From: Chlorella sorokiniana
Taxonomy: Eukaryota > Chlorophyta > Trebouxiophyceae > Chlorellales > Chlorellaceae
NCBI GenBank assembly: GCA_025917655.1
Contig: CP084610.1
Span: 558,001-622,000 of the forward strand
Reading direction: 5' to 3'
DNA length: 64,000 nucleotides
Under the pieces are notes generated by a model that was not told where the DNA came from, searched no databases, and was given only the letters and a program-made list of their open reading frames with translations. Below, piece after piece: positions 1 to 64,000 of this stretch (position 1 is its first letter; each line of letters begins with the position of its first letter). The position numbers and the translations under genes are program-made.

Positions 1-1
1 T

Positions 2-1368
2 CAGGACAAGCCCGGCATGAACGTTGGCGTGGTGGGGCTGGGCGGCCTTGGCCACATGGTGGTGAAGTGGGGCAAGGCGTTTGGCTGCAAGGTGGGCAGG
101 GGGCCACGGTACCAGACAATCCCCTTGCCCTCTGGTGGGGTGTTACCGCAGCGGTGGCAGCTGTCAATGCGGCACCCCTCAGCGCAGCAGCAGCCTAACC
201 GCCCGCCCCCTTCCGTCGCCCGCTCAGGTCACCGTCATTTCCACGTCGCCAAACAAGAAGGCGGAGGCCCTGGAGCGGCTGGGCGCCGACGCTTTCATCG
301 TCAGCAAGGACGAGGCGGAGATGCAGGCGGCGGCGGGCACCCTGCACGGCATCATCGACACCGTTTCAGGTGGGCGATGAGCCGCTGCTGTGCGCGCGTG
401 TCTCGTGTGTGGGAGGTGCCTCAGTCACCACAGGGTGGTGGTGTCCTGGTTTCGGCTGTGCCTTCGAGCTTGAGAGCAACAGAGCAACAGCTGGCAGGGA
501 GGAGCCTGGGGTGGCCGTGTCAAAGTTTCTCATGTCCTGCCCTGTTGGTGGTCCTCTGCCCCCTGCTCTTCCTGCGCAGCCGATCACGACCTGGGCCCCT
601 ACCTCACCCTGCTGCGCGCCTCCGGCAAGCTCATCGTAGTGGGTCTGCCCACTCAGCCCTTTGCAGTCTCCCCCATCCCCTTCGTCTTCCGTGAGCCTGC
701 CGCCTGCTGCACGCCCGCCTGCCCGCCTGCGCCGGTGGTCTGCATGCCTGGCAGCGCGGCGAGCCAAGTGCAACCGACGTGCGGCCGCGCCTCCCACCCC
801 GCCTCTGCTCACCTGGGACTTGAACCTGCGCAGGCGCGCTGACCGTGGCGGGGAGCGCTATTGGCGGCATCCGGGAGACGCAGGAGATGCTGGGTGAGGG
901 CGTGGGCTGGCATGGCTGGGGCCGGGCGTCGGCCGCCTGGTTGGTTCCCTGCGTGGCGGGCAGGCCTGGGCTGGCTTGTGCACCGTGTGCGCCATTCGGA
1001 GCGGCGGCTCTGGGACCTGTTGTTCGCTTCGGGCTGCACCCGGCGCCTGCATACGACGCCCACCGGCTGCACCTCCATGCTGGCTGCAGATTTTGCGGCT
1101 GAGCACGGCGTGACCTGTGACATCGAGACCATCCCCATTGACTACTGCAACGAGGCCATGGTGGGCTGCCCAGCTGGCTCATGCATGCATGCCTCCCTGC
1201 TGCGCCTCTATCCGCTGCCCCACCAGCTTGATCGGGTGCTTGCGTTTGCGGCGGCAGTGGCGGTTACCTGCTCCTCCCCACCGCTGCCCACCGCTGCAGG
1301 AGCGCATGCACAAGAACGACGTGCGCTACCGCTTCGTGATTGACATCCAGGGCTCGCTTGTGGCTTGA
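2..1368 (+). CDS. Cinnamyl-alcohol-dehydrogenase-like zinc ADH, 3' part
   Basis: C-terminal half of a medium-chain, zinc-type alcohol dehydrogenase of the plant CAD class; NADPH-dependent reduction of aldehydes to alcohols is the family activity. Six exons are readable: 2-91, 228-369, 580-690, 834-893, 1090-1160 and 1300-1368, all with GT-AG introns and in consistent phase. The Rossmann motif [10 protein letters not shown] is in the first exon, followed by [11 protein letters not shown] (the NADP-phosphate-selecting region in CADs), [34 protein letters not shown] and, at the end, [16 protein letters not shown], which is almost the plant CAD C-terminus. The N-terminal catalytic domain with its zinc ligands lies upstream of the window. 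No frame break is seen. The exact substrate cannot be told; green algae lack true lignin, so a general aldehyde reductase role is more likely. Confidence 0.93.
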
Positions 1369-1848
1369 GCAGCGCCGCACAAACTGACGCCGTGACTGAT
1401 GAGCCATAGAAGCTCCATCCCACCCTAACATATAGACCCCCCACACCCACAACAACCATCTTTTGCTGAAATTTTTGCTTCCTGTATGTTATCGACTCTG
1501 CAATAAGCTGGCAATGTGCATGTTTCACTATTAGCAATGCAAATTCATTGATTCACAGCCCTACAGAAGCAGCTGCATCGCCAGCTGCGCCGGCCAGCGC
1601 AGTTGCCTTGTGACCGCGGCATCAGTGCTGACCAGTCTGGCCACCACGGGACCCAGCATACCCTGCCCTCCGGTGCGTAAACCCAAGGCAGGACCCCAGT
1701 TCATTCATTATCTTCTCATGATGTGGAGGGCGTACCTGAGCGCCGTTAGCATGCGGCCGCCAACGCTGCCCAAAGCTGGTAAACCTGCCCCAAGCGGCTC
1801 CGCACACTGTCTTGATCTTTGAATGGGGATTCCTAGCTTTGTTTGAAC
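1369..1848. other. Intergenic: 3' UTR of ADH and upstream region of E-Syt-like A
   Basis: About 480 bp without a convincing coding exon. It is clearly less GC-rich just after the ADH stop (about 1430-1570), as expected for a 3' UTR. No clean TGTAA signal was found here. Confidence 0.5.
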
Positions 1849-4800
1849 ATGGTGTTGGCACTACTGGTGGGTGGAGCTCTCGGCTCTGCCGCTGGAGTCG
1901 CGGTGAGGGGGACCAGGGCTTGGGTTTTGCCTGTGACGAAGCACATCGCATGCTTGCCCGCATATCCGATCAGCGGTGCGTGTCCACCAGGCGCGGATGT
2001 CTTGTCGCAGCGACACAGCCCAGTCGCCCTGCCATCTTCAATTGAGCGGCCACTGCAGCCTTTCGATCGTCCTGATAAGACGGCCCGATCGTGCGATGAG
2101 CCCGCTCGCTCCCACTTGCTGCCGCCGCCACCACTGCGTCTGCCTGTGCTGACCTTCCCACGCCGCTGTCGCACGTGCGTGCAGCTCGGCTGCACGTTCA
2201 TGGACCGCGTGTTGAAGATTGAACCGAAGAATTACCTGGCGGCAGTGGACATCAGCGCGGATGACAACGACGCCATCCCCATGCCAAAACCGCCGGCCAG
2301 CCGGTCAGGTGGGGTGAAAGCATCCACCAGCTGTCCAGCGGGCCCCTCGTTGCATACGGCGCCTGCATGCAGCCTGCAGTTGCCATGCTGTTGCCGGCCC
2401 TGGCAGGCCCATCAATGGTCACTGTTTGGGCTCAACCAGCATGGGTCGTCGGTTGCCAACGGCCGACTGTGACCCTTGCCCTGCATTGCAAAACCCACCG
2501 GCTGCCCGCCGCCGTCTGCCCGCAGCGTGTTCAAGAAGCGGCTGCTGAAGGACTCCAGCCCTTGGCTGGTGCAGCCTGACTACGACCGGGTGAGCAGGCC
2601 GGGCCACTGCCCGGCAGGCCTTGCTCGAGACCTCAGCTTGCGATCCGTTCGCCCCTGCGCCACAGACCTGCTTTGGCGTCGCGCCCGGCCCGACAGCTCC
2701 TTGCCCGCTCCCCGCTTCACGTGATGCGCCTCCCTTGTCATGTGGGGGCGCTCAGCGGCAGCAGGGGCCGTCGAACGTGCTCGGACGCTCGGCGCCGCTC
2801 ACCACTCGCTGGTCCCCCCCCCCCCCGCCCTGCCCCAGGTCCTGTTCATCAACACCATCCTGGGGCTGCTGTGGCCCCACCTGAGCCCCGCCATCCACAA
2901 GACCGTGATGCAGCAGGCCAAGGCGCCGCTGGAAGACGTGTGCAAGCAGGTGCGGCTGCCCGCCGCGGCCGGGCAGGGCGGCGCTGGTGCCGAACCGGCG
3001 ACGGGAATGGCGGGGCCGGGCGCTGCCCTTCCCCTGCTGCTTCCCGCGCCCCTCCCGACACATGGCCCTCGTTCTTTCCACCCCTGCACAAGCAGGCAAA
3101 GGTGCTGCAGGAGATCCGCATAGACCGCCTGGACCTAGGCACGCGCCCCCCGCATGGACTGCTTCAAGTCGTACGAAACGACGGAGGACGAGCTGATTGT
3201 GGAGGTGGGCGGCGGTGTGTGTGATGCGTGGGTTGCATCCCCCCCCCACACACACCACCACCACGCCGCTTGTGTATGGTTGCTCCGTTGGTGGCGAAGC
3301 AGGGCGACCTCGCGGATCCTGCCTGCTGTTGATGCGCGTGCCAGGCACGGCGACCCACCCGGCGCTGCACCTGGTGGTTGGATGTGCTGCCCACGCGCGC
3401 CCCACCCCACCCCCGCAGACTCCGGCCTTTGGGGCGGCGACATGCGTCTGCGCGTGACGGCGGTTGTGAAGGCGGGGGCGCGCACCATTGACGTGCCCGT
3501 GGATGTGGCAAACATTCAGGTGGGTGCAATGACTGGGTGCATCTCGTGCAAATGAGGATAGACTGCGCTTGCTTTTTGCTGCTCTGCGCCACTTCCTGTC
3601 TGGGAGCACTCCCGCCAGGCTGGACCCCCGCTGGCGCCTGGCGCCAGCCCCGGCTGGCGGGTCCGGCCTCGCCGCTGCTTGCTCCAGGATGTGCAGCCCG
3701 CCCCTGCCCCCACACGGCCGCCTGCAGTTCAAGGCCCTGGCCCGCATCACAGTGAAGCCGCTGGTGGAGACGCTGCCCTGCCTGGGGGCGTCACCTTGTC
3801 CCTGCTGGAAGTGAGGCCCCATCTGGCGCTGCTGCTGCTGCTGCAGGCGCCGGCCTGGGCGCGTCCAACGACGGCAGCGGGACCTGCTGTGCCTGCAGCG
3901 CCGCGGCGGCCCAGCCCTCGGCGCCGTCCCTCGCCGCTGCTGCCCCGCGCGGCGTGCTGCCGTAGAGATGCACACGCACATCTGTACTGATGTACCGATG
4001 TACATGTACTCCTGTACTGCCCCGACGCTCCGCAGACCCCCACTTCAACATGGACATTCGCATCGCCGACTCATGGGACCTCATGGCCCTGCCCCTCGTC
4101 CCCAGCCTGGTTGGAACAGGTGCACAGGCCCTGGAAACCTTTTTTGAATCACCCACCACAACCTAGGCCACAGCCCCGTGCATGCCCCCGCAGCTCGCAC
4201 CCTTGTGCCCTCAGCTGCACACGCTGGCACAGCAAGGGGGTGGTATGGCCAGCAGGCATGGCCCGCAAAGGGCCCAGACAGCTGGAGAGACGCAGGGGAT
4301 GCGGCGCGTGCCCCTTGCGTACCATGCGTGTCGCCAGCAGCAGGCCACTACTGCCCCCGCCGATCCCCCCACCCCCCACCCCCACCCTCACCCGCAGCCA
4401 TCAAGGTGGTCGCCGGCCGCATGCTGGTTTATCCCAACGAGTTTGCCTACCCACTGCTGCCCAACTTTGGGCTGTCGCCGCCACCCGTGGGCATGCTCAA
4501 AGTCAAGGTGGGTCTGCTGCCTGGCGTGAGCGCTGCGGGTGATGGGATGGGGCTGACGGAATGGGGCTGAAGGCGGGGCTGAGGAGGGGGCTCTGACGGT
4601 GCGGGGGGCCATGGGCGCGAGCGCATCGCCCCGTGCGCCGGCGACATTCCCCGCGGCCTGACTGGGCTGTTGCATGGCATTGCTGCGCTCCCAGGCGTGC
4701 GGCCCGCGGGCTACCCCTGAATTCCAAAGACAAACCAGCCAGATACAAACTCCCGAAATCAACCCAGGAGTGCCATCTGCCCTTGCACGCAGGTGGTGGG

Positions 4801-7800
4801 TGCCAAGGGCCTCAAGGGAAGCTTCATGGACCGCATGGATGCTTACGTGCGGCTGGAAGTGCGCAAGGGGCGGCCCGTCAAGGTGGGGCCCGCACCGGTG
4901 GGAGCAAGGACCGGGAGAGGAGCTTCGTGCGCAGCCCATCGTGCAAGTCTCGTCTTGTTTTCAGTTCCTTTGTCTTGCACGGCTTCCACGCTGCGGAGGC
5001 ATCGCAAGCTCCCCCGAGTCCACCCAAGCATGTGCTGCTTTTCCTTTCCTCCTCAGACCAAGGTCATCCCCAACAACGAAAACCCCGTGTGGAACGAAGA
5101 GTTTGAGTTTGTCATCGACTCTCCGGTGAGGCGGCGGCGGCTGCATGAGCGCTGGCGTGTGCGAGAGCGGCAGCGAGCGGGGTTTGGGGCGGCAGCCTGC
5201 AGCTCACAGGGCTTGTCCGCTGTGTGGACGAGCGCTGTGCGCTGCTGCTGTCCTTCCAAGCCCTGTTGAAGCCACCCCTGGGGAGCGTCGCAGCTTCAAG
5301 AGCGCAGCCAGCTGGCGCCCTCGCCCACCGCTGCCTCGCGGCCGCCTGCCCGCTTTCCCCTGCTGCAGAAGGAGCAGGGGCTGAGCCTGGTGCTCAAGGA
5401 CGATGATCTCGTGGGCGCCTCCACAGAGGGCGTGGCGGTGGTGCGGCTGGAGGATGCAGGTGGGCGGCCCTGGGGGGGGATCCTTGCGATGCGGGTTGGA
5501 GCGGGGCGGCCTGAAAAGAGGCCTGTCAACAGAGTGACGGAGCCCCCAGCAGTGAAGCCCGGGGGAGGGGGGCGAGGGGCGGGGTTTATGGGGTTGAAGA
5601 GGTCGAGCGAGGCCACGGCAGGTGAGCCGGGGTGGGTTTCAGGTGGTGGGGGCCGTTCAGCAAGTCAAGAGAGGTCATGGCACGCTGGTCGCTGGGCAGG
5701 GGCCGTGGTCGGACGGACGAGGCTGGGCTGCTGGCAAGATGGGTGTGAGGCCGGCCGGACTGGAGCCTTGCACCCGGACAGTTGCTGCAGGATCGGGCGG
5801 GGGCTGGGGAGCGAGGCAGCCGCCGCCGCAGGATGGTGCGCTGCACGCGGCTCAGAAACGGTGCCGCTGCAGCTCCCTCCCATCCTCGTCGCCCTCCCCC
5901 ACCCCACGCCACTCCCAAGCGCAGAGTTCATGCTCCGCCCCCGCAGCCCAGTTGCGCTCGATGTGCAGCTGCACGTCCCCGGCCCCACGGGCAAACCCAA
6001 GAAGCACCGCGGCGGCGCCGCCGCCGCCGCCGCCACGGCCGACGCCGCCAGCTCGGGTGCGGCCAGGGCGAGGGCACAGCGGGTGGCGTCTCCTGAGAGC
6101 CGAGGCTGCCTGGCTGCGCCTGCCTGCCTGCGTCCTGCTGGCCTGGAACATGGGAATGGTTGGTGCCCTGCGTGGTAAGCGCCGCCGACCCACCCTGGCC
6201 AGCTTCCCTGCGCTGCAGTGGCAGGCCTGAGCCCGCGCTCCGCTGACACCCCCGGCTCCTCTACGGGGCACAGCGCCGAGAAGAAGAAGAGCTTCCTGAG
6301 CAAGGGTCTGGCGAAGCTGAGGTGGGCGGGCAGCCAGCGCTGCATATGCTGTGGTGCCAGTCAGCAGCACCTGTCTGCCACAACGTGCCGACAGCCCAAT
6401 GCCCCACCACCACCATTCCTCACGCCACATTTGGAGGAGCCTTAGTCCGTCCGCCCCCCTCCCCCATCTCCCCCACCTCTCCCCCCCCGCCACCCGCCGC
6501 GGCTCAGGCGCAAGAAGCGGCCGGCAGACAGCCCAGGGCTCGCCGCGGAACACGCCATCGCTGAGGCGGTACACGGCACGCTGGCTGGGGAGGGCGACTC
6601 CCCCAGCGCGGCTGCGGCAATCGGTGGACGGGTCATCCCCCAGGGAGGTGGGTGGCTGCACGGCTGTGCCGTCGTGTCGCTCCTCCCGAGGGGGAGCAGA
6701 GGGCAGCACGCAGCACCTCCCTGCCTCCTGCTGGCCTGCACCAAACTACTCACCTTCAGCGGCTCCTGGGCAACGAGCCTCAGAATCGTTTTGAACGGAT
6801 GGAGCGGGAGTCTGACTCGCGGTCAAGCCTGCCACATACTTCCTGCTGCAGCAACAGGACGGCGAGTTCGGGGACGCCGCCACCCCGCCCGCGACGCCGC
6901 GGGTGCAGCTGCCGGCGGGTGGGGCGCCTGCCTGCCCGGGATCCCTCCGCCCCTGCTTGCGCCGTCTGTGCTGGCCCTGTGCCGCAGCGGCTGCACCTGC
7001 CAGAGCCGTGGGAAGGGGGGACAGAGAGGGGCGGGCGGGGGTGCCGACAGGGTTACGCTGTGTCGAGCCGCTGATGCGGGATCCTTCTCTGTCGCTGCCC
7101 CCTGCAGGCGCCCTGACCGGCGCCACTGTTGCCATCGAGTGCACCTACTTCCCTTTCAAGGCGGCACAGTCAGGTGGGCAAGGCCTGGCAGAGGGCCCCC
7201 CGCTGGGCCTGAGGGTCGCGACTGCTGATGCTGCGCCTGCTGACTGCTGCACTGGCCTGCTCCTTGGGACCCGGCCAGCTGCCGCCTTGCGCTGCCTTGC
7301 CATGCGCTCCCTGCCTGGATCCAGCGGGGTACCCCTGGTGCCCCCTGGCTGCCGCAGAGGCGGTGACTCAGGAAGCGGCCGGCCAGCAGGGCAGGATCAC
7401 CTCAGTGCGACGCACGGTGAGCATGCGTCGGCCCCTGCCCGCACGCTGACCGTGCGTCTGCCGCTACGCTCGCTGCATCCAGTCGCCTGACGGAAGCGGA
7501 GCGAGCGGTCAGGTCAGCAAAGCAGCCCACCCCCTCCTCCTCTGTTCCTGCTCCTCGCCCAGCTCCTGACGACAAGCATGGCGGGCGGCAACCAACGGGG
7601 AGTGCTGACGGTGACCCTCCGGAAGTGCACAGACCTGGCGGTGAGGCGGGCAGACGGCAGCAGCTGGCCGCCAGAGCTCTGCTGGCTGGCAGCGGGACGC
7701 AGCCACCGCGCAAACTGCCTGAAGCAAAGGGGCGGGCCGATGCGTGTGTATCTCGCTTGCTGCCTCCTCCCCACCGGCACAGACCGGCAGTCAACCCGCC

Positions 7801-9084
7801 TGTACCGCCTGTACCATACCGCAGGATGTCCCCGACAGCTATGCCATTATTAGGCTGTACGACCCACACCGCCTCCCCATCCCAAACATTGAGTACCGCA
7901 CCGGTCAGTCGGGAGATGCGTGTTTGGGAGGGCGGGTGTGGGGGCTGGATGCGGGCGCCAGATACTGGGGTTGAATTCTGTCGACAGGTGGCACGAGCGC
8001 CAGCGGGCGCACAACCTGCCCAGAGCAGGGCCCGCATATGTGCGCAATGCCCAGGCCCGCTTCCCACCGCAGCGTTGGGTGTCCCCCCCTCCCTGTGCTC
8101 CCCTGAAATGGTTCCTCCCGGTCATGCCCACCCTATGTCCCTTCTGTGCCCGGCAGACGTGGTGCTGAACGAGGACTGCCCGCGCTACAACTACCGCTGC
8201 GATTTCGTCAATGTGTCGGGTGGGTGGAGCTGGGTGGGGCGGCACGCTGTGCGCTCGACTCAGCATGACTGGCGGCCTGCTTGCCATCACAACCTCTTCA
8301 TGGCACACGCTGCATTTACGCCGCCCTTCATGCCCTTCTAGACGGCTGCAAGCAACTGACAGCAGCACTCCCCAACCCTGTTGCGCCCGTTTGTTCCCCT
8401 CAGCCGCCTCCTCACTGTCGGTGGTGGTCCACGAAAAGGCGGGCACCCTGGACGCCCTCAAGTCGTTCAAGCTGCCCCTGCTGCAGAAGGTGGGCTGCAC
8501 AGGCTGCTGCCCGCTGCGCTGACGGTGCAGCGCCTCCGCGGTCCAGCCCGGGCTGTTTCCTGCACGACCGAGAACAATGCGTGCATCCCCCGTCGCACAT
8601 GTTTGTTGCCGCCAGTGCACGCGCCTGTGCCCTGGACGCGCAACCACGCACCCACTCACGTCCCTCCCTCAACGCCCACCCGCCCGCTGCCAAACCGTGT
8701 GCGCAGGCCACCGACAAGGTGCTGGGGCGGGTGCGGGTTGCTGTGGAGGATGTTGCCAAGGAGGGGCGCATCAAGGACTCGTGGCCGCTGCTGGAGGCTC
8801 AGGTTGGGGGCGGTGCAGGGCAGCCCGCGAGTGCAGCCGATGCAGGGATGGGGGCGCCCGCTGGCTGCTCCGTGGCGGGCAGCACGGCCTTCCTGCCTTT
8901 CGGCGCAGGTCTCAGCAGTCAGTCCCCTCCCACGCTCCCCTGCCCCTCATCCACTGCTTCTAATTGCCCTGGTGTCTGCTCGCCTCCTCCGTCTGCCCCG
9001 CAGACCGGCGACGTCCACATGGCACTGGAGTGGAACCCAGTGGTGGTGGACCAAGGCGAATCGCCGCCGACGACGCGACGTTGA
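1849..9084 (+). CDS. Extended-synaptotagmin/plant-SYT-like SMP-C2 protein, copy A
   Basis: Predicted membrane tether and lipid-transfer protein of ER-plasma membrane contact sites. Over 20 short exons. The ATG at 1849 begins a hydrophobic leader (MVLALLVGGALGSAAGVAV) fitting the N-terminal ER anchor. The SMP domain runs about 2170-4510: FKKRLLKDSSPWL, VLFINTILGLLWPHLSPAI, RIDRLDLGTRPP, KSYETTEDELIVE, VLVYPNEFAYPLLPNF-type segments. C2A starts near 4793 (GAKGLKGSFMDRMDAYVRL, VIPNNENPVWNEEFEF, LVLKDDDLVG), with the Asp pairs typical of calcium binding. Its last strand (ATVAIECTYFPF, about 7100) is separated from the rest by a low-complexity Ala/Arg/Lys stretch. C2B follows (VLTVTLRKCTDLA, DSYAIIRLYD, LSVVVHEKAG, VLGRVRVAVEDV) and ends at 9084 with TRR-stop. 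C2B lacks the D-x-D of loop 3, so it is probably calcium-independent. Frame slips near 3150, 3440, 3785 and 7585 lie in G/C/T runs. Copy B is at 22461-28637. Confidence 0.85.
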
Positions 9085-9523
9085 GGCCCCCTTGCAGGGG
9101 CTGGCGCCGCACTGATGTGGCAAGGAAGGCAGGGCATGGCTGGGCACGCTAGGGAGCCCTGACGTGTGCGGCCGACCGCTTCCTGATTGTCAGCACCTGC
9201 TGCCAGTCAGCTGTTGGTTTGCAGGGCATCATCGTGTGTACCCTCCTCGTGTTGTATCCATAGTTTGCGCTGCATGATGCGGTGTGTATGTGCTGCGGGC
9301 GTGCCACGCACGAGCCTGAAGGCCCAAAGGCCTGCGTCCCCGCCTGTTGCAGCGCTGACTGTCAGCGCCTTTGTCTGATCCCGGCCCTTGCCCAACAGAC
9401 AAGATTTTGCCAACCCGTCTTGTACATGTAATTAATCTCAGTTTGCACTGCAAAAGAAATGCTAGCGGCAGAGCGGGGCTGGCGGGCCATGCTGCAGGCA
9501 TCACGCAGCGCAGGTGCCCAGCG
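9085..9523. other. Convergent 3' region with candidate poly(A) signal
   Basis: Space between the stops of E-Syt-like A (+) and APC13 (-). TGTAA at 9427-9431, about 340 bp after the + stop, is a candidate poly(A) signal of the kind known in chlorophytes. Nothing coding is supported. Confidence 0.5.
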
Positions 9524-9833
9524 CTAGCCCACCGACTGCAACCCCAGCTCGTGCCACTTCTCCGGCTCCTTGGCCTTCTGCTCCTCCTCCATGTCAGGCA
9601 GCAGCTGGACGTCGGCAGGCAGCGGAATGTCTGCCAGGTATGGGCGGAGGCAGGAACCGCGTATTGCCAAAGGCGGGCTGGCGGCGGCACGCAAGGGCAG
9701 CGTGCAGGGATGATTCGGTATGGAAGGGCAATGGCCTACCGTCGTCTGGAAGCTTTTCCTGCGCCCAGGCCTCGTCAATGAGGTCAAGGAGTTGAGGCTC
9801 TCTGATCAGAGAGAAATCGACGGTGGACGCCAT
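9524..9833 (-). CDS. APC13: Anaphase-promoting complex subunit 13 (APC13/SWM1-like)
   Basis: Small stabilising subunit of the APC/C ubiquitin ligase. Two exons: 9833-9740 and 9630-9524, joined at an Asp codon (phase 1) by a 109-bp GT-AG intron. The product is about 66 aa, near the usual 70-75. Diagnostic segments are LLDLIDEAWAQEKLPDDD, then IPLPADVQLLPD and the tail EKWHELGLQSVG; these match the family pattern DLIDxxWxxDKLPxxDxxxP followed by a W-x-x-L-x-L C-terminus. The ATG at 9833 is preferred over a GTG two codons upstream. The gene is divergent from the acylated-protein gene at 10024, with only 190 bp between the two starts. Confidence 0.88.
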
Positions 9834-10023
9834 TGTCACCTGTGTCGGATCCTCCCTCTCCTCCCTTCCTCACTCGCCGTCAGGGACTCGAGCGTTTAAA
9901 GGGAGGAAGGTACCGACATGTACTTTACCACCCGCGTAGATCTCTTGCATATTGACAGCCAACCCCGTGCTGGGCCTCCTTTATTTTTGATAAGCAACCT
10001 GAAAGTTTGTACCACACCTCAAG

Positions 10024-11038
10024 ATGGGCTGCATTTCAAGCAAGATCGACAGCAAGGTGAGGCTTGTGCTGTTGTCTGCCGCTGCCTTCGCTTGTCATCA
10101 ACTTCACAGGACAATTCGTGGCTTTTGGGGAAGTCGCCGTGGTGCCGCGGCCCTGGATGTGCTCGTTGCACGGATTGCCAGTTTGCCCCGATGGATAGAG
10201 CCGACAAAAGCTTGCTGGCTGCTGTCCACGAGCATGTGCTGCTTGCAGCTATTCTGTTCTGAAGTCGGGGCGCGATGACTGACCTGGGAGCCTAAACCTG
10301 CTTGAACTTGTGTGTCGGCGTGTGCACCTGGCTGGCGCGCAACTCTCGACCCTTCCCGGTGCGGTGTCTCCCCCTTTCCTGACTTTCAGGCTGTGGACAA
10401 GGCTGTTGATGCCGCTGCCGGGAACAAGGACAAGGTCATCAGTGGTGTGAAGAGTGTGAGTGGCTCGCTGCGGGCAAGGTTTCGAACGGGCCCGTCGCCG
10501 CTTGGCGCATTTCTGTTTTGCCTCTGCCCTTGCCATCATTCCTGCTTCTTCTGGTTCCGCAGGCTGGCGCCAAGGCTGGCATTTCCCAGACCCAGCTGGA
10601 CTCTACCGCCAAGACGGTGAGCCTGAGATGCACGCCACTGCCGGCAGTGTGCGTGCATCACATTGGTGGGACATCATTCCAGGCCTCCAGCTAGCTGCAT
10701 GTCAGCACCTTGCAGACGCCCTGGCAGGCCCCTCACGTCGCTAAACGTGTCAGCAACGTCTTGCGCTCAGCTGAATGCTTGTGTCTGCCATGCCCGTCCT
10801 GCTGCAGCTGGATGCCGCTCTGAGCGACAAGGACAAGCTGAAGTCGTCCCTCAACAAGGCCCTGGGCCACGAGACGGCGGCGCCTGCTGCCGCGGCCACC
10901 GCTGAGCCCGCTGCCAAGCCGGCGGAGACTGACACCCCGGCAGCGCCTGTGGAGACCGCCCGGCGGCGGCAACTGCCGCACCCCAGTGAAACCCGCGTGG
11001 CAGCCTGCGGCGGAGACGCGAGCCAAGGGCTGCGCTGA
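10024..11038 (+). CDS. Small N-acylated helical protein (MGCISSK N-terminus)
   Basis: Not a recognised family. Four exons: 10024-10056, 10390-10455, 10563-10616 and 10808-11038, all in phase. The protein starts MGCISSK, a textbook N-myristoylation site (Gly2, Ser at 5-6) with an adjacent Cys for palmitoylation, so plasma-membrane or vesicle anchoring is predicted. The body is Ala/Lys/Asp-rich amphipathic helix (DKAVDAAAGNKDKVISGVKS, LDSTAKTLDAALSDKDKLKS), followed by an Ala/Pro/Glu-rich tail. The last about 20 codons read as Arg-rich in the current frame. One extra C near 10960 would continue the Ala/Pro/Thr composition to a stop at about 10988, so the true C-terminus is uncertain. Splicing, start context and TGTAA downstream all support a real gene. 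Confidence 0.7.
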
Positions 11039-11481
11039 ACGTAACAGAGCGCGAGCACAAAGAACTCAACCCCTGACAGCGTATCACCTGTATCCCTTGA
11101 CTGGTGCGATCCTGCTACGGGCGGCGGAGGCCTGCAGATCCTGTCGGCCCCCACCCCCCTCTTCCATTATTGCGTGATTCATGTTCGTTGGTTCAGCCTT
11201 GAGGGTCCAGGCTGCAGCGCTCAGAGCTGCTCCCCCTGTTGAGCTCAACCATCTGCCTGTAATGTAAGAACAAAAAAGTGCATTAGCTTCGACTTGCGGT
11301 GCACCATCTTGGCGCTGCTGACTGCTGCCAATTGCTGCACATCGCAGCGCTCGCAAGTATTTGCATGCAGTCGTGATCCCTTTCTCTGTCACATTCAAAG
11401 CATTTATAAGGCCACGTGAGAACCAAGAAGCGCAGCAGCCCGCCTTTTCTTGACTTCCCTTGTGTGCCGCTGTGGAGCGCA
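11039..11481. other. 3' UTR with double TGTAA, then RRP40 upstream region
   Basis: Two consecutive TGTAA motifs at 11258-11262 and 11263-11267 lie about 220 bp past the stop of the acylated-protein gene and are good poly(A)-signal candidates. The remainder is presumably the RRP40 promoter and 5' UTR; no other gene is seen. Confidence 0.5.
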
Positions 11482-13403
11482 ATGGAAGGTGCAGGAGATG
11501 CAGAAAAGACAGACAAGGTGCGATGGCGCTGCCTGCGGAGCATGCAGCCGCAAATTTGCGAAAGCCTCCGCCTGAAGAACGGCGCTGGACGACGGCTCCT
11601 AAACAAAAAGCCCCGCTCCAAGCACACGAGCAATGCAGCTTGCCGCCAGCCCCACTCACACCGCCGCCCTGCTCCCTTGCCTACCCCGCCTTCCCCGTTC
11701 CCGACCTCGCAGCCGCAGCCCGTCTGCCCTGGGGACGTGGCGATGGCCCTGCCAGAGACAGGGGTGGTGCGCATGGGCGGTGGCGTGCGCCAGGAGGGCG
11801 AGGTGCTGGTGGCGACCAAGGCGGGGCTGCTGCGCACCGCGGGGCGGCAAGCTGTGGGTGGAGGCGCGGCAGCAGCGCTACACCCCCTCGCCAGAGGACG
11901 TGGTGATTGGGCGCATCGTGGACAAGCACGCAGGTGGGCTGCCCGGCGGGTTTCGCCCTCGTGTGCCGACGCCAACGACCCACTTTCCGATGTAGCTGAG
12001 GTAGCAGATTGCCGGGCAGGCCCCCATGCACCTGCAATGGCCATGCTGCCTGGTGCGCCTCGGCGCCCTGTTAGGGGGCCAGGGCTGTAGCAGCTGGGTT
12101 GGTGCGTCTCAGGCTGAAGCCTGTCCTGCCTGCTGGTCCCACTGCCCCTTGCATCCTGTGCAGAGAACTACACGGTTGACATTGCGGCCCCGTTCCGAGC
12201 GCTACTGCCCGTGCTGGCGTTCGAGGGGGCCACCAAGCGAAACCGCCCGCACCTGCAGGCGCGCGCCGCCGCACCCCACACGTCGCTGTGCATTGCGCAA
12301 GCCTACTCGGCACCCGTGTGGTTGACGCCGCACCAGTCCTGCCCGCCGCTTCTGCCGCTTCCTGCTTGTGGGTTTGGTTGAGGCGTCTGCTCCATGCTCC
12401 TTACCGTACCGCAGCCAGGCGACCTGGTGTACTGCCGGGTGGAGTCGGCGCACCGCGATCTGGAGCCCGTCCTGTCCTGCATGGATGCTGCCGGGAAGGT
12501 GGGAGCTGGTGGGCAAGTGTGGACGTGTGTAGTTGGCACGCCCTCGCTCTGGGGGTGGCGCACGCAGGAGCGCATTGCCAGCTGCCAGCAGCTTCAGGCC
12601 GGCTGCCAGCTGCTGCTTGAAGAGGCGGTCGCAGCGCTTGCCGCCAGCTGCTGATCTGTCCGGGTGCTGACGTCCTACCAGGGCGGCGCCAGCAGCACGA
12701 GCCCTGCTGAGCCCTGTGCTGGCTGCGCCCGCAGGCCGCTGGCTTTGCCCACCTCAAGGGCGGCATGCTGACAGAGGTGTCCACCACGCATGCCAGGGCC
12801 CTGCTCAGGTGCGGCACAGCAGCAGCGGGCACAGCTGCAGAACAGCGCTTGCACCGGCGTCGCGGACCCGCGCCCTGCTCGCTGTTGGGGGCATCCTGTT
12901 GCTCGCGCCGCTTGCGACCTGCGCCCTGCTGCCACCTTTTGGTGCAGTCGCCCTCCCGCGGCAGTGCTCTCGGCGCTTGGCCGCTCGCTGCAGTTCGAGC
13001 TGGCGGTGGGACAGAATGGCCGCGTGTGGATCGCAGCACCCAGGTGCCACCCGCTGCCGCCCCAACTTGCAACTGGGGGCTGCCTGTGCTGCCCCTGTGA
13101 TGCGTGACGGCTTGTCATGGCCTGCATGCAGCTGTTGTGGCAGTTCCTGTCAGGCAGGCATGACCTGGCTGTCGACTGGGGGTGAGGCCGCTCTTCAGCC
13201 TCCTGTTCCACCCTCACCGCCGCTGCAGCCCAGCCACCGCGATACTCGTGGCCAACGCGATACAGAGCAGCGAGTTCCTGTCGCCTGCGCAGCAGGAGGC
13301 CCTTGTGACAGCGCTGCTCAAGGGCAGCAGTGCGGCATCAGCGCAGCGGCAGCAGCAGTTGCGGCAGCAGCGGCAGCAGCATGGGCAGGAAGAGGTGCGG
13401 TAG
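11482..13403 (+). CDS. RRP40: RNA exosome cap subunit RRP40 (EXOSC3)
   Basis: S1/KH RNA-binding cap subunit of the nuclear and cytosolic RNA exosome (3'-5' RNA processing and decay). Exon 1 (11482-11517) encodes MEGAGDAEKTDK; exon 2 from 11713 gives VCPGDVAMALPETGVVRMGG, the N-terminal barrel. The S1 part holds KLWVEARQQRYTP, DVVIGRIVDKHA, YTVDIAAPFRALLPVLAF and EGATKRNRPHLQ, the family hallmark. Exon 4 (12415-12498) is PGDLVYCRVES...VLSCMDAAGK. The KH-like part includes SLQFELAVGQNGRVWI (the GxNGxxW motif) and ATAILVANAIQ. The last exon begins at 13229 and ends with a Gln-rich tail. The intron after HLQ has a GC rather than GT donor (about 12259). A one-base slip near 11845 (G run) and uncertain phase at about 12964 look like sequence errors. 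Confidence 0.92.
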
Positions 13404-13638
13404 GCGATGGTAAATGCTGGCCGCTGCAAGGCTGCTCCTTATTGAATGTGTGTAGCTACCAGCCTCTTGTGACTGCCTTCAACTAGGTCTTAACTTCGTG
13501 CGATGGCACGGCAGCCAAGAAGTACGCTGCCTCCCAATTCTGGCACGGAATGCGCGGTGACAGCATCTGAGCTGGCGGCGGAGGCTGGTACCCCCAAGCA
13601 AGTGCAGAGGCGCCTGCCCCGCCCTGTGTGTTCATCGC

Positions 13639-16600
13639 ATGATGAATGAGGGCCGGGCCCCTAAAGCCCGCGCCCTGGTAAAGCGCACCGCGCGAGGCTG
13701 GGAAGCATCCTTCGATCAGCTGCTGGTGGGCATTTTTGCTTCCGAAGAACTCGCCAAACGATGCTTGGACACGCTTCGCCTGAAGGCAGCTGTGGACGGA
13801 GGACAGCGCATTGCAGAGGTCGAGCTGCTCTGCCCCCTTCAGGTGCGATACAACCGGGTTTAGGGGCAATTCGCTGCACTGTCAGGCTTCGACACCGCGG
13901 GGAGCCTGCCGCAGGCAGTGCCCCTGCACGGGCTGCCATCGAGCGCGGACTCATCTGGTCACTCCTGGTTGCCGACCCCAGTTGATCGGCCTTGCCAATT
14001 CTCCTGTCGCTTCCCCAGGACTATATAGACGAGCGAACCGCGCAGGAATTGCGCGCCTTCGACCTTGCGGCGGTGCTGGCGGCGGTGCGCAGCTATGCAT
14101 TTGGCGGCTGCCGCGCGCCGCTCTGCGGCATCGTGGACGGACCCACGCCGCCCGTAGAGCACCCTGAACTTCGCGATGCGCCAAAGCAGGCTGTCATAGA
14201 TCGCGACGAGCACGGGTACCGCGGCATCACGCGGGACAACAATGGGCGCCAGCAATACTGGATCGCCCTCCTCTACGCCTCGCTAGAGTGAGCTTGCCGG
14301 ACCGGCGCCTCGCTGCACTTGGAAAAACTGGCCGCTGCTGCTGTGTGCAAGGCATTGGCGGCACTCGCCCCCACGCGTGGCTTCGTGCTCTCACCGCTCC
14401 TGCAACCCCACCCACACGCAGCAAGCGGAAGCGGCCCCTGCCGCCGTCTGCCGGCGCCAAGTCGAGTCTGTACGTGGCTTGCTGCCGCAGCGCGCGGGAG
14501 GCGGCGGCGGCACATGATCTGGCCGTGCTGTGGTGGCACCTGGGCCTGGCCTACGCCCACCTTTGGGAGCAGGAGGCGGGTGCTGGCGCAGCCAACGCCA
14601 CGCAGCAGCAGCAGCAGCAGCTACATCTTGCAGAGCAGCAGGAGCAGCAGCAGCAGCAGCAACATTTTGGAGAGCAGCAGGAGCAGCAGCAGCAGCAGGA
14701 CCAGGAGAAGGCCCAGCAGGGGCAGCAGCAGCAGGGGGCGGCAGCAGGCGCAGCAGGAGGCAGGGGCTGGCGACGACGAGCAGCCTCCTCCCGCGTCGCC
14801 CTCGCAACTGCAGCCCCCCGCAGCGAATCTGACGCGCCGCATCATGACGCCGCGCCGGCTCATGCGCTGGTGCCGGGTGAAGGCGGCGCAGATGGCGGCA
14901 CAATCGGCGGCGGGGCCGGCAGCGGGGGGTCCATGCCTGACCACCGGCTGCCTGCGGAGGTCGGCCTGCAGCCAACCAAGGGGCTGCTCAAGCAGCTCAA
15001 CTTCCCGCTGGCCCAGTGAGTGGAGCGAGGGAGCGAGAGGGGCTTGCATGCTTGTGGGTTGTGCGATTGAGCGGCCCCGCCCGCCCAGCCTGCCCATCCT
15101 GCCTCGCTGCTTGTGGGGCCTCCAGGCTGGGAAGGGTTGCAAGGGCAAAAGGGGTCTGAGCCCTGGCCAGCCGGATGCTGGCTCTTTGTAACGGCGTGCC
15201 CCTTCAAGCAGCCCGCATGCCGTGCCGCCGCCCGCAGGTACGAGGGCAACCAGGCGCTGATGCGGCAGCTGCTGCGGGGCCCCTCCCTGGCCGAGCTGCG
15301 CTCGCTGGTGGGCCAGATGCGCAACAAGGGGTCGCTGGCCGCGCTGGCAGAGGCCGCCGCTTCCGCCGCCGCCGCCTCGGCGCCGCCAGGGGAGCCGGCA
15401 GCGTCGCGACGGGCCGCACCCGCGCCTCCTCGCGGGGCGCACGCCGCCGGGCAGAAGCGGCCGCTGGGGGCTGCAGGGCTGGCGGCGGCGCCGGGCGCCA
15501 GCGCGCCGCTCCGAGCGGCGCTGAGGCTGGCAAGCACGGTCGCCTCCACGACAAGCCGTGAGTCTTTTTTATTTCTTTTTTATGCTGATTGCACAAACGA
15601 CCATGCTGACTGCCTTGCAGCAGGCCCTGGCGCTGATGGGTGCTGCGTGCCGGGAGTTTGAAGCGGCTGTCATTCTGTACTGCCTTGCACGCTTGTGTTC
15701 CCGGCAGGTACATGGGCCTGGTGCGGGACCGCCAGATCACGCTGCACCCCTGGCGCCCCATGATCTGCGCCCTGGTCGAGGGTGGGTGCCGCCGCGCGGG
15801 CGCTGCGTGCAGCGTGCGGGCTGTGGTGGCGGCGGCGGCGGCCTGCATCGTGGGCGGCAGGGCTCGCAGCCCCCTGGGCGGCAGCAAGCGCTCAATTCCT
15901 TCCGTCAGTGGGGCTCGCTTCCTTGGTGGGACCCCAGCCTCAGGGGGTGCGCCCACAAGCAACGGGCCCTCCCTGAGAGGTGCGCGCTCCGGCTGCCTGT
16001 GCGCCCGCTCCTGCAGGCCACTCGCGCCCGCAGCCGCGCTCCCTGGCATCATGCGCCACTGCGGAGGAGGCGGCGGTGGCCCGCGACCTCGGCTGGATCT
16101 GGCTCTGGCGCCGCAACCTGTCGCTGCGCCAGCACGCCTCCCTCAACTTCCCCATGCAGAGGTGCGATTGAGCCCGTGTGGGTGTGCTGGGGGGGAAGGG
16201 GTGGTCATAGCAGCAACTTGCGGCATGGATGCGCGGCACGTCACCCGCCCCTGCTCCTCCTGCCGCTCACGCATGCTGCACAGACACATGCCGCACGCAC
16301 CACACACGCGCGCACTCATCCCCTTGCAGCTACGCCGACCACGGCGGCGAGCTGCTGGAGGAGGTGGCGCGGCAGGAGAGCCTGAGGCGCTGCGCGTGTA
16401 CCTGCGTCGCATGCGGGACAGGTGGGTGGCTGGGTGGGATGCATCGCGGGGGGGATGCATTGGGGGGGAGGTTAGGAGATTTGGATGAATGGTTCCGGGA
16501 TGGGGCTGGGAAAAGGGCAAGAGGGGCAGGGGCCAGGTGAGGGCGGGAGGGTCGGGTGACGGGGGAGGGAGGCGAGGGGCCTGCAGGGGAAAGTGTGCGC

Positions 16601-18274
16601 TCAGCATGGTGCCCCAGCAGGTCGCACCGGGTGCTGCACCAGGCGCGCGCTGCGGTCTGGGGGCAGTGCCGGCAGCGCCCGGAACCGGCGACGCGCCCTC
16701 CAGCTCCAGCGCCATTCCAGCCCCGCTGACACGCATGCCTGCAACCGCACACAACCACCTGCATTCCGGTGCCCGGTGCGCCCCGCAGCGGCCGCCTGTT
16801 GGAGCTCGCCACAGCGCTGGAGCAGGCTGTCGGGCCCTCGCGCACCGAGCGCCCCCGCGGCGCCCAACGGCGAACGTTGGCTCGTGCACGCCGCGGGCGA
16901 CGGGGCGGCGGCGCTGACGAGCAGGCTGCTGCAGACGAGGCGAGGGGGATGCGGCCGAGGAGGAGGAGGAGGAGGAGGCTGCCGCCGGGGAGATGCTGCA
17001 CCTCGCCGGCGGCGCCTGGGACGATGCCGATGCCGACGGCGGCAGCGGCAGCGGCAGCGGCGGCAGCGGTGGGGAGGAGAGCGAGGAGGACGCGGGGGCG
17101 GTGTTGGATCCTGGAGATGGGGACTGGCGCAGCCGCAAGAGGAAGCCGCTGCGGCTGAAGAAGCGTCCCCGCCTCACGCCGCCCCCAGCCGGCTGGGAGG
17201 CGGGGGACGCCCGGGGGGCCGGCGGCGGCCTCGACGCGCCGACAATCCAACCACCACAACTGCAGCAGCAGCAGCAGCAGGCTGCATGGCTCAGTGCCGG
17301 CGCGGCAGCGGGAGCGCGCGGCAGCGCCAGCCCCGCATCGACGCCGCGCGCGCGCGCCGCAGACGGCGGCGGCGGCGGCGGCGGCACGCCCGGCAGCGGC
17401 GGCTCCCGATTTGTGGGCGTGCAGCACATAGACAAGTCCAAGGCAGCGAGCAAGGCGTGGATTCCGAGGCCCACGGTGCGCGTGCCCGACTCCCGCAACA
17501 AGCTCGTCTCCAAGCAGCTCACGCTGGCGTACTGCGACAGGTGCGGTACGGGCTGGGTGGCGGCGCGGCTGCCCCGGGGCATCCCCATGATGCTGGTTGG
17601 CGCTGAGATTGCAGATTCGCGTATTTGACCAACAAGCAGCTCGTTCAGCAAGCACGGAGAGCCTCTCATGCCCCCGCTGCCTGCAACGCCTCGTCGCCGC
17701 ATCGCCGCCGCGACCCTTTCCCCGCACGCTGCCCTGCGTCTCATGCGCAGCGCCGAGGAGGCTGCCGTGGCGCGAGACCTGGCCACGCTGTGGAGCTGGG
17801 GCCAGGGTGGCGGCGGCGAGGGCAGCAGCAGCCAGCAGCGCCTCAACTTTGCACTGGCCAGGTGGGGGCCCCCGCCTGGGAGCGCGACAGCGGGGGCTGG
17901 CATGTCGGCTGGCTGCGGCAGGCGGCTGGCAAGCCGGGTCGGGGCCGCGCTGCCACCCAGCCCACACACCAGCCTGTCTTCCACCCTGGCGCTGACGCCG
18001 CGCTTGCTTCTCAGCTCCTCCTGACCAACCAGCCCATGCCCGCCACACCCTTCCCGTGTACCTCCGCCTGTACTCCCCCGCAGCTACCAGGCGCGGCCTG
18101 GCCTGCTGCAGCGCATTCGGGGTGCCCACCGCCGAGGGCATGCAGGCCCTGGCCAAAGACCTGCGGGACAGCGGTACGCTGCGCAGCCTGGCGGACTCGC
18201 TGGGCAGCCCGCTGGGCGGCGGCGGCGCCGCGCCCGGCACGGGGCCCGGCCATGGTGGCGTCGCCGCTGACTAG
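13639..18274 (+). CDS. Multi-repeat AP2/ANT-like protein, copy A (four degenerate units)
   Basis: Predicted DNA-binding regulator built from degenerate AP2 domains, each followed by an ANT-type linker helix. Units: (1) about 13690-14090, GWEASF...GIFASEELAKRC then YIDERTAQELRAFDLAAVL; (2) about 14210-15340, GYRGITRDNNGRQQYWIAL, SAREAAAAHDLAVLWWHLGL, LNFPLA, then YEGNQALMRQLLRG; (3) about 15709-16420, YMGLVRDRQ, TAEEAAVARDLGWIWLW, LNFPMQR, then YADHGGELLEEVARQES; (4) about 17400-18270, RFVGVQHIDKSK, SAEEAAVARDLATLW, RLNFALAR, then YQARPGLLQRIRG. These parallel plant AP2 features (YRGV, EEAARAYDLAALKYWG, NFPL, and the YEKEIEEM linker). The segment at about 17130-17180 is Lys/Arg-rich (RKRKPLRLKKRPR), a likely nuclear signal. 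The start is taken at ATG 13639; an ATG at 13503 opens a short blocked frame. Frame slips occur near 15020, 16375 and 18110. The exact exon set is tentative. Confidence 0.6.
14601..14748 (+). repeat. CAG/GAG-rich tandem repeat within AP2/ANT-like A
   Basis: Imperfect CAG tract containing two copies of an about 39-bp unit ending GAGAGCAGCAGGAGCAGCAG. It encodes Gln/Glu-rich sequence between the AP2 helix and the LNFP motif of unit 2, or lies in an intron there. It is likely polymorphic in length. Confidence 0.75.
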
Positions 18275-18665
18275 GCCCCCGCAAGGCAGAGTGCTGCGGC
18301 TTGGGCGCCTCCATTCTTGCATGCCTCATGCTGCCTCTCTGCTGACGCCCGCCGGTGCTTGCTGCTCCCTAATCCTCCTCCCTACTTTTCTCGTCTGCTG
18401 CTCCCGCTTGCGCAGCTCTTTCCCCCTTGCCGGCTCTCCCTGCCACAGCTCCTTTCCCCTTGCCTGCTCTTGCATGCCGTGAGAGGTGTGCCTGCCGTGC
18501 CTCCAAAGTTTTGCCCATGCCAGCGCCATCCCTGCTGAGCACCCACCGCCCTGCACGCCTCCGCCTGTTGCCACAGAGGCAGGCGGGGCTGCATCGTGCA
18601 GCTGCAAGCGACACCCAGCGGCAGCCCTGAGCACGTGATGTGCCCGCTGTGCGCTGCTCCTCTTG
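18275..18665. other. Convergent intergenic region
   Basis: About 390 bp between the stops of AP2/ANT-like A (+) and the membrane-protein gene (-). It is pyrimidine-rich with no supported coding sequence. Confidence 0.45.
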
Positions 18666-21261
18666 TCATCGCTGTGTATCAACTGACATTGACGTGGGCT
18701 TTACCTCCGTGTGCGCGCTGTGTAAGACATGTGCGCTGTGCTGTGGCGCCCGGCATAGTAGCGGTGGCAGCGGCCGGGCAGTTCCGGGCAGCATGCCGCC
18801 CCATGAGTACGCTGCAGCGGGCGCTGCGCCGCTGGGGGCGGCTGGGTCAGTCCCGCCCGGCTCCAAGTCCAGGTCCAAGCCCGAGCTGGCCCCGGACTCG
18901 GTCCTGGACTCGCCCTTGGGCTGCGCAGCGTCAGCCAGGAAACGAATGCCGCCTGCAGGCAGCGGGCGGCTCGTTTGCGCAGAGCAGCGGGATGCTGTGC
19001 AGCCCACCGCACGCCCCCCCTGCCCCCATCATCCCACGGCCCTGCCCCGCTGTGCACGCTGTGCACACCGCCCCCCTGCGGCAGCGCGCCGCACCTGTGC
19101 CGTCCACAGCCCCCGCCTCCGCCAGCAGCGCCTCCCACAGCTCATACGAACGCATCCAGGCAGCGTCGCGCTTGCAGGCGGCAGGAAGGTGGGTGGAACG
19201 CTCAACGGTCATCACCGCCAGCCACATGAGCACCCACCTGGGTGGGGAGGAGGTGGTGCGGATGGGGTTTGGGGGTTGTGGGTGGCGACAAAAGTGTACT
19301 GTTGTAGCAAGGCGGGCGCAATCGTAGGGGCAGCAGCCGCAGCGTGGCAGCCACCGACTGACACGGCGGGCAGGCGGCGAGCAGGCCAGCAGTGCAGGCG
19401 AGCTCCGTGGGGCCGCCACAGCCCCTGCCGCCGCTGCGGCCCCTACAAGGCCCCAGCCCGCCGGGCGCCGCCTCACCAGGGCTGTCCGTCGGCGGCTGCC
19501 CAGGCCAGGCAGCCGGCCACACCCGAGAAGCCCACCACCTCGAGCAGCGAGGCGGCGGCGTCGTGGTGTGAGTAGGACAGCACGCGGGCGCAGTGTGAGA
19601 GCCAGAAGGAGGGGATGGCCAGCATGAACCAGTCGGGCGGAAGAGGCCCTGGATCAGGGCCGCGCTGCCCGCCACAAACCTGTGTGGGTGGGGTGGGGTG
19701 GGTGGGGTGGGGTGGGGGTTGAGGGGCAGTGTGCGGGCGGCTCTCAGCAGACTGTGGCAGGCGGGAGTACACCCAGCAGGCCCACAAAGAGAGAGGTATC
19801 CACCGGCTGAGGCAGCTTTGTGGCTCGCCCTCGCATGGGACGGCACAGCCGGGGCCGGGGCTTGCCCCTGCAGCTGGAAAGCATAACAACGAGGGCTGCG
19901 CACACGCGCTGCTGGGCGCCGGCCCCCCGCACCAGAAATGCACCAGGGGGCAGCTGACCGCCCAATAGATGTGTACCCAGCGCGCGCTGCCGCCGCCACC
20001 CTTGCCCCCGCCGTCGCCCGCCCTCTGCCGCCCGCCGACGCGCGTGTCCCGCCCCTCGTGCGCGCTGTCTTCTGCCAGCTTGTGGGCGGCGCCCACGCCG
20101 TGCGTGCTGTGAGCGGCGGCACCCACGGTGAAGCTGTCGCTACGCAGGACCAGGCGCCAGAAGGATGCCGACAGAATATTATCGTCTGCTTGATGGGAGG
20201 GGGGCCGAAACAGGGGGAGGTGCGTGGCATGCTTGCTTCGTGAACTGGTGGTGGGGGAGGCTTAGCAGCTGGGTCCCAGACGCATGTTGAGTGCCGGAAG
20301 CGGCGGTGAAAATTTGCGGGGTCTGCCCATTCAAGGGGCTACCCTCTGCGCACAAATGGAAGGGAGGGGAACAGAGCCCCCCCCCCCCCCCCCCACCCCC
20401 ACCATCCCAGGCAGGTGACAGAAGCTGAGGCAGGCAAAGCGGCGGCGGCGGCGCTCACAGGGCTCCGCTCCCCACAGGAAGAGAGAAGCCACCAGGATCT
20501 GCAGCCAGAAAGGGGCCACACCAGCGCAGGCAAGGCTGTAGTGGCCACAAACAGGTTCACCTCTTGAAAGCAGCCGAGGCGGCGGCAGGCATCACACCCA
20601 AACCCCGCGTGGACCGCCCCTGGCCTGGACCGCCGCAGACACGCACCGGAAACACCCAAGCCGAGCACGTCTGCAGGGGGCAGGGCGGCCGGGAGGCCAG
20701 CAGCAGTGGGCACAGGAAGTTGCTAAAGAAATCCGTGGTGGCGGCAGCAAGTGAAGAAGCCTCCTGCGGCAGGCCGGGGGCTGTCGCCGCCGCCTTACAC
20801 AGCAGCGCAACAAAGCCCCCCTCCCCCTCGCGCTCACGATGAGTGGCAGGGTCCAGATGAAGGCCCCGCAAGGTGGCCAAACACCAGCAGCTGCTTGCGG
20901 ACCTACAGAGGCCGGGCGGGTCGCAAGAATATTCTTCAACGTGAAATGAGGGTGGAGGAGCATAGGGCATGTCGCAGCCGCCAGCACCTCCGCTGCCCAG
21001 GCCGCCGCGTGCGAACATGGCGGCCACGCCGTCGAGGCGAGGCATGAAAAGCCTGGCACGGATCAAGGTTTGCGCAGCACAGCAGGCCGCTGTGCAGCCG
21101 CAGCACACCTCGAGCGGCACGCTGAACTGTACCACGCGCGTGAGCGCAAAGCCGGCAAAGCACGCGGCGATGGCCGTCAGCAGCACAGTCGACACGGTGT
21201 TGATGTTGAAGGGCGCGATGGGCAGCGCAGCGCAGTGCCACCAGGGATCGAACTCCACCAT
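18666..21261 (-). CDS. Unrecognised multi-pass membrane protein
   Basis: I do not recognise the family. The minus-strand ATG at 21261 opens MVEFDPWWHCAALPIAPFNI, then hydrophobic helices (VSTVLLTAIAACFAGFAL, VCCGCTAACCAAQTLI). Further exons contain VRKQLLVFGHLAG followed one frame over by AFIWTLPLIVS (about 20900-20840), VAPFWLQILVASLFLWGAEP (about 20505-20450, good GTGAGC donor), SASFWRLVLRSDSFTVGAAA (about 20180), and FVAGSAALIQGLFRP then DWFMLAIPSFWLSHCARVL and SLLEVVGFSGVAGCLAWAA (19680-19480). After SYELWEALLAEAG (about 19140) comes a Ser/Gly/Ala-rich tail to a stop at 18666. Five to seven membrane segments are likely. Breaks near 20872 and 19640 fall in G/C runs. Exon borders and the 3' end are uncertain. 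Confidence 0.5.
20377..20394. repeat. 18-base C homopolymer
   Basis: Uninterrupted run of 18 C, followed by A and more C. It lies in a probable intron of the minus-strand membrane-protein gene, so it reads as poly-G in the transcript. Its length is not reliable in any assembly. Confidence 0.9.
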
Positions 21262-22460
21262 GCTGCTGGAATGCCCTGCAGGCCCAGCTGGCGCCCAGGC
21301 TGCTGCTTGGAACAGGCCGCCGCCAGGGAAGTCGGACGCTGCGGCTGGTCTGCACGATTTGGAACTCTTGACCTGCGTTTGTGGGACGAATACAATGCAG
21401 CTCAGTGCAGGGCAGCATGCAACATGTCGCTTGTCAAGCCCTTGTTGTAGGAGTGATTGCTGCCGCGGCGAGCCGCGGCGCGCGTTGGACGGTCCCGCGC
21501 CCCCTGTAGCTGGGTGCCTCCTTGCGCCGAGCGATTGGACCATCAGGCGTGGCTCAACCTCACCTATGTGGACTCACAGCAACAGCCCGCGCGGCGGGCT
21601 CCCGCTCCAACGCAGAGGGGCAACAACGAACCTCCTTCAGGTAGCCCAGGTAGGGCGCAGGGGGTCTTTCAATTAACAGCAGAGTGTGACACACCCGAAA
21701 ACGTGTACGAATGAGAGTGTTTATCTATCACCCCTGGGCGCTCAGGAGCTGTACGTTCAGCGGCAACAGCATGACGTCGCTGCAGATGATTCTCTTCCGT
21801 CCTAGCGTCAGAAATTGGAGATGGACAGCGAAACTCGAAGCCGTGGCGGCAACCAGGCATACAACTGCATCCCTGCTGGGCCGCCGCCGCCTAAATAGCA
21901 GCGCCAAGTGGATGTCTATCCAGCATCTCTCTTTATGCCGACCCACCACACTGTGTAGGCCCATGTAGGCACGCATACTGCAAGAAAGTGCACACCATGC
22001 AAAACAGGACACGATATGGTGACTTGGCTGCATGCGACTGGCCGACTGGCGCCCGCGGGACAGTCATGCCCAACTTGCAACTTGGAGAGCGCTCACAATG
22101 CAATGTGCAGATGGGCCCGACAATGCATGAGGCACTTCTCAGAGCGCTGTCAAGGCAACAAAGGGGCAAAGCAGGCATAGTGGAGCCCATGCAACCACGC
22201 ATTGCTGAGCCAGCACCCAACAGATTGTACAGGAGGAAGCACGCTGAATGCAGCCGTCAGTCAGGGATGTCAGATAGGACTCGCAGCAGGGGAGGAGGAC
22301 AGCGCTTGGGGTCGATGTCCAGCATGTCCACTGCGCAAGAAAGCTGCGGCGCACTTGGTAAAGCGCCGCAGGGCCACATCAGGCTGCTGCGCCACCGTAT
22401 CGGCTCTGCTGTGGGCTGCGGCGGCGACGCTCCAGCAGGCGGCACCCGGCAAGCAGCCCG
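21262..22460. other. Long intergenic region, less GC-rich
   Basis: About 1.2 kb between two minus-strand genes: the 3' side of E-Syt-like B and the upstream region of the membrane-protein gene. Composition falls towards neutral at about 21680-22260. No TTACA (TGTAA on the minus strand) was noticed, and no tRNA-like fold or conserved ORF is convincing. Confidence 0.45.
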
Positions 22461-25400
22461 TCAGGTGTACTTGAAGGGAATCCACTGGATGCGCATGGTG
22501 ATGGTCGCATTCTTCTGCGCCTCCGTTTCTGCAGGGGGACAACGTGGCCACAGCAGTCGCAGCTGAACAGCCGCCCCAGCTGGGCCCTGCAGGGCCCAGC
22601 ACTGGCCGCGACAGCATCAACGCCCTGCTTCCCCCCCCCTCCTGTTGCCCAGTCGGCGCGAGCACAAGGTGCAGGCAGCCATCTGCGTGGCTCACGAGAA
22701 ACGCCGTTGCCAAGCCAGCCGGAGGAAACAATCTGCAGGGGATATGTGTCGGTGACATCGCCGTGCGGAGCCTGTGGAAGAAGGGGGAGGCGGGGAGGGG
22801 AGGTCAGCGGGGGACAGCGCCGATGGCGTAAGGTGGTGGGCTTCTGTGCCGCGGGCCCAGCAGCAAGGCATGGCCATGCAGGCCCGCGCAGCGTGGGGAG
22901 CAGCCAAGGCGGCCCCAACAACAACAACAATCGGTCGTCGCACGGATCCTGCCCCTCCTGCTTTCCCTGCTGCTTTCCCTGTTGTGCACCCCATTCTCAC
23001 CTCCTGCACCTTCAACAGATCGATCTCCACTTCTCCCAGCAGCTCATCGGCGCTGCTCGCAGCAAGACAACAAACAAGTTTGGGCGACCTCAGCAAGAAG
23101 AGGGGGGCCTGCCACACCAACTCACGGGCCCACGCTCACGCCAACACACCATATGTGAGAAGAGCCATGGGAGCACTGCGCCAAACTCCATTCTAGCCCT
23201 CACCCCGTAACCCCAACCGAAGCAGTCGCCCACCTGAATGCATCGTAGTCCAGCACCTGCACCCTCAGCCGCTCGCCCGTGGGTACTTTGAAGAAGTCCA
23301 AGGATGTGCCCACCCAGCGCGGGTTGAGGTTGGAGTAGACGACTGGCGACTTGCGTGTCTCCTGGTTGGGGGAGGGGGTGGGGGCGGTTGAAACGGGGCA
23401 GGAAGCGAGTCCACGGGAGGGTAGGGGCAGAGCTGTGGATGCATGACGGGCTGTGTGTGGGCAGCCACTCATCAGGCCTCGTTCTTACAATCGCTCCCCC
23501 ATGCCACCCTGTGCATGCACCCGGGCATCCAAAAGAAGCGGCCACACGTGTACGCCCCGGTCCCCACCCCCCGTCCCAGCCCCCGTGCCCCAACCCCAGG
23601 CGCACGACGCCCACCCCCACCACCCGCTGTCACCTTGTTGAGCTTGAACACGACGTAGGGGTCGCTGGAGGTGAGGTCCGCCACGGGCAGGTCTGAGCAT
23701 GAGAACAGGGTGATGATGACAGCGCCAACACTGGCCTCTGCAGGGTGGTAGGCCATGGCGGCGGGGGGGGTGCATGTGTGTGGCGATGGCAAGGGAAAGA
23801 CAGCGGCAGCGGCTGGGCTGCACGGCAGGTCCAGTGGCAGGGGCAGCCCTGGAGCACAGCTCGGGAGCCATCTGCCTGCCCAAATGCCTGGAACTCGGCA
23901 GAGCGGGCTCTTGCTTGGGCGGTCGTGCTTGCTGGCGGGGCCATATAGGCTGTTGAGCAGCCCCAAACCGCCGCGACCGCCCAACCGCACCGCGCCTCAC
24001 CCCGGTGGAATGTGATGAGCTCAAAGGGCCAGAAGGTGAGCCGCAGCGTGAGCTCGCCGTAACCGCCGCCCTGCGGTGGGGGCCGCCAGGCAACCGCAGG
24101 GCATTGTCAGCAGCGGACGCTCGCGCAACAACCAGTTGCATGGTTGTTTGCTGGAAGCTCTGGACCGCGTCAGCAGCCACCCGGCAGCGAGGCAGCGCTG
24201 CGACGGGGCTGCCCAGGTTGAGAATCAGCCGGCTTATTGCGCGGCCACTCACGCAGCCATCCTCGTTGGAAAACTCGCCGCGGCCCAGCGGCATGACCTT
24301 CTCGATCGTCTGGCCTGGACGCTGCAACGCGGCAAGGCGCGAGACCAGGTTGAGCAGCACAGCTGGATGGCAGATGTGGAGCGCAGAGCATCGGACCATA
24401 GACAGCTTGGCCAGAGCACGCAACGCGGCAGCCTGTCCCAGCGCTCGCCCTCCCTGTCCACCCAGCAGCCCACACACACAGACGTGGTGCGCACACAGGC
24501 ATCCGCCCGCCCATCCCAGCGCACCTCCGCCGCCTCCTCGATCGCGATGCTGCAGCGCCCCACCAGGTCCTCTGCGTTCACCAGCTCGCTGGCGCCCTTG
24601 AACACGTTCAGCCGCAGCATCTCCTGCACTCGCGGCACAGGGGAGCACGGGGTGAGAGCAAGCAGGAAGGACCTGCCTGCTCCAGGCAGGCAGGCAGGGA
24701 GAGCAGGGGGTCGCGGCCAGATGGTGCGCTCTTCTGCCAGCGCACCCCCTCGATACGCTTCCACTGGGAGCCGCGCACCGCCAGGCAGCGCAGCAGAAGG
24801 AGGCAGGAACTTTTTCAATGCGACAGCCCCACCTTTGCGTTCAGGTAGTCTCGGTCAAAGCATTCCACGTACAGGGACTGGGTGGCGGGCTCCTGCGCGC
24901 CGCACCCGGTGTACAGCAGCACCCAGCGCACCCAACGCTCAGCGATACGCGGGGCAGGCCAGCGCGGCTGGGTAAAAGCCCCTCTCGCCCCCAGCCCCCT
25001 TTTTCCCGTCCTCCCATGCCATCATGCGCACATGTCACGAGTTGGCAGGGATGGACGGGCGAAGTCGAGCCGCCGACTGAGTTCCCAAGGCTGCAAGCGG
25101 CCCCTTTCAGGCAGGCACCACTCCTGCATCACACCTGGACCAGCAGCCACTTGCGCTCGTTCCAGACCGGATTTAGGGTGTTCTTGATGACGTTGGTCTT
25201 CTCAACCTGCATTAGAAATGCAGCGGCATAGCGGTGCACCAAGTAAGCAAGAAAGCCAGACCTTCTACACAGCAAAACGGCTGCCCTTTTTAACCCAGCG
25301 GCTCAGCAAAGGGCCGCTGCAGCGAGCCGTATTTCCCTATCCGGCGGCGCCAACGCTGCCGCACCGAGTCGGGCTCCTTGGGATCGATGAGGGTGAAGAG

Positions 25401-28400
25401 CTTCAGGAAGGCGTCGGCTGTGGGGGCGGGAGGTGGGGAGGCATGTGTGAGTTTGGGAAAGGGGTGGGGGTCGTGTGGGCGCAGGGGGCGCCAGGACGGG
25501 CGTGTAATCAGCGGTCGCCCGTTGAGCAGCTTGGAGGCTGGCGTTCTGCAATGAACGCTCGCGGATTCCCTCGCGGTGCTCTGATGGCACACTCGTCCAC
25601 AGCATGCCCTGGGCCCCCCGCCCTCCCCGCTGCTTTTAAAGCAAGGGCCAGGCAAGCTCACTTGTGCCCAGGCTGTCCATGCGGGGCAGGTTGGAGGCCT
25701 TCACCACATCTATCTGCAGAGCCCCCTGGTGCCTGCGGGACAGGAAAGTTGACGGTACCGGCAGTGTTGGTCGACCTCAAAAACTTCGAGTGGAAGATGG
25801 GTCGGGAGGTTGGCACCTGCCCGTGACCTGCCATGCCCGCTGCAGCATGGCTCCTGTCCCCCTGCCGCCGCCGCCGTACTGCTGGGGTCCAGAGCAGGCG
25901 GTACGCACCGCAGGTACAGGTCGTCCAGGGGCCCCGTCACCGACTCGTCCAGCAGCGGCACCACCATGCGGCGCGGCCACAGCATCATGCCGGACACCGT
26001 CTCTCGCAGGAAGGGATCCAGCCAGGCCTGCGGCAGGTGCGTTGGGCATGCGGGTGAGTGGTGGCAGCGGGCAGGCAGGCGGCTCGCGGGCGCATGCAAC
26101 AGAGCAGCGGGCCCCTGCGTTAAATGTGCTGCGCAGGGTCAGTATCCATGCTGGAGCCTGCCAACCCACAGCACCCGCCCACGCCAGCATTCCGCGCCCC
26201 CCACACACACACACACACACACACACCTTGATGGCGCCCGCCGTGTATCCACCGCCCATGGACTTCCCAAAGTCCAGGTTGAACCGCACGATGGGCGGCG
26301 CGCGCAGCGACACCACGGCCGCGCCAAAGCCCGGCAGCTCCGGAACCAGCGGCTTGAGCGAAACGCGCAGCGTGCCGCTGCGAGGAGGGCAGCGGGTGGG
26401 TTGGTGTGCGGGAGGGGCATGCCGGTTGCAATGGCAGGGCCAACAGCGCGCAGGCGCGCACGACGCCCGTCGGCTTTGGACCACGCCCAAGGCCCACCCG
26501 GCGAGCAGCGCAGCCGCTCACACGCGTCCTCCCTTCAGCCCCAAGCCCCGGCCCCCACCTGACCGCCAGGTTTGACACCTTGGGCACCATGCGCGTGGCC
26601 TGGCCGCCCGCGGGCAGCTCAATCGCCAGGAAGATGTTGGCGTCGCCCGCCCAGCGGTAGTCCACCTGCAGGCAGTTGCAAAGGACGGGGGGCGCTGTGT
26701 GTGGGTGCGAGGTGCAGTGGGCAGGGGGCGGCAGGGTCTCCAGGAGAGGCCAGCCCAGCGAGGTCGGGCCAGCGCTGCACCTGCCCTCACCCCTCGTCGA
26801 GCGGCGAACAGCCAACAGCGCATGCGGGCATGCGTGTGCGCCCGCCGACGCCCCCAGCATGCCCGTCGACCGCCCTCACCTCGATGCACACTTCATCCTG
26901 CAGCTGCTTGTCCACTCGGATGCCCTCCACTCGGAAGGGGTCGTCGCCAAACGTCAGCTTCTTGAAGTAGATGCGCTTGATGAGGCCGGAGGGCTTGTAG
27001 GCAGCCATCAGCGGCTCCACTTGCTCCTGCAGCAGGCAGGTTGCGGGCAAAAGGCAAAGGCTGGTGAAGCGGGCACAAGAGCGTTCCCTGCGCAGCGTGC
27101 AAGGCACGTGCACGCTGGGCTGCAAGCGGCGCAGCAGCCGCGTGCGATGGCGTCGCCTGCATGCGGCGGCGGCCAACGCCCGCAAAGCAGGGGTGGTGAG
27201 AATGCAATAGGGCCGCGCCTTGATCATTTTGCAGATGGCTTCGTCGTAGTAGGGCCACGTCTTCTCCAGGATACGGTTCAGCCACTGTGGCAGCAAATCG
27301 ACAGAGCGGGCAGGGCAGCACGGTCAGCCAGCAGTGCGTCACGAGGGCACGGGCGGCATTGGCTGCCCCCACACAGGGCGAGGCACGCGCTCAGTGGCCA
27401 GCCACCCTGTCACAAACCAGCATGTGAGCTGGACGGCAGCTGCGCATGCGGCCTGCAGAGTGCGGCCGCCACCGGCCGTACCATCCCCCGCCACACGCCG
27501 GCACACCTCCATCTTTTCGGTGTCCCGGAAGGAGATCCAGGTGGGTATGTGGTGCAGCAGCTCCTGCATGCCCTTGGCCCCGGGGTCACGGCCAGCTGCA
27601 CGGCGGCAGTGGGAGGGCGGCAGCGTGGATGAGAAGCAGGCGCAGGCCCAAGCGCCCGCCATTGGGAGCGGCACAGCCTGGGTCAGCGGGCAGAATGCGC
27701 AGCGCAGCCAGCTGGGACCCAACCAGGGCATTGTGGAAGGGAGGAGGGCGGCGGGCGAGGCACGGCTTGGTCACGTCACAGCACGCTCAGCGCAGCCCTG
27801 CGCAGGTGCCGCCAGCTTCCCACCAGCTGCCCGCGCTCCGCCTTGCGCTTGCGGTTGAGCTGGTAGATGGCCACCAGGGCGACGCCCACAGCAGGCCCAG
27901 CGTGCCGCCCACCAGCAGCTCGCGGCTGAACAGGTTGAAGAGCTTGATGGCGACGGCCATGACGCCCACCCAGCCGCTGCATACCGGTGGAGCGTTGCCC
28001 AGCAGGCACAGGCGCGCGTGAGGCCCTCGGGTCAGGCGCAAGCGACAGGCTGGCACGGGTGCTGTGGCTGTGGCGCCAGCGGGGGGCGTGCTCGAGGCGC
28101 CACGCCTGTGCTGGGCAGCGCACGCAGTTCGGAGGCGGCGCAGTTGTGCAGGGCGTGGCAAGGGGAGCTCACGCAAGCAGGGCCTTGGCGATGGTTGACA
28201 GCTGGATGTTTTTGGATGCGTTGCGCGCTGCCTCTGCCTCCAGGTCCATCTTGGCCCTGGCCGTGGTCATGCGGCGGTTCAGCCGGGGCCCGGCGCTGCC
28301 GCCTGCAGTGCGCCAGAAACGTGGGCAGACTTGCAGGCGGATGGGCGCGCTATTGATTGGAAGGGCGGCATGGGCAGCCAATGCGCCCCTGGCTGCAGCC

Positions 28401-28637
28401 AGCTCAAATGTACTGGCAACCCGCAGGGTCAGAGCACGGTACGCCGGTGATTGTCTGAGCAGCTCTGCGGCTCTGCACCGATCACTCCAGCTTGCTGCCA
28501 CCCGCTGCCGCCGCCGCTGCTGCTGGAGCCTGCAGGTCTGCAGAAAAGCGGCGGCATCCAACTGCAAATGATAGGTCTTCCTCGAGCATCTCACCTGCTG
28601 CAGGCCCCGCCTTTTCAGGGGCGACCTCGTCTGCCAT
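22461..28637 (-). CDS. Extended-synaptotagmin/plant-SYT-like SMP-C2 protein, copy B
   Basis: ER-plasma membrane tether and lipid-transfer protein. The minus-strand ATG at 28637 gives MADEVAPEKAGPAAG, then RLNRRMTTARAKMDLEAEAA and a membrane helix near 27900 (LLVGGTLGLL / GVALVAIYQL, across a one-base slip). SMP, about 27590-25930: ELLHHIPTWISFRDTEKMEV, WLNRILEKTWPYYDEAI, LIKRIYFKKLTFGDDPFRV, VDYRWAGDANIFLAIELPAG, FNLDFGKSMGGGYTAGAIK, VVPLLDESVTGPLDDLYLR. C2A, about 25730-24040: ALQIDVVKASNLPRMDSL, VIKNTLNPVWNERKWLL, LYVECFDRDYLNAK, ELTLRLTFWPFE. C2B, about 23750-22461: VIITLFSCSDLPVADL, SSDPYVVFKLNK, SNLNPRWVGTSLDFF, VQVLDYDAFSADELLGEV, ending MRIQWIPFKYT. Both C2 domains keep acidic loop residues, so calcium binding is plausible. 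C2A carries a basic insertion. It is divergent from the OSCA-type channel gene. Confidence 0.9.
26202..26226. repeat. (CA)n microsatellite at a splice donor of E-Syt-like B
   Basis: About 12 CA units on the + strand. On the coding (minus) strand this is (GT)n starting immediately after the exon ending in GAIK, so the 5' splice site sits at the edge of the repeat and many GT dinucleotides are available. Confidence 0.85.
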
Positions 28638-29581
28638 GTTGCGCCTGACAGCCGCGGCTGGCTTTCCCGCGCGCTCTGCTGGGACCTGATTGTCTCGTTG
28701 ATCAAAACTAGATGCCGATGGTGACCCTTCAAGGCGCCTCTTAAACAGCAACAACCCCAAAAAAACTTCTGTCGGGCCACCTTGGGTTTGCTCCCTGCAG
28801 AAATCAAGCTCGAAACCGCAAATTGCACTGCGATCGAACCCGATCTACGCAGCCTTCACCTGTAGTGCTCCTGTGGCCAGCCAGAGCTCTGCAGAGTTGC
28901 AGAATCCGGCCGCACAGCGTGTCGGCCTCTGGTTAGCCGATTTGTGTTTATCGAAGGCGCCTTCCTGTGCCTCCTGTTCTGGCCTTTCTGGGAAGACAAG
29001 AGCCTTGGCCTGCGGGTTGATCGGGCAGGGGTGTGGCGGCCCACACCGTGCCTCCAAGTCATTCAAGTGAGCTTCCAGGGCGGTGCAATGCTTGCCGCTA
29101 TCTTAAGCGCTACGGAAGGGAGGGCTGGGGCGAGACGCGGTCGCACCCTGCTCGCTGCACCAGTGCTCGGCTCCAGTATGCTTCCTTCATTGCTGCCAAG
29201 CTTGCTAGGGTGCAGCGGGCCGTGGCCCAGGGTGGTGTGGGCAACACCCGCCAGCTGCCGCCGCCGCTGCCTCCCCCGCCGCCATTTGTCGCGTGGTGGA
29301 GCTTCGGGCCCCCTCAGCGCCGCTTCAAGCGCTGCAGTTACTCACGCGTAGCTGAATGCACAGCTTGTGTCAGTGTCTGGCTGGTTCCCCTCTCTTAAGT
29401 GGCCCTCACGGGTTGTCATGAACCCGCCGCCCCTGTGGAATTACTGCCGCACCTCTCCTTGCGTGCGCTGCACTGGGCATGCAGGCTTTCGAGGCGTGCG
29501 GCAGGCCTCGAAGGCTAGCCAGGGACCGTCGCCCAGCAGGCCGCCTGCCGCGAGGGCCCGCACGCGCGCTGCCCAGCCGCC
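28638..29581. promoter_or_regulatory. Divergent promoter region of E-Syt-like B and OSCA-type channel
   Basis: 944 bp between the two divergent start codons. The channel start has a strong context, GCCGCCATGGCG at 29576-29587. AT-richer stretches lie near 28690-28850. An open frame at 29033-29398 lacks an ATG start and conserved features and is more likely 5' UTR. No specific operator is identified. Confidence 0.5.
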
Positions 29582-32500
29582 ATGGCGACGAGCGGCAAGT
29601 CGCTGGCCATCACGGCCGGCATCTACGGCGTGGTGGCCCTCATCGTCTTCCTCCTGTTCTCATGGTACGCAGGGCAGCGGCAGCCTGCGCTGCCTGCCAA
29701 TCTGGCGCTGCGGGCAGCTCGATGCGGCCAGCGCCCGCGTGCTGCAGGCCCTTGTGGCTCGAGATGCCCTCGTGTGCGCCGCTGATCTGCCTGCAGGTGG
29801 CGTACCACCAAGCTCACCAGGAAGTTCTTCAGCCCCAAGCTGTACATGAAAGACCCAGGGGCCGCCGCCCGCCGCCGATCAAGCCGCGCTTTGCCGCGTG
29901 GCTGCCGCAGGTGGGCGCCCTTCCGCCACGCGTGAGCAGCTTCCTCGCCACCTCCGCCAGCTGCAGGGCACAGCACGCCAACGCCCAATCGCGCTTCACC
30001 CTGACGCTCTCCCCTGCTGGCTCTTCACCGCTCCCTCCTCATGACCGCCTCCCCAGGTGCTCTTCATGAGCGAGGCGGACGTCATTCGCTGCGGCGGAGT
30101 GGACGCCGCCGTTTACATCAAGATCCTTCGCATGGGTGCGCGCTGAGCATGCTTTGCAACCAAGCTGCGATTCCTGTAACTGCATGGCTGCTGCTGTTTT
30201 GGGGCGAGACGGGCAATGCAACGCTTTGCTCCCCCTGGCTGCCCCCCCCGCACGGGGCCCCCACCTGGCTCGCCCCAAACACGCTGTGAGCGCTGCGCTG
30301 GGCACTGCCGTTGGCCTCATCGCCTGCCCTCTCCATCACCGCTCACAGGCTTTGAGCTCTTCTGCATCATCTCCTTCCTCACCCTCGCCATCATCCTGCC
30401 CATCAACTGCACCGGCGGCGAGGTGGACAAGCTCATGGCCAACCCGGTGGGTGGGAGTGTTGTTTCTGCGGGCGTTGCGTGTGTTGCTTGTTGTGGGCGG
30501 GAAAGGCGCCTGGTGATCAGGTCTGTGGGGGCTGGCCTGGCTCTGGTCAGGGGGCAGGGGCATCAGGCAGCACCAGGGTGCTGCCTGGCGTGCAGTGGGC
30601 AGGACATGCTCGTGCTTGCATTGCGACCTGCCGCTTTCATCTGTGCTGTGGTCGTGTGCCCCAACCTGTGCCGCCCTCCCCTCCCCCTTCCACCACCGCG
30701 CAGCAAGGCCTCGAGTCCAACTACCTGTACCAGTTCTTGGTGCCCAACTCCACCTCCTCTTCGGGCAGCTCCAACTCGGACACCGGCTCCGATGCCATCA
30801 CCACCCTGCCGGGTGCGTGCTGGATGAATCCGCGACACGCAGCCGCCGCCGCACTGCCAGCTGCTGCAGCCCCAGTGCGCCTGCAGCAGGTTGCCCATGC
30901 CCGTCCCCAGGCAGCCATGGAGAGCCGCTCTGCATGAAGCGCAGCCGCGATTTGCAGCCCCCTTCCCCTCCTTTCTGCCCTCAACTCGTGACTCGTTGCC
31001 CCTTCGCCGCAGACATTTACAACGACACCAACGGCGACCCGCCGCCGGGCATGGTGTGGTGGAACTACAACAGCGACATTGACCCGCGCGCCTGGAACAC
31101 CACCCCTTACGAATACTTCCTCATCACCACCAACGCCACCTACGCGGAGCAATTCAGGACGTGAGAGGGGCGCACGGACCCGGGGGGGGGGGTGCCGCGA
31201 GGGCGCACGCGCGCGCACTTCATGGGCGGCGTGCATCGCATGACTGATGGCAGCGTGGTGTCGGGACGGTTGCGTGGCGCTGTCCCTGGGTGTGGCGGGG
31301 AGGGAGGAGGCGTGGTTGCTGGGGTGTGGGCGTGTGCCCGCGGTGTGGCGGTGGCGGCGCTTGCTGCCCTGCGCGGGGTTCCGCCGCCTGCTCCTGGCCT
31401 CACCCTATCGCAGCCCCCACTGCCCCGCTCGCCTCCCGCCCACCCCGTATTTGCTGACGCACGCCCCCCTGCCCCCCCCGTCTCTTGCAGCTACGGCTGG
31501 CGCTGGCTGCAGTCCTACCAGCAGATTGAGTACAAGTTCACGAGCCTGGACAAGACGACGATGAGCAACGTGTCCGCCGAGTCGCCGCGCCTGTGGGCCC
31601 ACGCCGTCGTCACCTGGGTCGTCTCCTTCTTCGTCTACTGGTGGCTCTGGAAGTGAGCCGGGCGCTGGAGAGAAGGGGGGGGCGCAGCGTGTGTGGTGGT
31701 AGTCACTGAGTCACTGCTGGTTGTGATGGGGGGATAGAGCGCTGCACTGGCGCTACGGCCTCCTTGCATCTGAGTGGCCAAACCTGCTGAAGGGAGGCCA
31801 ACGGCCCTGCCCGCCTCTCTCAAGACTTCCCTTTATCCTTCACCGGTGCCCCGCCTGGCCTCGCCGCGTACCGCTGCAGGTACAACAAGGAGGGCCTGCG
31901 CCTGCGCATCTTCTACCTGCTCAACCAGCCCCCAGGCGCAGAGTCCCACACGGTGTTGGTGCAGGTGAGCTGCTGGAGCGCGGACGACGGCCAGCCTGTG
32001 CAGGGGCCGCAGGGTTGTCGGCAGCTGAACCGTCCCAGCAGCTGCCCCTCTGGCGCGTGTCCCTAGGTTGGCAGCGCCGCAGAAATAACCTAGTTGGCTG
32101 CCCGTCTCCGGTGCTTCCTGCAGGACGTCCCGGGAGTGGCGTATGGCACCATCCCCCAGCGCGCCGATGGAACCCTGCTGAAGATCATTCCAAAGAGTGA
32201 GGCTCCACTACCGTTACTCCGTTTGCACAAGCATGCTCCCCCTCCCCAACCACACACGCACACACACTGGCATCCCACCACCCCACCCCGCACGCGAATG
32301 TTGACGTCCTTTCCTTGCCAGCTGCCTGCTTGGCGGGTCGAGAGGGTCCAGAGGGGAAAGGCAGAGCGGGCCGTTGCGGCTTACTCGTTGCCCCTGCTGC
32401 CTGGCTGTTCCCCCCCCTTTCCCTCGCCAGGCATCAAGGAGAAGGCGTACCAGCAGACAGCCATGCTGGCCGCCAAGGGCAAGGGCGGCGTGTCGGCCAA

Positions 32501-33254
32501 GTTTCACAAGGTCCGCTCAAGGCGGAGAGCGGCGGCAAGGGCCTGGCCGGCGACGGCGACATCGGTGAGCGCCACCGCTGCTGCCCGCGGCTCTGGGACG
32601 GCACGAACCTTTCGCGCTGCCGACAAGGCAGCGGAGGGCGAGGCCACAGGACAGCTGCTTGCCTGCCTGGTGCAGCGCCATGCCTGGTGCAGCGCTGCGC
32701 GCCGTGACCCCCCACCTTCACCCCCCTCTTGCCCCCTCCCACTCACCCGCAGATGCCGCCAACCTGGCTGCCTCCCGGGGCTCAAGCAGCGATAGCGTGG
32801 AGATCGATGCTGCCACTGGGCGTTGGGAGATGCGCGACGCATGGGCCGATGCAGTGGAGGGGGTGCGCGGCCGCCTCCGCTGTGGGGTTTCTGGGGACCT
32901 AAGGGCGGGGTGGGGGTTGGGCGGGCCCTGTGAGCGAGTGCTCTGGCCCAGACCCCTGCCGCTGTGCCTTGCAAGCTCAACGACGTTCGTCTGCCCGACG
33001 CGCCACCCCCAGCCACAGCGCAAGCACGCACAATCTTGCGTCCCCTGAGTTCACCCCCCCCCGCTCCCCCACCACACACACACACACACAGATTCACGCC
33101 CACGACGGCTCGGTGCACGGCATGGTGGAGGAAGAGTTCCGCCGCATCTACGGCGAGGACTTGTCGCAGGTGGGGGGTTGCGGAGGCGCACCCGCGGCGC
33201 TTCCCGCTCTTCAGCGCTTCCGCCAGACCTGCCCACCTCCACACACGTTCCCCC

Positions 33255-33287
<33 letters not shown>

Positions 33288-36200
33288 CAGGTGCACATGG
33301 TGCACAACACCTCCAAGCTGGACCCCCTGGTGGCCGAGTACGAGAAGCTGCAGCTGGCCTGCACCGACCTGGTGGACAACTACATCTCGCTGCGCCGCCG
33401 CGGCAAGCCGCTCAAGCCCAAGAAGGTCACGGTGCTGGGGGCGGCCATGGGCGCCTGGGGCCGCGAGAAGTACGGCGTCAAGCCCGTCAAGGTGGATGCC
33501 TTTGAGTTCTACAGGTGGGCAACATGTGTGCTTCTGTCTTTCTTTCTCTTTCTTTCATTGCAGCAAGGGGTTGGCGGGGAGAAGGGGCTTGGTGCAGCGG
33601 AGCAGCTTCTTGCCGTGCATGCGCGAGGGATGTTGCCTCCAGGGGCCCCACCTCTGCGTGCTTTCAACCCGCTTGCCCGGGCTGCCCCTGCCAGTGAGAA
33701 CCCCTCCCGACACACTCGCACCCACCCGCGCGTCCGCACCCCGCCGCCGCCGCAGGGACCGACTGACTGAGCTGCGGCGGGCCATCCTGGAGGAGCAGGG
33801 CAAGGCGCTGGAGCCGCACAACGTCTTCCCCGCCGCCTTTGTCACATTCCGGCGCCGCACCAGCCAGGTTTGTGGGCGGTGTGTGTGTGTGTGTGTGGGG
33901 GGCCGGCGCACATACTCGCCACGCAGTTGGCTGCATATGCGCTCGTTGGCCTTCAGCTGACGGCAGCCCGCCACTCTCTGGTACTCCCTTCTGCGTGCGG
34001 CTTTGCTGGACGCCCGCCCTTGTCCCGGATCGATTAGCTGCAAAGCTTCCCATGTGCGCTCAACCCCCTCCCGCGCCCCTCCCGGCTCCCCCAAAAAGGT
34101 GGTGGCCGCGCGCACGCTGATGAGCGAGGACATGTCTGCGTGGAGGGCCCAGGCCGCCCCGCGCCGAGGAGCTCGTGTGGCCCAACCTGGGGCTGCGCAT
34201 CTGGGAGCGGTCGGGTGGGTGGGCTGTGTTCTGGCTGCGGCTGTTTCGCGGTTTGAATTGAGGGAAAGAATGGCAGGGCTGCGTGGTCGGTCAGGCCGGG
34301 TGTGTGGGCTTGCAGCAGCACCCGGGCGCGGTTCCGGCAGCCGTGCTTGGCCCCGCTCCCCCTTTGCTGGCCTGCCGCTGCTCCAGCATTCGAATCTGGA
34401 GCATCTGGGCCCCCAACCCAGCTGCGTTGGGTGCTGGTGTCCCACCGCCCGCCCCCTCCCTCTCTGCTGCAGGCCGCTCCATCGCCATGTATGCCGCCTT
34501 CATCGCCATGGCCGCCTTCTTCATGATCCCTGTGGCGGCGGTGCAGGGCCTGCTCTCACTCAACTCCTTTGTCGGGTGCGCCGCTGCGGGGCCCCTGAGG
34601 ATTAGACGGGGGCAGCAGGGCCTGCTCAGGGGGATGTGAGGCAGCGTGCTGGCTGCTGCGCGCTGGCCCGGCGCATGGCGTGGTGTCTGGCGCGGCGCTG
34701 CGGGGCCTCCAGCAGCGCGTGGCGTACCGGCGACGCTAGTCCCGGCCACCTGCTGCATGGTGGTGTGCATGTTGACACCGCCGCGGGTGGCAGCAGGTGC
34801 CCCCTCTGTCGCGCACCCACGCCCTCACACCCCCAACCCCTCCCTCCCCGCAGCTTCGTCAACTCCATCCCCATTGCCGGCGCCCTGCTCACCGGCATGC
34901 TGCCGGGCTTGGCCCTCAAGATCTTCCTGGCACTGGTGCCGATGTTCATCACGATGATGAACAGGTGGGCACCCGGACACACCCCGCCCGCCGCCGTGCA
35001 CACCCCGCCTGCCGCCCCGCACACCCCGCTGTCGCTGCCCCGCCTGCTGCCTGTGCTGGCTGCTCCTGTCAGCCCCTTGGAAGCAGCTTCCGCGCACGCC
35101 CTGCCTCGCTGGCGCCGCCGCCCCTCCTTCCCCACCCCTCCCCATGCCCCACTCCCCGTCGTCCTCCAGGTTTGCGGGCATGGTCAGCCAGTCCCAGATT
35201 GACCTGGGCCTCACCTCCCGCTTCTTCTACTTCCAGGTGTGGGGGTGGGGGTTGTCGGGGTTGGGGGTGGGGGGGGCGGCGGCGGGGGACGCGCGCGCTC
35301 GCGGCAACGTTGGCCACCACCAGAGAAGCCAGCGCTGGCAGGCCTGCAGCCGCGAGCAGATCGCGTGGTGTAGCGTCGCCTGCTGCTCGCCCCGCGCCGA
35401 TCTCTCCCCTCGCTAATCCGGCCGCCGCCCTCTTATTCTTCTTTCTTTTGTGGGGGCGCCTGCAGGTCATCACCCTCTTCCTGGGCTCCTTCATCGCCGG
35501 CACCTTTGCCAACCAGATGAAGCAGTTCATCTCCGACCCGGGCTCCATCATCACCATCTTCGGCACCTCCGCGCCCCAGACCGCCATCTTCTTCATGACC
35601 TATATCGTGCGCGGCTGCGCAGGGCTGCCTGCCCCGCCGCTGGGTGTTGCCGCTGGGTGTCGCACTGCGCTGTGGGTGCTTTGAGTCTCGCCCGTACAGT
35701 CAGCCAGACAGCTGCGTATGATCTGATAGCTTGGCTGCTCACAACGGGCATGAGGGAGGTGCCTTTACCGTTGCCGACCTGCAGCTAACCGCTTCCCGGC
35801 CTGTGTGCCCTCCCCCCCACACACACGCGCAGTTGCTGGAAGCGCTGCTGACGTCCAGCCTCACCCTCATGCGCATCATCCCGCTCATCATCTTCTACGT
35901 GAAGTCGGCGCTGCTGGCCTCAACCGAACGGGCCAAGGTGCGTGCGGGAGGCTGCCGCAAAGGCAGCGGTGCGCTGCTAGGGCGGCTGCAGGGGGCCGGG
36001 AAGCAGATCGCCGCCACCCGCCTGCTGGTCTGCAGTGCAGCAGGGTGGGCTGCATGGGGGCGGGCACCCTCGTGGAGAGCAACAGGTGGCTTCCAGCTGG
36101 GCTGCTTCCTGCCACCGCCCCACTGCAGCGCGATTGCCTGCGCCCTGCAACACTGAACACCCCAACCGCCCCCTTCTCCTGTCGCTGCAGGAGCGCCTGT

Positions 36201-38635
36201 GGCAGAACCAGCTGATGGCTTACGGCACGGTGGTCCCCAACGACACCATGGCCTTCCTGCTGGGCCTGGTGAGCTTGCTGGGCACGCTGTGCTCGGCATG
36301 CTGCGCCCGCTGGGCTTCCCTTTCGCAGCCACCCACCTCTCGATCGCGCCGCGCTCGCGCCCGCTGTGCATGCTTGCCTGCTTGCAAGTGTGCACCCACC
36401 TGTCAGACGCATGCGTGGCTGGCCCTGCCTGGTTGGCTTGCCCGCTGTCGGCTCGTCACCCGTCTCAGCTGCCCACCCCACCTCCACCCCCGCACACCTC
36501 CCTGGCAGACCTTCTGCACCATTTGCCCGCTCATCGCCCCCGTCACCCTGGGCTACTTCATGTTCAACTACATCGTGTGGTGGGTGGCCGCAGGGGCGCC
36601 AGCTGCCTGCCGGCTTCCTGGCAGCCCCGGCCAGCAGCCTCGCATCACCGCACCGGGCGCCTGCCTTGCCACGCCGGCGGTCGGGGTGCAGGCTGAGCGG
36701 CGCTTGCCTGCAGCTAGCGAGCCACACGCCTCAGCCGCATTGATGTGAATGTTGTGTCCAATCTTTGGCGTGCCGCAGGAAGTACCAGCAGGTGTACACT
36801 TACACGCCCAGATATCAGTCGGGTGGCCTGGTGAGCTGGGTAGAGGGGGTGAGGGTGGGGGAGGGTCTACCCCGGCTTCTTGCCTATCCACCGTGGATGC
36901 TGAGCGTCCTGCCTGGCCTGCCTGGCTCCCTCCTTCCCCTTCCCATCGCCTCTTTTGGCTGTTGATGTGCGTGCCCCACCCCCTTGTCTGTCTGTGTCCC
37001 TGGATCCTGGCTTCGTGCTGTTGCCTGTCCCATGCCGCCCTGTACTCACCTTGCCATCGGCCGTCGCGCCGCCGTCCCGGCCCCGCAGGTGTGGGTGCGC
37101 GTGTTTGACCAGTGCATGCTGGGCATGATCATGTTCCACATCATCATGGTGGGCATCCTGGGCATCAAGAAGTCCATCGGCGCCCCCATCTTCGTGCTCA
37201 TCCTGCTCGCCTTTGACTTCGTCTTCTGGTGCGCGCGTGCTGAGGCTGTGTGTGCAAGCCCCGGTGCCGACAACGGGCGGGGAGTATGCAGTTGGGCCTG
37301 TCGGTGTGGAAGGGCTCCCCCGGCCGTACGGCAGACCGCGGCGATCCCTGACCTGTTCAAAGAGCGCTGCAGTCAGCCTGGTTGCGGCACACGTACGGCC
37401 GGGGAACCCTCCCCACAGACAGCCCCAACTGCATACCGCCCGTCTTCGGCGGCGCGGTGGGGGTTCGCGGGAGGACGGAGGGGCTTGCCTTCCTGTCTTC
37501 CATCCGTTTCAGCTCTGTGTACCAGTTGCAGTTCACACCACAAATAGAGAAGCCAGCAGTGCTGCATGCGGCGGGATCAACCGCAGCAGCCCAGGGCCCT
37601 CCCGGCCCTCCCTTGGGAATCCATCGCCCCCCAACAACCGCTGCCCGCAGGGTGGCGGCCCACGCGCGCTTCTGGCGCCCCCAGGAGTGCCTCTCCCTCA
37701 TCTCTGCCGCCGACATGGACTCCAAGGAGGCGGCGGCCGCCAAGGTGCGGCAGCGGCAGGCTGGCAACGCCGTGCCTGCCTGCCTCACCCTGCGGCTGCT
37801 CATCTGCTCATGCTTGCCGTGGCCCTGGATCGTTCCTGTACAACGAGCGGTGCTCTGGTCCCAGGCAGCCCTGTGTTCCCAGCACGTGCTGCTGCTGGCC
37901 TTCACTGTGCAGGCTGCCGCCGCCACGGAGCCCCCAAGTCGGTGGACGCAGAGGTCAGGGACCGGGTCCTCTCCCCCTCCTTCAAGTTCAGGTGCACACG
38001 CGCGGGCAGCTGGCGGGTCGGGGGCAGGGGCCGGGGCGAGCTGGCTCCCGTCTGTTTCCGCTCCTGGGCGACGAGCGACTTGAGTGGTGCTGCAAAGCAA
38101 GCCCCTTGCTGCCTTAGAGTCTTGTGGCATTCTCACCGCCCGCCCGCCGCCCGCCCGCCCGCTGCGCCGCCCCGCCTGCAGCCAGGAGGATCACGACCGC
38201 GCGCTGGACGAGGCCGCCCGCATGGCCGCGGTGCTGGCGGGCGGCGAGGACGACAAGCTGTTTGCCGCCGCAGAGCAGGGCGACGAGGCTCAGGCAGACC
38301 TGGAGGCGGCGGTCGATGCAAAGGCGGAGGGGGAAGGCACCCGACGCCCCTGCCGCAGGTGGGCACCCGCGCTCGGCTGCCTCGTGCCTGCGGCTGCTTG
38401 TCCGCCTGGGCCTCTTGCCTGGCTGGGAAGCTGCGTGCACCCGTCTCACCACGTTGCCCGCCCCCTGCCCCTTCCAACAGCCGCAGCGCCTGTTGTGGCG
38501 GCAGCCGCCACGCCGGTGCCTAGGGAGGCGACCGAGGAGCAGTACGCGGATGCAACTTCCATGCAGCTTCCCGATGGCTCTTCCTACGCCGCCTCTTTTG
38601 TCTCGGCCCAGGATGAACCGCGCCATGAGCCCTGA
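29582..38635 (+). CDS. OSCA/CSC1/TMEM63-type osmosensitive cation channel
   Basis: Member of the hyperosmolality- and stretch-gated calcium-permeable channel family (DUF221/RSN1-7TM), expected in the plasma membrane or an endomembrane. About 25 exons. TM0 is SLAITAGIYGVVALIVFLLF at the N-terminus; FELFCIISFLTLAIILPINC follows, then LWAHAVVTWVVSFFVYWWLW. The cytosolic loop (32.1-34.2 kb) has DVPGVAYGTIP, VHMVHNTSKLDPLVAEYEK, YISLRRRGKPLKPKK, PAAFVTFRRRTSQ and a PEELVWPNLGL-like segment, all family landmarks. The pore bundle runs 34.47-37.23 kb: AAFIAMAAFFMIPVAAVQGL, INSIPIAGALLTGMLPGLA-type, FFYFQVITLFLGSFIAGTF, LMRIIPLIIFYVKSALL, TFCTICPLIAPVTLGYFMF, MLGMIMFHIIMVGILGIKK. An acidic Ala-rich tail ends at 38635. 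Slips near 32515, 34160 and 38345 are probable sequence errors. Confidence 0.92.
33257..33285. repeat. (CA)n microsatellite abutting a 3' splice site
   Basis: About 14 CA units directly before CCCCAG at the exon starting VHMVHNTSK. A second (CA)n, 33072-33090, ends in the CAG acceptor of the preceding exon (IHAHDGSVHG). Both replace the usual polypyrimidine tract. Confidence 0.88.
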
Positions 38636-39401
38636 GCCTGGCCAGGGGGCCTCATCGTGCAACCTGAGGGCGGGCGTACACGCACTTGCGCGCGCGCCCC
38701 CCCCCACCCCGCCCCCTCCTCCCCCTGGGGCGCCCAACCCAACCCAACCCGCATGAACTCTGTCTTTGACTTTCCAGGGGCAGACAGCCAGACCCTCTGG
38801 CCAGCCGCCTGCCCGTGCTGTGCACCACACCGGGCAGCGTGGGCACAGCTCTGTCCCGAAATTGCCGTTCCCCCGCCTTTTGCTCACGTGCGGTGGGATT
38901 CTTGGCCTGCCTGCTTTGCCTAATCATCCTTGCCATCGGCCCAGTATTCATGTTTTTACACAACATCGTTTTTCTTTGTTCCCGCTCGAGGTGGGTGTCT
39001 TTGCACCGTGTGAGCGTGCCCGCCTTGGATGTAATACGTGCATATGTGCCACGCAAAGCTGTACGCCCCACACCTGAGCTGTGTTACGAGGAGGAAAGGT
39101 GGACCTTACACCAGTTTGAGTTTGATCGATTCGTTTGAGGTTCAGCATCAATCTGAAATGCTGCGATCAGCGGGTTGCAGCGTGAGGCACCAGGGACTAG
39201 TGCTTATTTTCAAGGCTGGGGGTGATGGGTGCGGACGGTTGCAAGGCAGCAATGCATGGCGTTATGTGTGGGTTGTGGGTGGCATGGGGGACAGCACGTC
39301 GCAGGCTACGAATCAGGTGTGGCAGTTCTAGGAGAGCTATCGTGGACAGATCTGGCATTATGCAAAAACCGGCAAGGAAGGAGGATTGGTACTGCCGGCG
39401 T
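38636..39401. other. Convergent 3' region with candidate poly(A) signal
   Basis: About 770 bp after the channel stop. It becomes AT-richer from about 38930. TGTAA at 39030-39034, about 395 bp past the stop, is a likely poly(A) signal. A 107-codon frame at 38815-39138 has a hydrophobic stretch but no homology I recognise and probably lies in the UTR. Confidence 0.5.
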
Positions 39402-40423
39402 TCAGTGACGTTCAGGGGCGCACGATCCTGGATCGCTCGTCAATGCTGGCACTGGCACATGCTGCAGTGCCGCAGTATCCTCTCGGTGTGCTGTGAAGGG
39501 ACAGTATCGCGGCAGAGCACATGGGCCGCCATGCATGCCTGGCGATGCGCCGTCGTGGGGGCTGGATGCCGCATCGGCTGGGCTTGCCAGCAGCAGCCGT
39601 CGCACTGGGCACAGCCGCTGCTCAGAACGCGGAAATCGCGGCGGGCTGGGGGGTGCCGGGCTGAGCAGCTCCTTCACGCGGCTGAACCAGGAGGAGAGCG
39701 GCGTGCCGATCAGGGAGCCCAGGCCAGACGAAGGGGTGGCCCCGACGCTGCTCATGCTCACGCTGCTGCTGCTGCTGCCGCCGCTGCTGCCCCGCCTGCT
39801 TTCGTCCGCGCAGCGCTGGGGGCTGCCCCAATGGCCTCCATTGGGATGACCACAGGATCGGTGGGGCGGGCTGCGCAGCACTGGCCGGCGATGAAGTGGC
39901 CGGGGCCGGCGCCAGCGAGGCGAGGTGGCGGCGGCGCCGCGCGCCGGCTGCGCTTGGCGGGCTGCTCTCCTCGCTGCGGCGGCGTGGCGCTGTGCGGCAC
40001 GGCGCCTGCTGCTTCCAACTGCCGCCCTGGGGACGTGCTGGCCGCGGCAGGCTGCAGCGCGGCATAGCCTGGGTGAAGGGCTGCGCAACGCAGCGTCTGG
40101 CTGGCAGCACGCTGCTTCTTGAGCGCCGCGACAGCAGCGGCTGGCACCGTGTGCTGAACGGTGCGCGTCAGCACAGGGCGGGCGTCGGGATCAACGCCAT
40201 GGCCTGCCGTCTTGGGCAGCAGCAGGCGCATCTGGGGCAGCCGCCGCCGCTGCAGCAGCTCGGCTGGGGCATCCCCAGCCACTGAGGCGCGGCGCCAGGC
40301 GGCAGGGCCCTCCTGCGCCGCCGCCATGATGTTGTATTGCAGCTGCCTTGCCCGCAGCATCATGTACACTGCAGCGGCAAAGTCAGGAGCAAACAAACCG
40401 TCAATTCCCTGCCTTGCGGCCAT
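39402..40423 (-). CDS. Unrecognised family V protein, copy 1
   Basis: Not a family I know, but three copies in this window share its pattern. The minus-strand ATG at 40423 starts MAARQGIDGLFAPDFAAA. The conserved core is VYMMLRARQLQYNI, then AAWRRASVAGDAPAELLQRR, a Thr/Val/Asp segment, EQPAKRSRRAAP (basic, nuclear-signal-like), PVVIPMEAIG, an Ala/Ser repeat, and, one frame over, GTPLSSWFSRVKELLSPAPP. The frame change falls in the GCA/AGC repeat at about 39770-39800 and could be an indel error. No membrane segment or signal peptide is seen. The basic patch and Pro/Ala-rich composition suggest a nuclear or nucleic-acid-associated protein; this is inference only. The end at 39402 is the stop of the shifted frame. 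Confidence 0.5.
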
Positions 40424-41608
40424 TTACTGGGAGATGGAGTGAACACGACCAGGTGGTTTATGTGTCGGGAAATGGGCGCGGCACCAGCGGGCGCAACCCC
40501 ACCTGTGGGCGTCTGCAGGCCTGCAGGCCAGCACATTTCCGCGCTCGACTGTTTCAAACTGCACGGGCAGGCAGCGCGATGTGATGTCTGAGGTCGGGTG
40601 GTGCACTTACAGGCCGTCAGGAGTGCCCCCGACAGACCGTCAGCACCCGTCACGCGGCAGACCTCACCTTTGGCAGGCTGCGACCCTGAGGCATGTGAAG
40701 CAGTGTCTGCAGCCAGGTGCGGGCTTGACAGCGGCCCGGCAGGTCATTGAGTTTTGGCCGACCCACCAGGCAGAAGGTGTTGAGCTACTGCTAAATTCAG
40801 GGCAAGCAATGGAAATTCAAAAAGAAGATGAATGTAGCCAACCAGGCGCAAGTGTAAGAATGTAAGCGCGGTCGAACCCCAGCTTCCGCGTAGCTCTCAC
40901 TGCCGCAGCTTCCCACCTGCTGGTCACCGACGCGGAGAGACACGCTTGTCAGGGCTCGAGGGTCGACAGGGATTGTAGTCAGGATAGCAAAAAGGTAGGA
41001 ACCGCCGGCTACGGCTTAAGCGTCTCCTGTGCGGCCTCTCGCAGGGACAGTACGACTGCGAACTGCTAGTTGCAGTCAGTAAGTGTTACTCCGCAGTGAC
41101 GACTGGAGTCGATGTCTTTGCCTGAAGTCGCCCTCCTGCAGGTGCAGGCTGCTTCCGCTGCTGCTGCCGCCGCTCTTGCCCACCTGCTCCCTACTTCATG
41201 CTTAGCTAAGGACGCACCCAGCCCGCTGTGTGATGGCGAGCTCCCCCAAGCCCTAAGCTGCTTGCTATCAAGCTAAAGAACAGTCGAAACATGCAGCTAG
41301 GTATAACAGGGAGTCCCGGTGCGCCTGAAGGCGCATAATGCAACGCTTGCCTACCGTGATGGTCACCTCAACGCAAGAGGTCGGGGCAGTGCTTCATGAT
41401 CGGGCTGCTTGTGTGGCGCCTGTTGTGGTAACTGTCCACACAAGCCGCATGAAGGAACACAAGGGGCATCAACAAATACGTATGAGACCCCGCCGTGCGC
41501 TCTGCTGAGAGTGCGGCCATCATGAGAGCCCCCTCGTTTGTTTGATGCCGGCATCCGAATTGTTGTCTGCTACCTACAATGATTGTCGTAGTATTTTGAG
41601 CGCCCAAG
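40424..41608. other. Intergenic region between family V copy 1 and AP2/ANT-like B
   Basis: About 1.2 kb upstream of two divergent genes, relatively AT-rich at 40780-41600. No coding exon, tRNA or repeat could be supported. Likely promoter and 5' UTR sequence for both neighbours. Confidence 0.45.
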
Positions 41609-44600
41609 ATGGCGTTGCCAGGGAGAGTGGAAGAGCGGGGTGCCGCTTGGGCGGTGGTCTACCCCGGAGAGGTCACGGGAGATGTCGTGGAGCTTATATT
41701 TGACAATGAAGCCGGCGCCCGTCAAACTTTGCATATTTTTCAGCTGCGGCACTGCCTCCGCACGCCTGGATCTGAGTCTGCTGTCGGCCGGTTGATAGCC
41801 GAAGTGCAGGTGAGACGATCTACTGCGCGAAGAGCCGGCGCGACCGCGAGTGCTGGTTGTGCCGACCGCCGCTGCCGCCAGCCCGTGTTGTCTGCAGGCT
41901 TTTGCACGTGAGGCAGGCGAGGAAGATGTGGAGGAATGGTGCAACGGTGCAAATCTGCACGAAATACGCGATATCAGCCTGGCAGACATGGTTGCGATGC
42001 TCAGCGGGGAGGATCCTGACGACCGGCACGATGGCGGCGAGGCAGCAGAAGCGGTAGTTGAAGCCCCTTGCGGCCCCCGCAGCACAGGCAGTGTAGCCCC
42101 AACAGGACCCACGGCAAGCCCCGCAGCAGCGCAGGAGCAGCCCCTCGCTGTTGCTGTCGAAGAAGGGCTGCCGGGGGAGGCTGCAGCACCCAGCAGGCAG
42201 GCCCCCAGCCCCGCCCCCAACAGCACGGGCGCCGGTGCGCCCACCCCGCACCCTGCACCCCAACAGGGGCTGGCCGGCGGCGGCCGGAGCACCAGGGACG
42301 CCTTGCAAGCAGCCGATGCAGCAGGGCTGGGTGCAGGTGCAGCAGAGGATCCAGCGCAAGCCCCTGGGGGAGGGGTGGATGCCGGGAGGCCGCCGCCAGC
42401 GAGGAACTGGAACTGGCCAGCGAGCACACAGCCAGCGACTACCTGGGCGTCGCCCTGGTGGGGGCTGCTGGCAGGCGCGCGTTTCGTTGCGCTTGGATGC
42501 GCAGGGGCGGCCCAGCCCGCAGGCTGATGCCTGCCGGCAGGCCGTGGCCGCCGCCAGCGAGCTTGGTGAGCAGCAGCGGGGCGGCTGGGCGGCGTCAGGG
42601 CGCGAGGGGAAGCTGGCTGGGCGGCGGGGCCTGGCTGCCGCTGCACCCGCGCCTGCTTGTTTTCGTGCTTGCTTGCCTGCGGTCTCTGTTGCCTGGAACC
42701 TCGCCGCTGCACGGCAAGTCCCCTGCCCCCTCCCTCCCGCTTGCTGCGCCACCAGAGGCGGCGCTGGCCCGGGACATCGCTGTGCTGTGGCAGGAGCGGT
42801 GGTGCTGGGCGGCGGCAGATTCCGCCAGCAGCCAGCCCTGCCACGTGTTCAACTTCCGAGCGCAGAGGTGGGTGGCGGGCAGAGGCCGCGCGCTTTGCAT
42901 GCCGCTCCGGACCCCCTCTTTCATGTCGGCCCGCCCTGCCTGCTGCTGCTGGGAGGGGCAGGGGTGCTGCCGGCCGCCGCCGCTGCTAAGAAAAGTGCTG
43001 CCGGCCGCCGCCGCTGCTAAGAGAAGGTGCTGCCGGCCGCCGCTCCTGCTGAGAGAAGATGCTGCCGGCCGCCGCTGCTGCTGAGAGCAGGTGCTGCTGA
43101 CCGCTGCCGCTGCTAAGAAAAGGTTTTGCCGGCCGCGCCGCTGCTAAAACATGTGCTGCCGGCCGCCGCGCGCTGCCCGCAGGTATGCCCACGACGCCAC
43201 CCTGGCCTGCATGCTGGCGGAGCTGCCCACCTGGCCAGAGCTGCGCGCCTACATGGAGCAGGTGCAGGTGACGGCAGCCGCCGCTGGCTCCTCAGGCCAG
43301 CAGGTGACGGCAGCCGCCTCTGGCTTCTCAGGGCCAGGCCAAGGCACGGCGAGGTTCCGGTGGCAGCCGGCCTGCTGCCTGCACGGGCTGGCCTTGAGCC
43401 TTGACCTGCCGCAGCGGAATGCGAAATGTTTGCAGTGCAGCAATGCCCTCACAGGAGGCCGGTGCGCGGGTGCCATCGCAGGCGTGCGGTTTCTTGGCGG
43501 CGGCGGCGGCGGCGTATGACGCAGACCGGCTGCCAGCCAGCCCCTGGCCAGACCCGGACAGCCCTGGACCTGCTGCGGACGGTGGCAACGAAGGGCGGGA
43601 TGACAGGCCAGGCGGCCCCGCAGGCGGCAGCCGCAAGCGGCAGAGGCGCGGGGACGGGGAGGGTGAAGGCGGCGGCGGCGCACCGGCGCCTGCCAAGCGC
43701 AGGGTGGGGTGGCGGCATCGGGGCGGCCGCGACAAGCACCCAGTTGCTGGACCGGCTGAGGAGGACGAGGAGCAGCAGCAGCAGCCGCGGTCGACGACGG
43801 ATGGCGAGCCTGCAGAGCGCGAGCAGCAGCTGAGGGGGCCACAACGGGCGGCACCCCGAGATGCCGGCGTCTATAGCACACTACGCAAGTCTGGCAGGGT
43901 GTGGCGGGCCTGGGTGAAACTGCCCGTTGCTCTCCAACCAAGCGCCGCCCCACGCACGTTTGTGCTGGAGCACGCTGACCATGGAGTAGCCACCGCGGCT
44001 GCGGAGGTGGCGGCGTTCTGGAAGGCGGCTGTGCTGCGGGCACCGGGCGAGCGCGGGCCGCTGCACGACAGGTGTGCACAGCACAGCGCAGCACAGCACA
44101 GCACAGGAAAGCAGCCAAGCATGAGCTGGCTTGGAAGTGTTGGCCTGCAGCTTGGGAGCAAGGGGCAGGCCCTCGTCAGGCTTGGCTGAACAGGCTGAAC
44201 AGGCTGGACAGCGGTGCCCTGTTTAACTGCGCAGGCTGAACAGCGGTGCCCTGTTTGACTGCGCAGGTTCGCTGCGGACCCGCACCTTGGGGAGCAGCTG
44301 GCAGGCGTCGGCAATGTGGCGCAGCTGCGGGCGCGCTGCGGGCGCTGGTGCAGGATGGCTGGCTGGCAAGCGTCGCCAGCCTGCTGCGGCCCACCGCCGC
44401 GGATGCCGTCGGGAGGGCGATGAGGCGCGGGCGGCGGCGCGGCCCAGCCTGGCGAGGCAGTGGCAGCTGTGACCGCGCAACGAGGGGCGGCAGACCACTT
44501 GGGATGCTCCGCCAGCCAGCAGCAGCCCCAGGGGCAGGGGCCCGCCTCCGGTTTCTTCGGCGTGATGTTTGATCACAACAAGTGGATGGGGGGTCACCCT

Positions 44601-47600
44601 AGCGTTACATGGTGGCCTCAGCAAGTTTGCGACCGTGCTGCGCCACCAAGACCCCGCTGTGGCGGCGGCGGCGCGCGATGTGGCTGTGTTCTGGAAGCTG
44701 CGGGTTCTGGGACAGGGCGGCCCCGGCAGCCGCGCCCGCTCCTGGAGTCCAGGCAAGCGACCCGCTTTTTGCAGCCTGAGCAAGCTGCATGGCTCGCAGC
44801 ACCCTAGTCGGGCCTGCTGTGCTGGCGCCGGGCTGGCGCCGGGCAGGCGCCACCGTGCCGCCGCTGCTGAGCTGGCGTCGCGCTGCCGCCTGGTTTGCAG
44901 GTACGACCAGGACCGCAGGCTGCTGGAGCGGCTGCGCGCCGTCAGGGACATCGAGTCCCTGCGGAAGTTGCTGCAGGAGATGAGCAATGGCGGCGAGCTG
45001 CAGGAGCTGGCGGCGGAGCTGCGGCGGCGCTGCCCCTCGGCGGCGGCAGCCAGCGGAATGGAAGCGGAGGAGGAAGAGGAGCAGTTGCCCGCCTCCGGTT
45101 TCCTCGGCGTGACATTCTTCTACAACAAGTGGAACGCGTGGGTCAGCCTAGCGTTGAATGGCGGCCGCAGCAAGCAGATGAGCGTGCTGCGCGACCGAGA
45201 CCCCGCTGTGGCGGCGGCGGCGCGGGACGTGGCTGTGTACTGGAAGATGCGGGTTCTGGGACAGGGCGGCCGCAACCAGCGTCCCCGCTCCTGGAATCGA
45301 GGTGAGCGATCCGCCGGTTTGCAGCCTGAGCAAGCTGCATGGCTCGCAGCACCCTAGTCGGACCTGCTGTGCTGGCGCCGGGCTGGCGCCACCGCGCCGC
45401 CGCTGCTGAGCTGGCGTCGCGCTGGCGCCTGGTTTGCAGGTACGACCAGGATCGCGGGCTGCTGGAGCGGCTGCGCGCCGTCAGGGACATCGAGTCCCTG
45501 CGGGAGCTGCTGCAGGGAATGAGCGATGCGGGTGAGCTGGAGGGGCTGGCGGCGGAGCTGCGGCGGCGCTGCCCCTTGGCGGCAGCAGCCAGCGGGATGG
45601 AGGCTCAGCGCGCACGGCGTGGGCAGCAGGAGCAGGCAGGGGAGGAGGGGGAGGAAGACGATCCTGACGAGGGCACGGAGGAGGCAGCGGCGGAGGAGAC
45701 GCTGCAGCGTCAACAGTCTGCAGAGGCAGAGCAGCAGCAGCAGCAGCATCAACAGTCTGCAGAGGCAGAGCAGCAGCAGCAGCAGCAACAGCATGGTGCA
45801 GACGGGAAGCAGCAGCAGCGACAGCAGCGCAATGGGGCCAGTCCAGCGGGCCAGGCATCCCCAGGCGCCGCCCACACGGGGCCCCGCGCAGCGGATGCCC
45901 GATTCGGGGTTCGTTGGGCTTGAGTTCAGGGGCGGCAGGTGGCAGGGGGATGCAGGTCAGGTCGGATGAGGGCGGCAGCAAGTGGGTCGCCCTGCTGAGC
46001 CACCCGGATCCCGCGATGGCGGCGGCGGCGCGGGACGTGGCTGTGTACTGGAAGACGCGCGTCCGGGGGAGCGCGGCCCACGGCAGTCGCCTGCACAGCT
46101 GGAGGCCAGGTGTGAGCCCCTCGCGGCCATCCAAATGCATCCCCGCGGCTCTGCTTCCAGTGCCAGCCTGCGAGACTGTGTGTCTGGCTGGGGCAGCTGC
46201 AGGGGCGGAGTGCGGTCGGTGGGCCACGGCCGTACTTGGGATCCGCACATGAATGTTGTGCTGCTGCAGGTACGAGCAGGACGAGGAGCTGAGGAGGCAG
46301 CTGCACGCCGTGCACAGCGTGGCCGACCTCCGGCAGCTCTTGCAGCGCCTGCTGCAGGCTGGGCAGCTGGACGAGGCGGCGCGGGAGCTGGGGCGGCTGT
46401 CGGCGGCGGCGGAAGCGGCGGCGGAGGCGGCGGCGCCGCGGAGCCGGCAGCAGGAGGCCCCGGGCGCTGAGGTCGCCATGGCGGCGCCGCCGGCGGGGTG
46501 GCATCGGAGCTTGGCTGCCTGGCAGGAGCAGGCGCGGCGGCAGGCGCAGGCGTGGGCTGCACAGGCACCCGCCCACGATGACGCCTGGCTGCAGGGCGGC
46601 GCACTGTCGGCCATGCTGAGCGCGGGGGCAGCTCCTTCGCAGCACCAGCAGCAGGGGCCGCCGCAGCAGCAGCTGTCTGCAGGCGGGTGGGCAGGCCAGC
46701 AGCAGGCTCAGCCCGCAACCAGCACAGGCGAGCAGGCCTGCCGCGCAGGCACAGAGGGCTGTGTGTTCCCGGCGCTGCTGCCCTGCAAGCTGCGGCTGCG
46801 GCGTCGCCGCAGGGGGAGCCCGCTGCGCTGCAAGAGCTCAAGGGCTTGCTGGCAGGGCTGGAAGTGGAGCGGGCGCCGCAGCCCGACTGGAGCCCGCCCC
46901 TCCAGGCGCCCTGCCGCTGCCAGCGGCAGCCAGCACGCCGCCGCCGGCAGACGCCGCGTGGCACCAGCCCCGCAGCGCCGCCCCGCGCTGACGGCGCCCG
47001 GCCCCGGGGACGTTGTGCTGCACTGCAGCAACTGCCGCGGCGTGGGCGGCCTGCCGCTGCTGGAGCGCCTGCTGGTGCTGTGGGTGCGGCCTGTGGATGC
47101 CGCCAGCACCCCACAGCGAGCCGGGTGAGGTGGCGGCGTGTGCGTGTGTGTATGTGGGGAAGGGGGGGCGCTTGGGGTGCAGGATGCGGCTGTTGTGGCG
47201 GGGGTGCCAGCTGCGTGTGCCCTCGCGGCCTGCCCTCTAGGGCCCCCCTTGCTGCGCGGGCCCCTCGCCTCGCACGCCCGACAGCTGCCGAAGCTGCCCC
47301 GCCTCCACCCTGCTGCCGGGCTCCTCTTCTGAACGCCCCTGCGGCGCCTCGCCCCCGCCCCTGCCCCCAGCCACCGCTGCGAGTGCCTGGTGCTGGCCAA
47401 GGGCGCGGCGGCGGGGCAGCTGGCGGCGCAGGCGCTGCCCGCCCCGCCAGCTTGGAGCTGTCCCGCGCGGGTCACAAGTGGCGGGCGGTGGCGGTGCCGG
47501 CCCGCACCCGCAGCTGGTGCCTGGAGGGGCGCGTGCCGCGGCAGCAGCGTGAGCGGGGGGCCGGGCGGCGCTGCAGTGCTGCCGGGCGTTGGCGTCGGGG

Positions 47601-47824
47601 CCTTGCTGCGGAGCTGAGCTTGCCGCTCTGTGCTGCCAAGTGACCGCCGGCATGTCGTCTCAGTTGAATCCCGCCCCTCCCCCCGCCCCCTCCGTCTCCC
47701 GCGCGCAGTGGAGGCGCTGCTCAGTGCTCTGTCGGCTTTGGAGCAGCAGGCACCATGTCCCTACGCAGACCCCCTGATGTCCAGCGTGTGCCGCAAACCT
47801 GCGCGGCCTGCAACGAAGCGGTGA
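41609..47824 (+). CDS. Multi-repeat AP2/ANT-like protein, copy B (about six units)
   Basis: Larger paralogue of the gene at 13639. The ATG at 41609 starts unit 1 (AAWAVVYPGEVTGD, IFDNEAGARQTLHIFQLRHC, RLIAEV). Unit 2, 42430-43270: YLGVALVGAAGRRAF, EAALARDIAVLWQERW, VFNFRAQR, then YAHDATLACMLAELPTW. Unit 3, 43860-44390: SGRVWRAWVKLPVAL, AAEVAAFWKAAVLR, then FAADPHLGEQLAGV. Unit 4, 44541-45030: GFFGVMFDHNKW, AVAAAARDVAVFWKLRVLG, then YDQDRRLLERLRAVRDIESL. Unit 5, 45088-45580: GFLGVTFFYNKWNAWVSLAL, then YDQDRGLLERLRAVRD. Unit 6, 45890-46400: GFVGLEFRGGRWQ, AMAAAARDVAVYWKTRVRG, then YEQDEELRRQLHAVHSV. A Gln-rich stretch follows unit 5; the C-terminal region contains VVLHCSNCRGVGGLPLLERL and ends CRKPARPATKR at 47824. 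An intron sits before each linker Tyr, usually splitting an Arg codon. Frame slips are frequent. Predicted transcriptional regulator. Confidence 0.6.
42964..43182 (+). repeat. 32-bp intronic minisatellite ending at a splice acceptor
   Basis: About 6.5 imperfect copies of a 32-bp unit beginning GTGCTGCCGGCCGCCGCCGC and ending in GCTAAGAAAAG. The array fills the 3' end of an intron of AP2/ANT-like B; the last partial unit supplies the CAG acceptor before the exon starting with the Tyr of YAHDATL. Confidence 0.9.
44201..44266 (+). repeat. Two-copy 32-bp repeat duplicating a splice acceptor
   Basis: Direct repeat of 32 bp at 44201-44232 and 44233-44264, starting AGGCTG and containing GCGGTGCCCTGTTT. 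Each copy is followed by AG within CTGCGCAG, so two near-identical acceptors lie 32 bp apart. The downstream one (exon from 44267, FAADPHLG) keeps the frame. Confidence 0.85.
44541..45634 (+). repeat. About 547-bp intragenic tandem duplication (AP2/ANT-like units 4 and 5)
   Basis: Sequence at 44541-45087 recurs from 45088. Matching landmarks: CCCGCCTCCGGTTTC at 44541 and 45088; the intron phrase GCAGCCTGAGCAAGCTGCAT at 44771 and 45321. Both exonic and intronic parts are duplicated, so the event was genomic. Coding identity is high, with the AP2-like beta region diverging most. Confidence 0.88.
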
Positions 47825-48695
47825 TCGGCAGGGACAGCAGCGGGCGGCGGCAGCAGGATGGCAGCAGCTCCCACGGCGCGCCACCCCCTCACCTGTCGGA
47901 GGCTGCAGCTCAGCATGCCACTGAATCGGTGGGTTGCAGGAGGCAACTTTTGGCCGATGTTGGGACGGAGGCCTCGTGTGCCGCTTCCGAGCGTCATCAG
48001 GGGTAGCTGCACTGATACCTTGTCGCGTTTGGGGACAAACCTCAATAGGTAATCACGTCGTGGTTAGTAACAAACAACGGGAGTTGATGGAGTTCAGCCG
48101 GTGGTCGCGTGGGTATGGCAGGGTGGTCCGGCGCGGGTTGTGGGCGCGAAACAGGTAATTAAAGATGTTTGGAAAAATAATCAAACAAGAAACCCTCAAT
48201 AGGCACAAGGGAGTGCCGATGCCTGGGTTTCCACCTTGCTTTCAGGGCCGTTCAGTTCCGATCTGCCCATCGGCCCATACTCATAAATTAATTTATTACC
48301 GACTTCTGCTGCTTTGCAAAACAGGAGCACTTCACACACCAGACATGAGTTCACAAAACTCCCGGCACCAAGTTGCCGGGTGTCGGCACTGCTTCGAGTG
48401 CATGCAGGCTTGGCTGCGGTTCAGGTGCGTTGCTGGCCTTGCTCCCCCGCGACGCCCGTCCGGGCCGCCTTCCCCAGATGGTCATTCTTGCTGCTCACCT
48501 GATGATACCGCCAACACCGCCTTGTGCAGACATCCTGAGAACATCACTTGGCCTTCTGGACTCAAATGCCCTGTGGGTGCGAACCGCTGCGGCCCAGCAT
48601 CAACCGCCGCCGTTGCCGCCACCCGCTCGTCATCTGCTGCCGTGTGCGATACCCTGAAGAATGAATCCAATCCCCAGTTCTGTTCCCCAATGCAG
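47825..48695. other. Intergenic region upstream of family V copy 2
   Basis: About 870 bp. The 48030-48330 part is AT-richer. A short frame near 48344 (CRHCFECMQAWLRFR) resembles half of a RING finger but has no partner cysteines upstream; it may be a 5' exon of copy 2 or chance. Confidence 0.4.
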
Positions 48696-49314
48696 TCTAT
48701 TTCCAGCTGCGTGAACGCCAGCTGAACTTCGCAATCCAATGTGCCAGAATGGATTGCGGCGCAGCATGGCTCCTTCAGTCAGTCTGTGGCAGGCAACCAG
48801 CCTGCAGCACTGCTCGAGCGGAGGGGCCGCTTGGCCCTGTCGGTCAAGCTGCCGGCAATTCCTTGCAGCGGATTGAAGCGTGAAGATGCAGCCGTTTACG
48901 TGGGATCTGTGCAGCCCTCCGAGGCATGCCGCAAGGCGCCGCAGGCTGTCGCGGCTCGAGCTGCCGGTATGGTGTGTGCCCCCCGCAGCAGCACACCAGC
49001 ACGTCGCGGCAGGTTGTGCAGCAGCCTGCCAAGCGCAGCCGCTGGGTCTCACCAGCGACTGTAGCCCCGCAGCGACGCGCGCTCGAGCGTTCAGCCAGCG
49101 CACCCACACGGGCGGCCCCGCCTGTGCCTCCTGTCGCCCCGTGGTCATCCCCATGCCCTCAAGGATAGCTGGCAGCGGCATCTCGTCCTTCAACATTCCG
49201 TGCAAGGACGCAGCACCGCAGCGTCCAAGCAGCCCGCTTGTCGCCTGGCTGCGACGGCTCAAGGGCCTGATGAGCCCAGCGCGGCAGCAAGCCATTGTGC
49301 TGGCAGTTTGCTGA
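48696..49314 (+). CDS. Unrecognised family V protein, copy 2
   Basis: Same family as 39402-40423 (-) and 50496-51084 (+). It begins near LFPNA-VYFQLRERQLNFAI (no ATG in frame just upstream, so a 5' exon is missing). After a frame change it continues QSVAGNQPAALLERRGRLAL, DAAVYVGSVQPSEACRKAPQ and AVAARAAGMVCAP; then QQPAKRSRWVSPATVAPQRR, PVVIPMPSRIAGSG and the C-terminal SPLVAWLRRLKGLMSPARQQ, ending at 49314. At least three frame changes separate these blocks. Either this copy is decaying or the assembly has indels here; homology to copies 1 and 3 spans all blocks. Function unknown. Confidence 0.45.
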
Positions 49315-50495
49315 CTGCCAGCCGCTCGGCGGGATTTGGCGCTCAAGCCTTGTTCCCCTGCCCAATCTGCTTGCCAGCTCCACTTCAGTTCCCTTCGTGT
49401 CACGCCTTCATCATGCTGTAGTGGGCCTGAAGGCTTCGTCAGCACATGACACTGGCCCTTTCTGGCTTGCGAGAGCCCCTATCACATCCCTGTCCCGATA
49501 CTCCTCACCACTTCCTGCCCATGTTTTTGCGCCTGCTGAGTGGTCTGCCAGTTTTGCCAAGATCTTTTTGAGAGCCGATTTCACGCGCTTTACGAACCCT
49601 CTCTTCTGATACTGTTGACCCCTCCTGCTGGCTATTTTGGCAACCGGTCTCGTCCTCATCACGGGCATTCCACTTTTTTTCTAGTGCGCGGCACTGCCGC
49701 ACGTGTACCCTGCTTCTCCTCTCTTTCACAAGCTTCCAGCTGAGATGCTGAATGTATCCCGATCACAATACTAATACACACATACTGAGTCTGCTGCTGA
49801 ACCCACTCTGGCCTTCGTGTGCTCGCTGATATCTCTGCCGCCTTGGCAACGCTGTCTTCCTTCCCTGTCCTCACATCATTTTATCAGCGCCTTAAACTGT
49901 AGCTGGTTGATTTGCGCAGGAACAGCAGCTCAATTACTCTGTGCCACGGCTGAGTGTGCATGTTGGCAGGTGTCGGCAGAGCAGGCTGGGGCCGCTAGAG
50001 AGCGGAGCGGGCAGGGGCGGCGGCAACAGAAAAATCGCGGCCCACATCTTGAAAGGGAGCCTTAAACCTCCTGAATTGGCCATCAGCTGATGCCCCTGAT
50101 GAATAACACCCCTCCAACAGAGCCCGGCAGGTGGGTGACTGCCCTTTTTCCTCTACAACGCAGACCGCGTCGATAGGTGCCCGCTATCTTCATAGTCAGG
50201 ACTACTCTGCTCTCCTAGATGAGCCAGTTGTAGAGCCGTTCAAGTCGACATGCCGATGTTCCGCGCACCACCCGACCAAAGCGCATACTGTCGCCATTGC
50301 TTATCCTGCGCCAGCATGACAAATTGGAGGTGGGTACAGATTCAAAGGTCGAGGGTGTGGGTGTCGAGCCTGTTCAACAGCCTCCTCGGTGCAACACCCA
50401 CGGCGCTCGCCGCGTTTCGTGCTGTGCAGACAATCAAAACACGGAAGAGAGCAGCTTGTTCTGTGGCCAGCCGGGCTCTCGAGTCCTACGGGTGA
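49315..50495. other. Intergenic region, pyrimidine- and AT-richer
   Basis: About 1.2 kb with lower GC than most of the window, including a T8 run near 49675. It looks like the 3' UTR of copy 2 plus the promoter and 5' exons of copy 3. A segment at 50360-50490 (SLFNSLLGATPTALAAF) followed by GGTGAGTG could be a 5' exon of copy 3, but I cannot confirm it. Confidence 0.4.
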
Positions 50496-51084
50496 GTGGG
50501 GCAGCTGCTCGCGCCAGTGCCCGCCGCCGCCTACTCCTGGGCAGCTACATGTGCGCAACATCCTCATGCAACATCCTCATGCTTCATGCCCCCGGCACAT
50601 GCAGTGTACATGGCCTTGAAGGCACAGCAGCTTGCCGTCACCATCAGGCTGGCAGAGCAGCAGGGCACGGCTGCATGGCGCCGCCAGTCGGTGGCTGGAG
50701 CCGCGCCCAGCCGGCTGCTCGATCGCCGCGGCTTGCCTGGCTTGCACATCCGCGTGCCCTGGACGCTGTGTGGCATGAAGCCCGGGGATTCCTGCACCTT
50801 TGTGCGTGAATGTGAGCCCGCGACCGCGCCGCGCCAGCATGCGGACATGGCTCAGCGGAAGGGGCGGGCAGCTTGTGATGCCGCGCCCTGGCAGCGCCAT
50901 GCCACACCGCCTCAGCTTGCAGAACAGCCGGTCAAGCGCAGCCGCCGCATGCGCCTTGGCCTGCATTCGGGGCACTGATTGGGCGAGCGGTGCAGCCCCA
51001 GTTGGGGACTATGCAGCGAGCTCACTCAGCGGGCGCTTGCAGCAGCAGGCCAGCGAGCGCATCAGAAAGCGCCGCGGTGGCTGA
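50496..51084 (+). CDS. Unrecognised family V protein, copy 3
   Basis: The best-preserved core in one frame: MPPAHAVYMALKAQQLAVTI, RLAEQQGTAAWRRQSVAGAA, PSRLLDRRGLPGLHIRVPWT, then ATAPRQH...AEQPVKRSRRMRLG to a stop at 50978. In the next frame AASSLSGRLQQQASERIRKR to 51084 corresponds in position to the WFSRVKELL tail of copy 1. It lacks the PVVIPM block. The 5' end is unclear; the first in-frame ATG is 50496, but an upstream spliced exon is possible. The shared Tyr/Leu/Gln start, AAWRR-SVAG centre and KRSR basic patch define the family. Function unknown. Confidence 0.5.
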
Positions 51085-51852
51085 ACGCCGGCTGGCCTCC
51101 CTGCTGAGCCGCATGAGCCACCTGACCACCGCCAGCCAAGGGGCAAGCATTACGGCATGCTGAGCACCAGCGCTGCCCTCCGCCGGCAGACAGTTTCCAC
51201 CGCCGCTCGCGTGTCACGCGCGCCCGACACACGATGCCTGCGACGCAACAGACCCCGTCTGCAGCCGGCGATGCGCACTCCATTCCAGTTCACTGGCTGC
51301 AGTTCTGTTCTTTGTGCTGGCACCAACTCCCAGCGCCTAAACACCGCCCCTCTGTCTGTCTGCTGCCGTGCTGTACATGATTTAATGAGCTTGTGCTTGG
51401 CCGAGCCACTTCTGACCTTCGCTGCCAGGCCTCTCTCCGCATCATCGCTCTCACTGCTGCTACCGCCTATCCAGTTTTATCAGTCCCAGCTCCACTCGGT
51501 CCTGCTGCAATGCTTGTGCTCTGCCCCTTTCGCCCTAACCAGTTCTCAATGTCTGCTTCAGGTGATCCGATACCAGTTCTATGATTTGATTCCTATACAG
51601 AATGATGATCGCTGCCTTACAAAAGCGGGCAGCCTGTAACTGTGGCTGCCTGCCTCCTGGTAGCAGCAAAGGGTTGCAAGGGTTCATTCGTTCCCCGTCG
51701 CGGGCCCGTTGCGGGCCAGCAGCGTCGGGTGGTTGCTGGGCCCCGGGTCTGCCAGGACGATGCGGTGCGCCCGCCGCCTGCCTGCCGCGCTGCGCTGGCG
51801 GCGCGGTCGCCCTCAGCCGCGGTCCTTGCAGCGAGGCACACCAGCAGGGGCC
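51085..51852. other. Convergent 3' region with candidate poly(A) signals on both strands
   Basis: About 770 bp. TTACA at 51617-51621 (TGTAA on the minus strand) lies about 235 bp past the alpha-SNAP stop. A plus-strand TGTAA near 51638 could serve family V copy 3. Nothing coding is supported. Confidence 0.5.
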
Positions 51853-54064
51853 TCAGGTCAGGTCTTCCTCCTCCACCTCCTCTCGGCTCTGGATCTTCCG
51901 CTTCACCCGCACCTGCACACGCAGCGGGGCAGCAGCGGCAGGCTCGCAACGCTGGATGGGGCCGCCCGGACCCCACGGGGCCCTGACCCTGACAGGAGCG
52001 CCGCACGCAGCCACCAGCGCTGACTGCAGGCCGGCACGCTGCGGCTGGCAGGAGGAGGGCCGCGCACGCAGCGCAGCCCTTCGCCTCCCAGCCCCAGCCG
52101 TAGCCAGCGAGGGAGCGCGCTTTGACTTGGCAGGCGGGCGTCCCCCGGGCGCACCAGCAGCGTCGTCTTCCAGGCATCCAGCCGCGTGAGGCTGTCAAAG
52201 TCGGCCACCGCAGTCGTGAAGGCATCCACATCCCCCGCCTCCATCGCGTCCACAAGCGCCTGCGGCCACAGCACCCCACACGCGCTCGCCCGCGGCACCA
52301 GCACCACGCGCACGACGCCCGAGGCGAGGCTGCTGCCAGGCGCGTCACCAAGGCATCGTGCCAGCGCAGCGCAGCGCAGCGCAGCGCACCGACAGGAAGC
52401 CGTGCTCGCGGCTGTTGTCGAAGTTGATGTCGAGGTCGCAGTAGCGCTCCAGGCCGGCGCGCATGGCGTCGGCGTTGACCGAGGCCAGCAGGCAGATGCC
52501 GGCGTTGAGCAGGTGGCCCTTTGCGCTGCGGGCAGCAACATCACACAGTCGGTGGGCGTCGGGTTGCCGGCAGCGCCGCTGGCGCATGGTTTTGCCCTCG
52601 CCCGCAGCGAGAGGCTTTGCCGCAATCTCGGCATGCCTCTCCAGGGAGGTGCCCCGGTCGCCGGTAGACCAGAATGCCACCCCCAGTGCCCACACCCACA
52701 CCTCTCACCTGTACTTGAGCAGATTGTTGTCCACACATGCGCGCGCCACGCCCTCATACAGCGCCACCGCCTGCGGGTAGCGCTCCAGCTCCGCCGCAAA
52801 CTGGGCTATCTGCGTGGGCAAGGGGGTGGCTTCTAGTGGTTCACGGGCAGGTGCAGCTCCTAGTGCGAGAGGGTGTGGTGTTTTGTGGGGGAAGGACGGG
52901 GGCGTGGGGCGGGAGAGGGGGCGGGGATGATTGCACGGGGACCTGTGGATTTGCGCTGTCACATTCCCTCGCTGCCGGCCTCTGGGCGAGCACGCTGGCG
53001 GCACAATGCTGGATGGTGTACAGACCTGCCCCCGCCGGAGAGAACTCGTAGCCTACGCACCACCAATGCATCCCCCCCTTTTCCTGCCTCCCCCACCTTC
53101 AGGTTGCACTTGTTTGCCTCCGCCTGGCTGTTTTCTGTGGAGAACAGGTCCCCCGCCTGCTCGTAAAACATGATGGCCTCCTCCCTGTTCCCCTCCTTCT
53201 CCAGCACCTCTGCAATCTCCTGCAGCAAGCGAGGCGCATGGTAGAAGTGGGCATCCACAGACACAAAGATGTGTCTTGTTCCAGCGCAGGAAAGGAGCAC
53301 GCGGCGGGGTCGTGCTTCTTTCCTTGCAGGCAGGCAGGGAAAGCAGTGGCCCAGCAGCACCCGGCAACACCCACCCGTAGCTGCCGTGCCGCCATGCCCA
53401 AGCGCCCCATGTCCGTATACAGCGACACTGCCTGCTGCAAGCACGACACCGCGCCTGCAACATGGGCGAGACACACCAGGCGGGCTGGGCACACGCAAGC
53501 TGGAGGAACATTGCGAGTGGCCACTGCGGCCACGCTGGATGGCAGCACCCTGGCTGGCGGCAGACGCGCGTTGGCAGGCCCACGGCGGCGCCTGGTGCGC
53601 GCGCACTCACGGCGCTGGTCTGACTTGAGGAAGGCCTTTGCGGCCTCCACCCAGCTGCTGGCGGCGTCATGCTTGCTTTCCAGCTTGATGTTGCAGTCTG
53701 CCAGCTTCATGAAGGTCTCGCCGGCCTGATCCCCTGCGGAAGCAAGGCGTCCAGGTCTATTAGCAGCGTGCATGCGGCGTTCCCCCAGCTGAACCATCCG
53801 CAGCACCAGCGGCTGACGCAACAACGATTTGGCAGCAAGGGCTTGGAGCCTGTCAACAGCTTGGAGCAAGCTGGCACGCAGCTTGCGGCAACCGGCCGCC
53901 GACGCCGCTGGGCACCCACATGCTTTGGCGAGCTTGTACTGATTGGCTGCCTTCTCATACATCTCTGCCGCCTCCTCATACTTGTTGCCGCCGAATAGTG
54001 AGAAGGACTTCAGTCGCTTGTCAGCCTTGGCAGCCAGCTCTGCGGCTTTGCTGGCGTAGTCCAT
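51853..54064 (-). CDS. Alpha-SNAP (soluble NSF attachment protein)
   Basis: Adaptor that recruits NSF to cis-SNARE complexes and stimulates their disassembly; cytosolic and peripheral on membranes. The minus-strand ATG at 54064 starts MDYASKAAELAAKADKRLKS, then FSLFGGNKYEEAAEMYEKAA, the membrane-contact N-terminal loop and first TPR-like hairpin. Downstream exons: FMKLADCNIKLESKHDAASS, AVSCLQQAVSLYTDMGRLGM, EIAEVLEKEGNREEAIMFYE, AEANKCNLK, IAQFAAELERYPQAVALYEG, KGHLLNAGICLLASVNADAM, AVADFDSLTRLDAWKTTLLV and VKRKIQSREEVEEEDLT. The C-terminal EEDL-x keeps the penultimate Leu known to be needed for NSF activation. About nine exons cover the full family length (about 290 aa). Head to head with the Qa-SNARE gene, 477 bp between starts. 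Confidence 0.94.
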
Positions 54065-54541
54065 TCCGGCGGTTGTAACGCAGCTTGATCACCCAAGCCC
54101 GGCAAAGCAGCAACCGCAACGCTCAATGCAGCGATCGGGTGGCGCTGCCACCGCCGTCTCTCGGTTGATAGGCGTCGACTGAACAAATATGACTAGCAAG
54201 GGTGCGTAAAGTGTCGCACTTGCAGCCATTGGCCCCGTCGTGAAATTGAGGCCAGGTCAGCACTATGGTTCACTTCTGACGCCTCGGAGCGATCAGGGCC
54301 GCCTATGCTTGCGTATTAGCGCTGCCTCACATCAGGCCGACCCCTTCAGCCCCCAGCTGCCCCTTGTTGCTTGCTGTTGCTCGCATTTGGCGTGGCAGTG
54401 GTGTTGGCGGCGCTGTGGGTGGGCAAGTGGTGATGCTACAGAAGCCCAGGGGTTCAAATTAAGTAGCACGAGTACCACCTGAGTGGGCCCAAGTAGTCCC
54501 CAAGCAGGCTGTCAGGGACAGGCTGCCGCTAGTTGCGCACT
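54065..54541. promoter_or_regulatory. Putative bidirectional promoter, alpha-SNAP / Qa-SNARE
   Basis: 477 bp separating the divergent start codons of two genes in one pathway. It is less GC-rich near 54070-54240 and 54460-54560. No TATA box or named element is clear. Confidence 0.55.
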
Positions 54542-57306
54542 ATGAATGACTTGTTAGGCACAGTAGTGGTGAGATCTTCGCCGCATCAGGCGTGCAGACG
54601 CGCAGCAGGGCTGGGGCTTGCACCGCCCGCTTTCTCTCAGGCTGCCAGGCACACGTCGGGTTGGCTGCCCCTGGTTTTACGCACATACTGCCATGCCACC
54701 ACGCAATGATTGTGTGCCGCTGCATGTGCCACTCGCGGTGCAGGGCAGCGGCAATGGCAATGGCGCGCGGCGACATCGAGGCGGGGTGCCGCCGCCAGCG
54801 CCCGCCGCAGCGGAGTCGGGCTCCGACAAACAGATGGACGAGTTCTTCAAGGAGGTGGCAGCTATCAAGGTGGGCAAGCTGTTCCCTTAAACTCCGCTGA
54901 GATTCTACTTTATCAGCAGTAGAACCCCCCAGGAGTGGCGTTGCCGAGCATGATGCTGTTGGCAGCCTGCCATCGTCGGGTCCCCGCCCCGCTCCAGCCC
55001 ACCCCCTCAAAATGCGTTCCACCCTTGCGGCAGGGCATGATGATGGACATCCGGCGCAACCAGGGACGGCTGCAGGAGGCGCACGAGCGCAGCAAGATGG
55101 TGACACGCAGCGAGGAGATGAAGAAGCTGCGGGAGCAGATGCAGGTGGGGCGCCGAGCCGCGTGGGGACGGCACCAGCAGCCCCCGGGCGCTGGCGGCGG
55201 CTCATGGTGTAGCCTGGAGGCTGTACTGTGGTTGCGGCACTGCAGAGCATCTATGCCTGGGCAGAGGAGGCACAGCTTTGATGCAGCATGTCCTGTCCTG
55301 GGCTTGCCTGTGGCAGCGGAGGAGCTGGCAGCGTGCGCTGGCCTGGCTGGCTCGGACGGCGGTGCCTTTCCTCGAAGCTGTTCATTCCTGCCTTGCAGGA
55401 CGACATCAACGCCGTCAGCAAGTCTGCGGACGCCATCAAGAAGAAGCTGGCGGAGCTGGACCGGCACAATGAGCAGGTTGGGCTGGCTGCAGAGGGCGCT
55501 GAGCACGAGGTGCCCCAGCAGGCCGTCTGTCTGCCCTCCGTAGCTGGCCGTGCAGCAGGTTTGACTCACTCTGCAGCTGGAAAGGGCCAAAGCAGCAGAG
55601 TGCCAAGGTGTGGGCTCGCTGCGCCTGCCGCCTCCGCCGCAGGCCCTCAAACGCAAGGGGTGCGGGCCCGGCAGCAGCAGCGAGCGCACGCGCACCGCCA
55701 TCACGGGCGCGCTCAAGAAGAAGCTCAAGGACTTGATGGGCGAGTTCCAGGACCTGAGGTGGGACATCAACGGGGGCAAGACGTGCAGGAAGCGATGCCA
55801 GCAGGGGCCCGGGTCGGCGGCGGCGGAGCGTTTCATGGAAGAGGCAGCCTCAGCGGCAAGACATGGCGGCAGCTCCCCTTGGCCAGCTTGCGCACTCTTC
55901 ATCACCCAGCAGCCCTGCTCCTGCTATTGCCGCCGCAGGTCGCGCGTGCAGGCCGAGTATCGGGAGGTCGTGGAGCGGGTGTGTACACGGGTGCGCCACA
56001 GCCTGCGTTTGTACGGCCTGTGACTCACCCAGGCCCCTCCAGCAGCTGCTGCGTGCTGCGTGCCGCCCTTGCTGCCCCACCTTGACGCATGCCGCGCCTG
56101 GGCGCCTGCTGGGGCTGCAGTCACGGGCCAGCACGCCAACGAGGAGGAGATTGAGCAGATGATTGAGACCGGGAGTCGGAGACGATCTTCCAAAAGGCGA
56201 TCCTGGAGCAGGTGCGGCGGGGAGGCGCGGGGCACCCTCCACCGGGCAGCAGCCGGGCAGCGCGGGAGCGCGACCCGGCGGCATGCCGGTGCTGCCCGAG
56301 GCTCTAGGGGGAGCGGAGGCCATTGCTGGTCCACTGGGAGTGGTGCAGCACCTCCTTCCCTGTTGTTCTGCGCCTCTGTGCCACAAGGGGGCGCCCGGGA
56401 ACCCAGCAGCTGTGCCTGCCCGCAGGGCCGCGGGTATGTGATGGACACCCTGGCTGAGATCCGGGAGCGGCGCGACGCGGGTGGGCGCGCGATCCTGCCT
56501 GCTGCACCTGCGCCTGCTCGTGTCGCTGGGTGGCCCCTCCCTGTGCATGCCGTCGGCCTCCACTCTGCACACGCCCTCGCGCGAGCCCCCCTTGCCCCAG
56601 CCCTGACCGCCGCCCCCGCCCACTCGCGCAAGCCTCCCCCTTGCCCCAGCCCTGACCGCCGTCCCCGCCCACGCATCTTTGAACTGTCCCTGCAGTGATG
56701 GAGCTGGAGCGGTCGCTGATGGAGCTGCACCAGATCTTCCTGGACATGGCGGTGCTGGTGGAGGCGCAGGGCGAGATGCTGGACAACATCGAGGCGCAGG
56801 CGTGTGGGGGTGGGGGGTGGCGTTTTGGGGGAGCAAAGGGGCGCGGGTTGTGTCGGGCTGGTCGAGCCACCAGGGGTCCCCAGCATGCCCAGCCGGCGGG
56901 CGGTGGCTGGGCTGGGCGCCACCAAGGAAGCTTGCAGAGGAAAGGTGGCAGCGGTGCAAGTTTGCGTCCGCCCGGCTGTGCCCCTTCCTCTCCGAGGTGT
57001 TCATGTCCGCCCGGCTGTGCCCCTTCCTCTCCCCTCGCTGTCACCTTCCCATGCTCACCGCGCGTGCTGCAGCAATGCACCTGGCGCCTCGCTCACTGGC
57101 AGCCGCCTCGCTGTGACACCCTGCTGTGCCCTGTGTGTGCGCAGGTGGCCAAGAGCGTCGAGTATGTGCAGGCGGGCACCACCCACCTGGTGGCCGCCAA
57201 GCGGCTGCAGAAGAACACGCGCAAGTGGATGTGCGTGGCGCTGATCCTGCTGCTCATCATCGCCGCCGCCATCGCCATTCCAATCGCCATCAGGCTGGCT
57301 GGCTGA
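54542..57306 (+). CDS. Plasma-membrane-type syntaxin (Qa-SNARE, SYP1-like)
   Basis: t-SNARE for vesicle fusion, C-terminally anchored. Exon 1 is 54542-54568 (MNDLLGTVV). Exon 2 ends [14 protein letters not shown], the start of the Habc bundle, which continues through [72 protein letters not shown]-like, and [16 protein letters not shown]. The SNARE motif spans IRERRDA to [17 protein letters not shown], with the zero-layer Gln in [20 protein letters not shown]. The tail anchor is [20 protein letters not shown], ending at 57306. The layout fits SYP1-type plasma-membrane syntaxins rather than endosomal ones. A slip lies at about 56170 ([11 protein letters not shown] continues one frame over). 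Partner of the adjacent alpha-SNAP. Confidence 0.93.
56581..57033 (+). repeat. Two short tandem duplications in Qa-SNARE introns
   Basis: A 49-bp-period direct repeat at about 56581-56672 (CTTGCCCCAGCCCTGACCGC twice) just before the exon starting VMELERS, and a 39-bp-period repeat at about 56966-57033 (GTCCGCCCGGCTGTGCCCCT twice) in the next intron. Confidence 0.85.
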
Positions 57307-58018
57307 CGCGCCGCAGCGCGTCGCAGCACTCTGCGCCGCTGCAGCACCCTGCGCTGCTGCAGCACCCGACTGTCCGTCTGGAAGCTGCGGCAGGTGCCGC
57401 TGCAGAGCTTACGGCCCTGGTGCTCTGGCTGGGAGTGGGCCCGGCAGCCGTGCAGTTGCCCCGGGCACGCATCCGGCACAGCTCGCTTCAAACTAGACTT
57501 CCGGGACAGCAACGCTCCCCTCACCCTGACTGCACTGCTGACTCTGGGATGCCTGCTGCTGCAGCTCCCTCCCCCAAAAACTGCGCCTGCGCATACCTGG
57601 CTTTCACCTCATGCGACTGCCCTCCTGCTTGGGCTGCCCTTGCCCTACGCGTCCACTCCCTCGCTGCTGCTGCCTGTGTGGCCCATGGGGCCCTACGTTG
57701 CTGTCAAGGCATCTCTCTCAGCAGCCGTGGTCGTCACACCTCTCAATACAACTGGGTGTCAAGCTCCTGGCTGTCGTATGCCTGCCGTATGGCACCTGAT
57801 CACAGCTGTGCGCTGACCGCCCTGGGCCAAGCCCTGCAGCGGCCAACCCAATGCTCTCCTGTCTGTCTCGAGGTCCCGGCCTCTCCTCCGGCGCAAATTG
57901 TTAATGACCGTACGCACCCCTGCGCCAACGCGGGTTTCAGCCCCGTCTACTCCCAGCGTCTTCTCGGGCCTGGGCAGCGACCACCTACTGGCTGAGGGTA
58001 CCGGCGGGATCGCTGCTA
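57307..58018. other. 3' UTR of Qa-SNARE and upstream region
   Basis: About 700 bp, pyrimidine-rich. The frame of the following gene is open back to a TAA near 57900 (TYWLRVPAGSLL precedes the first ATG), so an upstream exon of that gene may lie here. Confidence 0.4.
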
Positions 58019-58918
58019 ATGCACGTCAGCCTGGCCGTGCCCACCTTGTTTGCTGCCGAAGTGGCGCTGTCCCGCCACATGCGGCGATCCGCCCCCTCCA
58101 ACGGCGGCCTGTACTCGTGCCGGCACGAACTGTCTGCGGGCCTTGTGCGGCTGAACGAGGCCCTTCTGGCCTCTGCCTGCCTCTGGCCCAAAGCCTGGCT
58201 GTACGAAATCGGGGCTGGCGGGGGCGGCAACGGCAACAGTCTGCCCTCGGCGCTGCGCCACGCCGCTCCGCTGATGTGGGCGAGCGCGGCCTCCGCTCGC
58301 CTGCTCTTCTGGACATTCACCATTCGCATTTGGTGGGCCGGCGCGCATCGCCTCCTGGCTTTGAGGGCTGCAAGCAGCGGACCTTGCAGGCATTGCCGTG
58401 GGGCGGCCCCACCAGCTGCGACCACGCTGCACAGCCTCCGCCTCCCCTGCCCGTTGCCCCCGTCCCTGCAGCGACGCCCTGCCGCTGCACCTGCTCAAGG
58501 CCTTTACGCTGGTGCGGCGCAACGCCGAGGTGTGCACCGGCGCTGCCCTGGCGCACCCGCAAGCGCAAGCGCTGACCCACCGCGCCTTCGAGCTGCTGAG
58601 CATGCTGCGCTTACGCACCCTGGCGCCAGGGCTCAGTCCCCGCCACGAGTGCGCCGTTGCGCTGACGTATCTGCACCTCACGCTGGCGGCGGCGGCGCCC
58701 GCGGCTGCGGCGGCGGCGGCCGAGGCGAGCCTGTCTGCGGCTCATCAGCGGCGGCGCCGTTCGCGCGGGCTGCTGCCGGAGAGAAGGGCTGGCAGGCGTG
58801 GCTGTACGGCGCGCTGGAGGACCTCTTCCAGGCTGCGGACTGGCCCTGGGCGGCAGCGATGGGCTGGTTGCTGTTGGGTGCTCTGTTTGACGCCTCGCTT
58901 CTGGTGGCGGCGCCGTGA
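58019..58918 (+). CDS. Unrecognised helical protein
   Basis: No family recognised. From the first ATG: MHVSLAVPTLFAAEVALSRH, then YSCRHELSAGLVRLNEALLA, LWPKAWLYEIGAGGGG and LLFWTFTIRIW. A GTGGGC donor after FTIRIW (about 58334) and a CTGCAG acceptor (about 58470) then join SDALPLHLLKAFTLVRRNAE, AHPQAQALTHRAFELLSMLR, LSPRHECAVALTYLHLTLAA and an Ala-rich tract. After another frame change the end reads GWQAWLYGALEDLFQAADWP and MGWLLLGALFDASLLVAAP. The sequence is Leu/Ala-rich and mostly helical, and the final helix is hydrophobic. The start may be further upstream. The 899-bp continuous frame in the middle is not the coding frame. Confidence 0.5.
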   Translation: MHVSLAVPTLFAAEVALSRHMRRSAPSNGGLYSCRHELSAGLVRLNEALLASACLWPKAWLYEIGAGGGGNGNSLPSALRHAAPLMWASAASARLLFWTFTIRIWWAGAHRLLALRAASSGPCRHCRGAAPPAATTLHSLRLPCPLPPSLQRRPAAAPAQGLYAGAAQRRGVHRRCPGAPASASADPPRLRAAEHAALTHPGARAQSPPRVRRCADVSAPHAGGGGARGCGGGGRGEPVCGSSAAAPFARAAAGEKGWQAWLYGALEDLFQAADWPWAAAMGWLLLGALFDASLLVAAP

Positions 58919-59184
58919 CTGTGGGGGCCACCCCGTGGTGCCCTTGGTGCTCCCTGGCAACAAAGCTGCCCCCCATTGCTATAACGGCCAAAATGAAGTG
59001 TAGTAAGCGACTGCCGCAAACTGGAACCCGGTTCGTCGCTGTTTGGGGCTCCTTGCAGGCGGCCGCGCTCCTGTCAGACGTGCACCTGGCGGCGGCAGCT
59101 GCCCAGCATAAAACCCGGTTTCGCGGGACGCGGGTTGTTATTTTGTATCGTCTACACACCTGGTTCTGTTTAACCAGCATAACG

Positions 59185-61024
59185 ATGCCTGCCGCCGACT
59201 CCCCACGTGAACCGGCTCCCAAAGGCCTGCACCTCTGGACTGCAGCCGCGCCGAGCGGCCAGCGGGTTACAATTCTGTTGGAGGAGCTAGGCATGTCGAG
59301 CGCCGTTGAGCTGCACACGGTGGGAGCAAGTTGGGTCCTGGCAGGCACCGCTGTTGCTGCCGCCAGCTCCTTGCTGGCTGCTGCTTGAATGACGGCTGCG
59401 ACAATGCTTGCCTGGCCCTGTGCTCTCACCCCTCTGCAGGTCGATCTCCAGAAGCGGGAGCAACTCGTTCCGGAGTTTGCTGCATCGGTCAACCCTGCGC
59501 AGCTCATCCCAGCGCTGGGTGGGTGCCTCGGGCGGGCGGCGGCAGAAGCTGGTGCAAGCCGCTGGCTGCTGTTGCCGGATGGCCTCCATTTGCGCCCTCA
59601 ACCGCTCCTTGCTCCGCGGCTGTGTGCAGTGGATTATGATGCGGGCGGGCAGCCCATCATCGAGAGCGGCGCTGCGCTGATGTATCTGCTGGAGTGCAAG
59701 GCGCCTGCCGCCGGCAGCGACGCGCGTCGGCGGCGGCGGCGGCGCTGCTGCCGCCGCCCAGCGACACGGAGCGCCGCGGCCAGGTCATGGCCTGGCTCTT
59801 CTGGCAAATGGTGAGCTGCGGGGGAAACCCATGCCGCATGTAGGCATGCGCCTGGCGTGTGGGTGGCGACGAGGGGCGCCCTTCCGCCGAGCAGGATGAG
59901 CCTGTGCCGCTCGAGCGAGCGTTGGCAGCACAGTAGAGGGCTCCCCTTGACACCCCCGCTCCCCCTCCCCCTTCAGTCCACCTGCTACGCCGCTGCCCGC
60001 CGCTTCTTTGCTGTGGTGAACCGCGGCGCGCCCGGCACCCGGAGACCATGCGCTACGCGGCGGAGCAGCTGCAGCAGCAGCTGGCGGTGCTGGAGGGCCA
60101 GCTGGTCAAGACAGGTGCGGGGGCAGCGGCTGCGGGCACCCCAGGGGCAGCCGCCCTGCGCCCGTTTTCATCCCCGCGGTCTGCGGCTGGCAGGGAGCTG
60201 GTCAGTCGTGGGTGCTTGCTGCGGAGGGGCTTAGGGCAAGGCGTGGCTCCGCCGGCCCGCCCCACTGTAGCTGCATACAAGTGCTCCGCCTGATCCCGGC
60301 TGCACCGCTGCAGGATCCTACGTGGCCGGAAACTTTTACTCGGTGGCGGACATCGCGTGCTTCCCCTTCATCGCGCTCATCGCATCCGTCCTGGGTGAGC
60401 GCAGCGGCCAGCCTTGAGCTGGGCAGGCAGCACGTGTTTGGCACGGAGTTTGTGTTCGTTCCGAGCTTGGCGCACCACGCCCGCCTCGCCGGGCAGGCGG
60501 AAGACTTTGTTGGTGCACTGACGACAAACATGGCTGGTGCTGCTGCCTTGCTGGTCTTCCTGCCGCAGGGGCCGACCTGGCCGCCGACATGCCTGCCCTC
60601 AACGGGTGGATGAAGCGGATGAGGGAGCGGCCCGCCGTGAGGTGCTTCGCCGCCGCTTGCGAAGGAAAAGCCGTCTGCACAGCGGCCTGTTTTGCTGCTG
60701 TTGCTGTGCCTCAGGGTCCAGGGGGCCAGGCAGGCAGTCTGCAAAGGCAGCTGAAGGGCGACGAGCTCGTCGTGAGCCACCTCTTGTGCCTCTCCCGTGC
60801 CGCGCAGGAAGGGCATGGCCGTGCCCTCCCCAGCCCCCTTGCTGCGTCCCGGACAGGAGGCCGACGTCACGGTGCACAAGCTGCGCTGCGCCCTGCTGGA
60901 GGTGGGCGTGAAGGGCGTGGCGGTGGGGGCGCCCGAGTGGTGCTGCCGCCAGAGTGAACGCGCAGCTCCAGCCGCCACGGGCGCAGGCAGCGCGGCGCCT
61001 GGCCCCGAAATGAACGAACACTGA
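59185..61024 (+). CDS. Glutathione S-transferase, Ure2p/YfcG-like
   Basis: Cytosolic GST with thioredoxin-fold N-domain and helical C-domain, probably a glutathione-dependent disulfide reductase or peroxidase as in the YfcG/Ure2p group. The ATG at 59185 starts MPAADSPREPAPKGLHLWTA, with AAPSGQRVTILLEELG holding the likely Ser/Thr active-site loop. Next: VDLQKREQLVPEFAA, NPAQLIPAL, then GQPIIESGAALMYLLE (the Glu-Ser pair that binds the glutathione gamma-glutamyl group). The helical domain has LLPPPSDTERRGQVMAWLFW, AAEQLQQQLAVLEGQLVKT, SYVAGNFYSVADIACFPFIA (N-capping box) and ADMPALNGWMKRMRERPAVR. The C-terminal exon adds about 70 residues (KGMAVPSPAPLLRPGQEADV onward, ending EMNEH) beyond the usual end. 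A slip near 59725 lies in a GGC run. Confidence 0.88.
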
Positions 61025-61374
61025 GTCTTGATGAACGCCAAGCCTACATGCTCTCTTTGTACTACGATAGCTCCCTATATGTCTTGATTGGTTGATTGCT
61101 GTGCATTGTTGACCTGCCTTTACACGTGATGTGCGGGCACGTCGGCTGTCGCGGACGCTGCCGCCAGTTTAACATCAGGCAAGAGTTTGAGTGTCTTCGC
61201 GGGATGCAGGCCCTGCTGGGAGCACCCCAGCTGCGAAGGAACCAGGGCAGTTGGCCCGGGGTGGGGAGGCTCAGCTCATGCGTCGGCGCTCAGCTTGCCA
61301 GCTCATCATCCCTCAAGTGTCATGCCTGTTGTTCTTGCTCATAAGCCGCGGCCTCTCCCTCACTCACAGCTCGT
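61025..61374. other. Intergenic, AT-richer 3' UTR and promoter
   Basis: About 350 bp. AT-rich at 61030-61140 just past the GST stop. No gene or clear TGTAA signal is seen. Confidence 0.45.
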
Positions 61375-63993
61375 ATGTCATCAGTTGCGCCGGCCGCATT
61401 GTCCAGGCTGCGCTGCAAGGTTTCCACGTTTGCCAGCACCTCTCTTCGCGCGGCGCAGCGCGGCAAACACATTGAGACCACCGCAGCAAGTGATCCCGCC
61501 GTGATCGCAGCAATGGACGCCGCCGCTAAGTCTCGTGCCAAGGCTGCCGTCCTGGGGTGGGCGGGGGGCTCCACAGGCTGGCGGGCCCACCACGTCCCAC
61601 TCTGAATGTTGCTGCTGGGTGCACCTGAGCCCAGCCGCTCTGCTCACCGCACCTCTGCTTCCCCCTCGCAGCGCGCTGGTCGCGGACGCCGCCACCACGC
61701 CCCTCCACTGGATCTGTGAGCACCCTCCGCCGCGGGTCACTGCCGCCCATGCCGCTTCACGGAAGCTTGCAGACGCTCCCCAGCGCTTGCTTTGTTCCCT
61801 GTTCAACATCAATCAAACGATGCGGCCTACAGCCAACAAATGAACTCACCTTACCGTCAACCCCCTGGCTGGCCCCGTGTGTTGCGCCCGCGCAGACGAC
61901 GCCGACAAGGTGCGCGGCCTGCTGGAGGGCGCGGCCGCCTGCAGGCGCCCGAGTTCTTCCCGGAGCCCTCCTGCCCCTTCTACACTTACCCGGTGGGGGC
62001 GCTGTCGCCCTACGGTGAGGCCGCTGCTGTGTGTTCGGACGGGCGTGTGTGGGCATGTGTGTGCAAGGGCGTGTGGGGGAGGGCAGGCGCGCGGGGAGAG
62101 GGCGGCCCTCCCCTCCCAACAGCCACGGTTCCGGCTGGTGCTCGCCCGCGCCGCCCGCACGCCTTCCACCCAGCACGCATGCTCACCGCGCACCGCCCCT
62201 CCCGCCCGCGCCGCCCGCCAGGCGACGAAGCCCTGGCCACCCTGCAGTACGCCGCCGCGCAGCCGCAGGTGGACGGCCCCGGCCTGGCCCAGCACCTGGT
62301 CACCTTCTTCAAAGCGTACACCGGCCGCCTCAACCACACCGCACAGCACTTGGTGGATCGGTGGGAGGCCGGGAGCGGTACCCCGCCGCCGCGGCGGACG
62401 ACAGCCAGGCAAACGCGATTGTCAAGGTGACGGCGCGGCGGCGCCCGGTGGGGGTGGGTGGGTGGGTGGGGGGGGTTAAGGGGTGTGGGGCTCCCCTTGA
62501 GGTTTGGCATGCGGCCCTGGCAGCGCTTGGACCCCAGCAGCACAAGTACACACGTTGTGTGCCCGCCTGCCCAGCCCAAGCACTGACCTCACACGCCCAT
62601 CCCTCCCTTTGATCTTTCCTGCCGCAGGTGCCGGTGTTGGTGGCGAGGTACGGCGGTACGCCCGCCCTGGCCTCCCGCGTGGAGGAGGCCGTGCGCGCGC
62701 AGCAGAACAGCGACGAGGCGGTGGCGTGGGCGTGGCCGCCGCCGCCATCCTGGAGCGCGTCGTGCTGACCGGCTGCTCCCCGCGGAGGCGGTGGCCTGGG
62801 CGCTGGCGCCGGGCAGCCTGGCGCCCGAGGCGCGCGAGGCGCTGGCGCCGCTGGAGGCGCAGGAGCGGGCCAGCGTGACAGGTGGGCCGCCCTTGGCAGG
62901 CTGCCTTGCTTTGGGGCGGTCTTGCTGGGCGTGCTCTCGGAAGGAAAACAAACCGCTGGAGGCCGGGGCGAGCGCTGCAGACGGCACTGTTACCCAGCTT
63001 CTCACCGGCTGCCGCTGGCGCTCACCCTCATGGCTGCTGCTTTCCTGCTGCAGACATGGTGTGGCAGGTCACCAAGGCGCCCTCCTGCGGTGAGCCTAGC
63101 TTCTGGCTGGATTCCTCTGTACCTCAGCAGCGGTACCTCCTCCTGCATGCCACGTGCCTGCCTGCCCCGCCAGCCAGCGTGGCCGGCCCAGCGGGGACCC
63201 TGCGTGGGCTTGCCGTCCATGCTGGCGGCTGACCCCTGCCGCGCTGACCCTGGCTGCCGCCGCCGCAGCGATGCCGGGTGCCCTGGTGAATGCGCTGTAC
63301 TGCGCCCAGGTCTCCTCAAGGTGGGCTGCCTGCCTGCCCCGACGAAAGCAACCCCGCAGGCGCTCCTGCTCCACGCCTGCCTGCCGCCGCCGCCAGGGGG
63401 CACCACCGCGCCCTGCTGGCGGGAGGCCGCGCCGCCTCTCTGCCTTGCCACGCTGCCGCGGCTGGCTTCACTTCCTGCTGTGGGCCCCTGCCAGCGCATG
63501 CCTGCAACAGCAGGCTCGGAAGGTTCGACGCTCCAAAACACGAGTGGCCCCCTCAAAAAAACTCCACTCCCCTCAACAACCCAGCGAACTGGCTGCCGCC
63601 TGCCTGTCCCTGCAGCTACGTGGACGCCGTGCGCTCCAACCTGGCGGCGGCAGGCGACAACTGCAGCCGCGCGCTGTACGCGGGAGCCCTCCTCGCCGCC
63701 ACGGTGAGTGGTGCTGGGCCGCCCCGCGCTGGGAGTCTCTGCTGTGCCGCTCCCGCCGCCGCGGCCCCCCACAACCCTTTACCTAGCACCTCCCAAGCCA
63801 GGGTGCCGGGCGGCGGTCTGTGGAAAGGCCCCTGGGCGCCCCATCGCCCACCCTTGCCCCCGCTCGCTGTGCAACTGTCGCTGCAGGGGGGGAGGCCGCG
63901 GTGCCAAACGGCTGGAAGGACCAGCTGGCCCCGGGCCTGTACCCGCAGCTGGAGGCGCTGACGGATCAGCTGCTGGCACGCCGCAGCGACTGA
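61375..63993 (+). CDS. ADP-ribosylglycohydrolase / J1-crystallin-like protein, organelle-targeted
   Basis: ARH-fold protein of the J1-crystallin branch. The ATG at 61375 starts a Ser/Ala/Arg-rich leader (MSSVAPAALSRLRCKVSTFA), a likely plastid or mitochondrial transit peptide, then AAMDAAAKSRAKAAVLG. Downstream exons: ALVADAATTPLHWI joined to YDADKVRGLLEG (the family signature ADAxxxPLHWIYD), APEFFPEPSCPFYTYPVGAL, DEALATLQYAAAQPQ, LVTFFKAYTGRLNHTAQHLV, DDSQANAIVKVPVLVARYGG, RVEEAVRAQQNSDEAVAWA, ILERVVLTG, GALVNALYCAQVSS, and GDNCSRALYAGALLAA, the position of the metal-binding GGDTD motif of active hydrolases. It ends QLLARRSD at 63993. The Asp-Asn change in that motif questions hydrolase activity. 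Slips near 61940, 62385, 62735 and 62785 are in GC-rich runs. Confidence 0.88.
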
Positions 63994-64000
63994 GCCGACC

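Follow-up and report, generated by a model that had tools for sequence, protein, structure and literature searches.

An AP2-derived gene family of Chlorella-type algae, conserved and unannotated, whose members may be multi-headed DNA-binding regulators

A gene of Chlorella sorokiniana (gene 1) encodes four non-equivalent units that descend, on profile evidence, from the AP2 domain, each with a sheet of its own that is conserved among relatives. Gene 1 probably represents (probability about 0.55) a conserved, unannotated family of Chlorella-type algae, derived from the AP2 subfamily and acting as a nuclear, multi-headed DNA-binding regulator. It occupies positions 13639-18274 on the + strand of the window, the whole stretch of 64,000 nt analysed (assembly GCA_025917655.1, contig CP084610.1, 558,001-622,000, forward strand). 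Gene 2, on the same strand from 41609, carries six AP2-like units, and in both genes a helical linker follows each unit (Table 1). The original prediction had two genes of about ten units on one plan spanning 13639-47824; the shared plan was borne out, read as four units plus six, and the amplification of an AP2-plus-linker module to several copies likewise stood by reading, whereas the stretch at about 18.3-41.6 kb proved to lie between the genes. All seven of the quoted motifs that were searched for lie within gene 1 or gene 2, on the + strand. YRGI and YMGL each have one further copy elsewhere, on the minus strand. Exon 1 of gene 1 was found to hold a unit too, supported by profile, and the first exons of gene 1 (204 nt) and gene 2 both end in phase 0 after CAG. 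Further modules occur on contig C11, with at least two loci (contigs C9 and C11) in one algal genome.

Table 1. Features of gene 1 and gene 2 in the window (percentages are identities).
Gene	Feature	Position	Strand	Evidence or remark
1	Exon 1: unit 1, AP2-like (MMNEGRAPKARALVKRTARGWEASFDQLLVGIFASEELAKRCLDTLRLK...)	13639..13842	+	58% to P0121; profile 29.9 vs AP2
1	Exon 2: linker 1 (DYIDERTAQELRAF...) and unit 2 strands 1-2 (GYRGITRDNNGRQQYWIALLYASL)	14019..14287	+	GT-AG splice sites; region matched by P0121, tblastn 7e-23
1	Exon 3: unit 2 strand 3 and helix (SLYVACCRSAREAAAAHDLAVLW), Gln-rich spacer, NFPLAQ	14422..15015	+	AP2 HMM rank 4
1	Exon 4 as modelled: linker 2 (YEGNQALMRQLLRGPSLAELRSLVGQMRNKGSLAALAEA), spacer, terminal GKHGRLHDKP in other frame	15238..15557	+	
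1	Unit 3 first strands (YMGLVRDRQITLHPWRPMICALVEG)	15706..15790	+	94% over 35 columns to P0121 (query with GKHGRLHDKP in front and one extra splice residue); 86% by tblastn
1	Unit 3 last strand, helix, NFPMQ (GHSRPQPRSLASCATAEEAAVARDLGWIWLW...)	16016..16162	+	85% to P0121, E 6e-22; AP2 HMM rank 1
1	Linker 3 (YADHGGELLEEVARQ; PEALRVYLRRMRDR in other frame, change near 16378)	16331..16422	+	
1	Basic stretch RSRKRKPLRLKKRPRLTPP, nuclear-signal-like	17128..17184	+	Reading
1	Unit 4 strands (SRFVGVQHIDKSKAASKAWIPRPTVRV...SKQLTLAYCD)	17404..17541	+	72% to P0121, 70% to P0122
1	Unit 4 helix and NFALA (AEEAAVARDLATLWSW...)	17746..17862	+	AP2 HMM rank 2
1	Linker 4 (YQARPGLLQRIRG; PTAEGMQALAKDLRDSGTLRSLADSL in other frame, change near 18124), to stop	18085..18274	+	Stop codon 18272-18274
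2	Exon 1: unit 0, 201 nt	41609..41809	+	Phase 0 end after CAG
2	Linker 0 (AFAREAGEEDVEEWCNGANLHEIRDISLADM...)	41898..42020	+	Reading
2	Unit 1 strands (SDYLGVAL; GGCWQARVSLRLDA in other frame, change near 42458)	42434..42545	+	
2	Unit 1 helix and NFRAQ (EAALARDIAVLW...)	42755..42868	+	
2	Linker 1 (YAHDATLACMLAELPTWPELRAYMEQ)	43184..43270	+	
2	Basic stretch SRKRQRR, nuclear-signal-like	43629..43649	+	Reading
2	Unit 2 (GVYSTLRKSGRVWRAWVKL...ATAAAEVAAFWKAAV)	43863..44072	+	43% to gene 2 unit 4, E 0.0065
2	Linker 2 (FAADPHLGEQLAGVGNVAQLRA; LRALVQDGWLASVASLL in other frame, change near 44335)	44268..44440	+	
2	Unit 3, frame change near 44590	44544..44742	+	GC at site of unit 4's GT donor
2	Linker 3, three helices predicted	44902..45066	+	
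2	Unit 4, complete AP2-like unit within one exon (GFLGVTFFYNKWNAWVSLALNGGRSKQMSVLRDRDPAVAAAARDVAVYWK)	45091..45309	+	
2	Linker 4	45441..45596	+	
2	Unit 5, frame change near 45950	45901..46102	+	
2	Linker 5	46271..46402	+	

Pfam, searched with the HMMER filters on and E values of up to 10 allowed, gave no family for the ten window units or three relatives, none of which reached the Pfam cut-off of PF00847, and searches of NCBIfam, PDB sequences and Rfam returned no family. The best PDB sequence matches to one exon were antibody chains (E 0.05 and worse), dismissed as noise; Pfam matches to single linkers (Rnk_N, DUF6127, Nif11, SelB wing, TPR_14) were weak, with best E values of 0.02 to 0.21, and were rejected. 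An AP2 HMM made solely from sequences outside the window was scanned over 1219 six-frame open segments of at least 25 aa. Gene 1 units took ranks 1-4 (7.5, 5.5, 4.7 and 4.6 bits), with the first strand of unit 2 in sixth place; single scores were non-significant (best iE 0.3), and gene 2 units were absent among the best 25 rows.

Profile-to-profile comparison gave a much clearer signal. Gene 1 units 2-4 with their relatives scored 54.9 against AP2, a value reached by none of 200 column shuffles (maximum 17.1), and units 1-4 taken singly with relatives scored 29.9, 39.3, 35.7 and 41.7 (0/100 shuffles each), against 7.7-10.7 for reversed AP2 and the gene 1 unit profiles. Eight units jointly scored 31.0, with one of 300 shuffles above and none of 150 on repeat; that lone shuffle scored about 130 and belongs to a type of hhalign gap artefact seen with shuffled alignments, in which 4 and 15 columns were aligned. 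Gene 2 alone matched AP2 weakly (17.4, equalled by 3/300 shuffles). Its kinship runs through gene 1: five gene 2 units against three of gene 1 scored 37.4 for the AP2-like parts and 45.7 for the linkers (0/150 shuffles in either case). Against the gene 1 profile, gene 2 units 1 (whole, 38.7), 4 (27.6), 5 (33.1) and 3 all matched, with 0/60 shuffles as high, and units 0 and 2 alone were unsupported (22/60 and 33/60 as high), 27 of 150 shuffles having been dropped before counting because they gave no result or aligned at most six columns. At this level of evidence, gene 1 units 1-4 and, by way of gene 1, gene 2 units 1, 3, 4 and 5 descend from AP2, as predicted. In reading the window units, YRG was seen in gene 1 unit 2 only; AHD, ARD or AEV stands at the AYD site, and RAYD is mostly gone.

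Convergence, in which an Ala-rich amphipathic helix and short aromatic strands mimic AP2, would account for the silence of Pfam, the weak score of gene 2 alone and the non-significant single-sequence scores. However, column shuffles and reversed profiles, which keep composition, score far lower, the match covers strands, helix and NF end in AP2 order, and the NF-x4-Y junction is present. Convergence is thus highly improbable overall, and for gene 1 it is rejected at the profile level.

The NF-x4-Tyr/Phe junction occurs in all four window units that retain NF and in five of six units (2-4) of P0121 and P0122; the pattern N[FYV]x4[YF] was found in 239 of 242 domains from 120 AP2-subfamily proteins. 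A splice acceptor lies at the same position and phase, directly ahead of the split codon preceding Tyr/Phe, in 8/8 Tyr/Phe-started window linkers. The first linker of each gene starts differently. Of the ANT-type linker that had been proposed, the junction stood, as in the AP2 subfamily, and the body did not, being unlike ANT and predicted to form three helices. Compared with the ANT linker (Y.KE.EEM....EE...LRR.S.GFSRG), window linkers scored 8.2 by hhalign, with 41/150 shuffles as high, and 9.4 in a second comparison, with 11/100 as high (one shuffle score in the ANT-linker comparison being of the same gap-artefact type); they were absent among the best 20 rows of an ANT linker HMM.

A relative search with the units of both genes, in which 7997 candidates of about 440-1400 aa were scored, recovered gene 1 relatives only (P0121, COHA_007461 of Chlorella ohadii, and P0123) and none for gene 2; a search with gene 2 units found no homologue among the 7995 most-word-sharing candidates scored. 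Gene 1 matched P0121 in 9/9 pieces at 55-94% identity and C. ohadii in 8/9 pieces at 44-80%, the ninth matching another linker only. Five pairs of relatives share 71-86% of sheet positions (36/42, 37/44, 35/48, 35/48, 37/52), against 15-20% among units 2-4 within P0121 (9/44, 7/46, 8/44), and helices of different units agree at 8/13, 9/13 and 10/14 positions. Strand divergence had been called strong, and between units the sheets are indeed far more diverged than the helices; their conservation between relatives indicates specialised heads rather than drift. P0121 matches gene 1 no less closely than it matches the C. ohadii gene (35/60 vs 23/59 in unit 1, 64/75 vs 62/77 in unit 3, 60/83 vs 52/83 in unit 4), so that gene 1 is not drifting. 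Net sheet charge is +4 to +7 in nine sheets, against +5 to +6 in three from WRI1 and ERF1. The suggested loss of DNA binding was not borne out, since the sheets are kept between relatives and come close to WRI1 and ERF1 sheets in basic character.

On the favoured reading, an AP2-subfamily module (three-strand sheet, helix, NF-x4-Y junction, linker) would have been amplified to give the gene 1 family, and gene 2 would be a paralogue lying close by, in which the last unit was multiplied. The gene 1 protein would have four AP2-derived heads with a linker after each, the later linkers being predicted as three helices, together with spacers of low complexity and a basic stretch resembling a nuclear signal; by reading, such stretches are likewise present in P0121 and P0122. 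We infer that it acts in the nucleus on DNA, that each head engages a separate site or partner through a sheet face of its own, and that the helical linkers keep the heads apart or pair up. Weighing against this are the silence of Pfam, the weak match of gene 2 to AP2, the near loss of YRG and RAYD, the lack of a confident AP2 fold, the frame changes and the missing purifying signal in the gene 2 duplicates, both described below.

Structure predictions were of low confidence. In one folded exon the AP2 part was strandless (pLDDT near 40), and the linker (residues 1-40, pLDDT 77-86) was the sole part with fair confidence; P0121, predicted as a single sequence (mean pLDDT 37), showed low-confidence strands and a helix in unit 2, in the order strand-strand-strand-helix. 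Foldseek with these two poor models found no AP2 structure in the best 50 of 436 matches or in 16/16, and no hit reached E 0.001.

The heads might instead have given up DNA binding and form a protein scaffold, with sheets that bind different proteins and helical linkers as the conserved working part. The fair confidence of the linker alone, its place as the strongest match between the two genes, the hydrophobic residues in gene 2 sheets and the near absence of YRG and RAYD would suit such a scaffold, which is nevertheless unlikely: few parts of the protein are as well conserved as the sheets of units 3 and 4, and these sheets stay basic, like a nucleic-acid face. A wider form of the regulator reading, held tentatively and at somewhat less than even odds, is that of a new family in which non-interchangeable AP2-fold heads with their own conserved faces and a new three-helix linker make up a multi-head DNA or chromatin reader missed by Pfam; the three-helix linker domain has so far been seen beside these heads only.

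ApiAP2 proteins of apicomplexans have a variable number of AP2 domains, which is, by description, their likeness to the genes studied here. Proteins of the AP2 subfamily (ANT, WRI1, AP2; R1-linker-R2; PDB 7wq5) have two AP2 repeats, against four and six here. At the sequence level they share the order strand-strand-strand-helix-NF-x4-Tyr-linker, a helix with EEAA...D..A, and a linker running from NF to the next unit. In contrast, the YRG, WEARIG and YLG contacts are mostly replaced here, the linker body, predicted as three helices, differs from that of ANT, and the modules are separated by low-complexity spacers that can reach hundreds of residues in length (P0121). Amplified AP2 modules are likewise present in other trebouxiophytes: Myrmecia bisecta WJX72_002140 (P0013) has four AP2 domains and three NFPxxxY linkers, with NF-x4-Tyr ahead of each, and published reports describe seven AP2 domains in Coccomyxa CsuAP2-007 (PMC4982375) and three in Auxenochlorella proteins (PMC7811268). 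The domains of P0013 are plain AP2 domains with a Pfam match, and those of Coccomyxa and Auxenochlorella were counted by domain tools, whereas the window units are invisible to Pfam and have longer, helical linkers. The architecture, put forward as undescribed, is therefore better regarded as a diverged, unannotated variant of a published kind; no description of the gene 1 family was found in the open-licence PMC literature. Surveys of algal transcription factors that count AP2 domains by Pfam would overlook this family, which illustrates the extent to which an AP2 array can change with each head under separate selection. Should the heads bind DNA, it would be a natural multi-head reader with sites testable head by head; if they do not, a plant DNA-binding fold would have been co-opted for another task.

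Six intron-less frame changes were located, two in gene 1 (near 16378 and 18124) and four in gene 2 (near 42458, 44335, 44590 and 45950). The pieces flanking both gene 1 changes adjoin, within 6 residues, in P0121; the change near 44590 was seen against the neighbouring copy, and the other three in gene 2 were taken from reading. A seventh, or possibly an unseen intron instead, may lie in the gene 1 spacer that follows linker 2 (15239) and precedes GKHGRLHDKP (15529-15558, other frame). Of 59 exon junctions in this genome's HSP70 and TCP1 genes, one was of this short-gap sort, with G/C runs about equally dense (8.6 vs 7.9 per kb, 60/112 control pieces taken in). Recent gene 2 copies differ at 10, 10 and 11 sites by codon position, with no third-position bias, and the gene 2 duplicates differ at 31/282 coding and 10/144 roughly intronic positions (a few end codons and gapped intron bases excluded, the 'intron' stretch starting with exon bases), so that no purifying signal was seen and coding sequence evolves no slower than intron.

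It is about as likely as not that the frame changes are real and gene 2 a decaying copy, as gene 1 of this strain may very recently have become. Gene 2 would then make no working protein, which is compatible with the regulator reading, as the latter rests on gene 1. The frame changes, their rarity in HSP70 and TCP1, the missing purifying signal in the duplicates, the GC donor after gene 2 unit 3 and the lack of gene 2 relatives among the candidates scored all point to decay. Assembly indels may, however, have produced the frame changes, gene 1 is not drifting, and splice acceptors are in place at 5/5 Tyr/Phe-started linkers of gene 2.

Two genes of the Chlorella sorokiniana window carry arrays of units that, judged by sequence comparison, are real, derived from the AP2 domain and strongly diverged. 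Four units were read in the plus-strand frames of gene 1 and six in those of gene 2, all sharing a layout: a Gly-containing strand segment, a helix like EEAAVARDLATLW, NF in several units, an intron, and a helix-rich segment (the linker) starting with Tyr or Phe. These ten units, together with an acceptor placed at the identical base of the identical codon in all eight Tyr/Phe-started linkers, bear out the original observation of a repeated plan. The first exons of gene 1 (204 nt) and gene 2 (201 nt) both finish in phase 0 after CAG. Gene 2 also contains a minisatellite and a coding tandem repeat (Table).

Table. Features of the window and of other contigs of the same genome
Feature	Location	Strand	Remarks
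Gene 1	window 13639-18274	plus	units 1-4
RSN1_7TM stretch	window 34776-35681	plus	Pfam PF02714, E 1e-8; calcium-dependent channel family
Gene 2	window, from 41609	plus	units 0-5
Minisatellite	window 42963-43176		period 32, 6.8 copies; intron preceding linker 1 of gene 2
Tandem repeat	window 45704-45826		period 39, 3.2 copies (QQSAEAEQQQ); gene 2 coding spacer, linker 4 to unit 5
Alpha-SNAP-like gene	window 53102-54088	minus	Pfam PF14938 (SNAP family), E 1e-24, three stretches
Second locus	C11:1151457-1163141	minus	perhaps from 1148588 (E 0.16)
HSP70-like gene, short gap	C3:1270967-1270971		frame changes without intron
ANT-like gene (L016)	C3:678000-687900		two repeats
AP2 gene (L013)	C2:3412128-3412322		NFPRESY linker

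A Pfam search of the window units gave no match. With an HMM built from 33 non-redundant AP2 domains, window sequence excluded, the gene 1 units took ranks 1-4 of 1219 six-frame segments, no single score being significant. Profile-profile comparison, with column shuffles as the chance level, settled whether the likeness exceeds chance: three gene 1 units scored 42.8 against the AP2 profile (0/300 shuffles as high, maximum 18.3) and five gene 2 units 17.4 (3/300 as high). Against the gene 1 profiles, gene 2 scored 37.4 for the AP2-like parts and 45.7 for the linkers, with 0/150 shuffles as high in each case. With protein relatives added, gene 1 units 1, 2, 3 and 4 scored 29.9, 39.3, 35.7 and 41.7 against AP2, each above 100/100 shuffles, and units 2-4 jointly 54.9, above 200/200; reversed AP2 gave at most 10.7 for these units singly and for units 2-4 jointly, and column-shuffled AP2 at most 16.8 for units 2-4. 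Units 1, 3, 4 and 5 of gene 2 each exceeded 60/60 residue shuffles against the gene 1 profile, and units 0 and 2 had no support singly (22/60 and 33/60 shuffles reached their scores). The proposed AP2 origin is thus upheld by profile comparison, Pfam being silent and these last two units excepted when taken singly.

A homologue search found three proteins related to gene 1 that keep its order of units: P0121 (1074 aa), P0122 (COHA_007461 of Chlorella ohadii, 977 aa) and P0123 (454 aa, partial); C. ohadii (Chlorellaceae) is the sole named relative found. Pfam matched none of the three, and NCBIfam neither P0121 nor P0122. In the P0122 model linker 1 is missing, as are the opening strands of unit 2, and at about residues 860-977 this model runs beyond unit 4 into a stretch absent from P0121, perhaps a neighbouring gene joined by annotation.

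In five pairs of relatives (units 2-4, from the window, P0121 and P0122) the sheet part is 71-86% identical and the helix 71-100%, against 15-20% and 62-71%, respectively, among units 2-4 of P0121, in keeping with the strongly diverged strands that had been predicted. Because the sheets are alike between relatives and unlike between units, the heads (the AP2-like parts) have parted long ago, each now being kept in its own form. This pattern favours binding faces specific to each head and tells against a simple decay of gene 1. Net charge was +4 to +7 in the nine sheets tested, compared with +5 to +6 in WRI1 and ERF1. The proteins may act as multi-headed DNA-binding regulators, a mechanism given slightly better than even odds (about 0.55).

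The linkers had been called ANT-type, which holds for their junction. The NF-x4-Tyr/Phe junction (pattern N[FYV]x4[YF]) occurs in 239/242 AP2 domains of 120 AP2-subfamily proteins (120 listed of 2968 matches), in all four window units retaining NF, and in 5/6 units of P0121 and P0122; beyond it, the window linker body differs from ANT linkers, showing no resemblance. For the linker, structure prediction gave three helices, at residues 2-13, 17-29 and 32-43 (pLDDT 77-86 over the first 40). The AP2-like stretch of that exon stayed unfolded, coming out at pLDDT about 40 as helices with no strands; this low-confidence single-exon model leans against an AP2 fold. P0121 predicted alone was poor throughout (mean pLDDT 37); in this low-confidence model unit 2 forms a putative strand-strand-strand-helix (158-163, 169-176, 196-202, 205-236), and units 1 and 3 show no such sheet.

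Gene 2 may be in decay. Six intron-less frame changes lie within recognised units of the two genes, two of them in gene 1, versus one short-gap junction among 59 contiguous ones in an HSP70 and TCP1 control (112 exon matches, 19,404 bases), which is blind to changes within unmatched stretches. The sole short-gap case falls in an HSP70-like gene (Table). Runs of G/C are about as dense in the units (31 in 3,615 bases) as in the control (94 in 11,919 bases, from 60 of its 112 pieces). The youngest duplicates, unit plus linker 3 and 4 of gene 2, differ by 10, 10 and 11 substitutions at the three codon positions (dN 0.10, dS 0.17), with 31/282 coding and 10/144 about-intron differences per aligned base; these few sites bear no mark of purifying selection after the duplication. 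Frame changes and this missing signal together point to a possible decay of gene 2. Measured against its relatives, gene 1 shows no drift, and the two frame changes in it either arose very recently or reflect errors of assembly; a seventh change, in one of its spacers, is possibly an intron.

In names of multi-AP2 proteins, the prefixes Vvi, Vca and Cre presumably denote grape, Volvox and Chlamydomonas. One survey credits CsuAP2-007 of Coccomyxa subellipsoidea with seven AP2 domains and VviAP2-017, VcaAP2-001 and CreAP2-004 with three each (Song et al., PMC4982375), and another paper describes two three-AP2 proteins of Auxenochlorella with low similarity of strands (PMC7811268). Amplified AP2 proteins of green algae were therefore already known, and the window genes share the amplification; they differ in being diverged, Pfam-silent and equipped with helical linkers. 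The claim of an undescribed architecture is narrowed to this latter form, no description of which was found in the open-licence PMC literature searched.

The window belongs to contig C9 of its genome (15 contigs, 38.8 Mb). When pieces of P0121 were searched against that genome, gene 1 was the only strong match (8/11 matches), the remaining three having E 0.03 or worse. Two weak matches led to contig C11, where the sequence indicates a second locus of the AP2-like unit with Tyr-started linker, probably holding more than one gene. With the gene 1 and linker HMMs, respectively, one part of it (L084) scored 28.5 bits for the unit and 14.0 for the linker, and another (L011) 13.4 and 37.4; background maxima in 43.7 kb of other loci were 8.2 and 6.8. 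In both C11 linkers the acceptor before Tyr keeps the same phase. A four-AP2 query gave 12 genome matches at E up to 0.1, none in the window. More typical AP2-subfamily genes occur on C3 and C2 (Table), and the linker of the C2 gene seems, by reading, to contain a frame change too.
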